This document shows positions 1 to 64,000 of a stretch of 64,000 nucleotides of DNA, one piece after another (positions within the stretch are counted from its first letter, which is position 1; each line of letters starts with the position of its first letter). Below the pieces are notes generated by a model. That model made no database searches. It saw nothing but the letters and a program-made list of their open reading frames with translations, and had not been told where the DNA came from. A program made the translations under genes and the position numbers. Origin of the DNA: a virus. The stretch is taken from positions 29,778-93,777 of IMG/VR virus record IMGVR_UViG_3300013102_000005; one strand, given 5' to 3'.

Positions 1-75
1 CCATGGAATGCTCGGCATAGGCCCAAAGTAGGATGGGCCGATGGTAGGGGGCGCCAGGGGGCGTCCTCGGCCGAG

Positions 76-83
76 CTTTCCGA
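76..83 (-). promoter_or_regulatory. Late-type upstream element, copy 1
   Basis: The minus strand reads TCGGAAAG just after the stop of the preceding gene. The same octamer occurs near 52.7, 55.3 and 58.1 kb, each 65-67 bp before a start codon. Here that distance points to a gene starting around positions 4-18 and leaving the window; an ATG lies at 18 and another at 4. A 6-bp inverted repeat (20-25 with 34-39) lies between. The promoter role is inferred. Confidence 0.35.
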
Positions 84-85
84 TG

Positions 86-565
86 TCAGATGCCGGTGAG
101 TTCGTCCTGGCGCGGCTGCACCAGGTACTTGGTGACATAGGGGGGAATGGCGGACGGCGAGGTCCGGCCGACCACCTCGTAGGGGATGATCATTCCGTTG
201 CCAGGGAAGACGTCGAAGCGGTCGTGCTTCTTGATCTCGAACGCGCCCTCGGTGAGCGGCTCGATCTGACATTCCATGACGCCCTCGCTGTAGGTGACGC
301 CGTCGTCGCTGTCGATCAGGTTGTTATCGCCTTGGTAGACGCCCATGAACAGCACCTTGGCATCGCCCAGCTCGGGATAGGTGTAGGCCGCCTCGTCCTC
401 GCTATCGAGCACGCCGACGCCGCCCATGTCGGGCAGGCCGCCTACCACCTCCTCGGAGGTGCGCAGTACCTGCTTACGGTAGACCGTGCAGGCCATGCTG
501 TTGGGATGGCGCAGGGTCACCTGGCGCTGGCCACGCTGGGCCTGGATGGAGACGTTCGACAGCAT
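86..565 (-). CDS. Hypothetical phage protein, probably structural
   Basis: A 159-residue acidic protein with no signal peptide or membrane segment. The ATG is preceded by AAGGAG at ideal spacing and follows the SWIM/UBA-like gene by 9 bp, so the two are probably cotranscribed. I do not recognise the family. It lies downstream of the terminase large subunit in a late-type minus-strand run, which suggests a virion or assembly role by position only. Confidence 0.6.
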   Translation of the reverse strand: MLSNVSIQAQRGQRQVTLRHPNSMACTVYRKQVLRTSEEVVGGLPDMGGVGVLDSEDEAAYTYPELGDAKVLFMGVYQGDNNLIDSDDGVTYSEGVMECQIEPLTEGAFEIKKHDRFDVFPGNGMIIPYEVVGRTSPSAIPPYVTKYLVQPRQDELTGI

Positions 566-574
566 GGGGACTCC

Positions 575-1624
575 TTAGCCTGCGGTCTTGGTGGCGGCCA
601 GTGCGGCCTGCGCCTGGGCCTCGGAAAAGCCCATGCTCATCAGCTGCTGGATGAACTTGGCATCGGGCACGGGCGCCTTGGCGGCGGCTTTCTTGGCCGA
701 GTTGGCGCGTTGCTGGCGCTGGGCCTCCAACTGACGCTGGTAACCGGGCTGAGCCTGGCGTTGCTTGCGCTTCTCGTCGCTGGTCTTGAGCTGCCGGGTA
801 CGCGATCGCTCGCCCTTCATCTGCTCGGCCAGGGCGTGCATCTGCTGCAAGCTGATGCGCTTCTGTTTCGTGCTGACCTGATTGCGCTCGGACTCGATCA
901 TCCGGGCCACGTAGTTGCGCATGGCCGCCGACTGCGACAGGGCGGTCACGGTGCGCAGGATGTGCTTGCAGGCCAGGCCGTGCAGGTTCGGGTTGCGGAC
1001 CTTTGGGAACGCCGATTCCCGGTGCCTGGCGTCGGCGTTGTAGTTGCCGGCGGTGGCCATGTAGGCGTACCAGAAGCGCCAGCGCTCGCAGTCGCAGGAG
1101 ATCGATACCGCCCCCTTGAGGAGCGGGCCGACGATCTCGCTTGCCGGCTTGGGCGAGACAACGTAGGCCTCAAAGTCGCGCAGCTTGACCGTCACGTAGT
1201 GGCGGCTCTTCTTCGACTCAGGCCCGGCGTTGGTCATGAACCGCAGTTCGCCGCCGCGCAAGGTGTGGGGCATCGCTTGATGGATCTGGGAGCGCGCTCG
1301 CTCGCGATCCTCGGCCAGGGACATGTCGATCACGTCCTTGATCTTGACCCCGCCCTTGTACTTGTTCTGGAGCCGGTCGCGCTGGCGCGTGAACTCCAGC
1401 AGGTCGTCCATGGTGAGCGGTCGGGCCTTGCCGCCGCGCGTGGTGATGTAGCGCCACAGCGTGCCGGCGTCGGCCTTGCCGTTGAGGATGTCGTCGGGGT
1501 TGAGCAGCGTGCCGGATTGGCTGCGTACCGCATTGTCCTGCTTGAACTGGCGGCTCTGCTCGGCCAGGCCCTGCTGGGCACTGACGGCGTTCGGGTCCCG
1601 GCGCTTCACCGGTGCCTTGGCCAC
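575..1624 (-). CDS. SWIM zinc-finger protein with C-terminal UBA-like motif
   Basis: 349 residues starting at GTG, overlapping nothing but abutting the upstream gene. Residues Cys177, Cys179, Cys219 and His221 form CxC-x(n)-CxH, the SWIM zinc-finger signature used for nucleic acid or protein binding. Residues about 230-320 are very basic and rich in Gln, Arg and Ala, probably a coiled coil. The last 30 residues contain MSMGFSEAQAQAAL, which resembles the ubiquitin-associated (UBA) three-helix fold with its MGF loop. Position downstream of TerL suggests a head or packaging-associated role; the function is unknown. The SWIM assignment is firm on residues; the UBA likeness is a pattern match from reading. 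Confidence 0.7.
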   Translation of the reverse strand: MAKAPVKRRDPNAVSAQQGLAEQSRQFKQDNAVRSQSGTLLNPDDILNGKADAGTLWRYITTRGGKARPLTMDDLLEFTRQRDRLQNKYKGGVKIKDVIDMSLAEDRERARSQIHQAMPHTLRGGELRFMTNAGPESKKSRHYVTVKLRDFEAYVVSPKPASEIVGPLLKGAVSISCDCERWRFWYAYMATAGNYNADARHRESAFPKVRNPNLHGLACKHILRTVTALSQSAAMRNYVARMIESERNQVSTKQKRISLQQMHALAEQMKGERSRTRQLKTSDEKRKQRQAQPGYQRQLEAQRQQRANSAKKAAAKAPVPDAKFIQQLMSMGFSEAQAQAALAATKTAG

Positions 1625-1625
1625 G

Positions 1626-1922
1626 TCAGCGCACCGACCGCGCGGAGGTGCTGGCGAAGCTGGTCATCTGCTTGAAGGCGAGCAACTGGGCGGGCGTAGG
1701 CAGCACCAGGCGGCGCTGGGTCAGTTCCTGGAACGGATGGTCGATGCCGGCAGCCGCGATAACGGCCAGGTACTCATCGCGCGTGCCATAGACGCGCTGG
1801 CTGACGAGGGTGGCGTCCCAGCGCTCGTCGGGCTGGGTGTCGTAGCGAATCGCTTCCTGCCAATCCTTGCGGGTGGCAGCGAACTCGCGGACCTTGCGGT
1901 AGAACTGGCTGGATTCAATCAT
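1626..1922 (-). CDS. Small phage protein resembling tail protein X
   Basis: 98 residues. The middle part, with RVYG, a short spacer, then a LVLPTPAQ stretch, recalls the LysM-like layout of P2 gpX baseplate proteins (a WRVYG-type core followed by a LP-G motif). The Shine-Dalgarno is weak. It sits two bases from the SWIM protein gene and probably shares its transcript. Assignment to gpX is tentative because the tail genes proper lie at the other end of the window. Confidence 0.4.
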   Translation of the reverse strand: MIESSQFYRKVREFAATRKDWQEAIRYDTQPDERWDATLVSQRVYGTRDEYLAVIAAAGIDHPFQELTQRRLVLPTPAQLLAFKQMTSFASTSARSVR

Positions 1923-1950
1923 GCCGCCACTATGTCGCGGCGGCAGAGGC

Positions 1951-2409
1951 CTATCTGGCGGCGGTTTCCGAAGGTGGCGCGTCGTCGCGGATCCGCTTCA
2001 CCGCAGCGCTTATCCGGCGCAGATGCCGCCTGGGTACGAACCAACGGCCTTCGAGATCTCCCAGGTAAGCCAGCAGCAAGCGGATGCCGATCTGCTCGCC
2101 GCGCCGGTAGAGCACGTCCTGCATGCGCTCGGCATGTCCTACACGCTCGGCTAGCCTGCGGGCACCCAGTAGGGGATGGGGGCCGCCGACGACGTCGTGG
2201 ATGCGCGTGAGCTCCAGCTGGAGGCTGGCCACCCGCGTGCGCAATTCCAGATTCAAGGTATCCGCCGTGGCCAGCTTGGCGCGCTCTGCGCGCAGCTTGC
2301 TGCGAAGCTCGGCGGCGCAGTCATGGCCCATGGGCTGGAGCGGGTGACGCGGGAACTCGCAAATCGGGCAGACGGTGACGCCTGGATCCAGCGGGGCCGG
2401 TTTCGTCAT
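1951..2409 (-). CDS. Hypothetical protein with N-terminal zinc-binding motif
   Basis: 152 residues from an ATG preceded by AAGGA; an upstream in-frame ATG lacks a ribosome site. Near the N-terminus CPIC and a later HDC could bind one zinc ion. Residues about 25-60 look like a coiled coil rich in Arg, Ala and Leu, and the C-terminus is basic. Family not recognised. It belongs to the run of genes following the 2.7-kb operator pair. Confidence 0.55.
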   Translation of the reverse strand: MTKPAPLDPGVTVCPICEFPRHPLQPMGHDCAAELRSKLRAERAKLATADTLNLELRTRVASLQLELTRIHDVVGGPHPLLGARRLAERVGHAERMQDVLYRRGEQIGIRLLLAYLGDLEGRWFVPRRHLRRISAAVKRIRDDAPPSETAAR

Positions 2410-2458
2410 GATGGTGTCCTTGACTGCGCTACAGGCTAGCAAGCGGCTAGCAGGTGAT

Positions 2459-2692
2459 TTATTGCAGCAGATGCTGCGGCACGAACTCGACGCGGACCTC
2501 TCGTCCCTGCACCGTCCATATCGCCGGGGTGCCGTTGTCTTGGGTGGTCGCCGGCCGGCCCGTCTGGGTCAGCTTGATAGCCTCGCCAGGGGCGAAAGGA
2601 TCAGTGCCAGTAAGGGCGCAGATGGCCAGATAGGGGGAGGCTTCGTGGACGTGGCTGACGGCTTGGCCATCCGTGATGCGGTACTGCTGCAT
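2459..2692 (-). CDS. Small hypothetical protein
   Basis: 77 residues, no recognisable domain, starting from ATG with AGGGACACC upstream. It is the first gene after the operator pair at 2737-2776, so it probably heads a transcript that is controlled separately from terL. Confidence 0.5.
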   Translation of the reverse strand: MQQYRITDGQAVSHVHEASPYLAICALTGTDPFAPGEAIKLTQTGRPATTQDNGTPAIWTVQGREVRVEFVPQHLLQ

Positions 2693-2736
2693 GGTGGTGT
2701 CCCTGGAATCTAGTTGGTCTGTGTACTAGATCACAT

Positions 2737-2776
2737 TGTAGCAGTTGATAAAATTTAAAATCTATCGCCTGCTACA
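2737..2776 (-). promoter_or_regulatory. Paired operator sites and promoter for the 2.7-kb operon
   Basis: Two palindromic sites of the genome-wide motif: TGTAGCAGTTGATAAA at 2737-2752 and TCTATCGCCTGCTACA at 2761-2776, centres 24 bp apart, with an AT-rich spacer. On the minus strand TACAAT overlaps the first site and is a plausible -10 hexamer. The pair lies between the terL stop and the next gene's start. Identity of the binding protein is unknown. Confidence 0.55.
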
Positions 2777-2779
2777 AAT

Positions 2780-4318
2780 CTACCGGATGCCCATGGCCGC
2801 CAGGGTCCTCGCCACCGCGTCGTCCTTGCGCTCGGAGACGGCCAGCACCTGCACGTCCTCGCTCTGGATGTAATGGGCGTTCTCCAGGAAGGCAAAGGCG
2901 ATGGTGTCCCAGATGTCAGGGGAGGGCAGGCCTTCCTTCTGCTGCATGTCGATCTTGCTCATCAGCTGCCACCGGCCTTTCTCGTCGAAACCGAAGGGGA
3001 TGCGTGAGCCTTGGTCGAGCATGTCGTTCTGCTGGGCATCGCAGAAGCTGATTCGGTTGTTGTCCACGGCCAGTTTCAGGTGCACGTTGCACTGGGCCCG
3101 CTGGTTGATGAAGCGCTCGCGGTATTCTTTGCGGAAGTTCGGCACGCCCCAGCTCACGTTGGTGATCAGGGGTACGCCCAGGCGCTCCAGCATCTTGGCG
3201 AACTGGATGCCCTGGCCACCGACGTCCACCAGCACGGTGCAGTTCGAGTATTTGGCAGCCTCCAGCGCCACCATGGCCGCCGCGTCCGTCCAGTCCCGGC
3301 TGTTGGTGTAGATCGGGATGTCCAGGACGTCCACCCGCCTGGGCTCGGGCGCCTCCGACCCGCCCTGGCCGATGACCCGCACGAGGGTGCCCACCGTCTT
3401 GTCGCGGTAGACGCCGCCGCCCACGTCCACCAGCAGGAAGTAGCCGTAGGGCTCGTCCTCGCCGATCACGCGATGCTCCTCGCCGATCAGGCGCTCGATG
3501 GAGCGCCGGCCGAGCAGGTACTTGTCGGAATGCTCGGGGAACCGACCCTGGACCTTGACCTGGTACTCCACGGAGTCGCGGCTGCCGTACTCCAGCGCCT
3601 TGTCGCGGATGAACTCGTCCGAAACGATGGGCGAGTCCTCGGAGTTGAACACGAGGCTCGTCCAGAGCCCTCCGTTGCGTACCGCCCACTTGTGATGGGT
3701 CTCGTAGAAGAAGCCCGACCCCCGGGTAGGCTGGCTGGCCAGCGCAAAGCGGTTGCGCTTGTCGGTCAGGGCGCCGGCGATGACCTTGAGGTTCGCGTCG
3801 GGGATACCCGAAGCCTCGTCACCCAGCCACAGCAGGTAGTTGCCGTGCGTACCGGCCATGTTCTCCGGCGAGCCGCGCGGTGCCGTCCGGCAGGTGATGA
3901 ACCAGCGCATGCTGGCGCCTTTGACGTAGACCTTCTTCGCCTTGATCTCGAAGTATTCGGCCACCCAGCCCTGCGGGCCCTGCTCGATCACCTCCTTGAG
4001 GGTCGAGAACTCTTTCCAGATGCCTTCCGACAGGGTGTTGAGCTTGGGCGCGGTCAGGTAGGTGTTGCTGTCCGCGTAGCAGAGCAGGTGCCACAGGGCG
4101 ATGACGGCAAAGGAGCGGGTCTTGCCCGTACCGTGACCGGACGACACTGAGGTGCGCGAGCCGAAGGGGGAGACACTGTTGAACAGGTCCACCTGCTGCC
4201 AGGTGATCGAGGTCATGCCGCAGACCTCTACGGCGAAGCGCGCCGCATCCATCGCATAGCGCTCGGCGAAGGCCTTCCAGCGGACATCGGCCGAGAGGGC
4301 CCGGATCTTCTTAGCCAC
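2780..4318 (-). CDS. terL: Terminase large subunit
   Basis: 512-residue DNA packaging motor: an ATPase that drives DNA into the capsid and a nuclease that cuts concatemers. Walker A is SSGHGTGKT (residues 59-67), Walker B is LLWLGDE (162-168). The RNase H-like nuclease domain supplies Asp298 (LLVDVGGG), Asp365 (VLVDVGGQ) and Asp468/Asp471 (PDIWDT). Start is GTG, overlapping the stop of the 53-residue gene upstream. The partner small subunit is not adjacent but lies about 22 kb away at 26.5-27.4 kb, which is unusual. Length is normal for the family. Confidence 0.93.
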   Translation of the reverse strand: MAKKIRALSADVRWKAFAERYAMDAARFAVEVCGMTSITWQQVDLFNSVSPFGSRTSVSSGHGTGKTRSFAVIALWHLLCYADSNTYLTAPKLNTLSEGIWKEFSTLKEVIEQGPQGWVAEYFEIKAKKVYVKGASMRWFITCRTAPRGSPENMAGTHGNYLLWLGDEASGIPDANLKVIAGALTDKRNRFALASQPTRGSGFFYETHHKWAVRNGGLWTSLVFNSEDSPIVSDEFIRDKALEYGSRDSVEYQVKVQGRFPEHSDKYLLGRRSIERLIGEEHRVIGEDEPYGYFLLVDVGGGVYRDKTVGTLVRVIGQGGSEAPEPRRVDVLDIPIYTNSRDWTDAAAMVALEAAKYSNCTVLVDVGGQGIQFAKMLERLGVPLITNVSWGVPNFRKEYRERFINQRAQCNVHLKLAVDNNRISFCDAQQNDMLDQGSRIPFGFDEKGRWQLMSKIDMQQKEGLPSPDIWDTIAFAFLENAHYIQSEDVQVLAVSERKDDAVARTLAAMGIR

Positions 4319-4472
4319 GCGCGCGCTCCGCCTTGAGGCGCGCCAGGGCCTGCTCGATGAGTTCCAGCGAGGTGGCGGCTACCAGCATCGTCAGGCAGTC
4401 CTGGGCGACGGTCAGCTGGTGGTCGTCGATAGCGGCGGCCTGAGCGCGGCGCCGGCGCTTGGCTTTAGGCAT
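4311..4472 (-). CDS. Small basic protein preceding terL
   Basis: 53 residues: a very basic N-terminus (KAKRRRRAQ) followed by a predicted amphipathic helix. The stop codon TAA overlaps the GTG of terL, so the two are translationally coupled. Its place directly before TerL would fit a packaging accessory, but it is too short for a standard small terminase and a clear TerS exists elsewhere. Function unknown. Confidence 0.55.
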   Translation of the reverse strand: MPKAKRRRRAQAAAIDDHQLTVAQDCLTMLVAATSLELIEQALARLKAERARG

Positions 4473-4618
4473 GATGTGGGTATCCAGAAAAAGTCAGGAA
4501 ACCCTACTGGCGCCCAGATAAGGGCTAGCTGTTCACTTTCCCATCCAAGCGCTTCGGCAAGATGATTACTGCTGGTATGCTCGCAGTATTAACTCATGCA
4601 GGCCAGGATCGCAAAGTA

Positions 4619-5530
4619 ATGATGTATATAGAAGAGCTGGCATTTAACAGCGTGGAAGAACTACTTAATCATGTGGTTCCATGGGGTTCTAACCCAGAAC
4701 TCGACGGTTATATTTTTCGAGGGCATAGCCAGGAGTCGTATCTACTGGTGCCGCTTGCACTTCGGTCTGACAAATTGGATTTGCTATGCAACGCGGCTGG
4801 TTTCACTATAAATGATAAGCGTGAAATGAACCTTTTCGACCAGGTGCAAGCCGAATATCAAATATTGAGGAGATTCTATCGCTTGGCAGACCAGAGGGGA
4901 TTGCCTGTTCCGATCAGTACTCGCATTCGCGAAGATCTGGCATCAAAATCCTCGTCAATCATGAATTTCAAAGCCAAGCACACTGATACTTGGATTCCAC
5001 CGGACCTGCATGAAGCAGCGGCACTAGCCCAGCATTATGGTATGCCCACCAGACTTCTCGATTGGACATACGACATTTTTGTAGCGATGCATTTTGCATT
5101 CAAAGGTGCGATTAAAAAGGAGGATAACCTTTGTATCTGGGCGCTAAATATGGCCCACCTTTCGTGGCTAACTCCAACTGTAGAGGCTGTAGGTGTTGAC
5201 TTCGTGACTCCTCATTATGCCGGCAATCCGCATTTAAACGCCCAAAAAGGCCTGTTTACTCACATGCCTAGTTTTTTCCCCCATACTGTACAGATCCATC
5301 ATGATGTAAATAACGTCGAAAAAATAACTGGGCCAATCGATAGAGCGCCATTTGACGAAACGCTACGGGGGCGATTTGCCAATATAGAAGAAAATATATT
5401 TAAGAAATTCATATTGCCTTGCTCTGAGGCCAAGAAGGGGCTCCAGATACTGGACAACCTAGGCTATGACGAGTCTAGGATATATCCAGGGTATAAAGGT
5501 GTAGCTAATCAGCTGCTACACCCTAATTAA
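4619..5530 (+). CDS. FRG-domain protein, candidate defence or exclusion gene
   Basis: 303 residues matching the FRG domain: FRGH (residues 33-36), HYGMPTRLLDWT (139-150), NPHLNAQKG (203-211) and IYPGYKGVAN near the C-terminus. FRG proteins are frequent in mobile elements and defence islands, with no established biochemical activity. The gene is plainly AT-richer than its neighbours, sits alone on the plus strand between terL and the early genes, and converges with a membrane-protein gene (15-bp overlap). These are signs of lateral acquisition. AGGA lies 10 bases before the chosen ATG; an earlier ATG at 4562 lacks a ribosome site. A role against competing phages is inferred from context. Confidence 0.8.
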   Translation: MMYIEELAFNSVEELLNHVVPWGSNPELDGYIFRGHSQESYLLVPLALRSDKLDLLCNAAGFTINDKREMNLFDQVQAEYQILRRFYRLADQRGLPVPISTRIREDLASKSSSIMNFKAKHTDTWIPPDLHEAAALAQHYGMPTRLLDWTYDIFVAMHFAFKGAIKKEDNLCIWALNMAHLSWLTPTVEAVGVDFVTPHYAGNPHLNAQKGLFTHMPSFFPHTVQIHHDVNNVEKITGPIDRAPFDETLRGRFANIEENIFKKFILPCSEAKKGLQILDNLGYDESRIYPGYKGVANQLLHPN

Positions 5531-6079
5531 GCTACTCAGCCAGCCGGCTATTGCTGCACTAATAGTCTGTGCACGCTCATATGTCTCGGCAGGAAATGCA
5601 AGGTATAGCGATCCCCAGATAGCTAATACAGCAGACATTACACTGTAGCCCGCCCCTTGCGCCAGAACCCTTGGCAATGTGACTTCGTCATGATATTGAA
5701 TTTGGGCTAGGCAGCTATCGACCCTGGCTCTATTTATTTTATAAAGCATTTCGAAACGCGCCTTGTCCTCATCAACTACCTTTCTTAGCTCTTCAATGTC
5801 TTTAGTAATCTGTGCAAGCGGATTTTTTGTATTAATGCCCATCAGGCTTGCGGTATATCTGAACGTATAGGACGGCGCGTCATTCCACTCCGGTAGGTAT
5901 TCTTCAAACTTCGCATCTTTTGCAGATCTCGCCTTGATAGCATTGCGGGCTGCCAGATAAATAGTAATCGCCGAAGAGATTCCTACCAGCAACATTCCAT
6001 ACGCGAGAAAGTAATTATTGGGGAATAGGCCAAGCACGACCGTTCCAACTAGCACAGATATGAATGCGAGAACGGCCAT
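5516..6079 (-). CDS. Membrane protein convergent with the FRG gene
   Basis: 187 residues with two N-terminal hydrophobic segments (about 3-19 and 24-44), a charged coiled-coil-like cytoplasmic region with DIEELRKVVDEDKARFE, and a third hydrophobic stretch near 150-170. Low G+C like the FRG gene, with which it overlaps by 15 bp tail to tail. No family recognised. A membrane partner or an immunity component for the FRG protein is conceivable; nothing in the sequence proves a link beyond position and base composition. Confidence 0.65.
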   Translation of the reverse strand: MAVLAFISVLVGTVVLGLFPNNYFLAYGMLLVGISSAITIYLAARNAIKARSAKDAKFEEYLPEWNDAPSYTFRYTASLMGINTKNPLAQITKDIEELRKVVDEDKARFEMLYKINRARVDSCLAQIQYHDEVTLPRVLAQGAGYSVMSAVLAIWGSLYLAFPAETYERAQTISAAIAGWLSSLIRV

Positions 6080-6123
6080 GAATGGTTATCCATTGAGGAG
6101 GCAGGACGGGCCCGCACTGTATC

Positions 6124-6513
6124 TCACAGGGCGGGTTGGGCGACACGGTAACGACCGCGCTTTTTACCACCAGGTGGTTGGTAGGCTGCGCAGCATGCCT
6201 TGCAGTGGGCCCGCACACGCGTGACCACACCTTTGACCCTCACCAGACCGAAGAACTCGCCGTCGTTCGGCCACCACTCCTGGCACTGGGTGCAGAGCTT
6301 TTCCTCACCGTACTCGGCCTGGCGCATCTGGGGCACGGTCGCCCGTTTGCGCCGGCGGCCGTTGGCCTTGGTCGGCTCCCGCACGGGCTCATCCGGCGGG
6401 GTTTCTGGCCACTCCATTTCCAGCACCAGCCGGTCGCGCTGCTCGCGCTCGAACCGGTAGAGGATGGCGAAGATGGGATCGCCCTGGAATGGCGTGGAGG
6501 CGAGCATCTGCAT
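6124..6513 (-). CDS. Zinc-ribbon protein
   Basis: 129 residues. The C-terminal half has CTQCQEWWP, a spacer, then HCKACCAAY, the pattern of a small phage zinc ribbon also seen in HNH/endonuclease VII-like proteins, but no nuclease His/Asn pair is evident. A basic GRRRKR patch precedes it. The start has AAGGGG and lies next to the stop of the DUF3268-like gene. Confidence 0.6.
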   Translation of the reverse strand: MQMLASTPFQGDPIFAILYRFEREQRDRLVLEMEWPETPPDEPVREPTKANGRRRKRATVPQMRQAEYGEEKLCTQCQEWWPNDGEFFGLVRVKGVVTRVRAHCKACCAAYQPPGGKKRGRYRVAQPAL

Positions 6514-6516
6514 GGC

Positions 6517-6978
6517 TCACCCCTTGGCGCCGAGGTAGGCCCGGCAGGCCTGGCCAGCTCGCACGCACAGCTCCAGATCGAACAGCCCGAAGTGGCACCG
6601 GTCGGGCGTCAGCCCCAGCTGCTCGGCAAGCCAGCGATAGGCCGCGCTTCTGGAGAGGTGCCCATCCCGCCAGATCAGCTCAAAGGGCGCCTTGTGCAGC
6701 TCGCGAGCCTTGCGTAGGGACTCATCGGCCAGGGTGCCCAGCGGCAGATTGGTGGAGGGGTGAAGCCCTACCCGTGCATCGCACCCGGTGCAGCCGTAGA
6801 CCCAGGGCCAGTCGCCGTAGCTGCGGCCGTTGTAGATGTCGTGGTGATGCTTGATCACCACCGCTCCACCGCAGCAGGGACACACAGTCGGGATGGCCAA
6901 CGGGTCTTTCACCCGCGCGATCGCCCGCCGACTCGGATTGCTGGGCGTCTTGACCGCCGACGCGACCTCACTGCTCAT
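6517..6978 (-). CDS. DUF3268-like zinc-finger protein
   Basis: 153 residues with CPCCGG and CTGC pairs around a conserved-looking IYNGRSYGDWPWVYGC segment and a helical C-terminus containing SRSAAYRWLAEQLG. The layout matches the zinc-finger DUF3268 family found in phages. The start ATG overlaps the end of the ParB-like gene by 11 bp and has GGGAGG upstream. Function of the family is unknown. Confidence 0.65.
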   Translation of the reverse strand: MSSEVASAVKTPSNPSRRAIARVKDPLAIPTVCPCCGGAVVIKHHHDIYNGRSYGDWPWVYGCTGCDARVGLHPSTNLPLGTLADESLRKARELHKAPFELIWRDGHLSRSAAYRWLAEQLGLTPDRCHFGLFDLELCVRAGQACRAYLGAKG

Positions 6979-7951
6979 CGCCGTCCTCCCGCGCCTTCTC
7001 GGCTGCCTTGAGCTCGGCCTTGCGCCGGTTCTCCTCGTGGGTTTCGCGCACGTGCCGGGCCGTGGCCACCACCGCATTGAGCGAGCGGATGGTCAGGGGC
7101 ACCGTCATGCTGCCCAGGACCGTCTCACCGGTGCGGTAGCGCTCCACCTGCTCCAGGATCGACTCGGGCAGCTCGGCCACGAGCTGGAGCGAGGCGGCCA
7201 GCAGGTCCTCGGACAGAGCGCGCGGGATGGCTGGGGGCAGGGCGGGCAGTGCCTTGCGGGTCTTGCGCTCCTCCAGCATCTTGGGAGTGACCTTGGCGCC
7301 GCCGGCTTCCTCGCTGATCGTGCGGATCTCGGCGGCCGCCTCCTCCCCAAATGCTCGAAGGGCCTTCACGGCGGTGCCGGGGGCGATGACGTCCTGGTCG
7401 ATGAGGTCGCGCACGTCCTCGCCGCCATGGGCAATCTTGAGCAGCTGCTCCACGTACTGGCGAGAGAACCCCACGAGCTTGGCAATCTGGGCGGCTGGTA
7501 GGCCGTCGGTTTCGGCGAAGTCACGCACCACATCGGCCAGTTCGACCGGATCCAGCGGCTCCTGGCTCTGGGAGGTGACAATGCGCGCCTTGCACTCCAG
7601 CTCGTTGCCGATGAAGGGTTTCAACCCGATCAGCGGGATGGTGTAGCCCCAGGACTCCAGCAGGCGCAGCGCACGAATGCGGCGGTGCCCCTCGATCACC
7701 TTGAGTCCGCCCTCGGCCCGCGCCTGGACCTCGATTTGCGGCAGGACGTTGTTGATGTCCACCAGCGTTTTGGTCGCCTTGTCCTTGATCAGGCTGCGAG
7801 CGCTGCGCTCGATGCTGGCGTCCAGCTTGGGACCCTCGCGGCGCTTGTTGAAGCCGGGCGTGAAATGGAACTGGTCCAGGGCGGCAAACATGCCTTTGTC
7901 GGTGCGCTTGATGATCTTCTCGTTGATCATCTTTTGGATCGAATTACTCAT
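6968..7951 (-). CDS. ParB-like nuclease-fold DNA-binding protein
   Basis: 327 residues. VIEGHRRIRAL (about residue 100) is the conserved ParB/Srx box, followed by a helix-turn-helix, LPAAQIAKLVGFSRQYVEQL. The C-terminal third is charged and probably coiled coil. No parA lies next to it; the ParA of this element is at 48 kb with its own ribbon-helix-helix partner, so this protein is more likely a regulator or phage DNA metabolism factor than the centromere binder. Translationally coupled (ATGA) to a 38-residue gene upstream; AGGAG precedes the start. Confidence 0.75.
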   Translation of the reverse strand: MSNSIQKMINEKIIKRTDKGMFAALDQFHFTPGFNKRREGPKLDASIERSARSLIKDKATKTLVDINNVLPQIEVQARAEGGLKVIEGHRRIRALRLLESWGYTIPLIGLKPFIGNELECKARIVTSQSQEPLDPVELADVVRDFAETDGLPAAQIAKLVGFSRQYVEQLLKIAHGGEDVRDLIDQDVIAPGTAVKALRAFGEEAAAEIRTISEEAGGAKVTPKMLEERKTRKALPALPPAIPRALSEDLLAASLQLVAELPESILEQVERYRTGETVLGSMTVPLTIRSLNAVVATARHVRETHEENRRKAELKAAEKAREDGDEQ

Positions 7952-8064
7952 ACCTGCTCGCTCCTGAGCGTGCATGCGCGCCAAGGGCGCTGGCCGGCTG
8001 CCACGTGATGGATATTGAAAAGCACTAGGGGGCTCAGGGCGGGGTCCAGACTGTCTGGAGTCAT
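7948..8064 (-). CDS. 38-residue peptide gene coupled at both ends
   Basis: Its ATG overlaps the preceding stop as ATGA and its own stop overlaps the ATG of the ParB-like gene in the same way. Such double coupling is hard to explain by chance. The product is short with no motif seen; it may simply keep ribosomes moving into the next gene. Confidence 0.45.
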   Translation of the reverse strand: MTPDSLDPALSPLVLFNIHHVAAGQRPWRACTLRSEQV

Positions 8065-8627
8065 AGTATCCGGGCCTCCCGCCGACGAGTCGGGCGATCG
8101 CCCAGGACGGCCGTCATGGCGTCCTCTGCGGCCCGGTACTCGCACCCCATGATCTCCACGCAGTAGGGAGCGGCAGCTGCGCTGACATGGAAGTAGAACC
8201 AGCCATCCACCCCGTCGAAGCAGTGGTAGCCGCGCCGTCGCTCATGACTCGCCAGGCTAACGCCCAGCTGACCCATCAGCCGCGACATGTCGGCGAGGAA
8301 ATAGGGGCGCTCGGCCGCCCAGCAAGCCCGTAGGGCGGCGATCTCGTCCAGGCGGATGTCGCGTAGCTCTTCGGGCGTGTTCACCGCAGGCACGCAGCGG
8401 GGAATGTAGCCGCCCTGGCCGCGCAGCTCCCACAGATGCAGGTTCGGCTGGGCTTCGAAGTTCAGGCCCGAGAACGAGCGGCCGCCCAGGTCGTTAAAGA
8501 ACACCGGCCGGCTGCCGGGGAAGTGATGGGCAAAGGCCTCGCCTTCGAGCTGCACGCGGCGGCAGTCGAGCAGGTACTGCTGGCGTGCATGTAGCACGTC
8601 AGGATTCTTGGTCTTGTAGTAGCTCAT
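8061..8627 (-). CDS. Hypothetical protein
   Basis: 188 residues, soluble, rich in aromatic residues, with several Cys but no clear metal site. Starts at ATG with AGGAA somewhat far upstream, 17 bp after the stop of the preceding gene. No family recognised. It is the first of four coupled genes ending with the DUF3268-like gene. Confidence 0.55.
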   Translation of the reverse strand: MSYYKTKNPDVLHARQQYLLDCRRVQLEGEAFAHHFPGSRPVFFNDLGGRSFSGLNFEAQPNLHLWELRGQGGYIPRCVPAVNTPEELRDIRLDEIAALRACWAAERPYFLADMSRLMGQLGVSLASHERRRGYHCFDGVDGWFYFHVSAAAAPYCVEIMGCEYRAAEDAMTAVLGDRPTRRREARIL

Positions 8628-8644
8628 GGCAACGCGGTTCCTGC

Positions 8645-8974
8645 TCAGGCGCTGAGGGTGGCGGCGGGGATGTCGAGGAAGTAGCTGTTCTCGCCCTGGC
8701 CGGCGCGCATCACCCCGATGACGGTGCTGTCCCGGTGCAGCAGGACGTTTCCAAGCCGATCAAAGCGGGGCGTGACGTTCTCGCGCAGCAGGGCGCGATC
8801 CCAGTCCTGGGCAGTGCAGGGACGGATACGGGCCGCGCATTCCAGGGCCTCCTGGCGGGCAGCGGCGGCAGATACGCCGGCCATGCGCAGCAGGAAGTAG
8901 CGGGCGCCAACGCGGCGGTTGTAACGGCGCGTCAGGTAGACGAGCGATCCAATGAGCGCTGAGGTGTGGGACAT
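8645..8974 (-). CDS. Hypothetical protein
   Basis: 109 residues. The N-terminal half is basic and helical (LTRRYNRRVGARYFLLRMAG), the C-terminal half mostly beta-like with DRLGNVLLHRDSTVIGV. GGAA lies upstream of the ATG. No family recognised. Confidence 0.5.
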   Translation of the reverse strand: MSHTSALIGSLVYLTRRYNRRVGARYFLLRMAGVSAAAARQEALECAARIRPCTAQDWDRALLRENVTPRFDRLGNVLLHRDSTVIGVMRAGQGENSYFLDIPAATLSA

Positions 8975-9043
8975 GGTGCATTTCCGTGTGGTGAGCCGGC
9001 GATCCTGCCGGCGGGTGTGGCGCGCAATCTGTCGTCGCGCTGC

Positions 9044-9091
9044 CTGGGTATCTCGATAGGGGCCGTCCTCGGCGCCTATCGACAGACCCAG
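9044..9091. repeat. Long imperfect inverted repeat between genes
   Basis: CTGGGT (9044-9049) and TCGATAGG (9053-9060) pair with CCTATCGA (9075-9082) and ACCCAG (9086-9091): 14 pairs interrupted by a 3x3 internal loop, around a 14-base apical region. It lies between 8974 and 9113 with no T-tract, so a factor-dependent terminator, a processed RNA or a protein-binding structure are all possible. Confidence 0.5.
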
Positions 9092-9112
9092 TGCTCGCCT
9101 GGGCCTGCCCTG

Positions 9113-9397
9113 CTACATGCGTCGCCGCTGGCGACCCGCTGCGGGACGCATCCGCACCGTCCCCTGGGTGCCATGCCGGCCACTGAGCGTCCGCCACGCC
9201 ATCGTGTAGCCCATGCCGGCCAGGCGCATGGACATGCGGCGAACCCTACGCAGATCGGCCTGCGGATCGAGATCACCGTAGGTCTTGAGCGTGAGGGTGC
9301 GCACGACGTCGCCCGAGTCGTAGCCGACGAACTCGAACACGACCGCATTGGCGGTTGGGAAGGGGGTGGATACCTCAGCAAGCGGGCGGGACTGCAT
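9113..9397 (-). CDS. Hypothetical protein
   Basis: 94 residues with an alternating beta-like N-terminal half and a strongly basic C-terminus ending in RQRRRM. AGGAG precedes the ATG. It is the first gene downstream of the operator pair at 9475-9512, so it heads a regulated transcript. No family recognised. Confidence 0.5.
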   Translation of the reverse strand: MQSRPLAEVSTPFPTANAVVFEFVGYDSGDVVRTLTLKTYGDLDPQADLRRVRRMSMRLAGMGYTMAWRTLSGRHGTQGTVRMRPAAGRQRRRM

Positions 9398-9474
9398 GGC
9401 CTGAACTCCTGTATCGGCCCGGCAGGAGGCCGAGCAACGGACAGGGAAAGCCTACTGCAAGCCGCTAGCGAAAT

Positions 9475-9512
9475 TCAAGCATATGCTACAATTATTTATA
9501 TCGCATGATATG
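9475..9512 (-). promoter_or_regulatory. Paired operator sites
   Basis: TCAAGCATATGCTACA (9475-9490) and TATATCGCATGATATG (9497-9512) fit the genome-wide palindrome, with centres exactly 22 bp apart, two helical turns. They lie in an AT-rich gap upstream of the 94-residue gene. A less perfect match also occurs at 9599-9612 inside the next gene. Confidence 0.55.
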
Positions 9513-9517
9513 AATAA

Positions 9518-9748
9518 TCAGATGGACATTTGGCGCCTGATCCACTGGAATAGCAGTATCCAAAGCATGACAGGCCAGATGACGACACACAGCAGGCTTG
9601 TAGCAAATGCTGATTTTATTGCGGACGCTCTCCCGCGTTCCTCCACCAGCTGGAGAAAGTCGGGATCGGCAAGGAGGTCGTGGCGATCGAGCCACAGGTA
9701 CAGCGCCCAGAGCAGGGCGCCGACCAGGTAGAGCATGAACCAATTCAA
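9518..9748 (-). CDS. Small inner-membrane protein
   Basis: 76 residues if started at TTG (GGAA upstream), 72 from the in-frame ATG at 9736. A hydrophobic segment at each end (WFMLYLVGALLWALYLWL and a later VIWPVMLWILLF) flanks a charged middle, so two membrane helices. Follows the 9766 gene by 17 bp. Function unknown. Confidence 0.55.
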   Translation of the reverse strand: MNWFMLYLVGALLWALYLWLDRHDLLADPDFLQLVEERGRASAIKSAFATSLLCVVIWPVMLWILLFQWIRRQMSI

Positions 9749-9765
9749 AGGCGCTATTCCGGTGG

Positions 9766-10482
9766 TCAGACCGTAGCAGCTTCGCTGGCCGTCGATGGCG
9801 AAGCAAGCGAACTGCGTGCAGTTGCTATCAGCACGGGAAGAGCATTGACCGCAGCGATGGCCAGCGCGGCGTCGCGCTTGTAGCTAAAGCTGGCCCAGGC
9901 CTTCTCGTGGATGCTGAAAGCGGCTAGCAGATCGCCCACGGTGGGACTCGAACAGATGGCCCCCATGGAGAGCCGGGTAGGCGCCCAGTCGCCTGGCCGA
10001 TGTTCAGCCTCGGCGATGGCCACGTCCAGTTGATCCAGCAGAGAGGGCAGCTGGCCAGCCTCCAGAGCTTGTCGCACGCGCTCGCGTGAGCAGTCCAGAA
10101 ACGAGCGCCAGCGGCGGCCCTCTTGCGCCAGCTCGGTCAGCTCAGCCAGATCCTGCTGGCCAGCCTCAATCGCCGCGCGGCATGGCTCGACGCTGGGCGC
10201 CGGCATAGCCTGGGGCTCAGGGGTCGCCAAGCCGTCCTCGATCAGCATTTCCAGGCGGCGCATCAGGGTGTCGCGCGCCTCGCGCAGGTCCTTGGCTCTG
10301 TCCTTGCCGCCGCCCCGCTGACCTGGCAAGAGCAGCTTCTTGATGGCGTGCTGAGTGGCGCCGCTGTAGTCCTCCACCTGGAAGAGCTCGCACACCCGAT
10401 AGACATCCAGCTCGGTCAGCTGGCTGACGTCCTTGAAGTAGTGAAAATGCCGGCGTGCGCGGGCAACGATGCCCGCCCTCAT
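9766..10482 (-). CDS. Hypothetical phage protein
   Basis: 238 residues, mostly helical. The N-terminal 80 residues (including YFKDVSQLTELDVYRVCELF and KKLLLPGQRGGGKDRAKDL) have a conserved look typical of Pseudomonas phage early proteins. The ATG overlaps the upstream stop (CATGA) with GAGGCC before it. No enzyme motif found. Confidence 0.55.
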   Translation of the reverse strand: MRAGIVARARRHFHYFKDVSQLTELDVYRVCELFQVEDYSGATQHAIKKLLLPGQRGGGKDRAKDLREARDTLMRRLEMLIEDGLATPEPQAMPAPSVEPCRAAIEAGQQDLAELTELAQEGRRWRSFLDCSRERVRQALEAGQLPSLLDQLDVAIAEAEHRPGDWAPTRLSMGAICSSPTVGDLLAAFSIHEKAWASFSYKRDAALAIAAVNALPVLIATARSSLASPSTASEAATV

Positions 10483-11225
10483 GCCTGGGCCTCACGCCAG
10501 CCGGCGAGCACCGTCCCAACGATACGCACCACCTCGTCCTGGGTAGCGGGGGCCGGCAGCGGAGAGCCGTATGCTTCACCGCGCGGATGGTAGGCGAACC
10601 CCTGGCCAGTCATAGGCAAGCCGAGCTGGAGGATCTCCACGGCGAAGCCCTGGGCCTCGATGCGGTGTGGCAGGTGGGCGTCCAGGGTGTAGCGCTCGCC
10701 CATGCGGTGAATACTCGCGCGCTGCTTGCGCAACTGCACCTGGCGCGCAAAACCACTGGCCAGGCGCAGGCTATTGACCGGCTGGCGCAGCAGGACGCCG
10801 TCGCTGTTCTGCCCGACCTCCTGGAACGAGGTGCACAGCAGGCCGCCGGCCAGGACGAGGGACTCATAGCCGCGCGCCTGGCTGCCGAGGTCACTGACGT
10901 CGGCGCAGCGATCGATAGCGCTCCAGATCCGCAGCTCGACCAGGCTGGACAGCCGGCAGGACAGCAGACCGGCCCGATCAATCACCCAGGGCAAGGCCAA
11001 GGTGCCGGCCAGGGACTTCTCCAGCAGCTGGCGCACCTCCAGCCGAGTGGCGGCGATGGTGAGGGTATCGCCGATCCGTGCGTCCACACGGCCGCGCTTG
11101 GCGGCCTTCTTTTCGGCCTTGGTTGGCCGGGCACCCTGGCGCAGGCGAACCGGCTGCGGGCGGCGGGGCGCGGTGTCAGGATTGGCGGCGACGACAAGGC
11201 TTTCGCCGGCAGTGATTTCGTTCAT
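10479..11225 (-). CDS. Hypothetical phage protein
   Basis: 248 residues. A proline- and lysine-rich N-terminus leads into a mainly helical body and a C-terminal part with GEAYGSPLPAPATQDEV. Coupled to the next gene through an ATGA overlap. No family recognised. Confidence 0.5.
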   Translation of the reverse strand: MNEITAGESLVVAANPDTAPRRPQPVRLRQGARPTKAEKKAAKRGRVDARIGDTLTIAATRLEVRQLLEKSLAGTLALPWVIDRAGLLSCRLSSLVELRIWSAIDRCADVSDLGSQARGYESLVLAGGLLCTSFQEVGQNSDGVLLRQPVNSLRLASGFARQVQLRKQRASIHRMGERYTLDAHLPHRIEAQGFAVEILQLGLPMTGQGFAYHPRGEAYGSPLPAPATQDEVVRIVGTVLAGWREAQA

Positions 11226-11251
11226 GGCTGTGCTCGTGCAGAGGGAAGGGG

Positions 11252-11563
11252 TCAGCTCGCCAGGCGCGAGCCTTTGGGGGCCGGAGTGCCTAGAACGGCC
11301 TCCATGCGTCCGAGGGCGCCGCGCACCAGGCGTCGGCCACGCTCCTCGGCTTCCAGGCGCTGCTGGGCGCAGACCTGGGCGAAGGTGTCCGGGCGAATCG
11401 GCAGGGGCTCAGGCTGTACGACCCTGGCCTCCAGCTCATCCGCATAGCGCTCATAGCTGCGAGCACGGTCCCGCTCCCACTGGGCGGCCTGGCCGTCGGC
11501 ATACAAGGCATCCCTGCGGATCTCGGCGGCAAGCTTGCGGTAGTGCTCAGGCGTCTGGGGCAC
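11252..11563 (-). CDS. Small helical hypothetical protein
   Basis: 103 residues from GTG, chosen because GAGGAG lies at the right distance while the longer frame upstream has no ribosome site. Highly charged and helical (HYRKLAAEIRRDALYADGQ and later repeats of Glu/Arg), probably a coiled coil. Overlaps the end of the preceding gene by 17 bp. Confidence 0.5.
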   Translation of the reverse strand: MPQTPEHYRKLAAEIRRDALYADGQAAQWERDRARSYERYADELEARVVQPEPLPIRPDTFAQVCAQQRLEAEERGRRLVRGALGRMEAVLGTPAPKGSRLAS

Positions 11564-11765
11564 GTGGAGTCTCCTCGATAACGCCAGCAGCTTGCGCCAT
11601 GGCCAGGCCCGCCTCGGCGATGACATTCCGGCGCGCGACGCTATCGAGCTGGTCGGCCAGATCGAGCAAGGCCAGCAGCTCGGCACGCGGCCACACCACG
11701 GTGGCATAGGCGCCGCCGGCGGAGAGCAGCTGCTGGCGCAGCAGATCCCGCTGATCCTTATCCAT
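11547..11765 (-). CDS. Small helical hypothetical protein
   Basis: 72 residues from the ATG preceded by GAGGTG. Contains a leucine-rich helix LLALLDLADQLD. Its start overlaps the end of the 105-residue gene upstream, so it is probably coupled. Function unknown. Confidence 0.5.
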   Translation of the reverse strand: MDKDQRDLLRQQLLSAGGAYATVVWPRAELLALLDLADQLDSVARRNVIAEAGLAMAQAAGVIEETPRAPDA

Positions 11766-12075
11766 GAGCTGGCACCTCACGCCCGCTGATCGCTGTCTCC
11801 AGCCTGGCCACGAGGCCGGCCTCGGAATGCTGGGCAGGGTTGGCGCTGACCGACACCTGCCAGCTGAGGACGCCGTAGCACTCCACTAGAAGATTGAGCA
11901 GCAGGGTGTCACGGGCGGCCGCCTGCTGGATGGCCTGGGCGGTCGTGGCCATGACCATCTGATTGACGATGCGGATGGCCTCGAACTGTGAGGGCGCAGG
12001 CTCGCCCAGGAACTGGTCGGCGGCCTGCTTGAGGTTGCGCATGGTGGGGCTGGAGAGCGGGTAGGCGGTGGGCAT
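11758..12075 (-). CDS. Hypothetical protein
   Basis: 105 residues from the ATG with GGAG upstream; a longer frame would run across an inverted repeat and is unlikely. Helical, no motif. It heads a transcript below the operator at 12159-12174 and is followed by two overlapping small genes. Confidence 0.5.
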   Translation of the reverse strand: MPTAYPLSSPTMRNLKQAADQFLGEPAPSQFEAIRIVNQMVMATTAQAIQQAAARDTLLLNLLVECYGVLSWQVSVSANPAQHSEAGLVARLETAISGREVPAHG

Positions 12076-12097
12076 GTCGGCTCCGTTCAGAAACAGC

Positions 12098-12127
12098 GAG
12101 GGCGCCGAACCGAAGTGCGGCGCCCTC
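12098..12127 (-). terminator. Perfect 10-bp hairpin, probable terminator
   Basis: GAGGGCGCCG (12098-12107) pairs with CGGCGCCCTC (12118-12127) around a 10-base loop. On the minus strand the hairpin is followed by a short GCTGTTTCTG stretch, a weak U-tract. It separates the small membrane-protein gene from the next unit. Confidence 0.5.
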
Positions 12128-12158
12128 ATTCTTGGGCGGAGCCACTATGCCTCTTTTT

Positions 12159-12174
12159 TCTATCACATGCTACA
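12159..12174 (-). promoter_or_regulatory. Operator site
   Basis: TCTATCACATGCTACA matches the genome-wide palindrome. It overlaps the last codons of the 61-residue membrane protein gene and lies upstream of the 105-residue gene. Confidence 0.5.
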
Positions 12175-12355
12175 TTTTTTGGGAGGGTATCGGCGCTATC
12201 GCACCGTATCGCCGGAGCAGTTGCTCAGCTCGCTGGCGTCGCTCTCGCTCCGCAGCAAGATCCGCTACGGCCTTGCGGTACAGGCCGCCAAAGCAGGCCA
12301 GGAACAGCGCAGAGCCGGCAAGCATGCCGAGCGCCAGGACGAGGATTGGTGACAT
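12170..12355 (-). CDS. Small single-pass membrane protein
   Basis: 61 residues: a hydrophobic helix (about 3-22), then a charged helix with ERERRQRAEQLL. The topology resembles many phage accessory membrane proteins. AAGGG precedes the ATG. It is immediately downstream of the perfect operator at 12385-12400, so it is probably expressed from its own regulated promoter. Confidence 0.55.
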   Translation of the reverse strand: MSPILVLALGMLAGSALFLACFGGLYRKAVADLAAERERRQRAEQLLRRYGAIAPIPSQKM

Positions 12356-12384
12356 CGTGCAACCCTTGGAGGTAGTTTCGGGTA

Positions 12385-12400
12385 TGTATCATCTGATACA
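12385..12400 (-). promoter_or_regulatory. Perfectly palindromic operator site
   Basis: TGTATCATCTGATACA is a perfect palindrome around a TC dinucleotide and the best single example of the motif in the window. It lies 30 bp before the start of the 61-residue membrane protein gene. Confidence 0.6.
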
Positions 12401-12436
12401 AGTGTTCGGCATTGCAGGCGCAGCTCTGGCCAGCGA

Positions 12437-12658
12437 CTACAGATCCGGCTTGATCAGGTCGAATCGCGTGCAGAAGCTCAGGAAGAGGCGTCCGTTCATT
12501 TCGTGCTTGCCCTCCTCGTAGTAGCCCCACATGCGTGCCGTCACGCCGATGCAGGCGGCGGCCGCAGTTGGCGAGACGTCGGCCAGCTTGCGGGCCAGCG
12601 CCACCTGTTCCTTGGTGGGGCTGGGGAAGGTCTTAACGTTCAATCGGCGAGCGGCCAT
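12437..12658 (-). CDS. Small helix-turn-helix protein
   Basis: 73 residues. DVSPTAAAACIGVTARMWGYYEEGKHEMN has the spacing of an XRE-type helix-turn-helix followed by a recognition helix. GGAG overlaps the preceding stop at good spacing. A DNA-binding regulator is likely; targets unknown. Confidence 0.6.
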   Translation of the reverse strand: MAARRLNVKTFPSPTKEQVALARKLADVSPTAAAACIGVTARMWGYYEEGKHEMNGRLFLSFCTRFDLIKPDL

Positions 12659-12661
12659 GGG

Positions 12662-13090
12662 TCACTCCAGGAAACGAATGTGTCGAGCGCATGGCGTCTC
12701 GATCCGGCCATCCGGGAACTCGACGACACCGCAGGTCACGTGCAGGGCGCCGACTTCCAGTTCCTCGCTTTCGACGGTGAACTGATGGAATCGAGCCTCC
12801 CCGATCTCGACCGGCTTGCGCTCATCCTTGTCCCAGGCGCTGACCATTACGCGGCGAAGGTGCGCGGTGCGCTGCTGCCGCACCTTGGCCATGGCCTCGT
12901 CAGCATCCATCACAAGAGCGCCGATCGGGACGACGGTGGCTGTAGCGCCTCCCAGCACGGGCTTGCCGCGCATCTTGGCGCCGCAGGCCTTGGAGCAGCA
13001 CTTGCCGCCGCCGCGCGCGACCTCAGCGGGGCGGGCATAGAAGGTCTGACCGCAGTCAGGATTTTCACAGGTTCTGTTGTGGGTCGTCAT
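12662..13090 (-). CDS. Zinc-finger hypothetical protein
   Basis: 142 residues from the ATG with GGAGGG upstream. CENPDCG and CCSKACG form a four-cysteine site near the N-terminus (treble-clef-like), followed by an alternating C-terminal half with CGVVEFPDGRIETPC. Function unknown. Confidence 0.55.
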   Translation of the reverse strand: MTTHNRTCENPDCGQTFYARPAEVARGGGKCCSKACGAKMRGKPVLGGATATVVPIGALVMDADEAMAKVRQQRTAHLRRVMVSAWDKDERKPVEIGEARFHQFTVESEELEVGALHVTCGVVEFPDGRIETPCARHIRFLE

Positions 13091-13139
13091 ACACCCTCCG
13101 GGTGATGGTTTCTCAGGGCGTGCAGCGGATTGCATTGGC

Positions 13140-13898
13140 TCACTGGTGCGACCCCCCAATAGCCAGAGGCTGCTCGCCACGATTGGCCACTCCATGATGG
13201 AGCTGCACCTGGCTACCTATCACTGCGCCATTGTGCAGGTCCTCGCTGTAGTGCTTGCCAGTACGAGGCTGAATCTGGGTGATCTCCATGTGCTTGGCGA
13301 TGTACTCACGGATCAGCGCCTGCTCCTGGGTCTCGGTGGCCACCAGGGCGGTGGAATCGCTCGTCTCGATCTCCGGCGCAATCGCTTTCAGCTTGCTGGC
13401 CACCTGCGCAATCCAGCCCAACAGGAAGTGGTCGCCGCGCGTCTCCGGCGTCAACCCGCGCTGCCGGCCCCGAGACTTGCGCAGCCACGACACGTATTCG
13501 CGACGGGCGTGCACCGCTTTGGTATGCAGCGCCTCATAGGCGTAGGCAGCAACCTCCTGCGCGGGCGCTACGCCGATGAACAGCGAAACCTCGTACCACA
13601 GCCGGGTCTCCTCGTTCTTTACCGCATCGACCACACAGCGGCAGTTCATAGCCTCGGCAACGATGATGGCCAGCGACCACTCCCAACGCTTTAGGCGGAC
13701 CTTCATCACGTGGCCGCGCTGGGTCTTCACCTCCGCCAGCGCCACATCTTTCTCGGTCAACCGGTGCTTCTGCATGAGCGCCTGGGCTTGGCGCATGGCG
13801 GCCGCCGCCTCGTGCTCGTTGCTGCTCGCTGATAGGGCCAGGCAATGCTTGATCTTGCGGATGATCCGATCCTGGTCCTTTTCCCGCTCTGTGCTCAT
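13140..13898 (-). CDS. DUF2786 domain protein
   Basis: 252 residues. The N-terminus (IRKIKHCLALSASSNEHEAA, then AQALMQKHRL) matches DUF2786, a short helical domain common in phages and plasmids. The remainder resembles the C-terminal region that usually follows it, with GVAPAQEVAAYAYEAL and a basic WLRKSRGRQRG. Its biochemical role is unknown. AGGA precedes the ATG. Confidence 0.75.
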   Translation of the reverse strand: MSTEREKDQDRIIRKIKHCLALSASSNEHEAAAAMRQAQALMQKHRLTEKDVALAEVKTQRGHVMKVRLKRWEWSLAIIVAEAMNCRCVVDAVKNEETRLWYEVSLFIGVAPAQEVAAYAYEALHTKAVHARREYVSWLRKSRGRQRGLTPETRGDHFLLGWIAQVASKLKAIAPEIETSDSTALVATETQEQALIREYIAKHMEITQIQPRTGKHYSEDLHNGAVIGSQVQLHHGVANRGEQPLAIGGSHQ

Positions 13899-13907
13899 GG
13901 TGACGTC

Positions 13908-14339
13908 CTAGATCTCGCTGTCGTATAGGCCGGTCTCGAAAAAGCCGAGCCTGCCTTTGATGGGGGTGAACGGTAGTGGGCGTGCGTCTCTCAGCACCAG
14001 CCCGATGTCGCCCATGTACCAGGGCGATTCGCTGTCGTCGATGCAGTCAACCAGCTCGACGGAACCGATGATGCCGCCACGCAGCAGCGCCTCACGGGAA
14101 GGCAGCACAATGGCACCGATGCGCTGATGGACCCAGGCCGACCACAGGTCGTACTCCATGCGGGTCATGCCGGCGGCGGCGTGCACCAGGAAGCGCCCCC
14201 GAAAGCGTGTCTTCCACGTGCGGTTCTCGATGTCCTTGATCAGGCCGGCTGCGGCTGCCTCGGCGCGCTGCTCTGCCGTGGCCAGGTCTGGGCGAACGAT
14301 CAACCAGGCCCAGGGCTGGCGGATGGATAGAGCTTTCAT
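13908..14339 (-). CDS. ASCH-domain protein
   Basis: 143 residues. MKALSIRQPWAWLIV, then IENRTWKTRFRGRFLVHAA and a C-terminal GRLGFFETG are characteristic of ASCH domains, a beta-barrel related to PUA that binds RNA or acts on modified nucleosides. The ATG has GGAG upstream and overlaps the stop of the membrane gene before it. A second ASCH-like gene is at 44.6 kb. Confidence 0.75.
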   Translation of the reverse strand: MKALSIRQPWAWLIVRPDLATAEQRAEAAAAGLIKDIENRTWKTRFRGRFLVHAAAGMTRMEYDLWSAWVHQRIGAIVLPSREALLRGGIIGSVELVDCIDDSESPWYMGDIGLVLRDARPLPFTPIKGRLGFFETGLYDSEI

Positions 14340-14596
14340 GCGTATCTCCGGTAGAGCTGGCGCAGCTGGCCGAACAAGAGGGCAGGCCAGAAAACCAGGG
14401 AAAACAGGATCGTGGCGATCAGCAGCAGCGCCATCAGCCCTCGCACCGCCCACAGCGGATGCTCCCGCCGCAGGCGAGCGTTCGCCTCGGCGATGGAGCG
14501 ATCACGCGGCGCCGGCGCCAGGACCTCCCAGTAGACGTAGCGGGCGAACAGCAGGCCCCATGCCAGGCCCAGGGCGAGGTAGAGGCCCCAGGTCAT
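14336..14596 (-). CDS. Small membrane protein
   Basis: 86 residues with two hydrophobic segments (about 5-23 and 50-75) separated by a charged loop. Start coupled to the preceding stop (ATGA), GGAAG upstream. No holin-like neighbours here; function unknown. Confidence 0.55.
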   Translation of the reverse strand: MTWGLYLALGLAWGLLFARYVYWEVLAPAPRDRSIAEANARLRREHPLWAVRGLMALLLIATILFSLVFWPALLFGQLRQLYRRYA

Positions 14597-15321
14597 GCCG
14601 GCGCTTCCGGCGAGAAGTCTCGAGAACGGTTGAGCTCCTCCACGGGCACCCAGCCGATCACGTGGCCGGTACTGAGCAGGTCGCAGACGAAACCGGGGCT
14701 CATGTAGTGAGAGATCTCAAGCCAACGACCTGAGCGGTGGCCTGGGTGCAGACCATTACCCACGCGCCCTGCATCGCGCAGCACGACCACCATCTGGTCA
14801 CGCTCGGGGAGATCCTGCGGCGAGCGCCAGTAGCTGGCCAGCCGCTCCTTGGCCTGGAGCGCGTCCAGCTCGGCCTGTAGCTCCTGCGCCTTGCTCTTCC
14901 AGGCCTGAGCCTGCTGGTGCTCGTTCTCGGCCACTGTCCGCCAATGCTCATCAGGATCCCGTGGAGAGCGAATGACCTCAATTGCGATCTCAGGCCATTC
15001 CTTGCCCTGTTCCTGGCCGATGCGGGCCAGGACGTCCAATGTCTCGCGACGATCGCGCTCGGCACCCTCCTTGCTGATTGAGGGATGAAATTCATTGGGA
15101 CCGACGCTCCAGGTCCCCCACAGCTCCGGCTGCTCCTGATCGATCGCGGCGCGCAGCTCGTTCACCCAGAGGCGATCATCCAGCACCTCGGGGCGCCCAT
15201 CGTCCAGCAGCTTGAGCAGCTCCTTGGCGCCGGCCAAGGTGATGGTGACGACAGGGTCGGCCGGATCGGGGGCCCGGCCCATGGCTTCGAGCATTTGCAG
15301 CACCTGGCTATTTGGCTGCAT
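14593..15321 (-). CDS. DUF551-like protein with coiled coil
   Basis: 242 residues. The middle (about 125-165) is a coiled coil with AQELQAELDALQAKE. The C-terminus has WRSPQDLPERDQMVVVL and VIGWVPVEEL, the layout of DUF551, a small phage domain with a terminal W-P motif. AAGGG precedes the ATG. Function unknown. Confidence 0.6.
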   Translation of the reverse strand: MQPNSQVLQMLEAMGRAPDPADPVVTITLAGAKELLKLLDDGRPEVLDDRLWVNELRAAIDQEQPELWGTWSVGPNEFHPSISKEGAERDRRETLDVLARIGQEQGKEWPEIAIEVIRSPRDPDEHWRTVAENEHQQAQAWKSKAQELQAELDALQAKERLASYWRSPQDLPERDQMVVVLRDAGRVGNGLHPGHRSGRWLEISHYMSPGFVCDLLSTGHVIGWVPVEELNRSRDFSPEAPA

Positions 15322-15324
15322 GGC

Positions 15325-16560
<1,236 letters not shown>

Positions 16561-16599
16561 GGTGGTGACTCCGTGCTTTCTGGTTATGGGTGCCGCGCC

Positions 16600-17151
16600 T
16601 TACAGCGCGCGGCCCATGGGAATGGCGGCCGGCGCCGGCTTGGGCGGCGTCTCGCGCAGGTAGACGTGGCGGTAGCGCTCGCTCACCGGCTTGAGCCCCT
16701 GGATGTCAGCAGGCGCGGCCTCGTGGCAATAGCGGAAGTAGGAGAGCAGGGGGCAATAGGTCTCCTGCACCTCATTCAACTGGTTGCAGTCCTCCTGCCA
16801 GGCCTTCGCTTTGGCCACCTCCTCAGTGGAGCAGATGGTCAGCAAGGGCGTAGCCACCTGCACTGGAGAGGCGCTGCTGGCGTCGCTGGCGCTGGAGTGA
16901 GTGGCGGCCAGCCCCAGGGCGCCAGCGGCGACATACAGCGGCACCAAGCTGGCGGCGCTGGAGCTGCTCGACGTGGTAGGGCTGCGACGCATGACGGGGG
17001 CAGCAGTAGAGACACGCGGCGCACTCGCCGAGGGGCGCGCTACGGGTGCGGCCGGACGGACCGATATGACCGGCGCGCGGGCTACGACTGCCGCCTGGGC
17101 GGAGCCGGCCAGCAGCAGGGCCAGGGCGGCCAAGGTGGGGGCGTACTTCAT
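16600..17151 (-). CDS. Secreted hypothetical protein
   Basis: 183 residues starting with a clear signal peptide (MKYAPTLAALALLLAGSAQA). A low-complexity Ala/Pro/Ser stretch is followed by a hydrophobic segment, then a globular part with four Cys (ICSTE, EDCNQL, TYCPLL, RYCHEA) that may form periplasmic disulfides. AGAGG precedes the ATG. Possibly exported during lysogeny; family not recognised. Confidence 0.65.
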   Translation of the reverse strand: MKYAPTLAALALLLAGSAQAAVVARAPVISVRPAAPVARPSASAPRVSTAAPVMRRSPTTSSSSSAASLVPLYVAAGALGLAATHSSASDASSASPVQVATPLLTICSTEEVAKAKAWQEDCNQLNEVQETYCPLLSYFRYCHEAAPADIQGLKPVSERYRHVYLRETPPKPAPAAIPMGRAL

Positions 17152-17216
17152 GAGGGGAGACCTCTCGCTATGGCTTCTCGGGGGAAGGCGCACAGCAGGA
17201 CGCCCTCTCGCGAAGA

Positions 17217-17232
17217 GCCCGGCAGACCGGGC
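17217..17232 (-). terminator. Hairpin after the 47-residue gene
   Basis: GCCCGG (17217-17222) pairs with CCGGGC (17227-17232) over a 4-base loop, followed on the minus strand by TCTTCG. It is a strong but T-poor hairpin directly after a stop codon; partial termination is likely. Confidence 0.4.
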
Positions 17233-17240
17233 CCAGCGCA

Positions 17241-17384
17241 TTACTCGTCGTCGTCCTGGAGGCTTTCGAGCAGGGTGTCCACGTCGTCACGCAGCTCTTC
17301 GAGGCCCTCACGGGTTTCGGAGCGGCTGCGGGAGGTGTCGCCGAAAAAGTCTTGGATGCTTTGCTTGACGGAGTCGAGGGTCAT
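17241..17384 (-). CDS. 47-residue acidic protein
   Basis: Too short for most gene callers, but it has an ATG with AGGTGG upstream, a composition unlike noncoding DNA (an acidic helix ending DDVDTLLESLQDDDE) and sits directly below the operator/promoter at 17446-17483. No family recognised; small acidic early proteins of phages often bind host enzymes, which is only a suggestion here. Confidence 0.55.
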   Translation of the reverse strand: MTLDSVKQSIQDFFGDTSRSRSETREGLEELRDDVDTLLESLQDDDE

Positions 17385-17430
17385 GGTCCACCTGGTGGGA
17401 AGTTGCTTCGCGGTTGCGAACTAGCATGTT

Positions 17431-17483
17431 CGCCGGAAGTATTTTCGCATCAGGTGATACCAATCTCAATAGCAGATGCTACA
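17431..17483 (-). promoter_or_regulatory. Regulated early promoter with two operators
   Basis: Sites at 17446-17461 (CGCATCAGGTGATACC) and 17468-17483 (AATAGCAGATGCTACA) have centres 22 bp apart. On the minus strand a -35 TTGAGA and a -10-like GAAAAT are 17 bp apart, so one operator sits between the hexamers and the other just upstream of -35. The same arrangement recurs at 20.1 and 26.3 kb. Confidence 0.65.
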
Positions 17484-17523
17484 AAATATAGCGGATGAAG
17501 CGGAGCGCGCGAGGTCGCTTGGG

Positions 17524-17913
17524 CTATTTGTTAAGCCGCGCGATCATGGTGTCTGCCCAATACAGTGGCCACTGTAGAGCGCGCTCCACAGCCTCGTTCT
17601 TAGCGTTCTGCTCTTTCTGGTCCGCAGCCACGTGATACTGCTCTAGATAGCTGAATAGCACCTCAATATCATCGATATCCCAGGTCTGGGTGTGTGCTTT
17701 CGCTTCATCGGGGGACCAGTCTTGGTCCAAAGCCAGGTTGGCCATCTCTGCGATGGAGGAGCCGCGTGGCAGCTTCTCGGGCCACTTCACTTCAGGCATC
17801 ACAGGCTCGAACGAGTTCGGCGCTGCGGGTGCATGTGCTACAAAATATTCACGCAGTGACAGCTGGCCAGGGATCACCTCGGGGACAGCTGTTTGGGATG
17901 GGTTACTGCTCAT
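17524..17913 (-). CDS. Hypothetical phage protein
   Basis: 129 residues from the ATG with GGAG; a GTG at 17955 would add 14 residues. A segment PGQLSLREYFVAHAP resembles the LSLREYFAA-type motif common in small lambdoid and Pseudomonas phage proteins of unknown function. The C-terminus is helical with WPLYWADTMIARL. Confidence 0.55.
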   Translation of the reverse strand: MSSNPSQTAVPEVIPGQLSLREYFVAHAPAAPNSFEPVMPEVKWPEKLPRGSSIAEMANLALDQDWSPDEAKAHTQTWDIDDIEVLFSYLEQYHVAADQKEQNAKNEAVERALQWPLYWADTMIARLNK

Positions 17914-17951
17914 GTGTACTACTCCAACGGTTGCGGGGCATGCCCCAGTGA

Positions 17952-18014
17952 TCACTCGGACAGTATCCCCAAATCACGCGCAGCCTGCTGCACCTCGGCG
18001 GAGGCATCAGCCAT
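17952..18014 (-). CDS. Possible 20-residue peptide
   Basis: MADASAEVQQAARDLGILSE, started by an ATG with a near-perfect AGGAGGTGG ribosome site that lies inside the end of the preceding gene. The ribosome site is the main evidence; the peptide may be a coupling leader for the next gene. Confidence 0.3.
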   Translation of the reverse strand: MADASAEVQQAARDLGILSE

Positions 18015-18261
18015 GGGCCACCTCCTGGCCTTTGCCAGGCTGGGTGAGGATGCGCCGGCCAGTCTGGAGGTGCTGCACCTCACCGCCGAACATGCGCGAG
18101 TAGTCACGCGCGGTCGGCCAGTACATGCGGCCGGAGGCGTGGCCTTCGGGGTAGACGACGCGATAGCGGCCCAGGTCGGCCTCGCGCAGGCGGGTATCGC
18201 AGTGGAAGCGATCCAGGTAGACGATCAGCGCCAGCAGCGCGGCTTGGATACGGTCGATCAT
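18007..18261 (-). CDS. Small hypothetical protein
   Basis: 84 residues with a hydrophobic first helix (IQAALLALIVYL), possibly membrane-associated, then a basic globular part. AAGGA precedes the ATG. No family recognised. Confidence 0.5.
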   Translation of the reverse strand: MIDRIQAALLALIVYLDRFHCDTRLREADLGRYRVVYPEGHASGRMYWPTARDYSRMFGGEVQHLQTGRRILTQPGKGQEVAHG

Positions 18262-18282
18262 GGTGATGTCCTTGCGTTCTCG

Positions 18283-18387
18283 TTATGGGGTGACAGCGCG
18301 GCCGGCCGGCGCCGGCGGGTTGCAGCGGAAGCAGGCGCATCCTGCTGCCTTCAAGCCAGTGGTGCGGCAGTAGATCGGGGCGCTCAT
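18283..18387 (-). CDS. 34-residue cysteine-containing peptide
   Basis: MSAPIYCRTTGLKAAGCACF then RCN: four Cys within 17 residues, a possible metal site. The ATG overlaps the preceding stop as ATGA and has GGAGG upstream, so translation is probably real. Function unknown. Confidence 0.4.
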   Translation of the reverse strand: MSAPIYCRTTGLKAAGCACFRCNPPAPAGRAVTP

Positions 18388-18926
18388 GCCTGCCTCCGGC
18401 GCTTGGCGCCTCGGTATTCGGGACAGGGGGTTGTCGCAGGCGCAGCGATCGCCGCTGCAATCAGCGCCTGCCAGGTCGGACGATCATTCGCGAGGCACAC
18501 GCCCTGCTCCCTGGTGTCGTACCCGACGACGCGCGCAAGGGCTCTCGCCGTGGCCAGGGGCACCGCCAGGTTGGAACAGCCATCGTTGTAGTAGCCCAGG
18601 TGCTGCATGACCTGCTCGCGCTGGTAGATGCCAGCCCCGGACAGGCGCCAGCAGTAGCCTTTATCGTCGGCCTGCCAGAGGGTGACGGCTCGATGCCGGC
18701 GCTGGGTGTGATTGAGGCTCAGCACAACGAAGTCGTCCGGGCCCGCCTGCTCCTTCAGGGCGACCTTCTCCCGATCGATACGCGCGCCGGACGCCTGGTT
18801 TTCTACCACCCGGTGGCAGCCCAGCAGGTGTACCTGTTCGGTGGTGAGGGTGAGGGACTCGCCTCGGGCAGCGGCCGTCACCAGCAGCTCCCAGGGCGAA
18901 GGAGTGTTCATGGACTGGGTAGTCAT
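18384..18926 (-). CDS. Hypothetical protein
   Basis: 180 residues, mixed alpha/beta, with a LALARVVGYDTREQGVC stretch and a basic C-terminus (YRGAKRRRQA). The start overlaps the zinc-ribbon gene stop (TGATG); an ATG five codons later is an alternative. No family recognised. Confidence 0.5.
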   Translation of the reverse strand: MTTQSMNTPSPWELLVTAAARGESLTLTTEQVHLLGCHRVVENQASGARIDREKVALKEQAGPDDFVVLSLNHTQRRHRAVTLWQADDKGYCWRLSGAGIYQREQVMQHLGYYNDGCSNLAVPLATARALARVVGYDTREQGVCLANDRPTWQALIAAAIAAPATTPCPEYRGAKRRRQA

Positions 18927-19093
18927 CAGCAGCTCTCATCACAGGGACGCGACCCGCAGGTTTTGCAGGCAACAGGCGAGTGGTTGCAGCCCGACTGCGC
19001 CGTACCATCCACCGTGCGCTCGCCGCACGAAGGGCATTCGCCTACGAAGCCCTCGCTGTCGTCCAGGCGCCATCCATCGCAGCAGCCCATCAT
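18926..19093 (-). CDS. 55-residue zinc-ribbon protein
   Basis: Contains CPSCGE, CNHSPVACKTCG and a terminal CDESC: enough Cys/His pairs for one or two zinc ions. Starts at ATGATG overlapping the previous stop, with GGAAGGGG upstream. One of several tiny zinc-ribbon proteins in this early region; such proteins often bind nucleic acid or host RNA polymerase, which is not shown here. Confidence 0.55.
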   Translation of the reverse strand: MMGCCDGWRLDDSEGFVGECPSCGERTVDGTAQSGCNHSPVACKTCGSRPCDESC

Positions 19094-19509
19094 TGCGCCC
19101 CTTCCGGCTGGCGGAACATCGCCAGCGCGCCCGCCTGGGCCCGGACGGTGGCCAGCGCCTCGGGCTCATAGCCCCAGATGTTCGATCCGTTCTCGCGCTC
19201 GTGGCCCAGGTAGCCGGGATGCAGCGGCTGGCCGGTGCGGATGTAGTCGCGGAACAGCTCCACCAGGTTGCGCAGCGTGCCGCCGTGGGAGAATCCGTTC
19301 CAGTCGTTACCGAACGAGGCCTCGTGGGTGTAGACGCGGCGCCGGGTGTAGTCGTCCACGAACCAGACCCGTCCGCGCGCGTCCACCTCCATGCCGGCGT
19401 AGGTGTCCTGGGACTTGCAGTAGAAGAACCGGCGCCCGTGGGCGGCGATGATGCGGATCGCCTGATTGACCAGCTCGCAGCGTTGCTGCTTGGCGGCCAG
19501 CTTAGACAT
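19090..19509 (-). CDS. Hypothetical phage protein
   Basis: 139 residues. The segment GRVWFVDDYTRRRVYTH followed by GFSHGGTLRNLVE looks strongly conserved, as in small early proteins shared by Pseudomonas phages. AGGAAAG precedes the ATG and the start overlaps the upstream stop. Function unknown. Confidence 0.6.
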   Translation of the reverse strand: MSKLAAKQQRCELVNQAIRIIAAHGRRFFYCKSQDTYAGMEVDARGRVWFVDDYTRRRVYTHEASFGNDWNGFSHGGTLRNLVELFRDYIRTGQPLHPGYLGHERENGSNIWGYEPEALATVRAQAGALAMFRQPEGAQ

Positions 19510-19834
19510 CGCAGCTTTCCTGGCCCTGCTCGCGCATCACCCGGAAGGCGTCGCGGATGTCCTGGCAATGCAGCTCGCCCGACACTTCAACGTGCCGCAG
19601 CGCGGTAGCCACAAAGGTGCGCACCTGCTCGTCGCTCCAATGCTCGGGTGCGTCCTGACGTTCGGCCGCTTTCTTCCAGTCGGTATAGCGGACCCACGCG
19701 CCCATTTCGTTCGGCACCATGAGGGCGCTCTCGAAATGCTCGGAGCTGATCGACAGCAGGAAGCACTCAGGCTGGGCCAGAGGGATAGCCGCTCCAGCAG
19801 CGGGCGTGACAGCAGTTTCGGTCTGGGCGCTCAT
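19502..19834 (-). CDS. Hypothetical protein
   Basis: 110 residues from the ATG just inside the upstream gene's end. FLLSISSEHFESALMVPNEMGAWVRYTDW is beta-like and is followed by helices. No family recognised. Confidence 0.5.
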   Translation of the reverse strand: MSAQTETAVTPAAGAAIPLAQPECFLLSISSEHFESALMVPNEMGAWVRYTDWKKAAERQDAPEHWSDEQVRTFVATALRHVEVSGELHCQDIRDAFRVMREQGQESCDV

Positions 19835-20076
19835 GCCGTGGCCTCTTCGTCTACCGGGGTGCAATGGCTCAGCATGACGCAGCCGGACTTGTTCTCCAGC
19901 CAGACCACCGCAGAGTGTCCGCTCAGCACCTGGGCCTCGCTGCGGGTCTTGGTGCGCAGGGTGGTTTCGCTACGGCCGCGCACTTCCTGGTAGTCCACCA
20001 CAGTGCCGATCGCATGCTCAGCGTTCCAGGCGGCGCATTCCGCCTCCAGCTGCTTGAGTGTTTTGGGTCGTGCCAT
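19831..20076 (-). CDS. Small hypothetical protein
   Basis: 81 residues starting MARPKTLKQLEAECAAWN with GGAG upstream. First gene of the transcript controlled by the promoter and operators at 20141-20178. The beta-like C-terminal half ends in an acidic tail. Function unknown. Confidence 0.55.
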   Translation of the reverse strand: MARPKTLKQLEAECAAWNAEHAIGTVVDYQEVRGRSETTLRTKTRSEAQVLSGHSAVVWLENKSGCVMLSHCTPVDEEATA

Positions 20077-20127
20077 TTCGCCTACTCCGAAAGGAAGCAA
20101 CTTCACAGCTACCAACTAGCTGGAATG

Positions 20128-20178
20128 TGCGAAGCATCTTCCCATCGGGTGAGGCTCATTTCAATAGCAGATGCTACA
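20128..20178 (-). promoter_or_regulatory. Regulated early promoter with two operators
   Basis: AATAGCAGATGCTACA (20163-20178) and a degenerate CCCATCGGGTGAGGCT (20141-20156), centres 22 bp apart. On the minus strand TTGAAA and GAAGAT are 17 bp apart, placing the second site between -35 and -10 as at 17.4 and 26.3 kb. Confidence 0.6.
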
Positions 20179-20190
20179 ATTTGTGGGCAA

Positions 20191-20212
20191 GAAAAAGCCC
20201 AGCGGACTGGGC
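20191..20212 (-). terminator. Rho-independent terminator after the helicase gene
   Basis: On the minus strand GCCCAG, a 4-base loop and CTGGGC (20197-20212) are followed by TTTTTC (20191-20196). A textbook intrinsic terminator placed between the SNF2-like helicase and the promoter for the next operon. Confidence 0.85.
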
Positions 20213-20273
20213 AAGGTGGGGGCTAAAGCAGCGACTTAATAGGTGTAGACCCGTTCTGTCGCTTTTTCCACGC

Positions 20274-20289
20274 TACATCAGGTGCTATA
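20274..20289. promoter_or_regulatory. Isolated operator-like site
   Basis: TACATCAGGTGCTATA matches the palindrome at most core positions and overlaps the helicase stop codon. There is no obvious promoter beside it; it could be an auxiliary site 111 bp from the promoter sites at 20.1 kb. Confidence 0.3.
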
Positions 20290-22123
20290 GCAAATCGAAC
20301 TGAGCGACAGTGGGCTGCACGGGTGCCGGCACGGCCTTTTCCGGGCGGGGCAGTACCGGGCGGGCAGGTTCAGACGCCGCCACCTCGGGCAACGCCTCGC
20401 CCTGGGCCACCAGATAGCGCCGCGCCAGGTGCTTGAGCTGGTTCTCACCAAGGTCGGCTCGCTCGACCAGATGCTGGCCAGGGTTGCGCACGCCCTCGAT
20501 CTGCTCACGCTTCACGCCCAGGACCTCGCACATGATCGGGTCGGTGCCGTCACTGGAGAGCGGGAAGAACGCTTGCACGGGCCGCTGCTGGCCATCGCGG
20601 TGGACTCGGCCAATGTTCTGCTCGATCACACCTGGCGACCAGTCCAGCTCGGCATGCACTGTGGTCGCGCACACGTGCTGTAGCCCATCGACGCCGGCGC
20701 CGGCGCGAACCGAGATCAGCATTACCCGTGCCTGGCCAGCCACGAAGGCGTCCTTGGCGGCCTGCTTCTGATTGGGCGACTCGCTGCCCGTGTAGAGCAC
20801 AGGGCTGTAGGTGGCCAGCGCCTCCTGGAGGATCGAATAGACCTCCCGGTGCCAGGCGAAGACCAGCACCTGCTCGCCCTGCTCCAGCAGCATGCGGGTG
20901 AACTCCGCCACGAAGGGCGCCTTCGCCACACCGGTGGCCTGGCGCATCAGCCGGTCGAACTCGCCGGCGGCCTGCATATGCTCGCCCCGGTAGCGCTCGT
21001 TCGCATCCAGGATCGTCTTGGCCAACTCCACCGCGTCGGTCTTCACCCGGCGCAGCACGCCCTCGTCGTGCTCGATCTCGTGGGTGATCTTGGTCAGCTC
21101 GGGCAGCTCGCGACCGACCTCCTCGCGGGTGCGGCGTAGCATGATCCCCTCGCGGCGCAGGTACTCGCCGAACATTTCGGCATCAGCCAGGCGGGGCTTG
21201 TCGTCGCCATAGTCGCGCACGCACCACTCGCGCAGGAACTCGTCCCGGTCGCCCAGGCAGTCCGGCAGGATCACGTCGATGACGTTCCAGAACTCGCCGC
21301 CGTAGTTGTAGATGGGGGTCGCGGACAGGCCCATGCAGTACCGGGCGTGGGCGCGCAGGTGCTTGGCCGCCGTGTAGATCTCGGTGCCGGAGCTGCGCAG
21401 CTGCTGGCACTCTTCAAAGACCACGTACTGCACCAGCTCGGCCAGCACCTCGGCCCAGCCGCGTAGCTTGTGATAGCTGATCAGGATCACGTCAGGCAGC
21501 GTGTCCCAGAGGTCCGTGCGGCGCTGACGCGGCTGCTTGATCAGCGGGTAGGGCGAACCCTTGTTCACGTGGTGCACGCGCAACCCAGGGCAGAACTCCG
21601 CCAGCTTCTCTGGCCAGTGGTTCGGCAGCGAGGCAGGGTAGACCACCACCGTGGGCAGATTGCCCGCCAGCGCCATCGCGCACATGGCGGTCACGGTCTT
21701 GCCCAGGCCGAGATCGTCGGCGACCAGCAGGCCGCCCTTGATCATCATCTGGGCGGCCGCATAGGCCTGGTACTGGCGTTCGGGCTTGGCCAGGCTGAAT
21801 GCGGGCACTTCGCGCCGGCCAGCCAGGAGATCGGCCAGGTCCTGCTCGGTGCGCACGTGCTCGGCAGCCAGGCGCTCCATGCGATCGCGGGTGGCCAGGT
21901 CCATGGTCATTGGATAGCGCTGGGTGAACCAGAGCAGCTCGCGGCTGTTCTCGGCGCTGGCCAGCAAGGGCAGGGTATTGGCGGCATGCTGCGGCGCGCG
22001 GGGGAAGACCCGCTTGAGCCTGGCGCGAACCTGGGGGTCGGCGGAGACGATCCAGCTGCGGCCGTCGAAGGCGATCGAGCCGAACGCGCGGACAGTGAGG
22101 GCCTGGGGTAGGGCTGCGGTCAC
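20285..22123 (-). CDS. SNF2-like DEAD/DEAH-type helicase
   Basis: 612-residue superfamily 2 ATPase. Walker A is DLGLGKT (137-143), motif III GLSATP (265-270), and motif VI GRVHRDGQ near residue 500 matches the SNF2/RapA group. Motif II reads FEECQ (236-240), not the usual DE-x-H, so the metal-binding Asp is replaced by Glu and the fourth position is Gln. The protein probably translocates on DNA to remodel protein or DNA structures during replication or recombination. GTG start with AGGAGA upstream, coupled to the preceding gene; a strong terminator follows. Confidence 0.88.
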   Translation of the reverse strand: MTAALPQALTVRAFGSIAFDGRSWIVSADPQVRARLKRVFPRAPQHAANTLPLLASAENSRELLWFTQRYPMTMDLATRDRMERLAAEHVRTEQDLADLLAGRREVPAFSLAKPERQYQAYAAAQMMIKGGLLVADDLGLGKTVTAMCAMALAGNLPTVVVYPASLPNHWPEKLAEFCPGLRVHHVNKGSPYPLIKQPRQRRTDLWDTLPDVILISYHKLRGWAEVLAELVQYVVFEECQQLRSSGTEIYTAAKHLRAHARYCMGLSATPIYNYGGEFWNVIDVILPDCLGDRDEFLREWCVRDYGDDKPRLADAEMFGEYLRREGIMLRRTREEVGRELPELTKITHEIEHDEGVLRRVKTDAVELAKTILDANERYRGEHMQAAGEFDRLMRQATGVAKAPFVAEFTRMLLEQGEQVLVFAWHREVYSILQEALATYSPVLYTGSESPNQKQAAKDAFVAGQARVMLISVRAGAGVDGLQHVCATTVHAELDWSPGVIEQNIGRVHRDGQQRPVQAFFPLSSDGTDPIMCEVLGVKREQIEGVRNPGQHLVERADLGENQLKHLARRYLVAQGEALPEVAASEPARPVLPRPEKAVPAPVQPTVAQFDLL

Positions 22124-22674
22124 AATTGCTCTCCTATGGTTGCCCAGCGTCGCCTAGCGGCCTCTCTATCGCGCTCACGCTCCTGGTGCTGACGCTCGAT
22201 GTCGGCCAGGACCTCTGGCAGGGCCGCCAGCACGTGGCGCGCCGTGGGCAACCGGCGCAGATAGACTATCTGCTGCTCGACGTAGCCGGTTTCCGGGCAT
22301 TCCGCGCCCTCGATGAAGGCCATGAAATGGCTCTCCACACGATCATGCAGCGAGCACCATGCGGTCTGCTCCGACCATTCGGACTCGTAGCCGCCGCTCA
22401 TGCAGCCCACCATCACGGTTCCTGGCCAGGGGCTCAGGTAGTCGCGATTCTGGACGATCATGCCTTCACCCTTGCGGGGCCGGGTATGGATGGCGCCATA
22501 GCGAGGCTTTTCGTCCCATCGGTGGCAGCGCCGGCGGCACCAGTGCTTTCGCTCGTTGATGTAGGTCTGCATTTCGTTATCGCCCTCAGCGAGGAACTGC
22601 CCCCGCGTGTCGTCCAGCGCCTCCAGGAACGGGGCGGCGCGCTTCGACAGCTTCTTGAGGATGCGTAGGTTCAT
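22120..22674 (-). CDS. Hypothetical phage protein
   Basis: 184 residues starting MNLRILKKLSKRAAPFLEAL. Cys/His-rich segment WCRRRCHRW and a Glu/Arg-rich C-terminal helix. The start is coupled to the preceding gene and the stop to the helicase. The N-terminus resembles a small family found in Pseudomonas phages; function unknown. Confidence 0.55.
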   Translation of the reverse strand: MNLRILKKLSKRAAPFLEALDDTRGQFLAEGDNEMQTYINERKHWCRRRCHRWDEKPRYGAIHTRPRKGEGMIVQNRDYLSPWPGTVMVGCMSGGYESEWSEQTAWCSLHDRVESHFMAFIEGAECPETGYVEQQIVYLRRLPTARHVLAALPEVLADIERQHQERERDREAARRRWATIGEQL

Positions 22675-22889
22675 GGCTCGCAGTGCTCCCGGTACTGGGT
22701 CGTGATCCGGCGGGCGATAGCGTCCAGGCGCTCGGCCATCCCGTAGGTGTCATTGTTGTCGTGGCGCGAGATCACGCCGGAGCGGCTCACGTTGCGGCTG
22801 CGCAAGATGCAAGCGGCTAGCTGGAGTAGCAGCGCCTCTAGTTGGCGGCGGCGCCAGCCGGCATGAGGGATCAAGCGAAGTAGGGTCAT
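22671..22889 (-). CDS. Small basic hypothetical protein
   Basis: 72 residues, helical and basic, with AGGAGGG before the ATG and coupled starts and stops on both sides. No family recognised. Confidence 0.5.
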   Translation of the reverse strand: MTLLRLIPHAGWRRRQLEALLLQLAACILRSRNVSRSGVISRHDNNDTYGMAERLDAIARRITTQYREHCEP

Positions 22890-23248
22890 CCCTGTCCCTC
22901 CTGGTTGCAGATGCAGACGGCATAGCTGTCTTCGGCATCTTCATCATCGACAGCAGCATTGACGGGGCCGATGCTGGCGAGCGCCTTTTTAGTTGCTTCG
23001 GGATTGGCCTCGCGCGCAATACGCACGCCAGCAGCCCACAGATCCACGCCGGTGCCCGAGCCCCACAGCGTTGCCCAGGAGCTCGTGCTCTCGGCATTCT
23101 CCTTGGCACTCATCAGGTACTGCTCTGTGTTGCAGCCAGGGCAAGGATCGCTATGGTCGCGCGGGTCGTATCCGTCTTTGTCGGCATCCCACAGGTAGCC
23201 ATCGCCTCGGCACTCAACGGTGCCGCGCTGATAGTCACAGCGGCTCAT
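22886..23248 (-). CDS. Hypothetical protein with CxxC motif
   Basis: 120 residues. N-terminal CDYQRGTVECRGDG and a later CPGC could bind one zinc ion; the C-terminal half is helical and ends acidic. Coupled to the next gene. Function unknown. Confidence 0.5.
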   Translation of the reverse strand: MSRCDYQRGTVECRGDGYLWDADKDGYDPRDHSDPCPGCNTEQYLMSAKENAESTSSWATLWGSGTGVDLWAAGVRIAREANPEATKKALASIGPVNAAVDDEDAEDSYAVCICNQEGQG

Positions 23249-23733
23249 GACTTGAGCCCCCCGTGAGCAGCGGTAGGCTGGGGCTTATATCCGCTGTGAA
23301 TGTCCCCATCGTAGTCAAGGACGAAAGGCTCTTCCGGCAGCTCACCGATGATGTACCGAACTTTGTCAGCCTCGTAGCGAACACGGTCCGGGTACTCGGA
23401 TCGAGCAATGGTGATGCACGCACCGTCGCCGAGAGGCTCGTTTTTACGGTGCAGGATTGCAGTCCAGTTGGTCCTACCGTTCGATTCAGGCATCGCGCCA
23501 TACCAAACCGCCAGCGCTACCGGCTCCGTAGTGGAAGGCTGGGCAATCGCATCCTCGCCGGCCTGGGTCATCATCCACCGTGCCGGGCTGCGCTGGACTC
23601 GCGCCAGCAGGCCCAGCTGGGTCAGCAGGTCGAAGCGGGCGCGCTCCAGGTTCACGTCGTTGTTGTCCTCGACGCACTCCGCAAAGCGGCGCAGGTCCGC
23701 AAGGATCTCTTCCATGAAGGGCTGACTACGCAT
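23245..23733 (-). CDS. Hypothetical protein
   Basis: 162 residues from the ATG with GAGGTG. The N-terminal 60 residues look like a small winged-helix (DLLTQLGLLARVQRSPARW), the C-terminal part is beta-rich with an acidic FVLDYDGDIHSGY. Function unknown. Confidence 0.5.
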   Translation of the reverse strand: MRSQPFMEEILADLRRFAECVEDNNDVNLERARFDLLTQLGLLARVQRSPARWMMTQAGEDAIAQPSTTEPVALAVWYGAMPESNGRTNWTAILHRKNEPLGDGACITIARSEYPDRVRYEADKVRYIIGELPEEPFVLDYDGDIHSGYKPQPTAAHGGLKS

Positions 23734-24334
23734 GGTCGGCACCTCGCACAGCACCCTGGGTTGTGTAGAGCGGGTATTCGCCAGCCGGCAGCGTTGTGTG
23801 CAGTCCATTCGGCCACTCGATACCCACCTGGGTGCTACGACCCCGAACCTCCACAGTCAGGTGCGCGACAGGCTCTGGGTGGACGAACACGGCGGGCTCG
23901 CTATGACTGGCGAGGAGTGCGTCAATCTCTTCACGCAGCTCGCTGGTGATCGTCCTGCCGACCTGGGTGACGACGCGATCCAGCAGACCCTCAGCCTCAG
24001 CTAACCGGCCTTGCAAGGCCGTCAGCCGCGCATAAGGGTTGGCGCCCAGGAGATCGCAGATGCGCCCTTCGAGATCCTCGACACGGGCCTTCTTTCGATC
24101 GCGATCAGCCATCAGCTCAGCCAGGCGGTCTCGCTCTGCCTTACCAATCTCATAGAAGCGCCAGGCCCAGTGTCCCTCGGGCGGCTCCTGGCCGTCCTGG
24201 AAGCCTCGCATCATGGCCCCTATGGCCACGTCGATCAGGTCGTCCTTGTAGAGGTTGTCCCCATCGACTCCCAGCCCCTGCTTACGCAGCGCGGTCAGCT
24301 GCTCGTTCATAGCTGCTTGGTCGTTCACGCTCAT
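23726..24334 (-). CDS. Hypothetical protein
   Basis: 202 residues, chosen from the ATG with AAGGAA. Residues about 25-90 (DDLIDVAIGAMMRGFQDG, EGHWAWRFYEIGKAERDRLA) look conserved; a coiled coil follows, then a beta-rich C-terminus. No family recognised. Confidence 0.5.
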   Translation of the reverse strand: MSVNDQAAMNEQLTALRKQGLGVDGDNLYKDDLIDVAIGAMMRGFQDGQEPPEGHWAWRFYEIGKAERDRLAELMADRDRKKARVEDLEGRICDLLGANPYARLTALQGRLAEAEGLLDRVVTQVGRTITSELREEIDALLASHSEPAVFVHPEPVAHLTVEVRGRSTQVGIEWPNGLHTTLPAGEYPLYTTQGAVRGADHA

Positions 24335-24357
24335 GATCATTCCTTCGTTCAGGTGGA

Positions 24358-24615
24358 TTAGCGGGTAACGCCGTGGGCGCGGTACTGCGCTATGACGCCG
24401 TCCAGTACGTCACTAGGGCCGAACTCTGCGATGTTGTTCCGGCAATCCTTGGGAGTCATCCAAAGCCAGTTGACCTGCTCACCGCCCAGGAAGATGGCCA
24501 CCTTGGCTGCTGCGGCCCCGCGCATCATGCGCTGGGTGTTGAACTCGATCAGCGTGAAAGTCACGGTGTCGCCGGAATGGCCAGGCGCGGGTGCAACTTG
24601 GTCTGCGGTACTCAT
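24358..24615 (-). CDS. Small hypothetical protein
   Basis: 85 residues. TVTFTLIEFNTQRMMRGAAA followed by WLWMTPKDCRNNIAEFG looks like a compact alpha/beta domain common in phage early regions. AGGAC lies 9 bases before the ATG. Function unknown. Confidence 0.5.
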   Translation of the reverse strand: MSTADQVAPAPGHSGDTVTFTLIEFNTQRMMRGAAAAKVAIFLGGEQVNWLWMTPKDCRNNIAEFGPSDVLDGVIAQYRAHGVTR

Positions 24616-24624
24616 CGTCATGTC

Positions 24625-25122
24625 CTACTGGATGGGGAAGGGAATCAGCGGTGTGGAGTAGCCCAACATCAGGGGGTGAGCAGGATCGCCTCCCTTGGTG
24701 AGCCCAAAGGTGAGAACCGGTTTGCCGGTGGCCAGTAGCATGGCCAGCACGGTCGCGAGGCGCGCATGCAGCTCAAGGGGAAGCTTTCCCCTGGCGCCCC
24801 AGCAGGGCACCAGCACGTCCGCCGCTGCGGCGATGGCAGCCAGGTGCTGATCGTTTTCAGGCCCCACCGGATCGACAGCTAGTGCCAGGGCGCCAACGTC
24901 GGTCGCGCGGTAGGCGAAGGCATTACCTACCAGGAAGCGGCTGGAGCCATAGATCCGCGAAAAGCCCCGCCACTTGCGCACGGTGGCATCGTCCATTTCG
25001 GCGTCGGCCGTGGAGGGGTTCACCCCGAAATAGGCGATGACCTCGCCACCGAGCGGCAGGTCGTGCACATCACGCTCAAGGCGATAGCGGTAGGTGGCGC
25101 AGGGACTGAGGACCGCGCTCAT
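24625..25122 (-). CDS. DUF1643 protein
   Basis: 165 residues matching DUF1643: YFGVNPSTADAEMDDATV, then KWRGFSRIYG, VGNAFAYRATD, and a late TFGLTKGGDPAHPL. The family is widespread in phages and bacteria; its activity is not established. GAGG precedes the ATG, which overlaps the upstream stop. Confidence 0.8.
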   Translation of the reverse strand: MSAVLSPCATYRYRLERDVHDLPLGGEVIAYFGVNPSTADAEMDDATVRKWRGFSRIYGSSRFLVGNAFAYRATDVGALALAVDPVGPENDQHLAAIAAAADVLVPCWGARGKLPLELHARLATVLAMLLATGKPVLTFGLTKGGDPAHPLMLGYSTPLIPFPIQ

Positions 25123-25397
25123 CGACGGCCTCGCTTGCCAGGGCCACGACCGTGAGCCATCCAGCCGGCGTCGGCGACTTCATTGCCCAGCTCGGCGATC
25201 AGCTCGTCTATGCGGTCGCCGATTGCCGGGACGAGGTCACTAACCGTTGCGCTCGGGATCACGAGGCTGTGGGTCGTCTTTTCACCGGAAGGCAGCTGAA
25301 CCCAGACGGTGACGTCCCAGCGACTGGGGCGCGGCGAGGGGGTGCCTTTGACCGTCGCGACTGAACGCCCGACGTGATGGGAGACGGTGCAGGTCAT
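25119..25397 (-). CDS. Small hypothetical protein
   Basis: 92 residues from the ATG with GAGGTG; two coupled junctions. Beta-rich N-terminal half (WDVTVWVQLPSGEKTTHSL) and a basic Gly/Arg-rich tail (GRGPGKRGRR) that may contact nucleic acid. Confidence 0.45.
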   Translation of the reverse strand: MTCTVSHHVGRSVATVKGTPSPRPSRWDVTVWVQLPSGEKTTHSLVIPSATVSDLVPAIGDRIDELIAELGNEVADAGWMAHGRGPGKRGRR

Positions 25398-25786
25398 GCG
25401 GCACCTCGCGCCCAGCGGCGGGCGTTGTATGGGTCGGGCTTGAACTCCAGGGCGACGCCCCGAACGGCCAGCGCCTTGACCAGCGCGCAACCGTCGCCGT
25501 AGCCAATCACCTTGGCCACCTGGATGAGGGTGTGAGTGGGCGCCAGTCGGCGGGCGGTGGTCACGACAGTCTCGCCACTGGTGCGAACCCAGTTCTGCGC
25601 CACCCAGCGGCTGGAGAAAGGGGATTGATCGCCCAGGCGATGGATATAGGCGCGCAGCGCCTCACGGCCGACGCCCATGATCTCGGCGCACTGGCGGATG
25701 CTGTGGCCCCGCTTGGCGAGCAGCACCAGCTGCGGGTAGCTGACAGGGGGCGTGGCGCCAGGGCGGCGCGGAATGCTGGTGCTCAT
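25394..25786 (-). CDS. Helix-turn-helix protein
   Basis: 130 residues. SYPQLVLLAKRGHSIRQCAEIMG then REALRAYIHRLG is a helix-turn-helix of the resolvase/homeodomain-like type. Coupled to both neighbours. Possibly a small DNA-binding regulator. Confidence 0.55.
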   Translation of the reverse strand: MSTSIPRRPGATPPVSYPQLVLLAKRGHSIRQCAEIMGVGREALRAYIHRLGDQSPFSSRWVAQNWVRTSGETVVTTARRLAPTHTLIQVAKVIGYGDGCALVKALAVRGVALEFKPDPYNARRWARGAA

Positions 25787-26208
25787 AGCGCCTGGCGCTC
25801 CAGCCGGCACATGCGCAGGGCTCCGGCCAGGTAGGCGGGCAGCTCGTGGATGCCCTCCAGCGCCCAGGTGGGCGTGCCGGCCAGCAGAACACCGGACACC
25901 TGCGGCAGCTTGAGATACCGATGTACCTGGCGCAGCGCCTGGGCCAGCGAGCCGTCTACCTTGACCTCGATCACCAGGCCGGACTCTTCCAGGAAGAAGT
26001 CGGCGCGGTTCTGCGCGTCCAGGATGTGCTCGTGCCGATAGGCGACCTGGTAGGTACTCAGCACGTCGGCGAGCCGCTCGTGGAGCTGCTGCTCACTGCC
26101 GTAGCGGTAGCGGTACTGAGTGAGAATCCGCGCGATCAGCAGCAGGGCGCCCGAAACATCCGGCTTCTGCTGCTCGACATCGCAGGCGGTAGGCAAAGGG
26201 AGAGGCAT
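25783..26208 (-). CDS. PD-(D/E)XK nuclease-like protein
   Basis: 141 residues. RADFFLEESGLVIEVKVDGS supplies the Asp and E-x-K core of the restriction-endonuclease-like fold, followed by a helix ALRQVHRYL. First gene of the long operon controlled by the promoter at 26270-26307. Could be a phage nuclease of the Vsr/GIY-independent small type or an immunity gene; the substrate is unknown. Confidence 0.6.
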   Translation of the reverse strand: MPLPLPTACDVEQQKPDVSGALLLIARILTQYRYRYGSEQQLHERLADVLSTYQVAYRHEHILDAQNRADFFLEESGLVIEVKVDGSLAQALRQVHRYLKLPQVSGVLLAGTPTWALEGIHELPAYLAGALRMCRLERQAL

Positions 26209-26254
26209 TGTAGGCACCCGAAAGACGAAGAAACTTCGGTAAAACGCCAGGGTT

Positions 26255-26307
26255 TGGCCGAAGTATTTTCGCATCAGGTGATACAGTTAACAATAGCAGA
26301 TGCTACA
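26255..26307 (-). promoter_or_regulatory. Regulated early promoter with two operators
   Basis: CGCATCAGGTGATACA (26270-26285) and AATAGCAGATGCTACA (26292-26307), centres 22 bp apart. On the minus strand TTGTTA and GAAAAT are 17 bp apart. The sequence is nearly identical to the 17.4-kb promoter, including the GAAAATACTTC segment, suggesting duplicated control elements. Confidence 0.65.
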
Positions 26308-26462
26308 ATTTTAGGGCTTCCTTTCCCATCCTGCTGGCCCGTGCGTCGGGATCCTGAACGGTCAGACGCCAGCAACGGCGGCCTATTGCGCGATCTACCC
26401 CCTACCCGCTACCCATGCACAGGGTGATAGCCGTTTGCTGCGCCTACGGGCCGCTCCGTTCG

Positions 26463-27389
26463 CTACAGGTTGCGCCGAGGGGCAGCGGCACCGGTGAATT
26501 TAGCCCGGTTGGCCTCCGCCTGCTTCATCGAACGCTCATACAGGGCATCCAGCTCGGCCGCGCTCACCAGATTGACCACGGTCTCCTGGCGCTCGTCGTA
26601 CAGGCGCAGAATCTTCATCAGGGTCTCACGGGCCCGTTCCTGGTTGTGCACCATCAGCTCCAGACCTTCCTTGGTGCGCTTCACGCCGGCATACAGTGCC
26701 TGAGCGGACGGAGACAGGTTGCGCGTGTCCTTGAACACCTCGCGCTCGATGCCTTCGCCGTAGCACTCCGGGCAGCTCTCGACCGGCTCCTTGCGTGGAT
26801 CGTAGCCCGTCCCGCCCTCGGGATCGGGTTCGGGCGGTAGGTCAGCGTCGCTGGCGTCAGGGTTGCGCTCCAGGGCCTTGCGCAGGTCCTCCTCCCACTT
26901 GCGCTGCCGGTTGCGCCACTCGCCTGGCTTGTACTGATACAGGTGATCCTCCCCGTAGCAGAAGCGGCAGCACTCCCGGCGCATCTCCATGAGTTCGTTC
27001 GGGTCAGCGAACGCAACGGCCACCAGCTGCTCTAGCACGCGCGTCTGGAGGTCTTCGCTCTTCTCGAACAGGACCTTGATGCGTAGCGCCATCAGCGCCC
27101 GGACCTTAGCGGAATTTAGCAGGCGATGCGCACTCGCACATGCCCCGCCGGTGCTCTGGACGTTGTAGACCGCCATGTAGGCCTTGGTCTGGTTGTAGGT
27201 CCGCAGGTACTCATCCACGAACTGGACGTGTTGCGGATCCATGCCAGAGACCAGCTCATCCTCAGCGGACAGCTTGGGATCGAGCACCACGGGAGCAGGC
27301 GCCTCCTCCTTGGCCGTAGCCTTGGATCGAGGAGGACGCTTGGGCTTGGCCTTGGGAGCTGGCTTATCCGCCTTGGGCTTGGGAGCCAT
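26463..27389 (-). CDS. terS: Terminase small subunit
   Basis: 308 residues from the ATG with AAGG upstream. After a Lys/Pro/Ala-rich tail (1-45), residues about 55-110 hold the Terminase_2-type DNA-binding region: QFVDEYLRTYNQTKAYMAVY then SAHRLLNSAKVRALMALRI. A four-Cys zinc site follows (CRFCYG, CPECYG), as in other large phage TerS proteins, and the C-terminus is helical for ring assembly. It would recognise the packaging site and recruit TerL. Its separation of about 22 kb from terL is unusual. Confidence 0.85.
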   Translation of the reverse strand: MAPKPKADKPAPKAKPKRPPRSKATAKEEAPAPVVLDPKLSAEDELVSGMDPQHVQFVDEYLRTYNQTKAYMAVYNVQSTGGACASAHRLLNSAKVRALMALRIKVLFEKSEDLQTRVLEQLVAVAFADPNELMEMRRECCRFCYGEDHLYQYKPGEWRNRQRKWEEDLRKALERNPDASDADLPPEPDPEGGTGYDPRKEPVESCPECYGEGIEREVFKDTRNLSPSAQALYAGVKRTKEGLELMVHNQERARETLMKILRLYDERQETVVNLVSAAELDALYERSMKQAEANRAKFTGAAAPRRNL

Positions 27390-27545
27390 AGGGAGAACCT
27401 TGCAGGAATGAGAGGAACACGACCACGGAGCGCCCTGCTGATCGAGCAATGGGAACCGTAGGCGATGCGGGGTATCGAGCCTTGCCGACTAGGGCAGGTA
27501 TGTGAGCACCAGGGTATGAGGTGCTACGGGACGAAGCGGAGGGGG

Positions 27546-27553
27546 CTTTCCGA
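27546..27553 (-). promoter_or_regulatory. Late-type upstream element upstream of terS
   Basis: CTTTCCGA on the plus strand (TCGGAAAG in the sense of transcription) lies 157 bp before terS, farther than the 65-67 bp seen for the copies near 52.7, 55.3 and 58.1 kb. If functional it would join terS to the late genes. Confidence 0.35.
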
Positions 27554-27578
27554 AAGGGATCGCCCTATAGGGGTGGTA

Positions 27579-28115
27579 TTACCGGTGACGCTTGGACAGG
27601 TAGGGATTGGGGAGGCGGTAGACGGCGCGCTCGACCAGGCCGGCCCAGAACAGGGTGGCGGCACTCAGGGACACGGAGAGGCTGTAGGCACCGGCCAGGG
27701 CGGCAGTGCAGGCCTCATGACCGGTTACCGCTGTCAGGCCGAAGTAGACCAGGGCGGCGCAAGCATACAGGGCGCGACGGGCCCAGCGCTTCCAGCGTAC
27801 CGACATGCCGAGGCGGTTGCGCAGCTCGATGACGTCGCCCTCCCGCATGGTCATGCGCATATTGCCGCCGGCGGTGACCTTCACGCCCTTGTAGAGGAAG
27901 GCAGTACCCTCCCGTAGCTGGATGTCCACAAGGGTGTGCGGCTGTACGGCCATATCGGCCCGGCGGGTGGTCAGCCAGGCGCGCAGGCGGTTGGGGCGAG
28001 GTGGCAGCTTGCGGCTCTCTTCGGCCTCACGGCAACCCAGGCACCAGATCAGGTGGCCACCGATCTCGTCGTAGCGGCACTCGCAGGTCTGGGGGATACG
28101 AGGCTCACACGTCAT
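27579..28115 (-). CDS. Membrane protein with N-terminal zinc-binding motif
   Basis: 178 residues. CECRYDEIGGHLIWCLGC near the N-terminus could bind zinc; two hydrophobic helices follow at about 118-135 and 140-160. CAGGTG precedes the ATG. A 17-codon open frame with its own GAGG site overlaps the start and might be a leader. Function unknown. Confidence 0.55.
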   Translation of the reverse strand: MTCEPRIPQTCECRYDEIGGHLIWCLGCREAEESRKLPPRPNRLRAWLTTRRADMAVQPHTLVDIQLREGTAFLYKGVKVTAGGNMRMTMREGDVIELRNRLGMSVRWKRWARRALYACAALVYFGLTAVTGHEACTAALAGAYSLSVSLSAATLFWAGLVERAVYRLPNPYLSKRHR

Positions 28116-28486
28116 ACGTCACCTGGGTGATGGGTGAAACCATGGAAGAAAAACGCATGCTGGACCTCGGTAACGGTTGAATGGGTCCCGGTTACTCCAT
28201 CCGGGGCGCTCTGGTAGCGGCTTCGAGGGCACGCTGTGCGCAGCAAGCGACTTGCGGTCGCGGCGCCCGATACCCTGGGCGCGTGGTGCAGGTGGCCGGT
28301 GCCGTCTCTCCGGCTTGTTGCTCGTCCCGCTATGGGAGCAACCCCAGGCGGCGGGTTTCAGTGCGCATCGGCCTGCGCATTCACCTGCATCGGTAGAACG
28401 TCCTGCCAGGGCTCACCAGGAAAAGGTGCGGGCCCTGGCAGGGCGCTCTCCCATGCAGCCCACACTGCCGTGGGTGCAATCGGGGG
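28116..28486. other. 371-bp intergenic region with strong inverted repeats
   Basis: No convincing gene. CCTGCCAGGG (28402-28411) pairs with CCCTGGCAGG (28433-28442), and an inner CACC/GGTG stem extends it. Shorter hairpins include a GTTGCTC/GAGCAAC stem near 28330 and a GCGAC/GTCGC stem near 28250. The position after the RpoA-CTD-like gene suggests a terminator plus a structured leader or a small RNA; none is proven. Confidence 0.4.
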
Positions 28487-28984
28487 TCAGGCGGCGGCCC
28501 GCGCCTCTTGTGCAAGCGGCTGGCAGAAGTTGCGAGCGACCTGATCCAGGTACTTGGCGCCCACCAGGCCGAGGGTCTCAAAGCCGGCCAGCTCCTCAAC
28601 GCTGAACTGCACCAAGGAGACGAGATCCACGACGCCGGCCGGATACAGCACCTGGCGATATTCGTAGGGCACCCGCATATCCAGCAGGGAGGGATTACCG
28701 AAATCCACCTCCGGGCCATCCGCCAGGCACAGGCCATGAGCACGAAGCAGGTTGTGGATGTGTGCAGCGCCCCGGTAGCGGATACCCGGAATGTCGATGA
28801 GCTCTTCCAGGCTGGTGCACTGGAGATCGACGACGGTGAGGATGTTGGCGCGAGCCAGGTCGCTCAGCTGCTTGGTGCAAAGACCCAGGGTGGCCAGGTC
28901 GAGCGCGGCGATCAGCGCCCGATCAAGATCGGCGACGACGATGGCGGCGGCCAGGGAGGTGGTGCTAACACTGTCTTGGGTCAT
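28487..28984 (-). CDS. Protein with two RpoA C-terminal-domain-like repeats
   Basis: 165 residues. Residues 28-87 (LDLATLGLCTKQLSDLARAN, then TVVDLQCTSLEELIDIPGI and HNLLRAHGL) follow the helix-hairpin-helix layout of the bacterial RNA polymerase alpha subunit CTD, which contacts UP elements and activators. A second copy is suggested at 111-155 (VVDLVSLVQFSVEEL, then LGLVGAKYLDQV). There is no alpha N-terminal domain. This suggests a protein that binds promoter DNA or activators in place of host alpha, or a generic helix-hairpin-helix DNA binder. The start ATG has a weak site. Similarity is judged by eye. Confidence 0.55.
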   Translation of the reverse strand: MTQDSVSTTSLAAAIVVADLDRALIAALDLATLGLCTKQLSDLARANILTVVDLQCTSLEELIDIPGIRYRGAAHIHNLLRAHGLCLADGPEVDFGNPSLLDMRVPYEYRQVLYPAGVVDLVSLVQFSVEELAGFETLGLVGAKYLDQVARNFCQPLAQEARAAA

Positions 28985-29078
28985 GGGTTCACGTCTTTGC
29001 GTGGCTGTATGGGGGAGGCACCTGAGCCAGGGGACTCTCCGATACAGCCCGACCGCCGCAGCGGCCAGGCATAGCGCA

Positions 29079-29498
29079 TCAGCGGCGAGCGGCGCGCGGC
29101 TTCTTGGGCTTGGTGTCGGGCACCTGGGCCGGATCGGTCTTGGCCACCGCCGGGCCGGCATCGGCCAGCAGGGTGTGGCGCGGCAGGCCCTCGGGGGTGA
29201 CAGCCATGTGACGGCACTTCACGACGGTCGCCGGGGATCTCTGGCCAGGAAGGTCTGCAACGTCGTAAACCACCAGCACCAGGTGATCACCCACCTCGGG
29301 CAGTACGCCGCCCACGAAGGTGTCCGCGATCTTGTCGTTCTCGACAGCGACGCCGTGAGGGATGTACTCGGGCTCGGGCTGGCGACTGAGCCAGGATTGC
29401 GCCAGCGCGTGGATGGCAGGCGCCGAGTTCGGGTCTTGCAGCGCGCCATTGAGGGCGTATTGCAGTTGCTGGGGCGTCATGTCTTGCGGCTGATTCAT
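29079..29498 (-). CDS. Hypothetical protein
   Basis: 139 residues. A Gln/Pro-rich helical N-terminus, a beta-like middle (VLPEVGDHLVLVVYDVADLP) and a Lys/Arg-rich tail (KPKKPRAARR) suggestive of nucleic acid binding. The chosen ATG has GAG upstream; an ATG 11 codons earlier is possible. Confidence 0.45.
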   Translation of the reverse strand: MNQPQDMTPQQLQYALNGALQDPNSAPAIHALAQSWLSRQPEPEYIPHGVAVENDKIADTFVGGVLPEVGDHLVLVVYDVADLPGQRSPATVVKCRHMAVTPEGLPRHTLLADAGPAVAKTDPAQVPDTKPKKPRAARR

Positions 29499-29973
29499 GT
29501 CGGTCTCACTGGTCTCGGGTTGCTGCTGCATGGCTGCATGGGTCAGGACGCCGGCGCCGGTCGCGCTGCGTACTCACCGATGCACCCTTGCGGGGTTCGG
29601 GCCGGTTGCCACTCCCGGCGATCACCCTCACCAGCGTCGCTGGCCAGGGCATCGGCTTCACCCTGTGCGGCCACTGCCAGCCAGGGAGGTCTTGGGCGAG
29701 GCGGTGGAGTTGAACCACCGAGTCGGGATGATGAGTCCCGTCTTGCACCGGCATGCCTCGCAGTGCTCATGCCCTCTTGACGCCCGTTGCCGGGGAGGAC
29801 TTACGACTGGGTCCCGCCATTGGGCCAGCCCACTCCGTTGGGCGACCCTGCCGAGGAGGTTGCCGGCAGGCGTATCAGCTGTGTGGGATGGTGGCCCTAC
29901 GCTCTCCACACCCACGTATCCAGGCTATCCCTCCGCGAGGGCCGCCCTGGCACGGTGTTTCCAATCCCTCAGC
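29499..29973. other. 475-bp intergenic region holding a tRNA-like element
   Basis: Besides the tRNA-like element at 29693-29761, the minus strand has a CCTGCCG/CGGCAGG stem and a GCCCA/TGGGC stem further upstream. Short open frames exist but none has convincing coding features; the 75-codon frame over the tRNA-like element is rejected. It probably carries structured RNA and the XRE gene terminator. Confidence 0.4.
29693..29761 (-). tRNA. tRNA-like element, anticodon CAT, reduced D-arm
   Basis: Read on the minus strand: a 7-bp acceptor stem GCGAGGC/GCCTCGC, an anticodon arm CGGGA-CTCATCA-TCCCG (anticodon CAT), a 4-base variable region, and a canonical T-arm GGTGG-TTCAACT-CCACC. CCA follows the acceptor strand directly. 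Only 14 bases separate the acceptor and anticodon stems, too few for a normal D-arm, and position 37 is C rather than a purine. It is therefore either a degenerate phage tRNA-Met or a tRNA mimic. Confidence 0.5.
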
Positions 29974-30717
29974 TCAAGCGAACAAGTCGCCGCTCGGGCT
30001 GCGTTCGGCCTGGGCCCGGTCGCGCAGGTCGGCGCGATCGGCGATCAGGTCGATGCTGATTTGCTTAACGTTCTGCGCGGTGGACTGGCGCATCCGGCGA
30101 TCAAACTCACCGTTGGCCACCTGGAACTCGCGCTCGATGATTTCGCAGTGCTTCAACTCGCCCGCGATACGGGCATCCGCACCGGTGATGACGTCTTCAA
30201 GGCCGCGCAGAGCCGCCTCCAGCGTTGCCGAGCCGCGCCACTCCTCCTCGTACTCGGGATTGAGCTGGGCCATGCGGCGATGGGCGTGCTTCACGTCCTT
30301 GAGCTTGATGGCGATACGCTGGAGGTCGGAGCGGTCCTGGTTCTGGCCCTGGAGGGCGACACCCACCTGCTGGGCCAGATACTCGTGGTAGCGGCTGGTG
30401 GACTCGGCGATGGTGTTGGCCACCAGCCTGACGCGAAAGCTCTGGTTGTTCTCGGCAGCGTCGGCCAGGGGGTCGTCGCTGGTGCCGGACAGGTAGTCCA
30501 GAGGTACTGCGAACAGCTCGGCCATGCCGATCATGTCCAGCAGCTTGGGCATGCGCTCACCGCTCTCCCAAAGACTGATCTGGGTAGCGTTTTCGTGTCC
30601 CAAGTGATGCGCAACTGCGTCCTGGCTCATGTCCGCCAATTTGCGGGCAGCGTAGATGCGGCAACCTATGATCTGGCGCAGCTTTGCGGCTCTTTCGGCA
30701 GCGGTCGGAATGGCCAT
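29974..30717 (-). CDS. XRE-family transcriptional regulator
   Basis: 247 residues. Residues about 10-75 form an XRE helix-turn-helix: GCRIYAARKLADMSQDAVAHHLG, then ATQISLWESGERMP. The C-terminal 150 residues are helical and probably mediate oligomerisation; there is no LexA-type autoprotease Ser/Lys motif. A repressor, possibly maintaining lysogeny. Its own promoter overlaps an operator of the genome-wide motif and is preceded by two different inverted repeats at 30787-30836, which could be its binding sites. Confidence 0.8.
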   Translation of the reverse strand: MAIPTAAERAAKLRQIIGCRIYAARKLADMSQDAVAHHLGHENATQISLWESGERMPKLLDMIGMAELFAVPLDYLSGTSDDPLADAAENNQSFRVRLVANTIAESTSRYHEYLAQQVGVALQGQNQDRSDLQRIAIKLKDVKHAHRRMAQLNPEYEEEWRGSATLEAALRGLEDVITGADARIAGELKHCEIIEREFQVANGEFDRRMRQSTAQNVKQISIDLIADRADLRDRAQAERSPSGDLFA

Positions 30718-30745
30718 GGACGACGTCTCTCATGGGGTGAATTTC

Positions 30746-30782
30746 TGTAGCAAATGATAGAAATATCACACCCTAACCGCAA
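30746..30782 (-). promoter_or_regulatory. Promoter of the XRE gene with overlapping operator
   Basis: On the minus strand -35 TTGCGG (30777-30782) and -10 TATCAT (30754-30759) are 17 bp apart. The palindrome site TGTAGCAAATGATAGA (30746-30761) covers the -10. This places the XRE gene under the same regulator as the early operons. Confidence 0.65.
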
Positions 30783-30786
30783 CGCA

Positions 30787-30836
30787 GTTCACGCTTTCCC
30801 TGTGAACTTATTCCCATTGACAGGATCGTTTCTGTC
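30787..30836. promoter_or_regulatory. Two inverted repeats upstream of the XRE gene
   Basis: GTTCAC-N9-GTGAAC (30787-30807) and GACAG-N8-CTGTC (30819-30836) lie upstream of the XRE promoter. They differ from the genome-wide motif, so they may be operators for the XRE protein itself or for a host regulator. Confidence 0.4.
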
Positions 30837-30839
30837 GAT

Positions 30840-31319
30840 CTAGGAAAACCGGATGATTTCGTCCACCTGCTGCTGTAGCCGCTGCTCGTCCAGCTGGTTG
30901 CGGTACACGTGCTTGAGGATGGCGTTGATGACGTCGGAGTAGATCGCCTGGGCCTGCTCTTCCTTGCAGTTGGCGTAGCTCAGGCTCGCGGCCTTGAGCC
31001 GCACCTTGCCGGTGATGTCATAGGTCGGCTCGTAGTGGCCGGCCATGATGATCAGGTCCTTGCGGAAGCGATCGATGCACGGCACCACCTGGCGGCCTCG
31101 GTACTCCATCGCGGCCAGGTTGTTCTCGCACCAGTGGTCATAGGCCACGCGGAACAGCACCATGGTTTTCTGGAGGAACTTGTAGTTGCGGACCTGCTTG
31201 ACCTCGCAACGCACGCCAGCGCCGACCTTGAGCCTTTGCAGCTGCTCGATGCCCTCCTCGGTGGCCGGCCGTAGCGACCCGTCCATGGTCTTGACGAGGA
31301 TGATCTCCAAGGCGCGCAC
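30840..31319 (-). CDS. NinB/DUF1367 family protein
   Basis: 159 residues, GTG start. KFLQKTMVLFRVAYDHWCEN and later FRKDLIIMAGHYEPTY match the DUF1367/NinB group, which in lambda supports recombination (Orf protein, an SSB-interacting mediator). SSB and RecT are encoded elsewhere in this element. The Shine-Dalgarno is weak. Confidence 0.65.
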   Translation of the reverse strand: MRALEIILVKTMDGSLRPATEEGIEQLQRLKVGAGVRCEVKQVRNYKFLQKTMVLFRVAYDHWCENNLAAMEYRGRQVVPCIDRFRKDLIIMAGHYEPTYDITGKVRLKAASLSYANCKEEQAQAIYSDVINAILKHVYRNQLDEQRLQQQVDEIIRFS

Positions 31320-31332
31320 TCCAGAGGGTGCG

Positions 31333-31611
31333 CTACTCCTCGGTGGCGTTGAGCCCCAGGATCTCGTGCACCCGTTGTTTCAGGGCTGGGAAGAGGTGCG
31401 GGGCGTCCCGGCGCTCGGCCTGCATGATGCGGCGGCGCTCCAGACGATCCGGCTGGGACATGATGAAAGCGGTCAGGTAGTCCACCCGGAGCGCCTTTCC
31501 GATTTCGCAGTAGCGCGCCGACGGCGCATGGCAGCAGCGTGCTGCGCTCATGATGTGAGCGAGGTAAGGCGCGTGGGCCGCTTCCACCGGATCAGTCTCG
31601 AGATCGGTCAC
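31333..31611 (-). CDS. Hypothetical protein
   Basis: 92 residues starting at GTG inside the stop of the DUF1064 gene (GTGA), with GAGGAAG upstream. Contains RCCHAPSARYCE and a helical C-terminus. Function unknown. Confidence 0.5.
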   Translation of the reverse strand: MTDLETDPVEAAHAPYLAHIMSAARCCHAPSARYCEIGKALRVDYLTAFIMSQPDRLERRRIMQAERRDAPHLFPALKQRVHEILGLNATEE

Positions 31612-32072
31612 GCGCGAACTTCCTCGATGTCGTAGCCACCGCCGTCCGCCGCCTTGCGCGGATAGACCAGGTAGAACGCAAATGGGTAGCGCTGCGCGGC
31701 CCATTGCATTTTGACCTTGGAGTCCTCCTGGGTGATGGCGCGGGCGCCCTTGGTGTCGTGCATTTCCAGCTGGCCATCGGCGAGCATGACGGCGAAGTCC
31801 ACCGTGAGGTGGCGATTGTTGGCGAGCTTGAACTTGATCGCCTCGAACGCCCACCAGAGGATCTCCCCCGCCTGCTTTCGCTGATCCAGGTACTGCGCGT
31901 AGGCCTCCTCGGTCTTGTTCATCACGCCAGCCGGCAGGCGCCCCTTGGCGAACAGCTTCGCCTTGGGGTCCTTGGCCTTGGCCGACGACGGTTGGCCGGC
32001 CGAGGGCGGCGACTGACGGCCCTGGGCCAGGCGCCGCTCGCGGTCGATGACATCCTGGGCCGTCATGCGCAT
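31608..32072 (-). CDS. DUF1064 family protein, predicted PD-(D/E)XK nuclease
   Basis: 154 residues. MNKTEEAYAQYLDQRKQAGE, then AFEAIKFKLANNRHLTVDF and LEMHDTKGA give the Glu/Asp/ExK-like core of DUF1064, a predicted restriction-endonuclease-fold family in phage recombination and replication clusters. Metal residues appear present (VDFAVML, MHDTKG). Start directly follows the stop of the Ser-rich gene. Confidence 0.75.
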   Translation of the reverse strand: MRMTAQDVIDRERRLAQGRQSPPSAGQPSSAKAKDPKAKLFAKGRLPAGVMNKTEEAYAQYLDQRKQAGEILWWAFEAIKFKLANNRHLTVDFAVMLADGQLEMHDTKGARAITQEDSKVKMQWAAQRYPFAFYLVYPRKAADGGGYDIEEVRA

Positions 32073-32074
32073 GG

Positions 32075-32515
32075 TCAGTCGTAGCTCGAGCTGGAGGAGC
32101 TGCTGGAGTCGCTGGAGCTGCTCGACCACGAGTCCGAGCCGCTGTAATGGCTATGACTGGAACTGGAGTGGTCGCTATGGCTCGGCGACTCACTACGCAC
32201 CGGCTCGCAGCGCACCGGCTCGGGATCGGCAAGCCGCTTGCGCGGTTCGTCGTCCAGGGCCGCCAGCTGATTCGCCTGATTGTAGGGCGACAGCGGATTG
32301 AGCGGATGCAGTGGGCTGGCCAGCCCCATCGAGTCCGCCGGCGCGCTTTGGCTTTCGAAGCGGACAGTGCCGGCCGGCGCAGACTGCTGGCGTACCTCGG
32401 CACGCTTGGCAGCCACCCCCGGCGGCACCTGGCGCGGCTCGGTCAGCGGAGGGGCGCCGGTGGCGCGCGCTACGGTCCGAGCCTTGCGGTTGCTCCACCA
32501 GGTGCGCAGGCCCAT
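32075..32515 (-). CDS. Protein with a serine-rich low-complexity tail
   Basis: 146 residues. The N-terminal 30 residues are basic; the last 40 are almost all Ser with scattered Asp, Tyr and His (for example SSSDSSSSSSSSYD). Upstream and downstream starts and stops overlap, so it is a real coding frame. The tail is likely disordered and may be a phosphorylation or protein-interaction region. Function unknown. Confidence 0.55.
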   Translation of the reverse strand: MGLRTWWSNRKARTVARATGAPPLTEPRQVPPGVAAKRAEVRQQSAPAGTVRFESQSAPADSMGLASPLHPLNPLSPYNQANQLAALDDEPRKRLADPEPVRCEPVRSESPSHSDHSSSSHSHYSGSDSWSSSSSDSSSSSSSSYD

Positions 32516-32979
32516 CAGTGCAGCCCCATGGCGCCAGTGGAGCCAAAGCCGCCCGCGCCACGCTCGGTCGCCGGCAGTTCGACGGGATCGACCTCGCCCA
32601 GAGTGGTCGGCAGGTAGCCCTGGAGCACGATCTGCGCGACCCGCTCGCCATGCTGGAGGGTAATCGGCTGATCCCCCAGGTTGATCAGCGCCACCTTGAT
32701 CTCGCCGGTGTAGTCCTGATCGATCAAGCCGGCGAGCACGTCCAACCCATGGCGGGTAGCCAGACCAGAACGCGGCCAGATGAAACCGGCGACGCCCAGA
32801 GGGAAGTGGATGGCGAAGCCAGTCGGCACCAGGGTGCGCTGGCCAGGCATGAGGGTGTGCTCACCGACCGCCGATAGGTCCAGACCGGCCGCGCCAGGGG
32901 TAGCATGCGACGGGCGCGGCAGGTTGTGCTCGCCGATGCGGACACAGGAGACGAGGTGACGGGTAGGCATGTCGATCAT
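32515..32979 (-). CDS. dut: dUTPase
   Basis: 154-residue trimeric deoxyuridine triphosphatase, which removes dUTP and supplies dUMP for dTTP synthesis. All five motifs are visible: AAGLDL (1), WPRSGLA (2), GLIDQDYTGEIKV (3), ERVAQIV (4) and the glycine-rich ERGAGGFGSTG (5). Length matches the family. AAGG precedes the chosen ATG. Confidence 0.95.
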   Translation of the reverse strand: MIDMPTRHLVSCVRIGEHNLPRPSHATPGAAGLDLSAVGEHTLMPGQRTLVPTGFAIHFPLGVAGFIWPRSGLATRHGLDVLAGLIDQDYTGEIKVALINLGDQPITLQHGERVAQIVLQGYLPTTLGEVDPVELPATERGAGGFGSTGAMGLH

Positions 32980-33266
32980 GCTGGCTTGACCTTGCGTGTG
33001 GCCCGGCTGGGCTGGAGGGTATAGGTCTGCCCTTGGTCGAGATCCCATGGGGTCTCGCTCTGGCAGTCCACACAGATTTTCAGGCGCAAGCTGGGCAGCT
33101 GAACCATGCACTTTCCGAAACAGCGCGGACAGACCTTGGTGGTCGGCAGGTCCGCGCCGGCAGGCGCGGCGGTCCGGTGACGCGCCTGGCGCCACCGATT
33201 GGATTTGGGCTTGCTCCAGACCCAGGCCAGCGCGACGCTCACGGCGAGCAGGATGATCTGTTTCAT
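32976..33266 (-). CDS. Small membrane-anchored zinc-ribbon protein
   Basis: 96 residues. An N-terminal hydrophobic helix (MKQIILLAVSVALAWVW) is followed by a basic stretch and CPRCFGKC then CVDC, a four-Cys zinc ribbon. Coupled to both neighbours. Probably sits on the inner membrane with the ribbon in the cytoplasm; function unknown. Confidence 0.55.
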   Translation of the reverse strand: MKQIILLAVSVALAWVWSKPKSNRWRQARHRTAAPAGADLPTTKVCPRCFGKCMVQLPSLRLKICVDCQSETPWDLDQGQTYTLQPSRATRKVKPA

Positions 33267-34477
33267 TCGCACAGTCCGTAGGCAGAGCTGCATGCCTTCC
33301 CATCGTCGGCGGCGGCCAGCAGGTCGAACTGGCGGCCCCCGCGCGCAGTCATCGACCACTCCACCATGCGCTCGATGCCATGCGTCTCATGAGCGATCAG
33401 GTCACTGGACAGTACCGTCGGGTCACCCACAGCCGGGAAGAACGTCGAGTTACCGCGCTTGCAGGCGATCGATACTGACCGCTCCCAGCGAGCCACCCGC
33501 TCGATCACTTCGGGGAAACGCCGGCTGATGTTGCTCAGCTCTTCCTTGCGAGTGTTAACGCACGGCATACAGCCCACGCGACCCATCCCCTCCTCGTACA
33601 GCGGGTTCCATTTGATGCCGTGCCGGCGGTGCATGTCGAACACGTCCGCAGCCGACCAGTGCAGCAGCGGCCGATAGTTGAACAGGCCGTTGCCGACTTC
33701 ATCCTGGATTGGAAGCAGGCTTCGAGCGCGGGACTCATCGGCACGAACGCCTTGCCAGCTGTAGACGTCGGCGGTGGTGTGCAGCGCCAGCAGAGGCTCG
33801 AATACCTGCCGCTGCATGGGGAAGACCTTGAGCTCCTGAGTGCAGAACCTGGTCTTGGTCCCAGGGAATCGGCCGCGCCACAGGCAGAGGTCCAGGAACG
33901 GGATACCCGTGGGTTGCAGCATGGCAATCGCGGCGGCACATACCTCATCGGCCTCGCCGGCCGTCAGCGGCCGCACGGCGCGTCGCGCCGGCATCCAGCT
34001 CCAGCACATGAAATCGTGGGGACCATAGACATGCACTGGTGAGCGGGTAGGCATCGGCACCGCTGGAGGGAAGTCGCTTTCGCTGTCGCAGCCCTCCAAG
34101 TCATTGCGATACCAATGGCCAGGCACCTCGGGTACGCCCGCCATCAACTCGGCCGGCCAGCGCTTGGCGATGTACTCGCGCTTGTGCGCCATCTGGCTGG
34201 TGAAGTCCGCGCGGATCCGCCGGATTTCGAGCCCCAGCGTGGTCTGGAGGTAGTCCACGTAGGCGTAGGTTACCGGGTGCTCATGCCCGGTATCGCAGAA
34301 CACCGCCATGAGGTTGGGCACGTCCAGCTCTCGCGCCAGCAGGAACAGCGCGGTGCTGTCCTTGCCACCGCTGATGCTGAGCACGTTGGTGTCGGCGGCA
34401 TCGAGGCCGGTGATGCGGCAGGTAGCGGCCACCAGGTCGTGGATACGGCCGGCCAGCGGGGTCATCATCATCGTCAT
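33263..34477 (-). CDS. PAPS reductase-like protein
   Basis: 404 residues of the phosphoadenosine phosphosulfate reductase-like ATP-pyrophosphatase group. SISGGKDST (PP-loop) is at residues 34-42, and a C-terminal GCMPCVNTRKEEL adds a metal or redox site. Related phage proteins are often found beside nucleotide and DNA-modification genes, and the dnd systems use a PAPS-reductase-like DndC for DNA sulfur modification; no other dnd gene is present here. Start ATG with GGAG, coupled to the Ref-like gene. Confidence 0.75.
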   Translation of the reverse strand: MTMMMTPLAGRIHDLVAATCRITGLDAADTNVLSISGGKDSTALFLLARELDVPNLMAVFCDTGHEHPVTYAYVDYLQTTLGLEIRRIRADFTSQMAHKREYIAKRWPAELMAGVPEVPGHWYRNDLEGCDSESDFPPAVPMPTRSPVHVYGPHDFMCWSWMPARRAVRPLTAGEADEVCAAAIAMLQPTGIPFLDLCLWRGRFPGTKTRFCTQELKVFPMQRQVFEPLLALHTTADVYSWQGVRADESRARSLLPIQDEVGNGLFNYRPLLHWSAADVFDMHRRHGIKWNPLYEEGMGRVGCMPCVNTRKEELSNISRRFPEVIERVARWERSVSIACKRGNSTFFPAVGDPTVLSSDLIAHETHGIERMVEWSMTARGGRQFDLLAAADDGKACSSAYGLCE

Positions 34478-34827
34478 GCCGCAATCTCCAATCCAGTAAG
34501 CTCCAATACCCGCGCCGGCACGTCGTGCCCCAGGCGCAGCAGTTCCTCGGCGATGCCCTTGAGCACCTGCTCCTGGGCGCCGTAGTGCGCCTCCCACCGC
34601 CGCTTGTGCGGGTGCACCGCCAGCGCGGCGCCGTTGTCCTGGTGATGGGGCTCGCACAGCGGCAGCACCAGCCAGTGGGCGTCGGGCTTGGTGCGGCCGT
34701 CGATGTGATGGATCGAGACGTAGCTGTTGAAACCATGGCCATCGGCTGCGCAGCACACGCAACCGATCACCTGGGCAAGCAAATCGTGCCAGCGCTTCTG
34801 CACCGGACTCGGGGTGGTTCCAAACAT
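34474..34827 (-). CDS. Ref-like HNH recombination nuclease
   Basis: 117 residues. KRWHDLLAQVIGCVCCAADG, SIHHIDGRTKPDAHWLVLPL and CEPHHQ match the P1 Ref family, an HNH-type nuclease that acts on RecA-bound DNA. The His-His-Asp and His-His of the HNH core are visible. GGAG precedes the chosen ATG. Works with host RecA by analogy; not shown here. Confidence 0.8.
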   Translation of the reverse strand: MFGTTPSPVQKRWHDLLAQVIGCVCCAADGHGFNSYVSIHHIDGRTKPDAHWLVLPLCEPHHQDNGAALAVHPHKRRWEAHYGAQEQVLKGIAEELLRLGHDVPARVLELTGLEIAA

Positions 34828-34870
34828 GACCGGACTCCAGCGCCCCAGGCGGGGCGCTCTCGGTAAGGGG

Positions 34871-35704
34871 TTAGCCGCTGAGCTGCTGCCGCTTGGCCGC
34901 GAGGAGCCGCAGCTCCGCCTCGGCGACCTGGCGCTGGCGCGCCTCCTCGAACTCGCGCTCACGCTGCTGGAGCGATCGCGCGTCCTCGACCTTCGGTGCA
35001 ATTCGCTTGCGCCCGCCCAGGGTGCTGAGCATGTCGCTGATCATGGCCTTCTGGGCCTCCGGTGCGATGGTGCGCTTTCCCGCGCCCTTGGCTTCCGGCG
35101 CCGGCAGGTAGGCGGCCGGCTTCTCGGGATCGTAGGGCGGCGGCACGGGCAGGCCTTCCTTGCGGGCCTTCTCCAGCGCGCTGGTAAAGCGCGAGCGGAT
35201 GTCCCGCCAGGACAGCTCCTCCAGGTCCTTACCCATGGCCACGGCCGCGTGATACACCGCAGGCTCTGTCCATCGCGCCTGGCTCACCAGCTCGCCGTCG
35301 ATACGGGCCGGCCGGCGGTGCTTCGGGATCTCGCGCACGGCCTCGTGGAACGCATCCTCGGGATCCAGGCGCGGCCGGCAGGCGGCGATGAAGTCTTCCA
35401 CCGTCACCCGCCCGAACTGCATGTCCCGACGGCTGATCACCTCGCCCAGCCTGGCCAGGCCGATCTGGACCTCATCCGGCCGCAGTTGGACGACCACGAA
35501 GCGCATCGCCCAGGCCTGGCGCCAGTGCTCCAGGGAGTCTTCGCTGGTGAAGTGACGCGACCAGGCACCCGGCATCAGGCCATTGAGGCGTGCCCACAGG
35601 ATCTGCATCAGCGACAGGCCGTCCAGGGCGGGCTCGCTGGGGCAGGGCCGTGACTCAGTCCAAACGTTCGGCTTGGCCTTCGATGACATCGCGATTGCGG
35701 TCAT
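34871..35704 (-). CDS. Lambda P-like replication protein (helicase loader)
   Basis: 277 residues. The region WARLNGLMPGAWSRHFTSED, then EHWRQAWAMRFVVVQL, a later FIAACRPRLDPEDAF and ELSWRDIRSRF fit the phage replication protein P family, which loads host DnaB at the origin marked by O. The C-terminus is basic and helical. GAGGAG precedes the ATG, which lies inside the last codons of the O-like gene (50-bp overlap). Confidence 0.8.
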   Translation of the reverse strand: MTAIAMSSKAKPNVWTESRPCPSEPALDGLSLMQILWARLNGLMPGAWSRHFTSEDSLEHWRQAWAMRFVVVQLRPDEVQIGLARLGEVISRRDMQFGRVTVEDFIAACRPRLDPEDAFHEAVREIPKHRRPARIDGELVSQARWTEPAVYHAAVAMGKDLEELSWRDIRSRFTSALEKARKEGLPVPPPYDPEKPAAYLPAPEAKGAGKRTIAPEAQKAMISDMLSTLGGRKRIAPKVEDARSLQQREREFEEARQRQVAEAELRLLAAKRQQLSG

Positions 35705-36623
35705 GGGTGCGCTCCTCTCGGGTGGATTGGGTGCCTCGGGCGTTGGCCAGCGTCGGATCGAACCGCTCCTCGCGGAGATCCTGGCGAGTATTGGCCGTGG
35801 GGTCTTCGTAGATCCGCAGGAATCGCTCGGTCTTCTCGGCCTCGCGGAAGATCAGCGACAGGTCGTTGTACTTCACCTTGCCCTTGATCGGCCGGCCTTG
35901 GTCGTCACGACCCATGTGGAAGTGCGAGCGTGAACACCCGGTGATGGCGTTCAGGGTCGTGTCCAGCCCGTAGGTTCTCAAGGCGCGGTTCAGGATGGCG
36001 CGGCGTTTGGCGTCGAGCAGCGAACGGGGGGATGCCATCGAGTTCTGCCAGTGAACGAATACCCGCTCCACGAGGCGCTCACGGTCAGCAGCGGTCAGCG
36101 CAGCAAACACATCGGCCGTCACCAGGCGTCCGTCGCCAGACGGACAAGTATCTGTCTCTACTGGATTATTGTTGTTTGTATTATTCCCTTGCGTGTTTTC
36201 CGAAGGGGGGTATTCGGATTCCCGAACACACCCCTTCGGAATCTCGAAGGGGTCAGAGCCCGTGTTCGAATTATCGAAGGGGGGCAAGTCTGGGCCCCGC
36301 GTCACAGAAACCGGCGCGCCCAGTGGACGGGTCAGACGGATGATCCGGGTCTGTACCTGCTTGGTCCCCGCCTTGTATTTCAGCTCCACCGAGATCAGGC
36401 GCTTCTGCTCCAGGCCGCTGATGATCTCCGATACCCGCGACTTGGACAGGTTGAAGAACTCAGCGAAGTAGGCGTTCTTGGCGTAGCACCCGCGCTCGAC
36501 GTCATCCAGGCTGTCGATCTCCGTCAGCATCACCTTCTCGACGATGGACAAGTCCCGATCCAGCCACACCTCGGCGGGGATCCAGACGCCCTTGAATTTG
36601 CGTTTTGGCTCGAAACACGTCAC
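35655..36623 (-). CDS. Replication initiator, O-like winged-helix protein
   Basis: 322 residues, GTG start. KFKGVWIPAEVWLDRDLSIV and then KNAYFAEFFNLSKSRVSEIISGLEQK form a winged helix as in phage O and primosomal proteins. Residues 110-160 are low-complexity (NNTNNNNP), matching DNA with clustered repeats (36201-36282). The C-terminal half has VFAALTAADRERLVERVFVHW. By analogy with lambda the origin lies inside this gene and P is encoded next to it. Confidence 0.8.
   Translation of the reverse strand: MTCFEPKRKFKGVWIPAEVWLDRDLSIVEKVMLTEIDSLDDVERGCYAKNAYFAEFFNLSKSRVSEIISGLEQKRLISVELKYKAGTKQVQTRIIRLTRPLGAPVSVTRGPDLPPFDNSNTGSDPFEIPKGCVRESEYPPSENTQGNNTNNNNPVETDTCPSGDGRLVTADVFAALTAADRERLVERVFVHWQNSMASPRSLLDAKRRAILNRALRTYGLDTTLNAITGCSRSHFHMGRDDQGRPIKGKVKYNDLSLIFREAEKTERFLRIYEDPTANTRQDLREERFDPTLANARGTQSTREERTHDRNRDVIEGQAERLD
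36201..36282. other. Candidate replication origin inside the O-like gene
   Basis: CGAAGGGG occurs at 36201, 36245 and 36275, with an inverted CCCCTTCG at 36231-36238; GTGTTCG and its inverse CGAACAC flank them. An AT-rich run (36170-36190) adjoins. Iteron-like repeats inside an O gene plus an AT-rich flank are the hallmark of lambdoid origins. Binding of the O-like protein is inferred. Confidence 0.55.
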
Positions 36624-37048
36624 GCGGTCACCTCGAAAACAGTTGCAGCCGGTGCCCGACGACGGGAGCCAAAGCCGATAGAGCGGTGGAGTGACAGGGC
36701 GCCAGAGGCACTGCGGCGGCCTGTTCGCAGGTGCTGAAATTCACGCTGCGTGTTTTCTATCGACTGAGATTCGGATTCTTTAGCGGGTTTCGTGCAGCAG
36801 AACACAGACACAGATAGACCGTTCCTTGGAATATAGCGGGTTTTGTGCGCATTCTCCCCGTCTGAATTGCCGTTGACCAGTGCCGCCCGTGCCATTCGTT
36901 TGACCGGTACACCGTCAATTTTCTGTATCAATTGCGGGACAATGACGCCCGCACCTGCTGTAAAACCGTCGCCAGTCGTGCCGAATCGTCCAGCTTTTTC
37001 AGGCTGAACGATCCCGCACAGCCTTACGGCCGTGTTCGAAAATTTCAT
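36620..37048 (-). CDS. Ash-like family protein
   Basis: 142 residues. The C-terminal half (SVSVFCCTKPAKESESQSIE then REFQHLRTGRRSASGALSL) has the look of the phage Ash family, short proteins found beside regulatory or replication genes and linked to host cell death or transposition control. GGGGAAAG precedes the ATG and the stop overlaps the O-like start. Assignment is from a visual match. Confidence 0.5.
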   Translation of the reverse strand: MKFSNTAVRLCGIVQPEKAGRFGTTGDGFTAGAGVIVPQLIQKIDGVPVKRMARAALVNGNSDGENAHKTRYIPRNGLSVSVFCCTKPAKESESQSIENTQREFQHLRTGRRSASGALSLHRSIGFGSRRRAPAATVFEVTA

Positions 37049-37054
37049 GCGCTT

Positions 37055-37142
37055 TCCCCAGGCATGAGTGTTATGTCGTGCCGGCCTCGCGACCAGCTTG
37101 TTCCCCAGGTGAGAGAGGATGGAAGGGCCCCATGCCTGGGGA
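37055..37142. repeat. 12-bp inverted repeat
   Basis: TCCCCAGGCATG (37055-37066) is inverted at 37131-37142 (CATGCCTGGGGA), 64 bp apart, in the gap upstream of the Ash-like gene. A shorter copy of the arm (TTCCCCAGG) lies between them at about 37101. Possibly a regulator-binding or terminator structure. Confidence 0.35.
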
Positions 37143-37194
37143 GACGGGCCTTTTCAGCGGGGCAGCTACTCCTCGCCTATCCATCCCTTTGCCA

Positions 37195-37458
37195 CTATGC
37201 GCTAGCGGCCAGCGTGTTGCACTCGGAGCGAACCAGCTCATAGCGCACGTAGGCTTTGCCCGGTACGCGGTGGTTGATGATCGTTCCGAGCTTGTCCTGG
37301 TCCAGGTCATGCCGGATGTCTCGAATACGGGCGCTTATGGCCGAATCCGAGTCCGTTTGCACGAACCGTTCCAGGATCTTCTCGCGGATCTGGAACAGCG
37401 CCAGCGGCGCGTCCGCGTCCTCAAGAACCCTTTTTACCCTTTGATATTGACTGAGCAT
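37195..37458 (-). CDS. Small winged-helix protein
   Basis: 87 residues. YQRVKRVLEDADAPLALFQI then ISARIRDIRHDL form a small winged helix, and the C-terminus has a beta wing with GKAYVRYEL. Its start overlaps the end of the Cro/YdaS-like gene by 38 bp, so the two are coexpressed. Probably a DNA-binding accessory of the replication genes downstream. Confidence 0.6.
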   Translation of the reverse strand: MLSQYQRVKRVLEDADAPLALFQIREKILERFVQTDSDSAISARIRDIRHDLDQDKLGTIINHRVPGKAYVRYELVRSECNTLAASA

Positions 37459-37936
37459 CCGTTGGTAACCCGTCCCGCAGCTCCTGGAGTAACTCCAGTT
37501 TCGCCTGCGCCTTGATGGCGTCTTGGGCCAGGTTTCCCATTCGGAAGTACAGCGCCGACATCACGTAGTCCCACTTGATCGCATGGGAAGGGTCTTCCTC
37601 CCACACAAGCTCCCTCATATCGAGGGTGCCGCCAGACTCCTTGTCCAGATTGATGGCCAGCCAGACCGCGATATTGCGATCACCCGAGGCAACTTGCCGC
37701 AGGTGGCCCAGCGTGGTCCCGCAGCGCTTGGCGAACTCCTCACGCTGCTCCGGCGAACGGAGGTTGCGCTTGATGAACAGCCGTAACGCCACCAGGCCGG
37801 GCCTGGATTTGCGCTCCTCCTTCGCCGAATCCACGGCCCGCTTTCCCTTGGGCTTCTGGTCTAACTCCTTGCCCTGATCTTCGCCGGCCGCTCCGACGTC
37901 CTTTCCGCTCAGCCCGTTATCGGCATTCGCGTTCAT
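37421..37936 (-). CDS. Cro/YdaS-like regulator
   Basis: 171 residues from the ATG with GGAG. A charged disordered N-terminus precedes ALRLFIKRNLRSPEQREEF and GTTLGHLRQVASGDRNIAVW, the layout of the YdaS/Cro-type helix-turn-helix used as phage early repressors. It is divergent from the recT operon, and the 250-bp gap contains five sites of the genome-wide palindrome. It is the first candidate for the protein that binds that motif. Confidence 0.7.
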   Translation of the reverse strand: MNANADNGLSGKDVGAAGEDQGKELDQKPKGKRAVDSAKEERKSRPGLVALRLFIKRNLRSPEQREEFAKRCGTTLGHLRQVASGDRNIAVWLAINLDKESGGTLDMRELVWEEDPSHAIKWDYVMSALYFRMGNLAQDAIKAQAKLELLQELRDGLPTDAQSISKGKKGS

Positions 37937-37963
37937 ACGACTCTCCATGGGCTTCACCCAAAT

Positions 37964-37992
37964 AATGTAGCAAACGATACAAGTCGTGCCAA
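37964..37992 (-). promoter_or_regulatory. Promoter of the Cro/YdaS-like gene with operator
   Basis: On the minus strand -35 TTGGCA (37987-37992) and -10 TACATT (37964-37969) are 17 bp apart. TGTAGCAAACGATACA (37966-37981) covers the spacer and the -10, which suggests repression, and autorepression if the gene product is the binder. Confidence 0.7.
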
Positions 37993-38101
37993 TCACTTGC
38001 GGCATGACTTTCCCAAAAGGGACGACTTGCTCTAATCCTTTAAAGCCGCGCAGTGACATTGGTTTCCCTGACTAGATCCGTCTGCGCTTCGTCGTGTTTT
38101 T

Positions 38102-38171
38102 TGCATCACCTGCTGAAATATCGCTTGCGCAATTGACTAGCAGACGCTAGATTTTTTGAGCAGATGCTACA
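38102..38171 (+). promoter_or_regulatory. Promoter of the recT operon with three or four operators
   Basis: On the plus strand -35 TTGCGC (38125-38130) and -10 TAGATT (38148-38153) are 17 bp apart. Sites at 38102-38117, 38136-38151 and 38156-38171, plus a weaker one near 38124, match the palindrome; ACTAGCAGACGCTAGA overlaps the -10 and TTGAGCAGATGCTACA lies over the start of transcription. Confidence 0.65.
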
Positions 38172-38190
38172 AACACAATCGGAGGCTACC

Positions 38191-39249
38191 ATGACCACGC
38201 AGATAACTGCCTGGCAGCAGCAAAACCCCAATTTGGCCGAGCGCGGCATTACAGAAGCCGCGTGGTCCACTATTCGTAATAGCTTGTTCCCCGGCGCTTC
38301 GGATGCCAGCGCTCTGATGGCGTGGGATTACTGCAAGGCACGTGGGCTCGACATCATGCTCAAGCCCGTGCATCTGGTTGAGATGAGCGTCAAGGTCGTC
38401 ACGCCACCGCCGGCCAATCGCCCGAACGACAAACCCAAGACCTCGTATGTAAAGCGCGATGTAGTGCTGCCTGGTATCGGCCTGTATCGGGTGCAGGCCA
38501 GCCGCTCTGGCTCCTATGCCGGCATCGACCGGCCAATTTATGGGGAAATGCAAGAGCGGACCTTAACGGTCACTTATGAGGACGAGCAGCGGTTCCAGCA
38601 GAGCCGCACCGTCAACTACTCTTTTCCCGAATATTGCGAAATTACCGTCTACAAGATGATCGACGGCCAGCGCTGCGCCTTTACCGCGCTGGAATACTGG
38701 GAAGAGAACTACGCGACCAAGGGCTACCAGTCCGAAGAGCCCAACGACATGTGGCGCCGGCGCAGTCGTGGACAGCTCGCCAAGTGCACCGAAGCCCAGG
38801 CGCTGCGTAAAGCCTGGCCGGAGCTGCTGGGCAGTGAACCGACATTCGAGGAGCTGGAGGGCAAGGACTGGGTCGTCAACGCCCGTGACATCACCCCCCA
38901 AGGCGGCATCGATCCCGAGTCGGAAGGGCCGCAGCCCCTGCGTGAAGCCGCACCTATCGACGGGGACTTTCAGGCCGCCGACGAAACCCCGCAGCAGGAG
39001 CCGCAAAAGCCTGGCGGCAAGAGCAAGGCCGGCAACCAGGCCAAGGCAGCCGCCGCTCCGGTCGCCGATGACGGCCCCCGCATCACCGAGCGCCAGGTGC
39101 GCCTGCTACGCAAGCGCCTGGAGAGCACCAACATCGCCGAGGCCGATCTGCTGGCCCGCTTCAACGCCCAGCAGTTGGAGGATCTCGCCGGCTCCTTGAT
39201 CAATGACCTGATGGCCTTCGCCGAAGGCAAGGCCAAGGCCGCTGCATGA
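38191..39249 (+). CDS. RecT/Bet-type single-strand annealing recombinase
   Basis: 352 residues from the ATG with a perfect GGAGG. Conserved Bet features: DASALMAWDYCKARGLDIML, LPGIGLYRVQASRSGSYAGID, EYCEITVYKMIDG and RGQLAKCTEAQALRKAWPE. The C-terminal quarter is Ala/Lys-rich and probably contacts the exonuclease or SSB. Anneals complementary single strands during replication-linked recombination; the exonuclease gene follows with an ATGA overlap. Confidence 0.92.
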   Translation: MTTQITAWQQQNPNLAERGITEAAWSTIRNSLFPGASDASALMAWDYCKARGLDIMLKPVHLVEMSVKVVTPPPANRPNDKPKTSYVKRDVVLPGIGLYRVQASRSGSYAGIDRPIYGEMQERTLTVTYEDEQRFQQSRTVNYSFPEYCEITVYKMIDGQRCAFTALEYWEENYATKGYQSEEPNDMWRRRSRGQLAKCTEAQALRKAWPELLGSEPTFEELEGKDWVVNARDITPQGGIDPESEGPQPLREAAPIDGDFQAADETPQQEPQKPGGKSKAGNQAKAAAAPVADDGPRITERQVRLLRKRLESTNIAEADLLARFNAQQLEDLAGSLINDLMAFAEGKAKAAA

Positions 39250-39878
39250 GCCAGGTCCTGACCTTTGACGAAGCCAGCCACAGCTACCGGCTCGACGGCG
39301 AGCTGATTCCGGGCGTCACCTCGGTTCTGGCCCCGCTGTCGAGCTACGGCGACGTGCCCACGGAAATTCTCGAGGCTGCTGCCCGGCGCGGCACCCACGT
39401 GCACCGCGCCGTGGAGCTGATCGCCCAGGACCGCCTGGACTGGAGCACGGTGGACGAGGACCACTACGGCTACCTGGAGGCCTTCATGACCTTCTGCGAC
39501 CGGATGAAGCCCGAGTTCATCGCCAACGAGAAGCGGACCTTTCACCCGGTGCTCAAGTACGCCGGCACCTTGGACATGGAGCTGGTCCTGCATGGGAAAC
39601 CCAAGGCCAAGCTCGCGGTGCTGGACGTGAAAAGCTGCGTCACCGTCATGCCGACCACGGGCCCTCAGACCGCCGCCTACCTGGCAGCCGAGAACGCCCA
39701 CCGGCCGGTCAAGCGCGACCACATCGTAGAGCGCTACGGCCTGCGCCTGGGCAAGGACGGCACGTTCGACCTGATTCCCTACACCGCTGCTAGCGACTTG
39801 CACGACTTCAACGCCTGCCTGCGCCTGTACCGGTTCCAGCAACTCCACCACAAGTTCTACAAGCAACTCGCCGCCTGA
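39246..39878 (+). CDS. PD-(D/E)XK exonuclease
   Basis: 210 residues. RRGTHVHRAVELIAQD, GTLDMELVLHGK, LAVLDVKSC and GPQTAAYLAAE supply the His, Asp, D-x-K and Gln motifs of the Cas4/RecB-type nuclease fold. It would resect DNA to give 3' overhangs for the RecT protein encoded just upstream. AAGGCC precedes the coupled ATG. Confidence 0.85.
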   Translation: MSQVLTFDEASHSYRLDGELIPGVTSVLAPLSSYGDVPTEILEAAARRGTHVHRAVELIAQDRLDWSTVDEDHYGYLEAFMTFCDRMKPEFIANEKRTFHPVLKYAGTLDMELVLHGKPKAKLAVLDVKSCVTVMPTTGPQTAAYLAAENAHRPVKRDHIVERYGLRLGKDGTFDLIPYTAASDLHDFNACLRLYRFQQLHHKFYKQLAA

Positions 39879-39902
39879 GCGAGACCATCAAGGAGAGTCA
39901 CC

Positions 39903-40754
39903 ATGCAAGAAGTCATGAACCTGAACGTCGAGACCGCCACCCCCGTCAGCGCCACCGAGGCCCTGGGCCTGGCCGCCGGTGCCGGCGTCTTCCCCATCAT
40001 CATCCAGGCCGATCTGCTGCCGGAAACCGTCGCCCTGCTCCAGCGGGTGGCCATCGAGTCCCAGACCGCCAGCCAGCTGGTCATCCAGACGGCAGGTGAC
40101 CTGCAAATCGCCGGCGACCAGCTCCAGCGCATCAAGGGCATGACCAAGTCGATCAACGAGCAGCGGCTGCAAGTCACCAAGCCGTTCGACGACGCGAAAA
40201 AGAAGGTCATGGACTACGTCGCCGCCCCGCTGGCCGCGCTGGCTGAGGTAGAGACCAGCCTCAAGAACGCCATCCTCGAATGCCAGACCCGCCTGGACAA
40301 CGAGCGCCGCGAGGAAGAGGCCCGCCAGCAGGAGAAGGCCCGCAAGGAGCAGGAAGCCCTGGAGCGCAAGGCCGAGAAGGCCGAGGAGTCCGGCAAGGTC
40401 GAGCGCGCCGAGGCCCTGCGCGAGCAAGCCGCCACGGTAGTGGCTGCCCCCGCCCCTGTCGCCTCTACCAAGGTCGCGGGCGTTTCCACCCGCTGGACCT
40501 TCGGCGCCGAAGTCATCGACCTGAAAGAGCTGGTGCTGTCGGTGGCCTGCGGTCTGCTGGCCGACGAGGCCGACGGCGACGCCAACAAGCTGATGGCCCT
40601 GGTGAACAAGCGCGCACGCAATGCCGCCCCGCTCCAGGCGATCACCGCCGACACCAAGTTCATCGACAAGCAGGCCAAGGCCTTCAAGGAAGCCTTCGCC
40701 ATGCCCGGCGTCAAGCTGACCAAGACCCCCAGCGTCGCCTCCCGCGCCAAATAG
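39903..40754 (+). CDS. Coiled-coil protein of the recombination cluster
   Basis: 283 residues. Residues about 85-190 are a long coiled coil with ARQQEKARKEQEALERKAEK and AEKAEESGK; the C-terminal 90 residues are globular with ELVLSVACGLLADEADGDAN. Strong AAGGAGAG before the ATG. Similar coiled-coil proteins accompany exo/recT in several phages, but the role is not established. Confidence 0.6.
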   Translation: MQEVMNLNVETATPVSATEALGLAAGAGVFPIIIQADLLPETVALLQRVAIESQTASQLVIQTAGDLQIAGDQLQRIKGMTKSINEQRLQVTKPFDDAKKKVMDYVAAPLAALAEVETSLKNAILECQTRLDNERREEEARQQEKARKEQEALERKAEKAEESGKVERAEALREQAATVVAAPAPVASTKVAGVSTRWTFGAEVIDLKELVLSVACGLLADEADGDANKLMALVNKRARNAAPLQAITADTKFIDKQAKAFKEAFAMPGVKLTKTPSVASRAK

Positions 40755-40808
40755 TCCATCCGCTCACCCTGCCCCGGTTCGCCGGGGCCTCTTTAGAGAT
40801 CCAGCCCC

Positions 40809-41372
40809 ATGGCACGTGGAATCAACAAGGTCATCCTCGTCGGCAACCTGGGCGGAGACCCCGAACTCCGCTACATGCCCAACGAGACGCCCGTTACCAA
40901 CATCACCCTGGCTACCAGCGAGTCCTGGAAGGACAAGCAGACCGGTCAGCAGCAGGAACGCACCGAGTGGCACCGCGTGGTCTTCATCGGTCCGCTGGCC
41001 GAGATCGTGAGCCAGTACGCCACCAAAGGCAGCCAGCTCTATGTCGAGGGCAAGCTGCGCACTCGCAAATGGCAGGGCCAGGATGGCCAGGACCGCTACA
41101 CCACCGAGGTGGTCGTGGACCGTGACGGCAACATGCAGCTGCTCGGCGGCCGGCCAGGCGATGGCCAGCAGCAGAGTTACCAGAACGCGCCGCGCCAGCA
41201 GCAGGGCAACCCGAACGGCCGGCCCCAGCAGAACGCCCGTCCGCAGAACCACGCCGGCAACCGCCAGCCGTCTCGTCCTCAGCAGCAGCCCCAGCAGCAA
41301 CAGGGCGGCCACGACCACTACGACGACGACATCCCGTTCATGCGCCTGCAAAACGAACTGATCATCTGCTGA
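40809..41372 (+). CDS. ssb: Single-stranded DNA-binding protein with extended C-terminus
   Basis: 187 residues. An OB-fold ([54 protein letters not shown]) is followed by a Gln/Pro-rich linker. The usual DDDIPF tip is present but is not terminal: ten residues ([10 protein letters not shown]) follow before the stop. The tip normally binds exonucleases, RecO and PriA through a free carboxyl end, so partner binding may be altered. Confidence 0.93.
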
Positions 41373-41388
41373 CGGACACCGAACCCCG

Positions 41389-41868
41389 ATGAGCACGCAT
41401 TCCATCGAGCACTTCGCCAACGCCCCCCACACCATCGCCGGCCGCGACGCTGCCCGCGAACTGCTGGCCAACCTGACCGAGAATTTCGAGGCCGCACATG
41501 GCCCGGTCGCCGAGGCTGATTCCAGCGAGTACGTCCCCCACCCCGCCCGCCGCGAGCCCATTGGCCGCCCGGTGCGCCGGCGCCACCGCAGCCGCCTGCG
41601 CCTGGCAGCCGATGAGCTGTTCGCCGTGGTGCCCGAGCACGAACTGGCCCGCATCCTGGGCTACAAGAACGGCGCCTGCGCCTGGGTCAACTGGGTCCCC
41701 GAGCCGCAAGAGGACTTCTGCCGCGAGCTGATGAAGCACTGGCGCCTGCTACGCGATGCCCGCGAGTACCTGCGCCGTGGCAAGACGCCTGAGCAGGCCG
41801 CCGCCGAAATGCAGGTGGAGACCGATCTGCTGGGCGCCCTGATCTCCACCTACAAGATGGGGGCCTGA
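41389..41868 (+). CDS. Hypothetical protein
   Basis: 159 residues. Basic middle ([18 protein letters not shown]) and a helical C-terminus with [19 protein letters not shown], possibly a helix-turn-helix. It lies between ssb and the RdgC fusion, presumably in the same transcript. Function unknown. Confidence 0.5.
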
Positions 41869-41870
41869 GC

Positions 41871-43109
41871 ATGTGTTGGTTCAATAGCCTCCGCCTGTAC
41901 CGCCTGACCCAGCCGGTCGAGTTCGAGCCCGACGCCCTGGAGGCAGCGCTGGCCAGCAAGCCCGCCCGCCCGTGCGGATCCCAGGAGCTGTCCACCTACG
42001 GTTTCATCCCGCCGCTCGGCAAGCATGGCGTCGCCCTGGTGCACGCCGTTGCCGGCAACCTGCTGGTGGCCTGCCGCCGTGAGGAGCGCAAGCTCAATTC
42101 CGGCGCCATCAAGGACGCGCTCCAGGACAAGGTGGACGCCATCGAGAAGGAGCAGCTGCGCAAGGTCTACAAGAAGGAGAAGGAGCAGCTCAAGGACGAG
42201 ATCGTCATGGCCATGCTCCCGCACACCCCGCCCACGCGCAAAACCACCTACGCGGCCATCCTGCCCGCCCTCGGCATGATTGCCGTGAACGCCAGCAGCC
42301 CGCGCGCCGCCGAGGACCTGCTATCGACCCTGCGCGACGCCCTGGGCTCGCTGCCGGTGCGGCCGGTAGGCGTGAAACAAGCGCCGATGGCCACCTTCAC
42401 CGACTGGGTCAAGGCGGGCGATGCCACCCACGGCCTGCTGCTGCTCGATGAGTGCGAGCTGCGCGACATCAGCGAAGGCGGCGGCATCGTGCGGTGCAAG
42501 AATCAGGACCTCACCGCCGAGGAGATCCAGAACCACCTGGAGGCCGGCAAGCTGGTGACGCGGCTGATGCTGGCCTGGGAGGACAAACTGGCCTTCCACC
42601 TGGCGGACGACCTGGCCATCACCCGACTCAAGTTCGAGGACCTGCTCCAGGAGCAGGCCGAGCAGGACGGCGGCGACGAGGCGGCCGGCCAGTTCGATGC
42701 GAGTTTCGCCCTCATGTGCCTGACCTTCGAGCAGTTCGTGCCGCAGCTGATCGAGGCCCTGGGCGGCGAGGAGATCCCTCAAGGCCTGGGCGATGACCCA
42801 GCGGCCCCGCCGGCCCAACGCGAGGCGCGCGTGGTACGCGCCGAGGTTCAGCTGGATGCGTTCAATGCCAACGCCTCCCAGCAAGCCGCCAGGGAAGAGC
42901 TGGCCACCGTCGCCGGTCTGGGCGAGCAGGATGCCCTTCTGGGTGAGGCGATCGCCTTCGTGCGCGAGAGTCGGCGCGCCAGCATCAGTGCGATCCAGCG
43001 CAAGCTCAAGATCGGCTACAACCGGGCGGCGGCGATGATCGAGGCGCTGGAACAGATGGGCATCGTCACGCCGATGAGTTCCAACGGCACCCGTGAGGTG
43101 ATCGGCTGA
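41871..43109 (+). CDS. RdgC-like protein fused to an FtsK gamma domain
   Basis: 412 residues. The first ~300 ([68 protein letters not shown]) are RdgC, a ring protein that binds DNA and restrains RecA. Residues 356-412 ([20 protein letters not shown], then [12 protein letters not shown] and [14 protein letters not shown]) match the FtsK gamma winged helix, which reads KOPS sites and activates XerD. The motor domain is absent. The product could connect host chromosome/plasmid dimer resolution signals with recombination control. Start ATG with GGGGGCC; coupled to the methyltransferase. Confidence 0.85.
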
Positions 43110-44584
43110 TGCTGTCCTACGGGTCCGTCTGTAGCGGCATCGAAGCCGCCACCGTTGCATGGGAACCGCTCGGCATGCGTGCCGCCTGGTACGCCGAGAT
43201 CGAGGCCTTCCCCTGTGCTGTTCTCGCCCACCACTACCCCCAGACCCCGAATCTCGGGGACATGACCACCATCGCCCGCCAGGTACTGGCCGGCCTGGTG
43301 GACGCGCCAGACGTCCTCGTCGGCGGCACTCCCTGCCAGGCATTCAGCCTGGCAGGCATGCGCCAGGGACTTGAAGACCCGCGCGGCGCCCTGACCATCA
43401 GATATGTGGAGCTCCTCGATGCAATTGACCATGTTCGAACCCAACGCGGGGACCCCGAGTGCGCTGGAGTCTGGGAAAACGTCCCAGGTGTCCTCTCCGA
43501 CAAAGGCAATGCGTTCGGCTGCTTCCTCGCAGCCATGGTGGGCGAACCCGAAGAACTCCAGCCGCCAGGGGGAAAATGGAAGGACGCTGGTTGTGTGTAT
43601 GGACCCCGCCGAGCAGTCGCATGGCGGGTTCTGGATGCCCAATATTTCGGCCTGGCCCAACGACGCCGCCGTGTGTTCCTTGTGGCAAGTGCTCGAAAAG
43701 ACTTCGATCCCGCATCGGTACTTTTTGAGCGCGAAGGCCTGCGCCGGGATTCTCCGCCGCGCCGTGGCGCGGAACAGGACCTTGCCGGCGCCCTTACTTC
43801 GAGCCTTGCAAAGCGGGGCGGAAAGCCGGACTGCGGAAGCACACCAGGACACCTGATCGCCGGCACGCTCCAGGCGGGCGGCAAGACTGCCGGTTCGGCT
43901 ACTTTGCAGGACGCAGAGTCGGGCCTCCTGCTGGCATTTGGTGGCGGCGCAAACTGTAACGCCACCGAGGTCAGCACTGCCCTGCAAGCGCATCCTGGTG
44001 GTGTGCGCATGGAGGGGGAGACAGACACCTTCGTCGTCCACGGCACTCAGGACCCGGATGTCAGCGTAGGCGTCACTCACCCCATGGGCCGCAACCAGGG
44101 CCAGGAGAACGTCGTACTGGCGTTCAGCTGCAAGGATCATGGTGCCGATGTGGGTCCGTTGGCGCCGACACTGCGCGCAATGGGGCACGGCGAGAGTCAC
44201 GCCAATGCAGGCGGCCAAGTTGCGGTCTGCATCAGCGAGACGCCCAGCGCGGCGGCCTTTGCAGAGAACTCCAGGGCCGAGCTTCGTTACGAGGCAGGCG
44301 ATGGGAGCATCACCGGCTCAATGTGCAGCGGCGGCGGCAAGCCAGGCCAGTCCTACCCCGTCGCACAGGTCGGCTCATCGGTGCGCCGCCTGATGCCCCA
44401 CGAATGCGAACGCCTCCAGGGCTTCCCTGATGACTACACCCTGATCCCCTGGCGCAGCAGACCAGCCGAGGAATGCCCGGACGGTCCCCGCTACAAGGCC
44501 ATCGGCAATAGCAAGGCCGTGCCTGTGGTGCGCTGGATCGGTCGGCGGCTCCTGGCGCAGCTCGGCAGGGGGACCCTCCATTGA
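43109..44584 (+). CDS. DNA (cytosine-5) methyltransferase
   Basis: 491 residues with the motif order of C5 enzymes: I (SVCSGIEAATVAW), IV (GGTPCQAFS, catalytic Cys76), VI (WENVPG, 122-127), VIII (LAQRRRRVF), IX (RRLMPHECERLQGFPDDY) and X (YKAIGNSKAV). A target-recognition region lies at about 200-430. It would protect phage DNA from restriction or mark its own DNA. No cognate endonuclease is seen nearby. A second gene is nested out of frame at 43419-43856. GAGGTG precedes the ATG. Confidence 0.93.
   Translation: MLSYGSVCSGIEAATVAWEPLGMRAAWYAEIEAFPCAVLAHHYPQTPNLGDMTTIARQVLAGLVDAPDVLVGGTPCQAFSLAGMRQGLEDPRGALTIRYVELLDAIDHVRTQRGDPECAGVWENVPGVLSDKGNAFGCFLAAMVGEPEELQPPGGKWKDAGCVYGPRRAVAWRVLDAQYFGLAQRRRRVFLVASARKDFDPASVLFEREGLRRDSPPRRGAEQDLAGALTSSLAKRGGKPDCGSTPGHLIAGTLQAGGKTAGSATLQDAESGLLLAFGGGANCNATEVSTALQAHPGGVRMEGETDTFVVHGTQDPDVSVGVTHPMGRNQGQENVVLAFSCKDHGADVGPLAPTLRAMGHGESHANAGGQVAVCISETPSAAAFAENSRAELRYEAGDGSITGSMCSGGGKPGQSYPVAQVGSSVRRLMPHECERLQGFPDDYTLIPWRSRPAEECPDGPRYKAIGNSKAVPVVRWIGRRLLAQLGRGTLH
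43419..43856 (+). CDS. Overlapping gene nested inside the methyltransferase
   Basis: 145 residues in another reading frame than the methyltransferase. The start MQLTMFEPNAGTPSA, a middle with PNISAWPNDAAVCSL and the segment HRYFLSAKACAGILRRA match a known small phage protein family that overlaps cytosine methyltransferase genes (the RYFLS-KACAGILRRA motif). A GGAG ribosome site precedes the ATG. The region is therefore coding in two frames. Function unknown; it may aid or control methylation. Confidence 0.75.
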   Translation: MQLTMFEPNAGTPSALESGKTSQVSSPTKAMRSAASSQPWWANPKNSSRQGENGRTLVVCMDPAEQSHGGFWMPNISAWPNDAAVCSLWQVLEKTSIPHRYFLSAKACAGILRRAVARNRTLPAPLLRALQSGAESRTAEAHQDT

Positions 44585-44943
44585 TCAGCCTCAAGGTCTC
44601 TCCTGACCTTGCCCAGGCGCTGCGGGGCGGCCGCAAGACCGTTCACCGGCTGCCGGCGGCCGAGGCCCAGGCGCTCGGGGCTGGCGGCCTCGTCGGGCAG
44701 CGTCTCCAGCTGGTCGAGGCTCTCCCTTTCGGCAAGACGGCCGCGATCGGCATTGCCAGCATCAGCAGCGTCCAGGACGTGCACCTGGAGGACATGGACG
44801 ATTCGGAAATAGCGGCCGAGGGCTTCGCCAGCTGGGCGCTATTTTCGCATCACTGGGATGACCGATACGGCCGCAAAGGCCTACCGGCGATCCTCAACCC
44901 GCCCTGTGTCCGCCTCGCGTTCGTCCTGGAGCCCACCCCGTGA
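44581..44943 (+). CDS. ASCH/EVE-like protein
   Basis: 120 residues from TTG overlapping the methyltransferase stop, with AGGGGG upstream. The pattern of a beta-barrel start, VHLEDMDDSEIAAEGFASW, a W-D-x-R-Y segment and a basic-proline end fits an ASCH-like domain, probably an RNA or modified-base reader, as for the protein at 13.9 kb. Confidence 0.6.
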   Translation: MISLKVSPDLAQALRGGRKTVHRLPAAEAQALGAGGLVGQRLQLVEALPFGKTAAIGIASISSVQDVHLEDMDDSEIAAEGFASWALFSHHWDDRYGRKGLPAILNPPCVRLAFVLEPTP

Positions 44944-45248
44944 ACATCATGCTCGTCTGCACCCTCCTCTCCCTTGGCCTCGGCGCCCTCTGCTGGCAGG
45001 CCTATCGCTTGCCCGCCACGATGGAGACCCGCGTGGCCATGCTGGGATTTGCGGCGGTAGCGAGCATCCTGCTGCTGGCCGGCCAGTTCTTGTGGGCGCC
45101 GGCGGATCGCTGGGCGGCGGAAAGTCGTTTCGCCGTGCGCCAGCTGGAGATCCAGGCAGAAGCCGCCAGCGCTCGCGCCATGGTCGAGGCACTGGGCGGC
45201 ACCGCCGCCTACATCGAGTACCTGCGCGCCAAGGAGGGCCGGCCGTGA
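44940..45248 (+). CDS. Small membrane protein
   Basis: 102 residues, GTG start with GGAG (an ATG three codons in is possible). Two hydrophobic helices (about 3-20 and 32-50) are followed by a charged helix. Coupled to both neighbours. Function unknown. Confidence 0.55.
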   Translation: MNIMLVCTLLSLGLGALCWQAYRLPATMETRVAMLGFAAVASILLLAGQFLWAPADRWAAESRFAVRQLEIQAEAASARAMVEALGGTAAYIEYLRAKEGRP

Positions 45249-45565
45249 TCAAGCCCACCTTCAACAACGGCGACCCGTATCTGCCAACAATCTCCGCCGA
45301 GACGAAGATCAGTCGAGATGAGGCAGTCCTCCAGGGACGCCCGGTTTACTTCGCCCTGGGCTCGTGCGCGGCTGATCGCGCGCACATCTGGCGCTACACC
45401 AGCACCCGCTACTGCGTGATCTGCCATCGGCGCACGAATGCCCGGCGGCAAGATCGCGTAGACGAAGCCGGAGCGAAAGCGCGCGGGATCAATCCTGAGA
45501 TCCGCCGGCGCATCGAGGCGCGGCGCGACCTACAGATAATGGTTGACGATACTTACAATCTGTAG
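45245..45565 (+). CDS. Hypothetical protein with CxxC motif
   Basis: 106 residues from GTG with AAGGAGG, overlapping the previous stop (GTGA). YCVICHRRTNARRQDR may bind zinc with flanking Cys or His; the C-terminal half is very basic. Possibly nucleic-acid binding. Confidence 0.5.
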   Translation: MIKPTFNNGDPYLPTISAETKISRDEAVLQGRPVYFALGSCAADRAHIWRYTSTRYCVICHRRTNARRQDRVDEAGAKARGINPEIRRRIEARRDLQIMVDDTYNL

Positions 45566-45629
45566 TTGTCACCCGCTTCGGATGTCAGTAATCTGCAATC
45601 CATTACCGCAATTTCTTGCAGGCCCCTCC

Positions 45630-46283
45630 ATGCCGACGCTTCTCGTCCCCCAAGACGTCGCCCACGAGTTCGATCGTTACGACCTCGACGCGAGCAACGG
45701 CCTGCTCTATGCCGCTCTGAATGCTGCGCCGCATCCTACCGATCTTGCTCCATTGCTGGCCCACGAAGTGCCTGCCGGGTATCGCCTGGTGCGTATCGAC
45801 AACCGTCTGGAGCCCGTGGCTCATGAGCGGTTCGAGGTGGCGCTGCTGTGCGACACCACCCATCGCGTTGCCTACTATAACCAGGTGATTGTGACGGGCT
45901 ATCAGGATCTGAACCATCGGCCGGCCACCCAAGTCCTCGTCTGGCGTTCAACCGCTTTCCAGCATGAGGCGGTCCTGCACCAGCTCGCTCGCGCGGTATT
46001 CTTCGACTACCTGCTGGAGAACTACGACGTTCTGGTCAGTGACAACCAGCAGACCTACGAGGGTCAGAGGTTCTGGCTGACGCAGATGTCGCGCGCCCTG
46101 GGGCTGCAACTGTTCGTCTACCACTACCATCTGATTTCCACTGAGCTGGTGCAGCTGCGGCAGGAAACAGACATTCAGGCCCTGCGCGCAGTGGCCTGGG
46201 GTGGCGAGCAGGATCACGCCCACCACTTGGTGATCATTTCTAAGCTGGAGCTGCCCGCGCAGCTCAACGTCGAAGCGGCATAG
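45630..46283 (+). CDS. Hypothetical phage protein
   Basis: 217 residues, alpha/beta, with YYNQVIVTGYQDLNHRPATQ and a helical middle. Translation start has only a weak site. It is the last gene of the plus-strand cluster, followed after 3 bp by the integrase stop on the other strand. The family is not recognised. Confidence 0.5.
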   Translation: MPTLLVPQDVAHEFDRYDLDASNGLLYAALNAAPHPTDLAPLLAHEVPAGYRLVRIDNRLEPVAHERFEVALLCDTTHRVAYYNQVIVTGYQDLNHRPATQVLVWRSTAFQHEAVLHQLARAVFFDYLLENYDVLVSDNQQTYEGQRFWLTQMSRALGLQLFVYHYHLISTELVQLRQETDIQALRAVAWGGEQDHAHHLVIISKLELPAQLNVEAA

Positions 46284-46286
46284 CGG

Positions 46287-47411
46287 CTACCAGAGCCGCT
46301 CTGCCAAATCACTCCCTCGGAGCGAGAGATAACGCCGCAGCGTGTTCACGTTGCGGTGCCCCGTTATCCGCGCGATCACCATCATGTCCATGTTCGTCCG
46401 CTCGAAGTAGCGGCAAGTCGCTTCGTGCCGGCAGTCATGGAAATGGAAGTCGCTGCACTCGGCGGCATCGAATATTCGCGCGAACTGGCGCGAGAGCAGC
46501 GCCGACACTCGTTTCAGTTCCTTGGCCGCACGCGCCCCTGACCACCACGGAAACAGCGGATCGTCGCCCTCCCCCGCGTGGCGCTCGATGCAGCCCTGGA
46601 GTACGCGCACCGCGACCGTCGATAGCGGCACCTGGCGGGTGTCCCCGTTCTTGGTTCGGTCCAGGTAGACGGTACGCCTGGCCAGGCTCACCTGATCCGG
46701 CGTGAGTGTGTAGATCTCGCGCAGTCGCATAGCGGTTTCCAGCGCCAGGTCGAACACGGCAAGGAGATCCTCCCGATGCTCCAGGCGCAGGGGGCGCTGG
46801 CGGCCGGTCGGCGTCTCACGGTCCAGAATCTCGCGCACAGCCTGTTCCTCCTCGCCGGCCAGGCGCCGGTCACGGACGCCCTCCTCTATCGGCGGCAGGT
46901 TTCGCTGAGCCAGCGCCTGGCGATCGGCGTCGTTGTAGGTGGCATAGCGCCTGGGCAGCTCCCGAACCGGATTGGCTGCTAGCCGCTTGCGGCGAACAGC
47001 CCAGTCCATCGCCCGGCCCAGGGCCCCAACGTAGTGCCGGATGGTCACCGGTGCCAAGCCGCGCTCGCGTTTCATCACCAGGATCCAGCCATCGAGCCAC
47101 CCATGGTCCAGCTCGGTGATGGTTCGCCGGCCGTGCTGGCGCGCAATGGCCGCCAGCAGCGGCGGGTCAGATTCCGATACCGCCACCGCCTCCTGGTACT
47201 CCTCGATGAGGCGAGACAGGGTCAGCGGTGGTGTCAGGCGATCACGCAGGATCGGATGGATCACGCCGTCAGCCAGGCCTGCCTCAATGGCAGCGACTAC
47301 AGCGTCACCCTCCTCCTCAGTCGCGAAGCTCAGCGACACGGGCCGCTCCAGCAGCCCCTTGCGGCGCACGACGTATTCCCAAGACCGGCCGCGCAGGCGC
47401 TTGGTTGCCAT
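46287..47411 (-). CDS. int: Tyrosine-type site-specific recombinase (integrase)
   Basis: 374 residues. Catalytic residues Arg229 (ETAMRLRE), Lys254, His325 and Arg328 (HDCRH), His352 (GHRN) and Tyr361 (RRYLSLRG) are all present. N-terminal residues 60-160 form the core-binding SAM-like domain. Temperate phages use this enzyme for integration and excision; in a phage-plasmid it may resolve multimers instead. GGAG precedes the ATG. No attachment site could be identified by eye. Confidence 0.93.
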   Translation of the reverse strand: MATKRLRGRSWEYVVRRKGLLERPVSLSFATEEEGDAVVAAIEAGLADGVIHPILRDRLTPPLTLSRLIEEYQEAVAVSESDPPLLAAIARQHGRRTITELDHGWLDGWILVMKRERGLAPVTIRHYVGALGRAMDWAVRRKRLAANPVRELPRRYATYNDADRQALAQRNLPPIEEGVRDRRLAGEEEQAVREILDRETPTGRQRPLRLEHREDLLAVFDLALETAMRLREIYTLTPDQVSLARRTVYLDRTKNGDTRQVPLSTVAVRVLQGCIERHAGEGDDPLFPWWSGARAAKELKRVSALLSRQFARIFDAAECSDFHFHDCRHEATCRYFERTNMDMMVIARITGHRNVNTLRRYLSLRGSDLAERLW

Positions 47412-47436
47412 CTGCTACTCCATGAAACAAGACAGG

Positions 47437-47506
47437 TGAAGAATGACCCATGACGTCATGCAGGTGATGTCATGGGTATTACGTCATACAAATGACGTCA
47501 CTGCTT
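47437..47506. repeat. 14-bp direct repeats with TGACGTCA core (centromere cluster A)
   Basis: Units start at 47451, 47465, 47479 and 47493, exactly 14 bp apart, with cores TGACGTCA, TGATGTCA, TTACGTCA and TGACGTCA; a degenerate unit may begin at 47437. The array spans the end of the RHH gene. Period and palindromic core fit binding of a ribbon-helix-helix ParB. Confidence 0.7.
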
Positions 47507-47803
47507 CGGCTTGCCGTAGCCCGCTGCGCGCAGCGCATCCTCAATGATGTGGCTCACAGCCTTGTGGCCGTCTGTCTTGTTGCGCTTGTTCTGGTAGATC
47601 TCGTCGTTCAGCTGCTGGAGCATCTGCGACGGCAAGGTGATGGTGATCCGGTCGCGCCCTTCGGGTTCTTCCGGCGCTGGGTTGTCCTGTCCGTACTCAC
47701 GATTGGCCAATGTCTTGGCCAGTGCCTGGGAGATCGCGGGATCCGGCGGGAGGCGATCCTCGGCGGGTAGTTCCTGGGGCTGGGAGTTGTTGGGCTTACG
47801 CAT
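47498..47803 (-). CDS. Ribbon-helix-helix centromere-binding protein (ParB type Ib)
   Basis: 101 residues. The N-terminal 50 are flexible and acidic; residues about 54-97 (DRITITLPSQMLQQLNDEIY then KAVSHIIEDALRAAGY) form a ribbon-helix-helix, as in ParG/ParR-type partners of small ParA proteins. The start overlaps the parA stop and has GGAGG. It would bind the 14-bp repeats and contact ParA. Confidence 0.75.
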   Translation of the reverse strand: MRKPNNSQPQELPAEDRLPPDPAISQALAKTLANREYGQDNPAPEEPEGRDRITITLPSQMLQQLNDEIYQNKRNKTDGHKAVSHIIEDALRAAGYGKPKQ

Positions 47804-48446
47804 CGCCGAATACCTCCGCATACAGGGCTTCGACCTCGGCACGTGCCTTGTCGTCGTTCGCCTCCAGCACGCCCTTGCCCTGGGCGGCGCTATCCCGGTA
47901 GACCTGGCGGTAGCAGGCGATGGCCGCCAAATACTCGAGTTCGGGCAGCTCCTTGATGAAGCTGACGAAGTCCTCGCGCTCGCGCTTGGATAGATGAGGG
48001 TGGGTGCTGGCCATCGATTGGTAGCAGCGGACGCGCAGGCGCTTGTTGTGCAGGCGAGCAGCACGTGCCTGGGCCGACAGCTCTTTCATGGTGTCCATGT
48101 CGAACTGGCTGGACTGATGCGGCGCTATCACCTGGTCGGCCACGAGCATGCCCGTTACGAGCTCTTCGCTGTTCCGGCCGGCCACGTCCACCAGCACGTG
48201 CTGGTACTTCTTAGCCATGTCGAACAGCGCCATAGCGATGTCGCCGCGCGCCTCCACCATCGGGATGCGCGGCTCGATCTTTTCCTCGTTGCGGTACTGG
48301 ATGAAGTCGGGCAACGACTTCTGCTTGTCCGCGTTCACCACGATGAAGTCGAGCCCCAGATGGGCCATCTTCACTGCCATTTGTATGCAGGTGGTGGTCT
48401 TGGTGGCGCCGCCTTTGTTGCAGCCAACGATCGTTATCTGTCCCAT
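47796..48446 (-). CDS. parA: ParA partition ATPase
   Basis: 216 residues, typical of type Ib ParA proteins without an N-terminal DNA-binding domain. The deviant Walker A is NKGGATKTTT (residues 9-18); HVLVDVAGR near residue 87 is the switch II/Walker B region. It moves low-copy plasmid copies to daughter cells. AGGAAG precedes the ATG. The 5' region carries a row of five 14-bp repeats, so expression is probably autoregulated. Confidence 0.9.
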   Translation of the reverse strand: MGQITIVGCNKGGATKTTTCIQMAVKMAHLGLDFIVVNADKQKSLPDFIQYRNEEKIEPRIPMVEARGDIAMALFDMAKKYQHVLVDVAGRNSEELVTGMLVADQVIAPHQSSQFDMDTMKELSAQARAARLHNKRLRVRCYQSMASTHPHLSKREREDFVSFIKELPELEYLAAIACYRQVYRDSAAQGKGVLEANDDKARAEVEALYAEVFGDA

Positions 48447-48582
48447 GACTTCCTATCCATGACGTACTACATGTGACGCAGGACAGATGACGTATGACAG
48501 ATGAAGTCCTACGCTCGGCCCCGCGAGATGTATTAAGCATGAAGCATTACCCATGACGTCATCAATCATGTGCATGACGTCA
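48446..48582. repeat. 14-bp direct repeats upstream of parA (cluster B)
   Basis: Five units start at 48446, 48460, 48474, 48488 and 48502, exactly 14 bp apart (TGACTTCC, TGACGTAC, TGACGCAG, TGACGTAT, TGAAGTCC). Two further perfect TGACGTCA cores lie at 48554 and 48575, 21 bp apart. They begin at the parA start codon and cover its promoter region, so the RHH protein probably represses the operon as well as marking the centromere. Confidence 0.75.
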
Positions 48583-48611
48583 TACAGACGACAGTGATCC
48601 AGTTCGCGCTG

Positions 48612-48640
48612 GCCACTCGCCCGGAGCCCGAGCGAGTGGC
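48612..48640. repeat. 9-bp inverted repeat
   Basis: GCCACTCGC (48612-48620) pairs with GCGAGTGGC (48632-48640) around an 11-base loop. It could terminate transcription from the gene region at 48.7 kb toward par or be a structural element of the centromere region. Confidence 0.4.
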
Positions 48641-48655
48641 TACCCTTTCGGACAC

Positions 48656-48868
48656 TCAACGCTGGACCATGACCGAGACCTGCACCGATGATTGGGAGGG
48701 AGGCATAGGCGCCGGGGTTGGTTGCAGAGCCGCCAGGATCAGCAGGGCGATGATTTCAGGAATGTGTTTGCGCATCGGGGGCATCCAGTGGGTGAGTTCG
48801 CCGCCAATCGTGTTGTCACGACTCCAACGCTTCCACTTGGGGTTCTGCACGAAGGGGGTCACGACCAT
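48656..48868 (-). CDS. Possible small membrane protein
   Basis: A 70-residue frame with a hydrophobic stretch (IPEIIALLILAALQPTP) and no good ribosome site; an internal ATG could start a shorter form. The gap between par and the next gene is otherwise empty, so it may be a small plasmid-side membrane gene. Weak evidence. Confidence 0.25.
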   Translation of the reverse strand: MVVTPFVQNPKWKRWSRDNTIGGELTHWMPPMRKHIPEIIALLILAALQPTPAPMPPSQSSVQVSVMVQR

Positions 48869-48901
48869 CTGAGGTGTCAAGGCTCGCTGGTCAAGAAGCC
48901 T

Positions 48902-48940
48902 AGGCCAATGCCCTGCCGTCTCCCGGCAGGGCATTGGCCT
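48902..48940. repeat. 17-bp perfect inverted repeat
   Basis: AGGCCAATGCCCTGCCG (48902-48918) and its exact inverse (48924-48940) are separated by 5 bases. No T-tract follows on either strand. A perfect 17-bp stem is much longer than a terminator needs and could be a recombination, replication or phage-packaging signal. Confidence 0.6.
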
Positions 48941-49030
48941 CTCCCGCAGTCCAAGATAGGCATCATCCAGTGCGCAGCAGAGCAGCAAGCCCAAATAGCC
49001 GCCGGTTCCGCCGGCCAGGAGTCTTGAAAC

Positions 49031-49342
49031 ATGGAAGAGTCGATTTTCGTGATCCACCGCGCCACGATCCTGCGGCAAGAACGCCTACAGGCCCTCGTGC
49101 TGCACCTCTACAACTCCAGTGAATGGGATTTCAACTTGGGCGACCAGTTGACCCAGTTGGACGCCGAGAACTTGGAGATCGCTATTGCGATGATGCGGTC
49201 CTATCACCAGCATGGCGAGAACGACCCAGATTTCTTGGACCTTGGCCGGAAGCTGGCTGACTACCGAATTGAACGTAGGCGCCAGTTCGACGCCGAGCTT
49301 GCCGCGCTGGACGAAGAGGCTCGACGCGACGCCCAGGAATAG
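49031..49342 (+). CDS. DUF7673-like hypothetical protein
   Basis: 103 residues. HLYNSSEWDFNLGDQLTQLD and a following helical part resemble the small DUF7673 group of plasmid and phage proteins (an F-D-L-x-L-D pattern). AGGAG precedes the ATG. Function unknown. Confidence 0.5.
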   Translation: MEESIFVIHRATILRQERLQALVLHLYNSSEWDFNLGDQLTQLDAENLEIAIAMMRSYHQHGENDPDFLDLGRKLADYRIERRRQFDAELAALDEEARRDAQE

Positions 49343-49398
49343 AACAGCCCGACGAGGGCACCCCGCCGGCGCCGCCGGCCTTGACGCGAGGTGACATC

Positions 49399-49620
49399 AT
49401 GAAAACCTGCACTGTGTACGGCGATATGCAAGCCGATCGAGCTTCCGAGCAATACCCGACGGTGAACCTCTGCGACGAATGCCACGCGCAAGAATTGGCA
49501 GCAGAGAAAGCCAACGGCGAATCAAACCTAGTGAGTACCGACTCGACCTATGACCCGGATCTAGGCGAATGCTCCAGCTGCGGCAAGACCGAGGAAGAGG
49601 AAAAGCTTGAGGTCTTCTGA
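49399..49620 (+). CDS. Small protein with two CxxC motifs
   Basis: 73 residues starting with GAGGTG upstream of ATG. CDECHAQ and CSSCGK form a likely zinc site; the rest is acidic. Possibly an anti-restriction or regulatory peptide; unknown. Confidence 0.5.
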   Translation: MKTCTVYGDMQADRASEQYPTVNLCDECHAQELAAEKANGESNLVSTDSTYDPDLGECSSCGKTEEEEKLEVF

Positions 49621-49709
49621 CCTAGGCGCTCTGGATCAACTCCATGTCCGGGCCCTAGCCCGGCTGGAGCCTCCCACAACAGCGCTGTGGCCGAGTAACG
49701 ACCCTGCCG

Positions 49710-50120
49710 CTACCCGATCTTCGGCAGTGATTCAGTTAGGTCTGTAGGCGGCTTGGGCGGCGGCGTGAAGTAGTCGCCTTGGGTATGATCGGTTCGACCG
49801 GGGCTGCTCAAAGCCTTCGCCAGGGCGCTATCGGGATAGCGTGGGGGCAGATTAGGAGGGTTTAGGGACTTGAGGCCAAGTTGCTGGCGCAGCCGGGTGT
49901 TCTCGATGCTCAGCCTATGGACCCATTCGCGTAACCCATTGGCCGTGAGCTGGGCGTCCTCCACCTGGTAGGACAGCCGGCCGATGAGGGTATTCCGATT
50001 GGCCAGGGCGATGTGCAATCGCTCAACTTCGTCTGGCGACCCATAGCCCAACATGTCATTTTCCCCATTGGGTCGATCAAGCTGGGTATGGCAATAGAAC
50101 TGCGAATGGCAAGCGGGCAT
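49710..50120 (-). CDS. Coiled-coil protein, SOS-regulated by position
   Basis: 136 residues. A helical first half with a leucine-rich coiled coil (WVHRLSIENTRLRQQLGL) and a proline-rich C-terminus. AGGAGG precedes the ATG. The start lies 16 bp from a LexA-type box shared with the divergent RMF-like gene, so both probably respond to DNA damage. Function unknown. Confidence 0.5.
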   Translation of the reverse strand: MPACHSQFYCHTQLDRPNGENDMLGYGSPDEVERLHIALANRNTLIGRLSYQVEDAQLTANGLREWVHRLSIENTRLRQQLGLKSLNPPNLPPRYPDSALAKALSSPGRTDHTQGDYFTPPPKPPTDLTESLPKIG

Positions 50121-50135
50121 GGCGAGGTCCTCCTA

Positions 50136-50155
50136 TACTGTTTATATGTCCAGTA
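50136..50155. promoter_or_regulatory. LexA (SOS) box
   Basis: TACTGTTTATATGTCCAGTA at 50136-50155 matches the LexA consensus TACTGT-N8-ACAGTA except for C in place of A at the first base of the right half. It lies between two divergent genes and on the AT-rich side of the oriV region. Confidence 0.7.
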
Positions 50156-50185
50156 TTGAGGATGATAGTTCATCCCTGAGCCGCC

Positions 50186-50362
50186 ATGAATAGACCGATC
50201 ACCAACCACCGCGCTTCGAACGCATGGCATCAAGGCTACGAGGCGTTCCTGGCGGGCCTGGGAGACCCCTGTCCCTACCCAGGCGACTCGCTGGCGGGGA
50301 TTGAGTGGAACGATGGCTGGAGCGTCGCTGAGCGCCGCCTACGCTTCTTGGAAGACGAGTGA
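50186..50362 (+). CDS. RMF/CrpP-like protein
   Basis: 58 residues. NAWHQGYEAFLAGLGDPCPYP followed by IEWNDGWSVAERRL has the spacing of ribosome modulation factor (GYxAGxxGxxxxxCPY, then W-x-GW) and of CrpP-type proteins of Pseudomonas plasmids. It follows the LexA box by 30 bp and is too short for many gene finders. Could bind ribosomes in stress; activity unknown. Confidence 0.65.
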   Translation: MNRPITNHRASNAWHQGYEAFLAGLGDPCPYPGDSLAGIEWNDGWSVAERRLRFLEDE

Positions 50363-50382
50363 TCACACGAAAGGGAATTAGG

Positions 50383-50859
50383 ATGAGCGTTACCGCCTTC
50401 ACCGAACTGGCAAAAGAAATCCTAGCGGCAGTTACTCCAGAAGGGCTCGTGGCACCGGAACCACTCGAAAGTAAGGTGGCCGACCTCAAGGCCCAGGGGA
50501 AGCTGAGCCCATACCAGGAAAAATTCCTTTTGGGCATGATTCATCACGAAAAGATCCGCGCAGCAGCGAAGACGATGTTTGACTCCCGTGAGGCCAGTCA
50601 GAAGTCCAAAGACGCAGCGAAGAAGCTGATGAATACCCCGAGCGCAACCGCCGACGGGCCCATGCAGCTGTTCACCGCAGCAGAAATTGGGGACCTCGGT
50701 GATGAACAGTTCAAGCTGATCACGCTTAAAGCAATCGACAAGCTCAAAATACCCAGCCGGCCGGTCACACAAACAGCGCCAGCTGCGAAGGTCCAGGATG
50801 AATCCCCAGCGCCCCAGAACAAGAAAAACGACTCCACCAGCACCAGCAAGCCGAAATAA
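50383..50859 (+). CDS. Hypothetical plasmid-side protein
   Basis: 158 residues from the ATG with AGGGAATTAGG. A helical N-terminal half (TELAKEILAAVTPEGL) and a low-complexity Lys/Ser/Thr tail. It lies just upstream of the iterons. Possibly an auxiliary replication or copy control protein, by position only. Confidence 0.5.
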   Translation: MSVTAFTELAKEILAAVTPEGLVAPEPLESKVADLKAQGKLSPYQEKFLLGMIHHEKIRAAAKTMFDSREASQKSKDAAKKLMNTPSATADGPMQLFTAAEIGDLGDEQFKLITLKAIDKLKIPSRPVTQTAPAAKVQDESPAPQNKKNDSTSTSKPK

Positions 50860-50904
50860 GGGCATTTCGCCTAAATAGCCGAAATATGGACGCTCCAGGC
50901 ACCA

Positions 50905-50992
50905 GCACCAAATCTGTACGGCGCAAGCACCAAATTCCTCCGGTTGAAGCACCAAATTTGTACGGTCGAGACACCAAATGTGTACGGCTGAA
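50905..50992. repeat. Four 22-bp iterons of oriV
   Basis: Units begin at 50905, 50927, 50949 and 50971, exactly 22 bp apart, with the shared core GCACCAAAT (ACACCAAAT in the last) followed by a CTGTACGG-type half in three of four. This is the layout of iteron plasmids whose Rep_3 initiator binds the repeats to start replication and control copy number. Confidence 0.85.
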
Positions 50993-51027
50993 ACCCCTGG
51001 AAGCCGCGCCATTACTGGGCTGTAGAG

Positions 51028-51083
51028 GTCCGAAAGCTTTTAAAGTTAGTAAAGCTATAAAAGGGAAAACAGCCTGTGAATAA
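51028..51083. other. AT-rich segment and DnaA-box-like site of oriV
   Basis: An AT-rich stretch starting near 51028 follows the iterons and is a likely melting region. TGTGAATAA at 51075-51083 is the reverse complement of TTATTCACA, one mismatch from the DnaA box TTATCCACA. Confidence 0.65.
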
Positions 51084-51131
51084 CTTGAAAACCCAGCAGC
51101 AGCGCAGGTTTCAGGCCCAAAAAGCCCCGTT

Positions 51132-51153
51132 TTTCACCGTACAGAATTGGTGC
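51132..51153. promoter_or_regulatory. Inverted iteron upstream of rep
   Basis: Read on the minus strand this 22-bp segment gives GCACCAATTCTGTACGG, an iteron in the opposite direction ending 9 bp before the rep ATG. Inverted iteron halves near rep serve as operators for Rep-dimer autorepression. Confidence 0.65.
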
Positions 51154-51161
51154 AATTTCCC

Positions 51162-52034
51162 ATGAGGCAGTACGTCCGCAAATCGAACACCCTGGTGACA
51201 GCGCCCTACACGCTATCGCTCCAGGAACAGCGGGTGCTGCTGTGCTGCCTGGCGCAGATACCCAAGGACGCGCCGGCCAGCGATGAGATCTTCTACACGG
51301 TCACCACGGCCGACATCATTCGCCTCTCCGGCATATCGGCCACCTCAGCCTACGCAGAGCTGAAACGCGCCGCCGAGGGCCTCAAGCGCAAGGAGGTACG
51401 TCTTACCGACGGTCCCCAAGGCGATCCGCTCGATGACGTGGTAATCACCAACTGGGCCCAGGCCATCAAGCTGTCGAAAAAGGGCGGCATTATCGGCATC
51501 CAGTTTCCCAAGGTACTGCTGCCCTACCTCTCGGAACTGAACAAACAGTTCACGTATTACGAGCTGGCTGACGTGCTCAAGATGAGCAGCACCTACTCGA
51601 TACGCCTCTACGAGCTGATGCGCCAATGGCGCGCCGCTGGCTCGGTTGAGATCCCCTTATCGGAGCTGCGGGTGATGTTCGAGCTCCAGGACAAATACCC
51701 GGAATACTACGAATTCAAGCGTCGCGTACTGGATCCTGCGCTCAAGGAGATCAACGACCTGTCGCCGATCAACGTGATGATGGAGCCGGTGAAAGCCGGC
51801 AAAAGCGTCGAGGGCCTGCTGTTCGACATCAGCCAGAAATCCAAGCCGGCCAAGCAAGAGCCAGAGCAACTGGGTTTTCTCGATCTGGGCGAGATCATCG
51901 TCCCACCGCCAAAGCGTCGGGGCCGCAAACGACTGGTGACAGAACAGCAGCTCAGCGAACTGGCCAGGCCAGGCGAGAGCCGGGAGGCAGCGATGCTGCG
52001 CCTGAACGTCCGCCTGCGTACAGCAGACGCATGA
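51162..52034 (+). CDS. rep: Rep_3-type plasmid replication initiator
   Basis: 290 residues. MRQYVRKSNTLVTAPYTLSL, then LCCLAQIPKDA, and two winged-helix domains with TYYELADVLKMSSTYSIRLY and EFKRRVLDPALKEINDLSPI match Rep_3 initiators (RepE/Pi/RepA group). It binds the four iterons, opens the origin and represses its own gene. The ATG follows the inverted iteron; the ribosome site is weak, typical for autoregulated rep genes. Defines the plasmid part of this phage-plasmid. Confidence 0.92.
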   Translation: MRQYVRKSNTLVTAPYTLSLQEQRVLLCCLAQIPKDAPASDEIFYTVTTADIIRLSGISATSAYAELKRAAEGLKRKEVRLTDGPQGDPLDDVVITNWAQAIKLSKKGGIIGIQFPKVLLPYLSELNKQFTYYELADVLKMSSTYSIRLYELMRQWRAAGSVEIPLSELRVMFELQDKYPEYYEFKRRVLDPALKEINDLSPINVMMEPVKAGKSVEGLLFDISQKSKPAKQEPEQLGFLDLGEIIVPPPKRRGRKRLVTEQQLSELARPGESREAAMLRLNVRLRTADA

Positions 52035-52151
52035 AGTCACCTGTATTACGGGTGATTTCTTGCATCATACGGATGATGTCACCCATAACTCTTCATTCGT
52101 CATGGGTCGTGGGTCTTCCGAATGACGTCACCTTTCATCTGTATGAAAGAT
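52032..52151. repeat. TGACGTCA-type repeats downstream of rep (cluster C)
   Basis: Units at 52032 (TGAAGTCA), 52046 (TTACGGGT), 52060 and 52074 (TGATGTCA) keep the 14-bp step; a perfect TGACGTCA is at 52123. The spread array differs from clusters A and B but uses the same core, so the RHH protein may bind here too and join the two ends of the plasmid module. Confidence 0.6.
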
Positions 52152-52266
52152 GACTCCGCTCGGCGCCCTGGACAGTCCATCTGTCCAGCGAAATGTCGAA
52201 ATACTGGCGAAATAGCCAACTCGCGTAGTCGGCCTAGTTGACGTCCACTTTTTGCCTGATCAAGAG

Positions 52267-52291
52267 AAAGCCGCCCATGAGGCGGCTTTTT
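52267..52291. terminator. Bidirectional rho-independent terminator
   Basis: GCCGCC (52270-52275), a 5-base loop and GGCGGC (52281-52286) are flanked by AAA upstream and TTTTT downstream. Plus-strand transcription from rep and minus-strand transcription from the lysis side meet here. Confidence 0.85.
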
Positions 52292-52326
52292 CATGGAAGA
52301 ACGATATTCTCCCGTAGACGGCTATC

Positions 52327-52677
52327 CTAGCCGTTGCATGTCATGCCAGGCGCGGCCTCTAGCACATCTGCCACTTCTGGCGCCGTGCGGCTGCGAAATT
52401 CGGAGCGCAGACACAGATCCCGCATTTCGATCCGCAGGGTCTGGGTATCAGCAATCAGCTCGCCACGGTCACTCTGGCCATACGCCGCAACGTTCAGCCG
52501 GCCCAGGGCGCGGCGCGCCATCGACTGCCACGCTTGAACCTCATCCGTCCGCCAGGCCAGCATCGCCTCGCACCGATAGGCATTGCGCCGCAGTCGCTGA
52601 TTCTGGCGCATGCTCACCATCAGTAGCAGAGACATCAGCAGCAGGGCGACGAGCGCGACGGTGGTGGTGGTGATCAT
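52327..52677 (-). CDS. Membrane-anchored hypothetical protein (lysis region)
   Basis: 116 residues from the ATG with GAGG. An N-terminal hydrophobic helix (ALVALLLMSLLLMVSM) then a charged helical body. It is the last gene of the lysis cluster and may be a small accessory of the spanins. The late-type element at 52744 lies 67 bp before the start. Confidence 0.5.
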   Translation of the reverse strand: MITTTTVALVALLLMSLLLMVSMRQNQRLRRNAYRCEAMLAWRTDEVQAWQSMARRALGRLNVAAYGQSDRGELIADTQTLRIEMRDLCLRSEFRSRTAPEVADVLEAAPGMTCNG

Positions 52678-52730
52678 GGAGAGCCTCGGTAGGGGATGGT
52701 GTGCCACTACGGTAGTGGCAGCCGAAGGGC

Positions 52731-53099
52731 CTACGGCGGGCGACTTTCCGAAGCCGGCGACACCATGCCCTGGGTCTGGATGCACCCGACGGTCGCGGCC
52801 TCCCACGCGAGCCCGTACTGCACGGCTTGCTCACGGTCGGCCATCAGGATGGCGCCGGCCTCCTTGTCGCTTGCGGGGTACTGCCCGCGCCCCCAGCGAT
52901 AGATCGGGCGGGGAGGGGCCTCTTTCACGCAGGGCTTGCTGACCACCACCTTCTGGGGAACGACATCGATCGGTTTGACCCCGCCGGGCTCCTGTACGGG
53001 CGAGCTGCACGCCGCGAGAGACGCGCCCAGGGCCAGGCTACATGCCAAGATCAGACCGCCGGATACGAACCGGCGGCGATAGTTGAAAGCGTCCCTCAT
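52731..53099 (-). CDS. Outer-membrane lipoprotein spanin (o-spanin)
   Basis: 122 residues with a lipobox: LGASLAACSS, cleavage before Cys31. The mature protein is proline-rich, as in Rz1-type o-spanins. It forms a pair with the membrane-anchored coiled-coil protein encoded just upstream, bridging inner and outer membranes for the final lysis step. Confidence 0.75.
   Translation of the reverse strand: MRDAFNYRRRFVSGGLILACSLALGASLAACSSPVQEPGGVKPIDVVPQKVVVSKPCVKEAPPRPIYRWGRGQYPASDKEAGAILMADREQAVQYGLAWEAATVGCIQTQGMVSPASESRPP
52744..52751 (-). promoter_or_regulatory. Late-type upstream element, copy 3
   Basis: CTTTCCGA on the plus strand lies inside the last codons of the o-spanin gene and 67 bp before the start of the membrane protein at 52677. 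Confidence 0.4.
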
Positions 53100-53500
53100 G
53101 GCTGGGTCTCCCAGTTCTGGCTCATCATGTCGTGGAGGGTGGACTGGGCGTTGGCCAGCGCCCGCTCCAGGGCGGCGATGCGCACCTGACTCTGCTTGGC
53201 CTGGGAGCCGGCCTGCACCTTGGCCTGGGCCTGCTGCGCCTCGGCGCTGCGAGTTTTCTCCTCAGCCAAGTCAGCTGCGGCAGTTTGCTGGGCAACCGCC
53301 AGCTTGAGGTCGCCGACCTGACCGGTAAGGGTGCCCTTATCCAGCGCCAGGCGCGTCAACTGGGTCTGCTGATCGGCTACCTGGGTCAGGTAGTGGTTCG
53401 AGACGGCAAGGTCCGCCACCTTGTAGGCGGCAGCGGCGACAACCACCAAGACCAGGGCAACGATCACCGCACGGGCGGCGACGGAGAGATCAGCGAGCAT
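53096..53500 (-). CDS. Inner-membrane spanin (i-spanin, Rz-like)
   Basis: 134 residues from the ATG with GAGGTGG. An N-terminal membrane helix (VIVALVLVVVAAAAY) is followed by a long alanine/glutamine-rich coiled coil in the periplasm, the pattern of Rz-type i-spanins. Its start lies within 4 bp of the o-spanin start by coupling on the other side, the usual Rz/Rz1 order. Confidence 0.75.
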   Translation of the reverse strand: MLADLSVAARAVIVALVLVVVAAAAYKVADLAVSNHYLTQVADQQTQLTRLALDKGTLTGQVGDLKLAVAQQTAAADLAEEKTRSAEAQQAQAKVQAGSQAKQSQVRIAALERALANAQSTLHDMMSQNWETQP

Positions 53501-53963
53501 TGGCGACCACCTCAAATTTCAGCGGGGGATAGACGTTCTGCTCGTCACGGCCGACCCAGTTGGTCTGGTACTGCACCATGTTCTGGTAGGTGTAGATGCC
53601 CGGCAGCAGGTTCCTGGGCAGCTCGAAGCCGTAGAGCGTCTCGCGGCAGCCCTCCTTGAAGTGAGTGGCGCCCGAGGGGAGGGCGAACAGCACCCCCTCG
53701 GCACTGCGCAGTCCAGGGTAGAAGCCCAGCGCCACCTCTCTGGAGGTGCAGACCTGGCGCCTGATAACGACCACTTCGCCCACGTGAAACTGCTCGCGGG
53801 GCTGGCCGGTCAGGTCCTGGGTGCCAAGATTGCGCACCACGAAGGGGTCACTGCCGCTGACCAACATGACCACCACCACCAGGGCCATGCTGACCGCTGC
53901 GCAGAGGCAGAGCACTGGCCAGAAGACATAGGGAGGGACGAGACGGTTGATGTATTTGTTCAT
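53490..53963 (-). CDS. Membrane-anchored protein in the lysis cluster
   Basis: 157 residues: an N-terminal hydrophobic helix (about 11-36) followed by an extracytoplasmic domain with GEVVVIRRQVCTSREVALGF and a second Cys, perhaps disulfide bonded. AAGGG precedes the ATG. The role in lysis is inferred from position; no family recognised. Confidence 0.5.
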   Translation of the reverse strand: MNKYINRLVPPYVFWPVLCLCAAVSMALVVVVMLVSGSDPFVVRNLGTQDLTGQPREQFHVGEVVVIRRQVCTSREVALGFYPGLRSAEGVLFALPSGATHFKEGCRETLYGFELPRNLLPGIYTYQNMVQYQTNWVGRDEQNVYPPLKFEVVANAR

Positions 53964-54157
53964 GGGGATCCCTTAACGACTAGGGTGACCAGGGCGGTAA
54001 ATACGCCCGAGAGGATCAGGCCGGTGGCGCCGAACACCAGCAACTTGACGGGAAAGAATTGCTCCTTGGTGATGTAGCCCTTTTCCCGCTCTTCAATCGC
54101 CGTGAGCCGCAGCTCAATCAGCGCGAGGCGCACGGCCTCGTTTTGTGCGTCAGCCAT
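53960..54157 (-). CDS. XhlA-like small membrane protein
   Basis: 65 residues: a helical charged half with RLALIELRLTAIEEREKGYI and a C-terminal membrane segment (VKLLVFGATGLILSGVF). This matches haemolysin XhlA-type accessory holins. It probably assists the holin. Confidence 0.6.
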   Translation of the reverse strand: MADAQNEAVRLALIELRLTAIEEREKGYITKEQFFPVKLLVFGATGLILSGVFTALVTLVVKGSP

Positions 54158-54911
54158 TGGGCGAGTCTCTGAAATAGGGTCGATATTTATGGCTGCGAAC
54201 GTCGAGGATGTTGGTGACATATTCGCGGTTGATCGCGAAAAATGACTTGCCATAGCCTGGCGATGGACGGCGTGCTTTCAGGCTATGTAGGGCGACGTGA
54301 CCATCCCAGCGAGAGGGATCGCACCCCCGCGTATTGGCGCAGAGTCGGCGATCCTGGAGCACGCCCGACTCGCCGCCGTTGTAGCCTGAAAAGGTAAAGC
54401 TCCAGCGGTCCCGGTCAGTGGCGGCGCCCTTCTGCCGCTGGTAGATGCCCTTGTCCATTTCCACCAGGGCGGTCAGCTGGTAGCGGCCGTCGTAGCGGTT
54501 CGCCCAGCCCCAGCCCTTGAGGGTGGGATAGGTGCTGGCCAATTCGGTGATCTTGTCGAAGCGGATCGAGCCGTCCGCGCGATAGGCTCGCGTGAACTGG
54601 CCCAGGCCGATGCCGTTCTCGCGCTTGGTCTTGAGCTCAGCGCGGGGGTTCCAGCACTTCGAGTGGGTCACCGTGATGCAGGATTCCTGCTCGATCTGGC
54701 CGGCCAGCACCTCCGGGGAGGGCGCGTCCGGCCAAATCAGGCGCTGCTGCTGGGCCAGAATGGGCAGCAGTGGCTTCGCGCCTGCCGGCACCTCGGCGGC
54801 ATGGGCAATCGTGGGCACGCACAGCATTACCGCCGCCACGCCCAGGATGCCGATCACCGCCAGCAGCGCCAGCAGGTAGTGGACCAGGGGCTGGACTAGG
54901 CGCGGACCCAT
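54150..54911 (-). CDS. Endolysin with signal-anchor N-terminus
   Basis: 253 residues. An N-terminal hydrophobic signal segment (YLLALLAVIGILGVAAVMLC) suggests secretion or a SAR-type anchor. The body has AGQIEQESCITVTHSKCWNP and GIGLGQFTRAYRADGS, with the catalytic Glu of a lysozyme or soluble transglycosylase. Degrades peptidoglycan at the end of infection. ATG overlaps the holin stop. Confidence 0.75.
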   Translation of the reverse strand: MGPRLVQPLVHYLLALLAVIGILGVAAVMLCVPTIAHAAEVPAGAKPLLPILAQQQRLIWPDAPSPEVLAGQIEQESCITVTHSKCWNPRAELKTKRENGIGLGQFTRAYRADGSIRFDKITELASTYPTLKGWGWANRYDGRYQLTALVEMDKGIYQRQKGAATDRDRWSFTFSGYNGGESGVLQDRRLCANTRGCDPSRWDGHVALHSLKARRPSPGYGKSFFAINREYVTNILDVRSHKYRPYFRDSPNG

Positions 54912-55216
54912 AGCACCATCCCCAGGAAGACCAGGCCCACGAAGAGCACCAGCGCCGCCGCCAGCAGGCCGGCCGCCACGTTGCCCTGGCGGATCTCCGC
55001 GACCAGCCAGGCGATGGACACCTGGGGGAACATGATGCGGGTGATGATGATCGTGAGCCCCGCCAGCACCAGGGGCACCAGCACCCACTGGCCGATGGTC
55101 TGGGCCATGGCGGGATCGATGTAGATCAGTGCAATCGCCGCCGGCAGCATCAGCAGCCAGGCGCCTTGGTCGAAGAGGGAACGGATCAGGAGAAAGAGGT
55201 GCTTGAGATTGCCCAT
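54896..55216 (-). CDS. Holin
   Basis: 106 residues with three hydrophobic segments (about 22-38, 45-62 and 86-104) and GGAG before the ATG. Layout and place before the endolysin fit a class I holin that opens the inner membrane at lysis time. No family match was made by sequence. Confidence 0.65.
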   Translation of the reverse strand: MGNLKHLFLLIRSLFDQGAWLLMLPAAIALIYIDPAMAQTIGQWVLVPLVLAGLTIIITRIMFPQVSIAWLVAEIRQGNVAAGLLAAALVLFVGLVFLGMVLWVRA

Positions 55217-55281
55217 GGAAGGCTCCGGCTCAGGTGATTTCGCCGGATTGTGATGGCCGCGCGCTAGCACCCCGCGCGCGG

Positions 55282-55289
55282 CTTTCCGA
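55282..55289 (-). promoter_or_regulatory. Late-type upstream element, copy 4
   Basis: CTTTCCGA on the plus strand, 66 bp before the holin start at 55216 and only a few bases after the stop of the preceding gene. It is framed by GGCTT and AAGCC, a possible 5-bp hairpin. Confidence 0.45.
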
Positions 55290-55294
55290 AGCCC

Positions 55295-55534
55295 TCAGCG
55301 CCGGCGGGAGACGATCCTGGCCATGGTCTCGCCCAGGTTGCCGATGCTGGTGATGATGGCGTCCAGCCGGCCGGCCAGGGCGACCACATTCGCCGACTCC
55401 ACCCCCTTGCCGTCCTGCCAGACCTTGAAGGCCTGGGACTCCATCAGGCGATCGCCTTCGGACAATGGGATGCGGCTGGCCACGTCGAACGGCTGGCCGA
55501 AGTGCAGCATCAGCTCAGCGCGGCGGTTAATCAA
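55295..55534 (-). CDS. Small protein downstream of the tail protein
   Basis: 79 residues if started at TTG 55534, 71 from the ATG at 55510; both overlap the end of the preceding gene in another frame. Contains LSEGDRLMESQAFKVWQDGK. It could be translated by coupling or by a programmed frameshift from the upstream gene, the usual way that tail assembly chaperone pairs are made; the slippery site was not identified. Confidence 0.4.
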   Translation of the reverse strand: MINRRAELMLHFGQPFDVASRIPLSEGDRLMESQAFKVWQDGKGVESANVVALAGRLDAIITSIGNLGETMARIVSRRR

Positions 55535-56318
55535 CGACCGCAAGTAGCCGGGCAATGATTCCTTCGAACAGGTTGGATAATGGAAATCGCGCCGGGCCCA
55601 CGCCCGGCACCTCCGATACCAGTACCGGCCCCTGATCGTTGAAGTTGATGCGCACCAGGTGCTGCTGCTGCTCGCAGCCCAGCAGGAAGGCCCGCAGCAT
55701 GTCGGAGAGGTCGCTTTGGGCGAAGCGCTTGAAGACCTCGACGCGGCGAAACACCCACTCGTCCACCTGGGCATCAGGCAGCGTTTCGAGCGGATCGGTG
55801 GGTAGCTTGCTGTCGCGCAAGAATCCCGCCTCGGTCTCATCGGTGGCCACCAGCTGGCAAGCCAGGGCGCCGGAAATCCAGCCAGCCTGCTTGCCCGGAA
55901 TACGGCGCCCGAGAATTAGCCGCTCGATCGCCTCGGCGTGCATGCCCAGCAGCGGCCGCAGGGTCCACTCATCGCCGGCGATGGGGCCCAGTGGGATGTC
56001 CTCGGCCGTTCGCACCGACTGGTGCAGGTACTGGGAGAACCGCGCACTCTCGCCCACCTGAAAATCGAACTCGGGGTAGGTGTGGGCGATGTAGTGGGCC
56101 TGCACCGCGTGGCGCTCCTGCACCGTCCACTGGCGGGGGTCGGTGACGGTCCCCTCACGGATCGGGTCAGGATGGCGAACCACCATGCGGAGGAACGTGG
56201 TCAGGCGTGCCTCATAAAGGCTCGGCGACCACTGGGCCAGGTCGATAGCGTTGCCATAGTCGAGCTCGGCGATATCGACGTTGATCCTGGGCGTGCGATA
56301 GGGGGTAAATCGGCGCAT
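55527..56318 (-). CDS. Hypothetical tail-region protein
   Basis: 263 residues, soluble, alpha/beta, with NAIDLAQWSPSLYEARLTTF and LRPLLGMHAEAIERLILGRR. It lies between the tube-like genes and holin. No family recognised; a tail assembly or baseplate role is suggested by position. Confidence 0.45.
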   Translation of the reverse strand: MRRFTPYRTPRINVDIAELDYGNAIDLAQWSPSLYEARLTTFLRMVVRHPDPIREGTVTDPRQWTVQERHAVQAHYIAHTYPEFDFQVGESARFSQYLHQSVRTAEDIPLGPIAGDEWTLRPLLGMHAEAIERLILGRRIPGKQAGWISGALACQLVATDETEAGFLRDSKLPTDPLETLPDAQVDEWVFRRVEVFKRFAQSDLSDMLRAFLLGCEQQQHLVRINFNDQGPVLVSEVPGVGPARFPLSNLFEGIIARLLAVVD

Positions 56319-56325
56319 GGCGGGC

Positions 56326-57003
56326 CTACACGAGGTTGGTGAAGGTGTCGAACTGGACGAAGGACAGTTGCAGCTCCTGCATGCCGTCCTGGCGGCGCGA
56401 GCCCTCGTATTCGATGTTCTGCGGCCGCACCACGTAGCTCTCTACGAAGGCGCGGCCGGCGTTCTCGGACTTCTCGCTGATGAACGCATGGGTGATGGTG
56501 ATCCGCACCAGGTAGGAGAGCGGTAGGCCTACCGTCCCATCCCCTGGCGCCATCGCGCGCTTCAAGGTCTTGAACCAGGTCTTCACCGAACCGCCGACAT
56601 CGTCCATCGTCGTCAGGCGCAGCTGGACGGCTTCCACGCCATCCACCCGGTCGAAGCTGCCGGCGCCGACCGCCACCGACTCACCGCGCACGGTGAAGGG
56701 GGACACCCCGAAGTCCACGATGAACATGTTCATCGCCGGGGCGGTGCCGGTTTGCAGGTTGGTGACGTTGACGTGGTAGAGATTGGCCTTGGCCCGGTCG
56801 ATGGACATGAACTCATCGGCCATCGACCGCCAGTTCTTCTCGGACAGGCCGCCGAAAAGGGCCCGGTCGCCGGCGCGCACCGAGCTCGTGAGCTTCTGGC
56901 TGATCAGGTCGGTCCCGAACTTGATCAGCGGCGAGGCCTGGCCGAGGGCGGTCAGGTAATTCTGCCCCACCTGGTTAGCGAGCCGGCTAAAGATGCTACT
57001 CAA
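56326..57003 (-). CDS. Structural protein, possible baseplate/tube initiator
   Basis: 225 residues, TTG start with GAGGTG. The N-terminal 60 residues are helical; the rest is beta-rich, ending with FVESYVVRPQNIEYEGSRRQ, which resembles the last part of tail tube-like folds. It may be a tube initiator or a second tube-fold protein. Confidence 0.45.
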   Translation of the reverse strand: MSSIFSRLANQVGQNYLTALGQASPLIKFGTDLISQKLTSSVRAGDRALFGGLSEKNWRSMADEFMSIDRAKANLYHVNVTNLQTGTAPAMNMFIVDFGVSPFTVRGESVAVGAGSFDRVDGVEAVQLRLTTMDDVGGSVKTWFKTLKRAMAPGDGTVGLPLSYLVRITITHAFISEKSENAGRAFVESYVVRPQNIEYEGSRRQDGMQELQLSFVQFDTFTNLV

Positions 57004-57565
57004 TCGTGATCACCTCGAACCGGTATGCCAGGCGCTCCATGCGCTCCTCGACCTGGCCAATCTCGACCTGGATCTCACCGGTGGTGCGCCCGTAGATCTC
57101 GGCGCCCATGCCGCGAGACGATTCCAGCGCGGTGGCATTCTCGAGTTCGATGTAGAGGCGAAAGAGCGGCCAAATCAGCGCGTATTCACTGGGCGTCAGG
57201 TCGAAGTCCTGGCTACCGGAGAAACCGTTGGTGGCGTCGATGGGGGTATGCACCTCGGTGCCCGGCGCTGGCCACTGGGACACCTGGGGCTCCGGATCGC
57301 ACCGGTCCTCGACGCCCTTGAGCGCGTAGCTCAGGAAGTCGGTGACCGGAACAATCACGGGCGGCGGAAGGGCACGATGAGCCGCCTCCGCCACGCGCTC
57401 CTGCGCCTGGAGCTGTTCAAAGGCGCTGGGCGCGTGCACGAGCGTGGCATAGCCGCAGTAGAACCGAATGGCATTCTTGAGGTGGCGGGTGACCTGCCCC
57501 TCCGTCAGCACGTTGCCCAGGGGCAACTCGGCCAGATACGCGGCGACCAGCTCGGAGCAACGCAT
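56996..57565 (-). CDS. Structural protein, possible head-tail completion
   Basis: 189 residues, soluble, mixed fold, with SELVAAYLAELPLGNVLTEG near the start and a C-terminal beta part. It is coupled to the tube gene. Family unknown; head completion or tail terminator is possible by order. Confidence 0.45.
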   Translation of the reverse strand: MRCSELVAAYLAELPLGNVLTEGQVTRHLKNAIRFYCGYATLVHAPSAFEQLQAQERVAEAAHRALPPPVIVPVTDFLSYALKGVEDRCDPEPQVSQWPAPGTEVHTPIDATNGFSGSQDFDLTPSEYALIWPLFRLYIELENATALESSRGMGAEIYGRTTGEIQVEIGQVEERMERLAYRFEVITIE

Positions 57566-58038
57566 TACGCCTTACCGACGTAGTGGTAGTACATGGTGCC
57601 GCTCCACATGGAGACCTGGGTGCGGTTCTCGATGTCGCGGTCCATCGGCTCGACACGCAGGAAGGCGAGCGTGATACGGGCGGTGTCGGAGGGGTTCTCG
57701 TAGGTGCCCCGGTAGACGCGAGCGTTGAAGCGGCCGCCCTGCTCGTTGATCTTGTGCAGCATCGCCTTGATGTGGCCGGCCTTGGTTTCCATCATGGTCA
57801 CCGCGCCTTCCTGGGCGATATTGATCTGGGCCGGCTGGTGGTGCTTGAGGCCCATCGGCATGGGCACCTCGACGTTGCCCTCCGGGGTCAGAACCGGCCA
57901 GGGAAACTGCTTGAACAGAAAGCGTTCTTGCTCATAGCCGTCGATGACCATGAAGGCGTCGGAGTTGATGTCCTTGTCACCCAGCGCCATGACGCTGTCG
58001 AGCGATTCGGAGAGATAGGATTCGTTGGAAACGGTCAT
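57565..58038 (-). CDS. Tail tube protein
   Basis: 157 residues with GGGAGG before the ATG. The beta-rich body (ITLAFLRVEPMDRDI, NRTQVSMWSGTMYYHYVG) and length fit tail tube subunits of contractile tails; a sheath gene lies 2 kb upstream. A late element is 65 bp upstream and a terminator separates it from the baseplate-like gene. Tube assignment is from context and fold likeness. Confidence 0.6.
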   Translation of the reverse strand: MTVSNESYLSESLDSVMALGDKDINSDAFMVIDGYEQERFLFKQFPWPVLTPEGNVEVPMPMGLKHHQPAQINIAQEGAVTMMETKAGHIKAMLHKINEQGGRFNARVYRGTYENPSDTARITLAFLRVEPMDRDIENRTQVSMWSGTMYYHYVGKA

Positions 58039-58102
58039 GCTGACCTCCCATGTAGGTTGATGCGCCTATCATGGATGGGCCGATAAGCCGCAACGGGGCG
58101 AC

Positions 58103-58110
58103 CTTTCCGA
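58103..58110 (-). promoter_or_regulatory. Late-type upstream element, copy 5
   Basis: CTTTCCGA on the plus strand lies 65 bp before the start of the tube gene and follows the terminator at 58119-58138, as expected for a promoter of a new transcript. Confidence 0.5.
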
Positions 58111-58118
58111 AGCGAGTG

Positions 58119-58138
58119 AAAACCCCGCTTGCGCGGGG
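58119..58138 (-). terminator. Rho-independent terminator
   Basis: On the minus strand CCCCGC, a 4-base loop and GCGGGG (58123-58138) are followed by TTTT (58119-58122). It ends the transcript carrying the baseplate-like gene and precedes the element for the tube gene. Confidence 0.85.
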
Positions 58139-58147
58139 TATGGAGAA

Positions 58148-59287
58148 CTAGACGAACAGATAGGCAAGGTCCTGGCGATCCATCGCCGTGAGGGTGGCCA
58201 ACTGCACCTGCACTGGCAGATAGCACCAGTGTCCGCTGCTAACGCGCGGGGCGCTCAGCGGATGACTGACCGACTCGATCACCATCGGCGGCAGCGCCAG
58301 GCGGCCGTAGTACATGGACACCATGCTCGGGGCCAACGAGGGGAACAGCGCCTCGATCATCGTCGTACCGTCGCCGGTGGACTTGATGATGTTGGCCAGC
58401 GTGCCGTCCTCGGCCAGCTGCTGGGGAAGCGACCAACTCAGCAGCCGCTGGTATAGCTCCATCAGCTCGCCCTCTGGATCACCGATCGCCCGCAGGTGCA
58501 GGGTCATGCTGATCTTGATCGGCGGCATGCCGGAGAACACCTGGCGGCTGTTCAGCTTAGTGATGCCAGTCCGGCCTTCGAGCGCCTTGACGTTCTGTCG
58601 GGCCTTCTCTGCCGCCGCGTTGAGCTCGCTATCCGTGCTGCCTGCCAGGCCACTGACCTGCAAGGCATTGATGACGGTTGCGAACGAGCCGGTTTGCAGC
58701 ATGGCCAGCAGGGCAGGGGCCTTGCTCTCCGGGCCGGTGTGCTCGAACGGGGATTGCCAGTTGAACCCCATTTCCATGGAGTCGTCGGTGATGGGGCCGC
58801 TGACGAATCCTGTCTCCAGCATGTTGCCCTGGGCGTCGCAGGCATACAGACGTGCCAGCAGGCTTGGGTGCAGGTTGCCCCAGGTCTTCTTGGCGCGCTG
58901 GGTATCCAAGATACCGCCGGCGGCGCCGGCCAGCGTGCCTAGAAGGCTGCCGGAGTCGCCGATGGAGCCGATGATAGATCCCCCGATGTCGTCCAGCAGC
59001 CCCTCGCTGGCGCCGACCAGCGTCGTGCCCGCCAGGCCTACCGCATCGGAGACGCTCGATAGCGCGCCGCCGACCACCTTGCCGGCCGACTCCCCCAGTA
59101 CCGACGTGGCCAGAGAGGTGCCGCCTTCCACCACTGAACCGGCGAGTTCGTGGTAGCCGGAAGACACCCCGCCGACCAAGTCAGACGCCATGGAGCGGCC
59201 GTCACTCACGAGCGAGGAGGCGCCTTTGACCACGGTCTCGGCCCCGCTGGACAGCGCGGAACTGATCGAGCCAAAGACGCTGGCCAC
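58148..59287 (-). CDS. Large hydrophobic structural protein, possible baseplate component
   Basis: 379 residues, GTG start. The first 130 are Gly/Ser/Ala-rich with hydrophobic stretches (GGSIIGSIGDSGSLLGTLAG); the rest is a globular beta domain with LHLRAIGDPEGELMELYQRL and LSWSLPQQLAEDG. Similar layout to baseplate tube-cap proteins of myoviruses. Function inferred from position between sheath and tube genes. Confidence 0.5.
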   Translation of the reverse strand: MASVFGSISSALSSGAETVVKGASSLVSDGRSMASDLVGGVSSGYHELAGSVVEGGTSLATSVLGESAGKVVGGALSSVSDAVGLAGTTLVGASEGLLDDIGGSIIGSIGDSGSLLGTLAGAAGGILDTQRAKKTWGNLHPSLLARLYACDAQGNMLETGFVSGPITDDSMEMGFNWQSPFEHTGPESKAPALLAMLQTGSFATVINALQVSGLAGSTDSELNAAAEKARQNVKALEGRTGITKLNSRQVFSGMPPIKISMTLHLRAIGDPEGELMELYQRLLSWSLPQQLAEDGTLANIIKSTGDGTTMIEALFPSLAPSMVSMYYGRLALPPMVIESVSHPLSAPRVSSGHWCYLPVQVQLATLTAMDRQDLAYLFV

Positions 59288-59290
59288 GGC

Positions 59291-60151
59291 TTAGATACCC
59301 ATCCGCTGGCGGGCGCGCATCGAGCGAGCGCGGCGCGCCTTGGCCAGGGAGGTGCGGCTCTTGATCTGCATCTTGCGCACGGCGGTTTTCTGGGCGGCGT
59401 TGAGGATCACGGTGCCGGAAACGCGCTTGCGCACGCGGGTCTTCTTACCACCGCGCACCGCGAGCTTGACGCGATACACGGCGCTATCGAATGCCGCCTC
59501 GTCGCTGCCGTCGCCCATGACGAAGCTGACCGGATCGGCGCCGTCTTCCAGGCTGCCGGCGACCAACTCCACCACGCGGTCGGCCACGTCGTTGTCGTAG
59601 TCGTCGATCAGGCCGGTGATGTCGTCGTCCGACACGCCCAGGCTGGCCAGCACGTTGCCCACGGCATCGCCCAGGTCCATCAGATCGTCGGCAGCTTCGT
59701 CGCTGATGTCGCTGACGAACTCACCCTCGGGGAGGGCGCCGACCATCAGGGCCAGCAGGCGGTCAGCCATGCCTTCGCCCGGCTCAAGATCATCGGTCTC
59801 GACCCATTCCTGGACGATGGAGGATGCGGTGATGTCCAGGTCCGTATCGATCACGTCGTCCAGCTTGAAGCCGCTCGGCACGGCGTCGAGCTGTGCACCG
59901 GATGCCGGAGCAGTCTTGCCGGCGTCGCCAGGGCCTTCACCTGCGGTGTCCAGGGCGGCAGCGCCTTCGCCAGCACCTTCGCCGGCGGCGGCCGCAGCAG
60001 CAGCCTCCGCGTTGGCGGCGTCCAGTGCTGCCTGGCCTTCCTGGCCTGCGGCGGCTTGTTGCGCGCTATCCAGCTGGTTCTTGTCGGCGGCGGCTTTCGC
60101 CGCCTCCTGCTTGCGCCGCAAGTCGCGCAAGTAGCTCATTTGGTAACTCAT
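59291..60151 (-). CDS. Acidic/alanine-rich virion-region protein
   Basis: 286 residues. An Ala/Gln/Glu-rich N-terminus, a very acidic middle (SDISDEAADDLMDLGD, DDYDNDVADR) and a basic C-terminus (KARRARSMRARQRMGI). The charge pattern suggests a scaffold or tail assembly role. AGGAGA precedes the ATG. Confidence 0.5.
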   Translation of the reverse strand: MSYQMSYLRDLRRKQEAAKAAADKNQLDSAQQAAAGQEGQAALDAANAEAAAAAAAGEGAGEGAAALDTAGEGPGDAGKTAPASGAQLDAVPSGFKLDDVIDTDLDITASSIVQEWVETDDLEPGEGMADRLLALMVGALPEGEFVSDISDEAADDLMDLGDAVGNVLASLGVSDDDITGLIDDYDNDVADRVVELVAGSLEDGADPVSFVMGDGSDEAAFDSAVYRVKLAVRGGKKTRVRKRVSGTVILNAAQKTAVRKMQIKSRTSLAKARRARSMRARQRMGI

Positions 60152-60163
60152 GGTGTTCTCCTA

Positions 60164-61783
60164 TTACCGGCTCAGGGTCTGGCCCACGGTGATGACGCGG
60201 GTGGTGCCCTCGTAGCTGCACGAATGGCGCTCGTCGATCTTCTGCTTGGGCTGGGCCGAGTTCGGCTTGATGGTGGCCATGTAGGCCGCGCCACCCATGT
60301 CGTCCGAAGGCACCAGCCAGCCGGCGGTCTGCAACGCCGGGAACAGAGCCTCGATGTAGCGGGTGGTCAGCCGGATCGCTTCGCTGATCGGCTTCTGGAG
60401 CGCTTCCTTGGTGAAGATGGCAATGGCCTCGTCCACCGCTGCCGACATCTCAGCCACCGCTGCTAGCTGCTTGTCACCGTTGCTCTTGGAGCAGGTCAGC
60501 GAATCGAGGAAGACGTACTTGGCGCCGGAGGCGTAGGTCTGGGAGATCACCGGATTGATCTTGGCCTTGGCCAGCTTCTCCAGGTCGGCGTCTTCCAGGT
60601 TCACCAGCTGACGCACGCCAGTGCGGCCGGTCAGCGGGAACATGGACCCGGCGACCGGGTAATGCTTGGGTGCCACGCCGTTGGCGTCGGTCTGGGCGTT
60701 GCGCTTGCAGCGCAGGCCGAGGTGGGCGCCGGAGGTGCCGATGATCGCCTTGCCACCGTTGAGCGGGTCGTCCGAGTTCAGCGGGGCCCACAGCGCCTGG
60801 GTGTAGTGGTTGTCCAGGCCCAGATTGGCCATGAAGGCAACGGCGCCGGTCAGGGACAGCTCGCCCGGCACGTCGAACACGAAGACCTTGTTCATCTTGG
60901 TGGCCAGGGCGTCGAGCTTGCTCAGCAGGGCGACGTTCTTGCTTCCACCAGCACCCAGGTAGCCGAACGACTGGTTCGCGTGGAACAGGCGGTTGAGCGC
61001 TGCGTCGTAGTCGGTCGCCGCGTAGGTGGTGCCGCCCTCGTTGAAGTAGCTCAGGGTCGCATAGACCCACTGATCGTTGCCGTTGGCGTCCTGGCCATAG
61101 ATGTTCGAGGTGGCCGGCACGGTGGTGCCCTTGACCGAGACCTCTACGAGATCCGTCTGGCTGGCGACGGTGGAGCCCAGGAAATAGGAGTTGCCCGACT
61201 GATCCTTGTCGGTGACCACCAGCGAGCCGGTGAAATCGTCGAACAGCAGCTCGCCGCTGACCACGTCGTAGAGGCGAACCTTGACCACCTTGGACGCGAC
61301 AGCGGCGCCGGTGTTGTCGGCGGCCTCGACGGCATGGATGCCGATCTTGACGCCATCGTTGAAGCATTCCAGGTGCCGGATGGCTACCAGGTAGTCCGCC
61401 GGCAAGGCGCTGGCGACGCTCCAGGTGACGGCCTTGCTGGTGGTATCCATGGTGGCGACCATGTAGCTCAGGGTGGCGGCGGCCGGCACGATGCGCGAGC
61501 AGACGACTTGGGCGGCGCCGTTGGCCAGCGCCTCATAGACGTGCACGTGCGCCTCGTTGAGCGCGCTCGCCAGGATGGAGGTAGCCTGGCCCAGGCTGCG
61601 CGAACGGTTGCTCGCAGTGACCGGGAACGCCCGGTCAATCGCCCCGCGATCGGCGCGCAGCGGGATGGCCACGACCTGATCGCTGTCCGAGGCGGTGCCG
61701 CGCTCGGAGGCGTCGGCGAGATAGAGCAGCTGCACGCCGGAGCGGTAGACCGGAGCGCTGCGCGAAAACGCGGTTTGAGTCAT
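60164..61783 (-). CDS. Tail sheath protein
   Basis: 539 residues with AAGGGG upstream. The first domain is beta-rich, the middle has alpha/beta segments such as LFHANQSFGYLGAGGSKNVA, and the C-terminal domain (FTKEALQKPISEAIRLTTRY, then SYEGTTRVITVGQTLSR) fits the conserved end of contractile sheath proteins, a helix followed by a closing beta-strand. This makes the virion a myovirus. Long insertions relative to short sheaths are plausible for this length. Confidence 0.75.
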   Translation of the reverse strand: MTQTAFSRSAPVYRSGVQLLYLADASERGTASDSDQVVAIPLRADRGAIDRAFPVTASNRSRSLGQATSILASALNEAHVHVYEALANGAAQVVCSRIVPAAATLSYMVATMDTTSKAVTWSVASALPADYLVAIRHLECFNDGVKIGIHAVEAADNTGAAVASKVVKVRLYDVVSGELLFDDFTGSLVVTDKDQSGNSYFLGSTVASQTDLVEVSVKGTTVPATSNIYGQDANGNDQWVYATLSYFNEGGTTYAATDYDAALNRLFHANQSFGYLGAGGSKNVALLSKLDALATKMNKVFVFDVPGELSLTGAVAFMANLGLDNHYTQALWAPLNSDDPLNGGKAIIGTSGAHLGLRCKRNAQTDANGVAPKHYPVAGSMFPLTGRTGVRQLVNLEDADLEKLAKAKINPVISQTYASGAKYVFLDSLTCSKSNGDKQLAAVAEMSAAVDEAIAIFTKEALQKPISEAIRLTTRYIEALFPALQTAGWLVPSDDMGGAAYMATIKPNSAQPKQKIDERHSCSYEGTTRVITVGQTLSR

Positions 61784-61795
61784 TTCTGTGCCCCT

Positions 61796-62155
61796 TTAGG
61801 CGACGGAGATCGCGCCTATGGTGTCGCGCTGCAAGCGGTCACCTACGCCGATCATTCCGAAAATCAGGTCGTACAGCTGGCTCTCGCTGGAGCACTCGTG
61901 CTGTACCGTTGCGCCTTCGTCGATCACCCGGATGGGCTGTGCCTGGGCAAGCACCAGGGAGCCGCGCATGCGGTTCTCGACGTTAAGCGATACCGGGTAG
62001 GCCAAGCCGTCAGCAAAGCCGGCCAGCACCTGGGCGGCATCCATGCCCATGCCAAGCACCAGCGCAGCTGGAGCTGCGGCGGTCTTGGGCTTGTTTTTTT
62101 TGCTGCCGGTGGCCACCGTCTCGGTGGTGCCGGCGTCTACTGCGTCGTCGCTCAT
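61796..62155 (-). CDS. Hypothetical virion-region protein
   Basis: 119 residues, coupled to the repeat-rich gene. Ala-rich N-terminus, then GLAYPVSLNVENRMRGSLVL and a C-terminal helical part. No family recognised. Confidence 0.45.
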   Translation of the reverse strand: MSDDAVDAGTTETVATGSKKNKPKTAAAPAALVLGMGMDAAQVLAGFADGLAYPVSLNVENRMRGSLVLAQAQPIRVIDEGATVQHECSSESQLYDLIFGMIGVGDRLQRDTIGAISVA

Positions 62156-62715
62156 GCAGGGCTCTCCCAGTGCAGACCTTCGTTCTTATCCCAGCGATGC
62201 AGGCGGGCCAGACTGGCGATGTCCTGCTCGCATTCAGCCTTGTGCAGCTCGCTGCCGAAGGTCACCGCGCGAGACTCGCCGGGCTGGAGCGAAACGCCCA
62301 AGCAGCGCACGATCTGGCGCGAAGGGGTGTGGTTGTTGAGGGTGGCTGTCAGGGGCAGGGCGGCCTGGGCATCGCCCTGGCCATCTTCGTCGCCCTGATC
62401 GCCAGCGCTCTCTTCGTCGTTGCCCCGGCCGCTGGTGGTGCCGTCGCCCTCGGGGCCGCCCTGGCCGCCGGTGGTGCCGTCGCCCTCGGTGCCGCCCTGG
62501 CCGTCGGTGGTGCCGTCGCCTTCGGTGCCGCCACCGCTCTGGGTCGTTACTTTCTCGTCTGCGCTTCCACCAGATGCGCCAGCGCCCGATTCACCATTGC
62601 TGGAGATCGGGTTGGCACCATCCTGGAGGGCGGCATCCGCAGCCTTGGCAGTCGCCGAGGCCTTGGATGCACGCGCCTTGGTAGAGGCAGACACGGGGGA
62701 TTTCCGCGTGCCCAT
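62152..62715 (-). CDS. Protein with acidic glycine-rich repeats
   Basis: 187 residues. Between about 60 and 100, a 12-residue unit GGTEGDGTTDGQ is repeated three times with small changes; the DNA at 62436-62545 shows the corresponding 36-bp tandem repeat. The C-terminal 80 residues are a folded domain (LNNHTPSRQIVRCLGVSLQP). The repeat is likely a flexible, exposed segment. AAGGGG precedes the ATG. Confidence 0.55.
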   Translation of the reverse strand: MGTRKSPVSASTKARASKASATAKAADAALQDGANPISSNGESGAGASGGSADEKVTTQSGGGTEGDGTTDGQGGTEGDGTTGGQGGPEGDGTTSGRGNDEESAGDQGDEDGQGDAQAALPLTATLNNHTPSRQIVRCLGVSLQPGESRAVTFGSELHKAECEQDIASLARLHRWDKNEGLHWESPA

Positions 62716-62725
62716 GCTCTACCCC

Positions 62726-64000
62726 TTACGCCGCAGCAGCGGTGCTGGTGGAGGAGTTCGCCGCCTTGAACATGTTCTTGACGGTGATCAGGGCGCAGCC
62801 CATCGCGGACGGCATATGCGGGTTCACCGAGGTGAAGTTCCGGGCGTAGAGCGCCTGGCCGAACTTCATGTCCTGGCCGAAGGCGGTCGGGAGCACGGTG
62901 ACCGGTACGGCGTCGCCCATGACGAAGCTGTTACGCGCCGGGCTGTTGGAGCGGCCGTAGCAGAGGATCTGAGCGGTGCCGGCGGCTTCGTCTTCCAGCA
63001 CTTCCCACGGGGTGTAGTACACCTCGTAGCGACCGAACAGGCGGCCGACGCGGTAGATACCGGGGATCTCGGTCAGGCCCGACTTCTCGAACAGGTCCGA
63101 GGGCAGGGCTTCCCACTGCGCCTTGACGGTCTTCGGGATGTAGAGGTGGGTCACCCCGCGATCCATGGTGAGCTCGGCCATCTTCTGGCTGACCTTGCCG
63201 AGGATGGCGGAGAAATCCTGCCAGACCTGGGCGCGGGTCTTCTGCTGCATCTGGCCTGCGTAGTCGAAATCGAACTCGTCGGTGTTGGCCGCAGCCAGGC
63301 GAACCGCCTTCACGAGGATGGAGCGGTGACGCTCGACGGTGATCTGGTTGCGAGCAGCCACCAGCGACTCGGCTTGCAGGTCCATGCCGATCTCGTTCTG
63401 GGCCTGGGTCTTGGAGTCGATGGTCTGGTCCAGCAGGCCACGCCAGGGCTTGGCGTAGAGGGTGTAGGTCTGGACCTGGGTTGCGATGCGCGGCGCCAGG
63501 GTAGGCTGCTTCTCGAAGTCGATATAGCCCTCGGCATGCACCACAGTGCCGGCCGGCAGGGCGGGGCTGAATGCCAGCGATACGGCGCCGGTGTCCGGGG
63601 TCACGGTGCCGCTGATGGTGTAGGTGGTGCCGGCCAGAATGGCCAGACCGGACAGCGGCAGGGTGGTGGCCGAAGCGTTGGCGTTCGGGTTTTCCTCAGC
63701 GACCGGGAAGCCGTTGACGTAGACCTGGGTACGGCCGCGCAGCAGCTTAACCTGGCTGTTTCCGTCCAGAGTAATACCACCCGTTGCAGTCGCTCGGTCG
63801 GTCGCCAGGGTGAGCTTTACCGTCCGCTCGGAAGACAAGAAGGTGTCGCCGATGTGGGTGCCGTCGAGCAGGTCGCCCACGTCGTAGCCGCCGACCTTGC
63901 TGGCGGCCTGGTGGCTGACGATGCCCAGGCGGGCCTCGTTCGAACCGATGCCGGTGGGCAGGTAGGTGGCGCCGGGGAAGGCCTCGGCTACAGCGCTCAG
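62726..64000 (-). CDS. Probable major capsid protein (5' part outside window)
   Basis: The frame is open to the window's right edge, so at least 424 residues are visible and the true start lies outside. Features: a long beta-rich N-terminal region, then DRGVTHLYIPKTVKAQWEAL and GIYRVGRLFGRYEVYYTPWE, and a C-terminal TSVNPHMPSAMGCALITVKN. The order and the placement before the sheath-type genes fit a HK97-fold capsid protein. The assignment is from context; a decoration or other head protein is not excluded. Confidence 0.55.
   Translation of the reverse strand: MSAVAEAFPGATYLPTGIGSNEARLGIVSHQAASKVGGYDVGDLLDGTHIGDTFLSSERTVKLTLATDRATATGGITLDGNSQVKLLRGRTQVYVNGFPVAEENPNANASATTLPLSGLAILAGTTYTISGTVTPDTGAVSLAFSPALPAGTVVHAEGYIDFEKQPTLAPRIATQVQTYTLYAKPWRGLLDQTIDSKTQAQNEIGMDLQAESLVAARNQITVERHRSILVKAVRLAAANTDEFDFDYAGQMQQKTRAQVWQDFSAILGKVSQKMAELTMDRGVTHLYIPKTVKAQWEALPSDLFEKSGLTEIPGIYRVGRLFGRYEVYYTPWEVLEDEAAGTAQILCYGRSNSPARNSFVMGDAVPVTVLPTAFGQDMKFGQALYARNFTSVNPHMPSAMGCALITVKNMFKAANSSTSTAAAA

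What the first reader, a model, noticed from the sequence alone, without database searches (positions are those of the whole stretch)
2737..38171. A genome-wide operator regulon with consensus TGTAKCANNTGMTACA
At least 16 matches lie in ten intergenic regions (2.7, 9.5, 12.2, 12.4, 17.5, 20.1, 20.3, 26.3, 30.7, 37.97 and 38.1 kb). At 9.5, 17.5, 20.1 and 26.3 kb pairs are centred 22 bp apart. Five overlap sigma70-like promoters with 17-bp spacing. The divergent Cro/YdaS-like gene at 37.4-37.9 kb and the recT operon share a cluster of sites. One repressor appears to coordinate several early operons, the XRE gene and recombination genes.
Basis: partly seen in the sequence, partly recalled or inferred. 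Interest (0 to 1): 0.78.

Follow-up and report, generated by a model that had tools for sequence, protein, structure and literature searches.

The report
Dispersed operator network in a phage-plasmid
About nineteen copies of one 16-base palindrome sit at the promoters of this Pseudomonas-type phage-plasmid, so one phage-encoded repressor probably switches many of its operons together, as in phage P1, and related phage-plasmids keep much of the wiring but have altered the recognition sequence.

Summary
The window is 64 kb of a 93.8-kb virus record that looks like a phage-plasmid of a Pseudomonas lineage. At up to 3 mismatches the palindrome occurs 27 times against 2.9 expected; the 16 named copies lie between genes. 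A de novo palindrome search recovers TGTAgCAnnTGcTACA with score 88.8 against a null maximum of 11.1 (40 shuffles). I count 19 operators in ten intergenic regions, one of them outside the window; three pairs are centred 22 bp apart.

Four related elements carry shifted versions (TATAGCA, GKTATCA, GGWATCA half-sites) at several of the same promoters. Thirteen genomes of one related host genus show no excess. This fits a phage-encoded master repressor with dispersed operators, the P1 C1 / L5 / SPβ MrpR kind.

Which protein reads the sites is open. I favour the XRE protein at 29974-30717 (homologs in 21 of 27 records searched), with the Cro-like 37421-37936 product as competitor. Regions next to the Cro-like gene and heading the ParB-like operon carry a site in 5 of 5 lineage genomes; the XRE promoter does so clearly in only two. 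Binding and repression are inferred, not shown.

The parts
2737..2776 (-). two operators (2737-2752, 2761-2776; centres 24 bp apart) between the terminase large subunit gene and the gene at 2459-2692
   Evidence: 22.8 and 17.9 bits; no site at the orthologous place in pPRS08-11306 or G001
9475..9512 (-). paired operators (9475-9490, 9497-9512; centres 22 bp apart) upstream of the gene run 9397-6124 that contains the ParB-like gene
   Evidence: the matching region of the other four lineage genomes also holds a site ranking in the top 8 of its genome
9599..9614 (-). third operator upstream of the same gene run
   Evidence: 17.1 bits
12159..12174 (-). operator upstream of the gene at 11758-12075
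   Evidence: 22.8 bits; site upstream of the ortholog in G001 and at the matching place in pPRS08-11306
12385..12400 (-). exact match to the consensus, best-scoring site of the record, between the genes at 11758-12075 and 12437-12658
   Evidence: 25.9 bits, rank 1
17446..17483 (-). paired operators (centres 22 bp apart) over a promoter-like site TTGAGA-17-GAAAAT, upstream of the gene at 17241-17384; RtcB at 15325-16560 follows
20163..20178 (-). operator upstream of the gene at 19831-20076
   Evidence: 21.3 bits
20274..20289 (-). second operator in the same intergenic region, overlapping the end of the next gene by five bases
   Evidence: 18.4 bits
26270..26307 (-). paired operators (centres 22 bp apart) upstream of the gene run 26208-20285 that ends with a SNF2 helicase gene
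   Evidence: related sites upstream of the ortholog in pPRS08-11306 (87111, 2 mismatches to GGWATCANNTGATWCC) and G001 (80547, 4 mismatches)
30746..30761 (-). operator 28 bases upstream of the XRE gene, over its presumed -10 element
   Evidence: ranks second among 13,199 intergenic positions by the record's own matrix, which includes it
29974..30717 (-). XRE-family (HTH_3) protein, favoured reader of the sites
   Evidence: Pfam HTH_3 E 4.7e-9, phrog_7396 E 1e-11; homologs in 21 of 27 records searched
37966..37981 (-). operator inside promoter-like site TTGGCA-17-TACATT of the Cro-like gene and replication genes
38102..38171 (+). three operators (38102-38117, 38136-38151, 38156-38171) upstream of recT
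   Evidence: sites in the matching divergent region of all five lineage genomes
37421..37936 (-). Cro/YdaS-like protein ahead of the replication genes, second candidate reader
   Evidence: phrog_35 E 0.009, PDB 8co2 Cro E 0.17; matches in 4 of 27 records
38191..39249 (+). RecT single-strand annealing protein, first gene of the rightward run
   Evidence: Pfam RecT E 1.5e-20, phrog_2449 E 4.2e-79 for the frame 38164-39249
6968..7951 (-). ParB-like protein with HTH_ParB domain, third candidate reader
   Evidence: Pfam HTH_ParB E 3e-6, phrog_1033 E 1.1e-41; matches in 5 of 27 records

Best explanation
The palindromes are operators of a phage-encoded master repressor. In the prophage (a plasmid) the repressor binds 16-bp palindromes TGTAKCANNTGMTACA in ten intergenic regions and silences both divergent early promoters (recT on the + strand, the Cro-like and replication genes on the - strand), the accessory operons, a promoter ahead of structural genes and its own gene. 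Pairs 22 bp apart, two helical turns, would allow cooperative binding. The favoured reader is the XRE protein at 29974-30717. The Cro-like protein at 37421-37936 probably competes for the same sites to favour lytic growth. Shown: the sites, their positions, and related sites at part of the orthologous promoters.
For: Non-random palindrome between genes. Using a matrix from this record only, orthologs of site-bearing genes score higher upstream than orthologs of other genes in four relatives: 23 against 76 upstream regions, pooled p 4e-5 (not independent: one own gene can count up to four times and divergent genes share a region); G025 alone 4 of 4 above 5 against 2 of 16. A length-matched test on 16 orthologous regions that I had chosen by hand gives combined p 5e-12, 9 of 16 regions at p 0.05 or less. 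Each relative has its own shifted consensus in the same 16-bp frame (TATAGCA, GKTATCA, GGWATCA half-sites), as expected of an element-encoded reader. Pattern hits within 1 mismatch in 13 genomes of a related host genus: 11, against 18 for the backwards control; 5 in the 64-kb window. For the XRE protein: matches in 21 of 27 records, against 4 of 27 for the Cro-like and 5 of 27 for the ParB-like protein; strong operators at its own promoter in this record and in G025; and sister phage-plasmids in which no relative of the other two was found have another dispersed motif, TGTACGSGGATA (70 hits in 26 records against 20 for the backwards control), with twin copies 62-63 bp apart upstream of the XRE homolog in 5 of the 17 non-lineage records that have one.
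Against: No binding data. The XRE gene's own promoter has no convincing site in pPRS08-11306 and G026; in G001 a site (11.5) appears only with a matrix trained on it, and the window's matrix gives no support at that promoter in G001 or pPRS08-11306 (p 0.38, 0.27). The regions of the Cro-like gene and the ParB-like operon have sites in 5 of 5. Of the 17 sister records with an XRE homolog 2 have a single copy of the sister motif upstream and 10 none within 1 mismatch. In this genome and the six others compared the XRE homolog lies upstream of the terminase small subunit gene, next to it or a few genes away, where lambda-type phages keep the late regulator Q (recalled), so it may be a late regulator. 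A distance comparison of operators and DNA-binding domains over 5 genomes (10 pairs) favoured no candidate; two of three control proteins correlated better than any. Structure models of both candidates were poor (mean pLDDT 49.0 and 48.7). Coding positions 2463 and 7437 score as high as the weaker counted sites.
Confidence: 0.45

Rival explanations
1. Same network, but the Cro-like protein at 37421-37936 is the main reader and the XRE protein does something else.
For: It lies ahead of the replication genes, and the 300 bases upstream of its start hold a site ranking in the top 10 of intergenic positions in 5 of 5 lineage genomes (each matrix was trained on its own genome). An ortholog was found in all five genomes in which I found the palindrome network. 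Its presumed recognition helix differs between relatives.
Against: The HTH assignment is weak. No match at E 0.001 in the 23 records outside G001, G025, G026 and G028, some of which have a similarly placed dispersed motif.
Confidence: 0.25
2. The ParB-like protein at 6968-7951 reads the sites, as KorB of plasmid RK2 reads dispersed operators (recalled), tying gene control to plasmid partition.
For: ParB-family HTH above the curated cut-off. The site has the length and the CA-NN-TG core of chromosomal parS, TGTTTCACGTGAAACA (recalled). The intergenic region that I take to head its operon holds a site ranking in the top 10 in 5 of 5 lineage genomes. Matches were found only in the lineage (5 of 27 records).
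Against: A separate ParA with a small RHH-like partner lies at 47498-48446, with its own palindromes nearby. The protein is the most divergent candidate between this record and pPRS08-11306 or G001 (34% and 32%), and those two differ in its helix although they share one operator type. The sites lie at promoters rather than in one centromere.
Confidence: 0.15
3. The sites are activator sites: the regulator turns on middle or late promoters and represses only some.
For: At 17.4 kb the distal operator of the pair is centred about 41.5 bases upstream of the presumed start (worked out, taking the end of the second hexamer as -7), the classic position for an activator touching RNA polymerase (recalled); 26.3 and 20.1 kb have the same layout by eye. 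The XRE gene lies where a late regulator would.
Against: At 30.7 and 37.97 kb the single site covers the presumed -10 region or spacer, which fits repression; the proximal site of the 17.4- and 26.3-kb pairs also lies inside the promoter.
Confidence: 0.1
4. A host transcription factor binds the sites.
For: None found here; some phages use host LexA (GIL01, named in PMC11652158, passages).
Against: No excess of the pattern in 13 genomes of one related host genus (11 against 18 control, one genome 5 against 2), and relatives carry different consensus versions. The window's own host is unknown, so this was not tested in it.
Confidence: 0.02
5. The matches are chance or simple composition effects.
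For: Matches in coding DNA exist (22 of 51 positions at 8 bits or more; 3 of 23 at 12 bits).
Against: 27 observed against 2.9 expected; score 88.8 against a null maximum of 11.1.
Confidence: 0.01

Closest known systems
Phage P1 C1 repressor and its dispersed operators
   Same: Phage kept as a plasmid, about 94 kb (PMC10999674, abstract in the listing); one repressor with 22 operators widely dispersed over the genome that represses lytic genes (PMC8546580, passages)
   Different: P1 operators are 17 bp and asymmetric (ATTGCTCTAATAAATTT, same passages); here 16-bp palindromes with another consensus. Homology of the candidates to C1 was not tested.
Mycobacteriophage L5 / Cluster A repressor and stoperators
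   Same: More than twenty sites over the genome; related phages have similar but not identical site motifs that track the repressor (PMC9283540 and PMC6550527, passages)
   Different: 13-bp asymmetric sites, predicted to be bound by a monomer, most not at promoters; here symmetric and between genes at presumed promoters
SPbeta MrpR and the SPBRE element
   Same: A repeated element at many prophage promoters, proposed in silico 24 years before its master repressor was identified (PMC10516654, passages)
   Different: MrpR is a tyrosine-recombinase-like protein with a 15-bp motif; the candidates here are HTH or ParB-like proteins
Lambda CI/Cro switch
   Same: Divergent early operons with operators between them, a Cro-like first gene (recalled)
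   Different: No cI gene between the divergent operons; operators spread over about 57 kb of the record
RK2 KorB / ParB-parS
   Same: ParB-family protein encoded; dispersed palindromes with a parS-like core (recalled)
   Different: Binding untested; separate ParA and RHH-like pair present

Membership tests
Phage master-repressor network with dispersed operators (P1 C1 kind) | Many copies of one site at promoters of several operons across the genome | tested here: met
   (promoters themselves mostly inferred from position)
Phage master-repressor network with dispersed operators (P1 C1 kind) | Phage-encoded reader rather than host factor | tested here: inconclusive
   indirect: consensus shifts between relatives, no excess in 13 genomes of a related host genus
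Phage master-repressor network with dispersed operators (P1 C1 kind) | Repressor binds the sites and silences lytic genes | not testable with these tools
   needs binding and expression assays
P1 C1 family proper | Asymmetric 17-bp operator ATTGCTCTAATAAATTT | tested here: not met
   operators are symmetric with a different consensus (P1 operator from PMC8546580)
P1 C1 family proper | Repressor homologous to C1 | not tested
   no comparison with C1 was run
XRE/Cro-CI regulators (candidate 29974-30717) | HTH_3 domain above the curated cut-off | tested here: met
   36.6 bits against cut-off 23
XRE/Cro-CI regulators (candidate 29974-30717) | Operator at its own promoter | tested here: inconclusive
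   strong in this record and G025; in G001 only by a matrix trained on the site; not in pPRS08-11306 or G026
YdaS/Cro family (candidate 37421-37936) | Profile match at a curated cut-off | tested here: not met
   no Pfam match at E 1; PHROG E 0.009 only
ParB/KorB family (candidate 6968-7951) | HTH_ParB domain | tested here: met
   27.8 bits against cut-off 22.6; the KorB domain itself is below its cut-off (21.0 against 22.3)
ParB/KorB family (candidate 6968-7951) | Binding to parS-like sites, CTP use | not testable with these tools
   needs assays

The most novel reading that the evidence does not exclude
The dispersed palindromes are read by the phage's ParB-like protein, making a KorB-like circuit in which one partition-type protein also controls about ten phage operons, so that plasmid maintenance and the lytic switch are coupled.
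Probability: 0.15. Interest if true: 0.7.

Novelty: new member of a known kind. Interest (0 to 1): 0.45.

Why it matters
In this lineage of phage-plasmids the operator sequence shifts between relatives while part of the promoter positions persist. If one repressor reads the sites, immunity groups could be predicted from sequence, and the identity of the repressor is directly testable with three named candidates.

Tried and rejected
Host factor: no excess in 13 genomes of a related host genus (4 against 13 control for TGTAGCANNTGCTACA; 11 against 18 for TGTAKCANNTGMTACA). Chance: rejected. Co-variation of operators and candidate DNA-binding domains over 5 genomes: no discrimination; two of three control proteins correlated better than any candidate, a fourth control was not found in all genomes. 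By eye each candidate has a few residues that follow the operator groups, so I drew no conclusion. Structure prediction: mean pLDDT 49.0 and 48.7 from alignments of 3 and 2 sequences, too poor for a fold search, so none was run. Searches for close relatives of the Cro-like protein and of the pPRS08-11306 XRE protein in viral contigs found none. A guess that pPRS08-11306 uses GTTCAC-type sites failed. In de novo search of pPRS08-11306 and of G001 the operator motif is only sixth and fifth in the list; higher ones include an AT-rich ATTccnAATTnggAAT palindrome, several copies of which lie between genes near par and rep; I set it aside. For the relatives I ran no shuffled null. In one search I had already looked at the regions, the lowest possible p was 0.0002, 7 of 16 regions had p above 0.05, and in 3 of the 9 others the best position is not the GGWATCA-type site; one search is the less biased version.

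Dropped from the regulon: 47475, 48456 and 48571 (an ACGT core, around the partition genes), 5505 (15.5 bits, inside the open frame 4562-5530), 27513 (9.8 bits), record position 7393 (11.4 bits), and coding positions 2463 (14.9), 7437 (14.0) and 58963 (12.6 bits).

Literature: the listings name no paper on dispersed operators in Pseudomonas phage-plasmids; they show 5 of 5, 12 of 4,510, 12 of 188,261, 4 of 4 and 8 of 691 papers, from open-licence PMC only. A search for N15 SopB centromere papers returned none.

Full report
What the element is. The window is bases 29778-93777 of a 93,777-base virus record. The record has a 123-base terminal direct repeat, so it is probably a closed circle. It encodes a RecT annealing protein, terminase small and large subunits, a Rep_3 replication initiator, ParA with a small protein that matches RHH families only weakly, a tyrosine integrase and a phage replication initiation protein. 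For window 15000-39900 the best of four plasmid records is pPRS08-11306 of Pseudomonas psychrotolerans. At protein level 76 of 101 gene calls have a match at E 1e-4 in at least one of six compared genomes, mostly pPRS08-11306 and the 97.9-kb virus record G001. It is therefore most likely a phage-plasmid of a Pseudomonas lineage; its own host is not known.

The observation. TGTAKCANNTGMTACA has one exact match and 27 matches at up to three mismatches, against 2.9 expected. A de novo palindrome search of intergenic DNA returns the same motif with score 88.8; the best of 40 shuffled sets, searched with fewer seeds, reached 11.1. Scoring the whole record with a matrix of 15 sites gives 23 positions of 12 bits or more: the 19 that I call operators, one in the open frame 4562-5530 (which my gene caller missed) and three in gene calls; DNA between my gene calls is 15% of the record (partly circular, since the 15 sites were chosen between genes). 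Eighteen operators lie in the window, all left of 38.2 kb, and one at record position 10940. Three pairs are centred 22 bp apart (9475/9497, 17446/17468, 26270/26292); no other offset from 16 to 40 shows more than two partners.

Promoters. Two sites lie in promoter-like sequences that pass the tool's threshold (17469-17441 and 37992-37964). The scans found 6 against 3.4 expected and 1 against 2.9, so promoter-like matches as such are not enriched. Four weaker promoters are by eye only. At 30.7 and 37.97 kb the single operator covers the presumed -10 region or spacer, which fits repression. In the 17.4-kb pair the distal operator is centred near -41.5 and the proximal one inside the promoter, so activation there cannot be excluded.

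The regulon. Downstream of the sites lie the gene run after the terminase large subunit, including a tail-type protein (2.7 kb); the run with the ParB-like gene (9.5 kb); small genes at 12 kb; a run with RtcB (17.4 kb); genes at 20 kb; a run ending in a SNF2 helicase (26.3 kb); the XRE gene (30.7 kb); the Cro-like and replication genes (37.97 kb); and the recT run (38.1 kb). That these runs are operons is inferred from spacing and strand.

Relatives keep part of the wiring and shift the sequence. Searching with the terminase gave 29 viral-contig loci and one genome contig. In G025 (85 kb) the top de novo palindrome is tATAGCAnnTGCTATa, 14 sites, with three in the recT/Cro-like divergent region, two upstream of the XRE homolog and three upstream of the ParB-like gene. 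In pPRS08-11306 and G001 the sites read GGWATCANNTGATWCC, but they are few (5 and 8) and only sixth and fifth among the palindromes found there. In G026, by its near-identical coordinates the same element as a contig of Pseudomonas luteola NBRC 103146, they read about GKTATCA and include three copies 22 and 23 bp apart in the divergent region. No shuffled null was run for these relatives. With a matrix from this record only, orthologs of site-bearing genes score higher upstream than other orthologs: pooled p 4e-5; by genome 0.05 (pPRS08-11306), 0.017 (G001), 0.0002 (G025), 0.12 (G026). Conservation is not complete: 7 of 16 hand-chosen orthologous regions show nothing at p 0.05, among them the 2.7-kb and XRE promoters of pPRS08-11306 and G001 and the 20.1-kb promoter of pPRS08-11306.

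Who reads the sites. Three candidates. The XRE protein (29974-30717) has a match in 21 of 27 records searched, including phage-plasmids outside the lineage; the six without are 19- to 62-kb records. The Cro-like protein (37421-37936) has a match in 4 of 27 and the ParB-like protein (6968-7951) in 5 of 27, all within the lineage; G026 and G028 hold the same element. By each genome's own matrix, a site ranking in the top 10 lies upstream of the Cro-like gene and in the region that I take to head the ParB-like operon in 5 of 5 genomes, and upstream of the XRE gene in 3 of 5, the third (G001) not confirmed by the window's matrix. The case for the XRE protein rests on the sister phage-plasmids. No relative of the other two candidates was found there, yet they carry another dispersed motif, TGTACGSGGATA (70 hits in 26 records, 20 for the backwards control). 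Twin copies 62-63 bp apart lie upstream of the XRE homolog in 5 of 17 non-lineage records that have one; 2 more have one copy and 10 have none within 1 mismatch. In four records (G006, G010, G011, G012) two copies lie 22 bp apart elsewhere; for G012, which is pKF715C by length and coordinates, that place is the divergent early region. This is an argument by analogy: the sister motif could have another reader. A co-variation test did not discriminate and structure models were too poor to use.

Comparison with the known. P1 C1 binds 22 dispersed, asymmetric 17-bp operators (PMC8546580, passages). The L5 repressor is predicted to bind more than twenty asymmetric 13-bp sites as a monomer, and in related phages site motifs drift together with the repressor (PMC9283540 and PMC6550527, passages). 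SPbeta MrpR binds a 15-bp element at ten named promoters, an element proposed in silico 24 years earlier (PMC10516654, passages). The present case would work like these; its operators are symmetric and its reader is unidentified. I file it as a new member of a known kind.

Limits. All conclusions are from sequence. Gene starts are from my own caller, which missed genes, for example the frames 4562-5530 and 43109-44584. Host-genus counts come from one genus that may not be the host of this phage.

Noticed in passing
G006, G009-G012 and NZ_AP015032, NZ_CP070504, CP048608: Sister phage-plasmids carry a different dispersed motif, TGTACGSGGATA, with twin copies upstream of the XRE homolog in several and copies 22 bp apart elsewhere.
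   Followed up: partly
window 47475-47490 and 48571-48586: Palindromes with an ACGT core (ATTACGTCAT, ATGACGTCAT) flank the ParA/RHH-like pair at 47498-48446; possibly its operator or centromere.
   Followed up: no
CP018759.1: The 114,250-base plasmid record repeats its first 60 bases at 94243, and sites and genes near its start recur near its end, so the true circle is probably about 94.2 kb.
   Followed up: partly
window 4562-5530: FRG-domain protein on the + strand, against the surrounding genes, in a stretch of low G+C (51% for 4001-6000 against about 65%), possibly a cargo or defence gene.
   Followed up: no
window 29694-29761: tRNA-Met (cat) gene downstream of the XRE gene.
   Followed up: no
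L003, L004, L014: Many genes of pPRS08-11306 share the start context AGGACATCACCATG; one gene of this record has it exactly and one in close form.
   Followed up: no
pPRS08-11306 and G001 intergenic DNA: An ATTccnAATTnggAAT palindrome, stronger than the operator in de novo search; several copies lie between genes near par and rep.
   Followed up: no

Follow-up and report, generated by a model that had tools for sequence, protein, structure and literature searches.

Within a 64,000-nucleotide stretch of viral DNA (the window; positions 29,778 to 93,777 of IMG/VR virus record IMGVR_UViG_3300013102_000005, which is 93.8 kb long), a gene coding for an FRG-domain protein and a gene coding for a small membrane protein occupy an AT-rich segment beside the terminase gene. 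Do the two form a defence system that functions as a pair, as a sequence-only reading of this DNA had suggested, or are they separate pieces of mobile cargo that share a site? Our analysis indicates that the locus is of an ordinary kind, namely horizontally acquired FRG cargo beside an orphan membrane gene. With modest confidence, we favor a lysogenic-conversion (moron) locus in which FRG would be a single-gene antiviral effector of the ADP-ribosyltransferase (ART) superfamily, and the membrane protein would not be an obligatory partner.

The locus lies in a P1-like phage-plasmid

The carrier is a temperate P1-like phage-plasmid, since the record encodes a Rep3 initiator, a ParA-like protein and a tail sheath in addition to a PacB-type terminase large subunit (TerL; Table 1); it thus pairs a terminase of this type with genes for plasmid replication and partitioning. 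An integrase and an endolysin are also encoded. The TerL protein is 70% identical to a protein encoded by the 114-kb Pseudomonas psychrotolerans plasmid pPRS08-11306, and 51–57% identical to proteins of other Pseudomonas and Burkholderia plasmids of 80–95 kb each.

Several additional features of these replicons were recorded. The terminase small subunit (PF03592; 26463–27449, minus strand) does not adjoin TerL, but lies approximately 22 kb away. The gene at 15325–16560 (minus strand) has DNA matches on plasmids of Xanthomonas, Chimaeribacter and Pseudarthrobacter, in genes of the RtcB family (RNA ligase), and would be an RNA-repair gene carried by the phage-plasmid; there is also one tRNA-Met gene (29694–29761, minus strand). 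TerL relatives in record L094 (5989–8265) and in Acinetobacter soli plasmid NZ_CP016898.1 are annotated as Hint-domain homing endonucleases and appear to be interrupted by inteins, while the window TerL is uninterrupted. Two Pseudomonas phage-plasmids carry extra TerL-like fragments (26–31% identity) upstream of the main TerL (L095, 5114–5659; L097, 2783–3544 and 5203–5877).

Table 1. Features of the insertion and its flanks (window coordinates).
Feature	Coordinates	Strand	Evidence and remarks
Terminase large subunit TerL, PacB type (backbone)	2780..4318	-	70% identity to pPRS08-11306, 35% to P1 PacB
Conserved small ORF, 53 aa	4311..4472	-	Read from sequence; overlaps TerL start, marks backbone side of insertion
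AT-rich inserted segment (approximate ends)	4550..6085		60-bp GC profile, whole-window comparison; absent from pPRS08-11306
FRG-domain protein, 303 aa	4619..5530	+	PF08867, PDC-S15, phrog_4962, 66-sequence alignment
187-aa orphan membrane protein with three hydrophobic segments	5516..6079	-	Hydropathy; convergent to FRG gene, 15-bp 3' overlap
GC-rich small phage gene (phrog_3273) next to insert	6124..6513	-	Absent from pPRS08-11306 at this place
DUF3268 zinc-finger phage gene	6517..7077	-	Likewise missing from pPRS08-11306 at this site
ParB-like phage protein (backbone), other conserved flank	6968..7984	-	phrog_1033, E=8e-42; 34% identity to pPRS08-11306 7489–8385

Two AT-rich genes were inserted next to TerL

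The segment 4619–6079 has a GC content of 45.7%, the minimum among all 1461-bp stretches in the window (mean 64.0%, sd 3.6%), and the AT-rich stretch is the sole place where GC drops below 54%. GC3 values are 0.447 for the FRG gene and 0.463 for the membrane gene, versus 0.80–0.91 in the neighboring genes and at least 0.63 in every other called gene of the window. The lowest GC together with the outlying GC3 indicates that the segment is real and foreign. Composition shifts at approximately 4500–4560 on one side and 6060–6120 on the other; a search for flanking repeats at the insert ends revealed none that were informative. The sequence-only reading had described the pair as lower in G+C than its neighbors, as lying on opposite strands with overlapping 3' ends, and as interrupting the run between TerL and the early genes, and in all of this it was right: the FRG gene ends at 5530 and the membrane ORF at 5516, and the minus-strand run from TerL to early-type genes is broken by the pair.

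Plasmid pPRS08-11306 is collinear with the window, and the order of homologues continues across both flanks. A DNA match of 74% covers window positions 4304–4419 and ends at 4419, and a counterpart of the small ORF preceding TerL stands at the equivalent place (65% identity over 34 aa). In the plasmid, the interval between the ParB-like gene and this small ORF measures approximately 0.5 kb and holds one 68-aa ORF; in the window it measures 2.5 kb and holds four genes, of which only the FRG and membrane genes are AT-rich. Since the collinear plasmid lacks both of these genes, we conclude that they were inserted; the site is thus variable, and the two AT-rich genes reached it late. Neither gene was found by search in seven P1-like relatives (pPRS08-11306 and six others), a negative that reaches no further than the search itself. 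The segment therefore displays two hallmarks of moron cargo, foreign base composition and absence at the equivalent position of a collinear relative.

The FRG protein belongs to a widespread family of mobile cargo

The FRG ORF is open from an ATG at 4562, but its likely start is the ATG at 4619 or 4622, which we prefer because an AGGA-like Shine-Dalgarno sequence immediately precedes 4619, where the alignments with relatives also begin. The protein matches the Pfam FRG profile PF08867 (E=9.1e-18; 65.4 bits versus a curated cut-off of 25), phrog_4962, whose function is unknown (E=3e-49), and, as a single-gene match, the PADLOC profile PDC-S15 (E=7.8e-31), which stands for a candidate defence category. 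In an alignment of the window protein and its relatives (66 sequences), all ten family-invariant residues are present (R34, G35, R49, Q138, H139, T144, D148, F159, Q209 and G211), and the invariant pattern FRG...R...QHxGxPTRLLDW...FA...QxG is complete. No solved structure related to FRG by sequence was found. Frg has been placed in the ART superfamily as a potential immune or antiviral effector and possible NADase (PMC9503650); the ART fold and NAD+ chemistry considered below are predictions that follow this proposal. For a 2025 paper and for PADLOC, PDC-S15 remains an uncharacterised candidate, and we found no published phage-resistance phenotype for any FRG protein in the literature.

A profile scan yielded 114 FRG relatives in viral contigs, 80 of which were kept. 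A GC comparison of 69 non-redundant viral loci showed FRG to be richer in AT than its flanking DNA in 68 of them, the mean difference being 13 points. P2-like prophages account for approximately 30 loci; in these FRG, usually solitary and antisense, lies between gpV and gpS, as exemplified by Salmonella phage SEN8 (HOR04_gp17). The window FRG resembles this cargo in being AT-rich and set against a structural operon; it differs in phage type and in insertion site, since it adjoins TerL. Close relatives, 42% identical, are found on conjugative and mobilizable Enterobacterales plasmids, some of them adjoining an Abi gene, and a DNA search for FRG in E. coli genomes gave no match.

A closely similar arrangement is seen in L013, a GC-rich phage contig whose FRG is 43% identical, AT-rich, solitary, antisense and immediately upstream of terminase genes (identified there by sequence reading rather than by profile scan). 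The two FRG proteins share one tree clade with support of 0.99. This contig differs in having no membrane gene, the downstream neighbor being a GC-rich gene for a soluble phage protein. In three further records (L004, L012 and L023), a Y-family DNA polymerase (umuC-type) gene adjoins FRG or is one gene away, by annotation in the first and by similarity in the other two; SOS-linked sites may thus be a further landing place.

FRG is thus a widespread accessory gene carried as mobile cargo, and foreign composition and antisense placement, seen in the 68 loci, in the P2-like prophages and in L013, are habits of the FRG family rather than properties of this pair. In invariant residues, size, solitary habit and carriage by prophages and plasmids, the window protein does not differ from the PF08867/PDC-S15 family; it is unusual only in its P1-like phage-plasmid carrier and its membrane-protein neighbor. 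The association of FRG with mobile loci, proposed from the sequence alone, is supported by these plasmid and prophage relatives, and its candidacy for defence by the PDC-S15 match and by PMC9503650.

Could FRG instead serve the lytic growth of the phage itself, by modifying host targets in the course of host take-over or counter-defence? T4 Alt and ModA/ModB are examples of phage ARTs with such a role, as far as the reference list of PMC9503650 indicates. However, the antisense orientation relative to late genes, the presence of relatives beside an Abi gene on conjugative plasmids, the patchy distribution and the foreign composition all fit cargo better, and we regard a take-over role as distinctly unlikely.

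The membrane protein is an orphan

Hydropathy analysis of the membrane protein revealed two N-terminal hydrophobic segments (approximately residues 1–20 and 24–44) and one C-terminal segment (146–164), in agreement with the helices at both ends that had been noticed earlier. The polar middle region, 92 residues long, includes a basic stretch right behind the second segment. This layout would fit a protein with helices at both ends and a cytoplasmic middle.

We found no match for this protein in Pfam (E up to 1, including the SLATT profile), PHROG or NCBIfam, and no relatives in scans of viral contig, genome contig and phage collections. A hit to Kiwa KwaA (E=0.016) covered a hydrophobic stretch and was at chance level, and the convergent neighbor here is FRG, not KwaB. 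A weak tblastn match beside FRG in record L073 was also discarded, as it reads as a soluble protein without hydrophobic segments. The one detectable relative is WP_306213625.1, a hypothetical protein from an Erwinia pyri conjugative plasmid, which is 33% identical over most of the window protein and has a similar layout. It is not located beside FRG: its neighbors are MipZ, CopG and replication genes, and no FRG match was found on that plasmid.

These observations bear on the possibility that the membrane protein by itself serves as a superinfection or entry-exclusion factor, FRG being merely co-resident in the cargo site. This proposal, which is compatible with the moron reading, is a plausible but tentative one. 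It agrees with the setting of the only relative, whose gene is carried by a conjugative plasmid, close to genes for partition and replication and with no FRG there, and the 44-bp gap to the upstream phage gene would permit co-transcription. A single relative is nevertheless very thin evidence, and no exclusion family was matched.

The pair does not recur as a two-gene system

The sequence-only reading had gone further, and proposed that the pairing could be a new two-gene module, which would be refuted if the genes were never found together elsewhere. In the collections searched, recurrence was sought and no second locus pairing FRG with this membrane protein was found; the genes did not recur together in independent loci. 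None of the neighbors in approximately 75 other FRG loci resembles the window membrane protein, and the plasmid of its sole, 33% identical relative lacks FRG. A conserved FRG–membrane protein system is thus not supported, and of the candidate defence cassette originally envisaged, the acquired cargo and the membership of FRG in a defence-candidate family (PDC-S15; PMC9503650) stand, while the two-gene system does not.

Other membrane proteins do occur opposite FRG. In four P2-like loci (L015, L017, L025 and L026) a protein with five transmembrane segments (5-TM) is encoded convergently to FRG, the same 191-aa protein being shared by two of them, and in L012 the convergent gene encodes a 2-TM protein. 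None of these proteins is related by sequence to the window membrane protein; for those of L015, L017 and L025, tried as possible relatives, the hhalign probability was approximately 0.1%. When the 5-TM family was sought on its own, it was found at the gpS–gpV site either by itself or accompanied by other cargo genes, and we therefore consider the membrane genes of P2-like cargo sites to be independent cargo. The P2-like prophage contigs L099–L107 carry members of this AT-rich accessory family between gpS and gpV, with lengths of 180–196 aa and about five hydrophobic segments. Companions of the family at this site are FRG, a DUF3800-like gene (judged by sequence reading), other genes or nothing. 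Pfam gave no convincing match for the three members scanned, and the family is possibly an exclusion factor.

A true two-gene module, in which FRG would make or release an ADP-ribose-derived signal and the membrane protein would open or disturb the membrane, would accord with the same foreign composition of both genes, their tight convergent packing and joint insertion, and with the unrelated membrane proteins opposite FRG in L012 and the four P2-like loci. A similar mechanism has been proposed for neighboring TIR and 2TM SLATT genes of phages (PMC9503650), where a small membrane protein likewise accompanies an enzyme linked to NAD+. The pair in the window, however, matches neither of these families, its association is not conserved, and its genes are convergent whereas the TIR–SLATT genes are operonic. 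Together with the lack of a second locus, the absence of an operon or of a SLATT or other Pfam match, and the 5-TM protein that is not specific to FRG, this makes the module an unlikely explanation. A looser version, in which FRG enzymes pair facultatively with varied convergent small membrane effectors that an ADP-ribose signal opens, the pair in the window being one such combination, deserves still less credence. It is very unlikely that the genes are a toxin–antitoxin or addiction pair stabilising the phage-plasmid, with FRG poisoning NAD+ pools and its neighbor neutralising it: the carrier does live as a phage-plasmid, and toxins of such modules are found in other ART clades, RES among them, according to work cited in PMC9503650, but most loci have FRG on its own and show no conserved second gene, and both a three-segment membrane protein as antitoxin and a convergent layout would be unusual.

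The shared foreign composition makes joint arrival of the two genes in the window likely, and leaves room for a joint function. A loose functional link between FRG and the membrane protein may exist.

A proposed moron locus with FRG as its probable active part

Taken as a moron locus of a temperate P1-like phage-plasmid, the segment would have the FRG gene as its active part. FRG is antisense to the phage operon and could therefore be read from a promoter of its own while the lysogen is quiet; a consensus promoter scan gave nothing above chance and no better than shuffles, and we infer such a promoter from the gene's orientation. Upon entry of a competing phage, FRG expressed in the quiet lysogen would consume NAD+ or transfer ADP-ribose, and the competing infection would be stopped, which would favor both the resident phage-plasmid and the cell that carries it. 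FRG most likely acts alone, as a superinfection-defence effector and predicted ART-fold NAD+ consumer (PMC9503650).

The membrane protein, which probably arrived with the same DNA or entered the same variable site, is most likely an accessory that is separate from FRG or tied to it only loosely, and FRG would not require it as a partner. If it acts independently, it would most plausibly do so in the envelope, for example in superinfection or entry exclusion.

FRG proteins constitute a large candidate defence family, and are standard, swappable cargo of P2-like phages, P1-like phage-plasmids and conjugative plasmids. Their solitary habit makes a one-gene test meaningful, and should FRG indeed prove to be an effector that consumes NAD+, a function would be assigned to this widespread orphan family.

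Follow-up and report, generated by a model that had tools for sequence, protein, structure and literature searches.

Maintenance of a temperate phage as a plasmid prophage is a life style that is already known, and two myoviruses serve here as described examples. Escherichia phage D6 is a 91-kb myovirus whose prophage is a circular plasmid (PMC8026635), and P1, a myovirus of ~95 kb, forms plasmid lysogens and carries a par system and a tyrosine recombinase (PMC8026635). P1 (with Cre), D6 and pVv01 all combine ParA with a tyrosine recombinase, and neither a par gene nor a circular contig suffices by itself to prove a plasmid prophage (PMC8026635). According to a 2024 review, no phage or plasmid has yet been observed turning into a phage-plasmid, while in actinophages integration modules and ParABS modules are known to take each other's place (PMC11652158). 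With regard to partition sites, the delta/omega system of pSM19035 has contiguous arrays of 7-bp repeats at several places, over the promoters of parA and of other genes (PMC9499535).

The window analysed here, a 64-kb stretch of viral DNA, covers two thirds of a circular genome that is complete at 93.65 kb. A 123-nt terminal repeat at the ends of the record closes it into a 93,654-bp circle and, read through the record ends, the join is crossed by an open capsid frame of 583 aa; the circular map is compatible, too, with circularly permuted virion DNA. The initial annotation had placed terminase, sheath and lysis genes in the same genome as the plasmid functions, and this was borne out, as terminase, portal, sheath, baseplate, tape measure and endolysin genes were all present in the one record. 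The presence of a tail sheath gene assigned the phage to the myoviruses. The packaging, virion and lysis genes located in the window were as follows.

2780..4318 (-), terminase large subunit (phrog_2, E=2e-29; 40% identical to that of Rb1)
54150..55088 (-), endolysin (phrog_669, E=1e-23)
60164..61783 (-), tail sheath (phrog_1036, E=3e-109)
62726..64000 (-), major capsid protein, a homologue of that of Rb1, continuing past the record end

Among 50,697 phage records searched, the sheath matched only Xanthomonas phage Rb1 and ABMM1. It found no match in D6, and the virion lineage therefore differs from that of D6. Rb1 (PQ569993, 91,478 bp) matched 33 proteins of the window genome at 28-47% identity, but possesses a large serine recombinase, and Rep_3, ParA and a tyrosine recombinase were not found in it over threshold. 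Searches of viral contigs using Rep, ParA and sheath of the window as queries gave no close relatives, and family relatives were reached through the alignment of Rb1 with the window. The family is the myovirus group of Rb1, little described so far, with 68 IMG/VR relatives. One of these, contig 20 of Pseudomonas luteola NBRC 103146 (IMG/VR 2663762783_000006; G002), has 62 proteins in common with the window genome and is similarly circular, with ParA and an RdgC-FtsK gamma fusion. In contrast to the window, its ParA is a different one and lies at another place, and a search of this contig for initiators of the Rep_3, RepA_C and RPA families found none.

The replicon block of the window extends over 46287-52160, with all frames intact, and its origin and initiator comprise the following features.

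50904..50991 (+), four 22-nt iterons, found nowhere else in the record or in shuffles
51033..51069, AT-rich stretch, candidate unwinding element (77% A+T over 51040-51069)
51075..51083 (-), DnaA box TTATTCACA, the sole TTATNCACA match in the 93.7-kb record
51132..51153 (-), inverted iteron across the rep start, 86% complementary to iteron 1, candidate autoregulatory operator
51162..52034 (+), Rep_3 initiator of 290 aa, with ATG at 51162 and TTG at 51147 as an alternative start

Both the iterons (initially annotated at 50905-50992) and the DnaA-like site proved to be real, and the inverted iteron was found in addition. When up to six mismatches were allowed, these five were the only iteron-like sites in the whole record, and five shuffles yielded none. 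The 77% A+T stretch adjoins the DnaA-like site, and the G+C content, 64% over the genome, falls to 0.56-0.60 around the origin. The HMM check of the proposed Rep_3 initiator returned PF01051 (Rep3_N, E=1e-34) and PF21205 (Rep3_C, E=1e-18), corresponding to the WH1 and WH2 domains of a RepE/RepM-type protein. As in Rep_3 iteron plasmids, the direct iterons precede rep and an inverted half lies at its promoter. By analogy with these plasmids, Rep would bind the 22-nt iterons and, together with DnaA, open the AT-rich DNA alongside, while the inverted iteron over the rep start would allow Rep to repress itself. Rep is 45% identical to Rep of the Pseudomonas lundensis plasmid NZ_CP075178 and 23% identical to that of D6.

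The partition genes and the recombinase lie in order on the same strand, with int following parA and the putative RHH gene.

47796..48446 (-), ParA of 216 aa, ParF-like (type Ib) (phrog_164, E=2e-30; AAA_31, E=1e-11)
47498..47803 (-), putative RHH centromere-binding protein of 101 aa, placed after parA and overlapping its end
46287..47411 (-), tyrosine recombinase Int of 374 aa (PF00589, E=3e-21)

ParA is small, devoid of an N-terminal HTH, has a deviant Walker A motif (KGGATKT) and matches ParF of TP228 in the PDB (4dzz); it is 34% identical to ParA of D6. Thus the ParA half of the annotated ParA/RHH pair was confirmed, while the RHH label is inferred from position and weak similarity. The 101-aa protein gave no significant family match of its own in the profile search, but is 41% identical to the partner protein of a relative, G001, which holds the same ParA-RHH pair in the same place and whose partner protein matches RHH_1 weakly (E=0.019, below the cut-off). 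A low-confidence model has two C-terminal helices, and we regard the protein as a putative RHH centromere-binding protein. As annotated, Int lies beside the replicon in an intact frame, with all catalytic residues (R-K-H-R-H-Y) in place. Its N-terminus is predicted to form a three-stranded sheet and a helix, resembling an arm-binding domain, and its fold matches Tn1549 and lambda integrases. D6 resembles the window in its size, its myoviral morphology, a Rep_3-type initiator, ParA-Ib with an RHH protein (putative in the window) and a tyrosine recombinase (PMC8026635). However, the D6 recombinase is described as Cre-like, as opposed to the phage-integrase type with an arm-like domain predicted here, and D6 has an additional small serine recombinase. 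The likeness to P1 does not extend to the HTH ParB, ParA-Ia and Cre/lox of P1, in place of which the window has ParA-Ib, a putative RHH protein and an arm-type recombinase.

What is new in this analysis is a set of 7-bp periodic arrays, obtained from an unbiased genome-wide scan for heptad periodicity. Of the four strongest arrays of the genome, one precedes parA, one separates the RHH gene from int, one follows rep and one lies outside the window.

47437..47500, array A, RHH-int gap, among the top four of the scan, candidate parS or int operator
48446..48600, array B, upstream of parA, candidate parS or par operator, top score of the genome (0.221)
52034..52160, array C, downstream of rep, candidate parS, second-best score (0.166)

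All four scored above shuffles, the best periodicity over 10 whole-genome shuffles being 0.137. Similar arrays were present in G001 (ParA 57% identical), one of them directly upstream of its parA, and the same scan showed none in G002, G003, G004 and G025, which have other ParAs. ATGACGTCAT by itself clusters moderately. Treating the repeats as 10-mers in a PWM gave 311 matches; this matrix was non-specific and was dropped for the periodicity scan. The likeness to pSM19035 comprises a small ParA, an RHH protein (putative in the window) and multiple 7-bp arrays (PMC9499535), but the pSM19035 repeat is WATCACW whereas that of the window is ATGACNN-like and a candidate binding site, and one window array precedes a recombinase gene. 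On the model of the omega system, the RHH protein would bind the arrays as centromeres pulled by ParA, and the arrays would double as operators, controlling parA and probably also int. Array A includes an inverted repeat, ACCCATGACGTCA-TGCAGG-TGATGTCATGGGT, and this 13-6-13 element ahead of int is indistinguishable from an RHH operator. Direct control of int by the RHH partition protein, through an array A that fills the 86-nt gap before int, is a speculative proposal to which we give rather little credence. If true, dimer resolution or prophage integration by the recombinase would be timed by how the episome segregates or by its copy number, and one DNA-binding protein would govern both partition and the choice between the episome and other forms.

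ParA was found in 12 of 38 family records. Terminal repeats, indicating circularity, occurred in 7 of these 12 and in none of the 18 ParA-negative records tested (Fisher p=0.0004), although the 12 are not independent, since ParA presence requires only two changes on the sheath tree. Four ParA-negative records lie within chromosomal contigs 0.56-0.86 Mb long, and stand-alone contigs were found in isolates of Pseudomonas luteola (89.5 kb) and Paraburkholderia C35 (93.2 kb). The Rb1-like family holds chromosomal prophages devoid of ParA alongside circular ParA-bearing members, and to it the window adds a well-formed replicon of plasmid type and a set of candidate centromeres. The combination of par with an integrase was initially annotated as unusual, a view that found no support, as 6 of the 12 ParA-bearing records (the window's included) hold both ParA and a tyrosine recombinase, as do P1, D6 and pVv01 (PMC8026635). 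Judged from their sequences, family members have exchanged plasmid parts repeatedly. Par is kept throughout the clade in differing versions, and the initiator varies from Rep_3 in the window to RepA_C in G003, where it occupies the same slot, and RPA in G030. Plasmid parts vary between close members, and therefore both the switch between integrated and episomal states and the replacement of incompatibility determinants are directly testable.

The binding, replication and recombination events proposed here are inferred from the genes, the sites, the circular record and the family pattern. The phage-plasmid initially annotated finds support in the complete origin with its Rep and Par module, in the circularity of the record and in the association of ParA with circular records across the family. 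Very probably, this complete circular genome is that of a temperate myovirus that persists in its lysogens as a low-copy plasmid. A chimeric assembly joining a phage contig to a plasmid contig could be envisaged for an IMG/VR metagenome record with a G+C dip around its origin. This is highly improbable, however, as G001, G002 and G003 carry the same phage genes on both sides of the slot, the ParA-RHH pair recurs in place in G001 and the record closes on itself. It is also improbable, if less so, that an ordinary integrating or virulent phage captured a plasmid fragment, with Rep and Par as passengers or serving lytic replication only. Rep_3 is indeed nearest to those of small Pseudomonas plasmids and absent from the nearest relatives of the phage, and a separate candidate lytic replication gene (HTH_36) lies at 35655-36623, but all origin and par elements are intact and in working order, and the clade-wide Par, together with the alternative plasmid initiators, suggests selection for episomal maintenance.

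The initial annotation had raised two prophage states or a resolution role for the recombinase. A more serious alternative, though one we hold only tentatively, is accordingly a dual life style, with a prophage that Int can insert into an att site of the chromosome or that Rep and Par can keep as an episome. The predicted arm-binding-like N-terminus and the fold matches of Int would suit such a role, and its subfamily includes enzymes (44-50% identity) at the very edge of proviruses L006-L009, that of L006 adjoining a P2-type replication gene. In contrast, the closest Int relative of known host, in G002 (59%), belongs to a stand-alone circular contig, and comparison of its int region with its own P. 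luteola genome gave no chromosomal attB-like match above chance. Searches for tRNA-like remnants as att traces were negative, and int has only 3 nt downstream and 86 nt upstream, the latter taken by par-type repeats. Int of the circular G003 is 51-53% identical, and a search across 399 Pseudomonadaceae genomes found Int in P. luteola only. As the G002 circle stands alone, with no chromosomal attB detected, the recombinase leans towards a role in resolution. For the low-copy plasmid that we favour, Int may, at about even chances and as the foremost option, circularise the episome or resolve it to monomers through a site carried by the phage itself, occasional chromosomal integration being the less probable second option.

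No common recombination core was found beside int in G000, G002 and G003, and the window genome yielded no XerCD dif-like site (top score 13.6, against as much as 19.5 in shuffles). Strong dif-like sites were found in G001 and G005, both lacking a tyrosine recombinase over threshold, but complementarity between dif and tyrosine recombinases is a lead only, because four other relatives without the recombinase (G004, G006, G007 and G013) had no dif-like site above shuffles. A role for the RdgC-FtsK gamma fusion in Xer-based resolution was entertained but set aside, as the fusion occurs alike in relatives with and without ParA.

The window covers bases 29,778-93,777 of the virus record. The remainder of the record was also retrieved, and in the whole record of 93,777 bases the first 123 bases were found to be repeated as the last 123. 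The major capsid gene runs through the end join as one 583-aa frame, whose N-terminus fits the layout of the capsid protein of Xanthomonas phage Rb1. The terminal repeat and the capsid frame thus establish a circular, or circularly permuted, genome of 93,654 bp, and the genes present in the record for terminase, portal, sheath, baseplate, tape measure and endolysin identify a myovirus. The replication origin comprises the following features:

50904-50991, four 22-nt direct iterons upstream of the Rep_3 gene
51040-51069, AT-rich stretch (77% A+T)
51075-51083, DnaA box, TTATNCACA, occurring once in the record
51132-51153, inverted iteron overlying the rep start

No further copy of the iteron consensus, at up to 6 mismatches, was found in the whole record, and none in 5 shuffles. 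Both Rep3 domains were matched by Rep, as were RepE/RepM-type initiators, and its nearest relatives found were those of small Pseudomonas plasmids (45%). The plasmid block also holds a ribosome modulation factor homologue (50186-50362, +; PF04957, E=3.5e-7), with a similar gene in the same slot of the relative G001. A perfect 17-bp inverted repeat with a 5-nt loop, followed by no T run, lies at 48902-48940.

ParA, a ParF-like protein of 216 aa, has a deviant Walker A motif, and its gene overlaps that of a 101-aa protein which, with reserve, is predicted to be RHH; a family search with this protein gave no match, its structure model was poor, and its 41% identical G001 counterpart matched RHH_1 at E=0.019, below the cut-off. 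An unbiased whole-genome scan for 7-bp periodicity, compared with ten whole-genome shuffles (top value 0.137), ranked the stretch upstream of parA first (0.221), followed by those downstream of rep (0.166), between the RHH gene and int (0.165) and, outside the window, at contig 11496-11600 (window -18281 to -18177; 0.153), intergenic among tail genes; the fifth value was 0.095. In G001, with a 57% identical ParA, three arrays reach comparable strength, one of them immediately upstream of its parA. The ParAs of G002, G003, G004 and G025 are unrelated to or distant from that of the window, and these relatives gave no array above the shuffle range, barring one weak G002 window (0.139). Arrays at several places beside ParA and a putative RHH protein resemble the omega system of pSM19035, in which several promoters carry contiguous 7-bp repeats bound by the RHH protein, at least four repeats are needed for ParA activation, and omega also regulates its own gene and copy-control genes (PMC9499535). 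By this analogy, the candidate RHH protein may bind the phage arrays. A second, ParB/KorB-like HTH protein (6968-7951, -; 327 aa), conserved in the clade, is encoded far from parA.

Relatives were gathered by sheath alignment with Rb1 (68 in IMG/VR) and by a wider alignment (21 in GTDB genomes), gene content being counted in 38 records, each searched whole. Rep_3 was found in 6/38, ParA in 12/38, a tyrosine recombinase in 19/38 and a serine recombinase in 3/38. Terminal repeats marked 7 of the 12 ParA-positive records as circular, against 0 of 18 ParA-negative records tested (Fisher p=0.0004, which overstates the evidence, since ParA presence clusters on the sheath tree, with 2 changes versus 9.7 in shuffles, and thus reflects few independent events). 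Every member of the window's clade (G000-G003, G009, G030) carries ParA. Chromosomal contigs from Halomonas, Pseudothauera, Pusillimonas and Collimonas contain loci that, over the compared stretches, are identical to four ParA-negative records, G011, G015, G021 and G029 (the last a 42.6-kb fragment only). Between the spanin genes and rdgC lies a slot occupied by:

window: Rep_3, ParA-RHH, Int
G001: ParA-RHH and a putative AbrB/PIN-like pair (judged from sequences by eye)
G002: Int
G003: Int and RepA_C

Rb1 differs in having a serine recombinase beside its own recombination-gene cluster.

The initial annotation had called this virus a phage-plasmid, correctly as to kind. As a par gene or a circular contig is no proof of a plasmid prophage (PMC8026635), the plasmid-prophage life style is held to be highly probable rather than established. 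The same annotation had considered a par system together with an integrase unusual, which is incorrect: P1, D6, pVv01 and others pair ParA with tyrosine recombinases, which are thought to resolve dimers (PMC8026635), and the pairing recurs here in six records (the window, G002, G003, G009, G025 and G030).

Int has the full set of catalytic residues and a predicted N-terminal three-stranded sheet and helix, its matched folds being the Tn1549 and lambda integrases. Resolution or circularisation has about an even chance of being its role; integration, as an alternative state, is a sizeable but lesser possibility, and a small remainder falls to an inactive enzyme or another role. Relatives of 44-50% identity lie at the edge of provirus records, while G002, which encodes an Int of 59% identity, is a circular P. 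luteola contig that stands alone, and DNA around its int gave no above-chance chromosomal match in the same genome. Around int, neither G003 nor phage 8P nor the window showed a tRNA remnant. The non-coding flanks of int in the window measure 3 nt downstream and 86 nt upstream, the upstream part being filled by the 7-bp array between the RHH gene and int.

Strong XerCD dif-like sites occur in G001 (L013; 56441-56468, ACTTCGCATAA TACCGA TTATGTTAAAG) and G005 (L020; 27452-27479, ACTTCGCATAA TCTTTC TTATGTCAAAT), both lacking a tyrosine recombinase over threshold; the sites may serve Xer-based resolution of dimers or integration at dif. In the window, RdgC carries a fused C-terminal FtsK gamma domain (41871-43109, +; PF09397, E=3e-23), a fusion covered at full length in F116-like Pseudomonas phages; a search of the literature library found no paper joining both terms. 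FtsK gamma occurs in 14/38 family records, both with and without ParA. Further genes encode a C5 cytosine methylase (43109-44584, +) and a PAPS-reductase-family protein (33263-34756, -), and the DNA at 15325-16560 (-) is 73% identical over 717 nt to a Caulobacter phage BL57 gene annotated as an RNA 2',3'-PO4:5'-OH ligase (RtcB-type).
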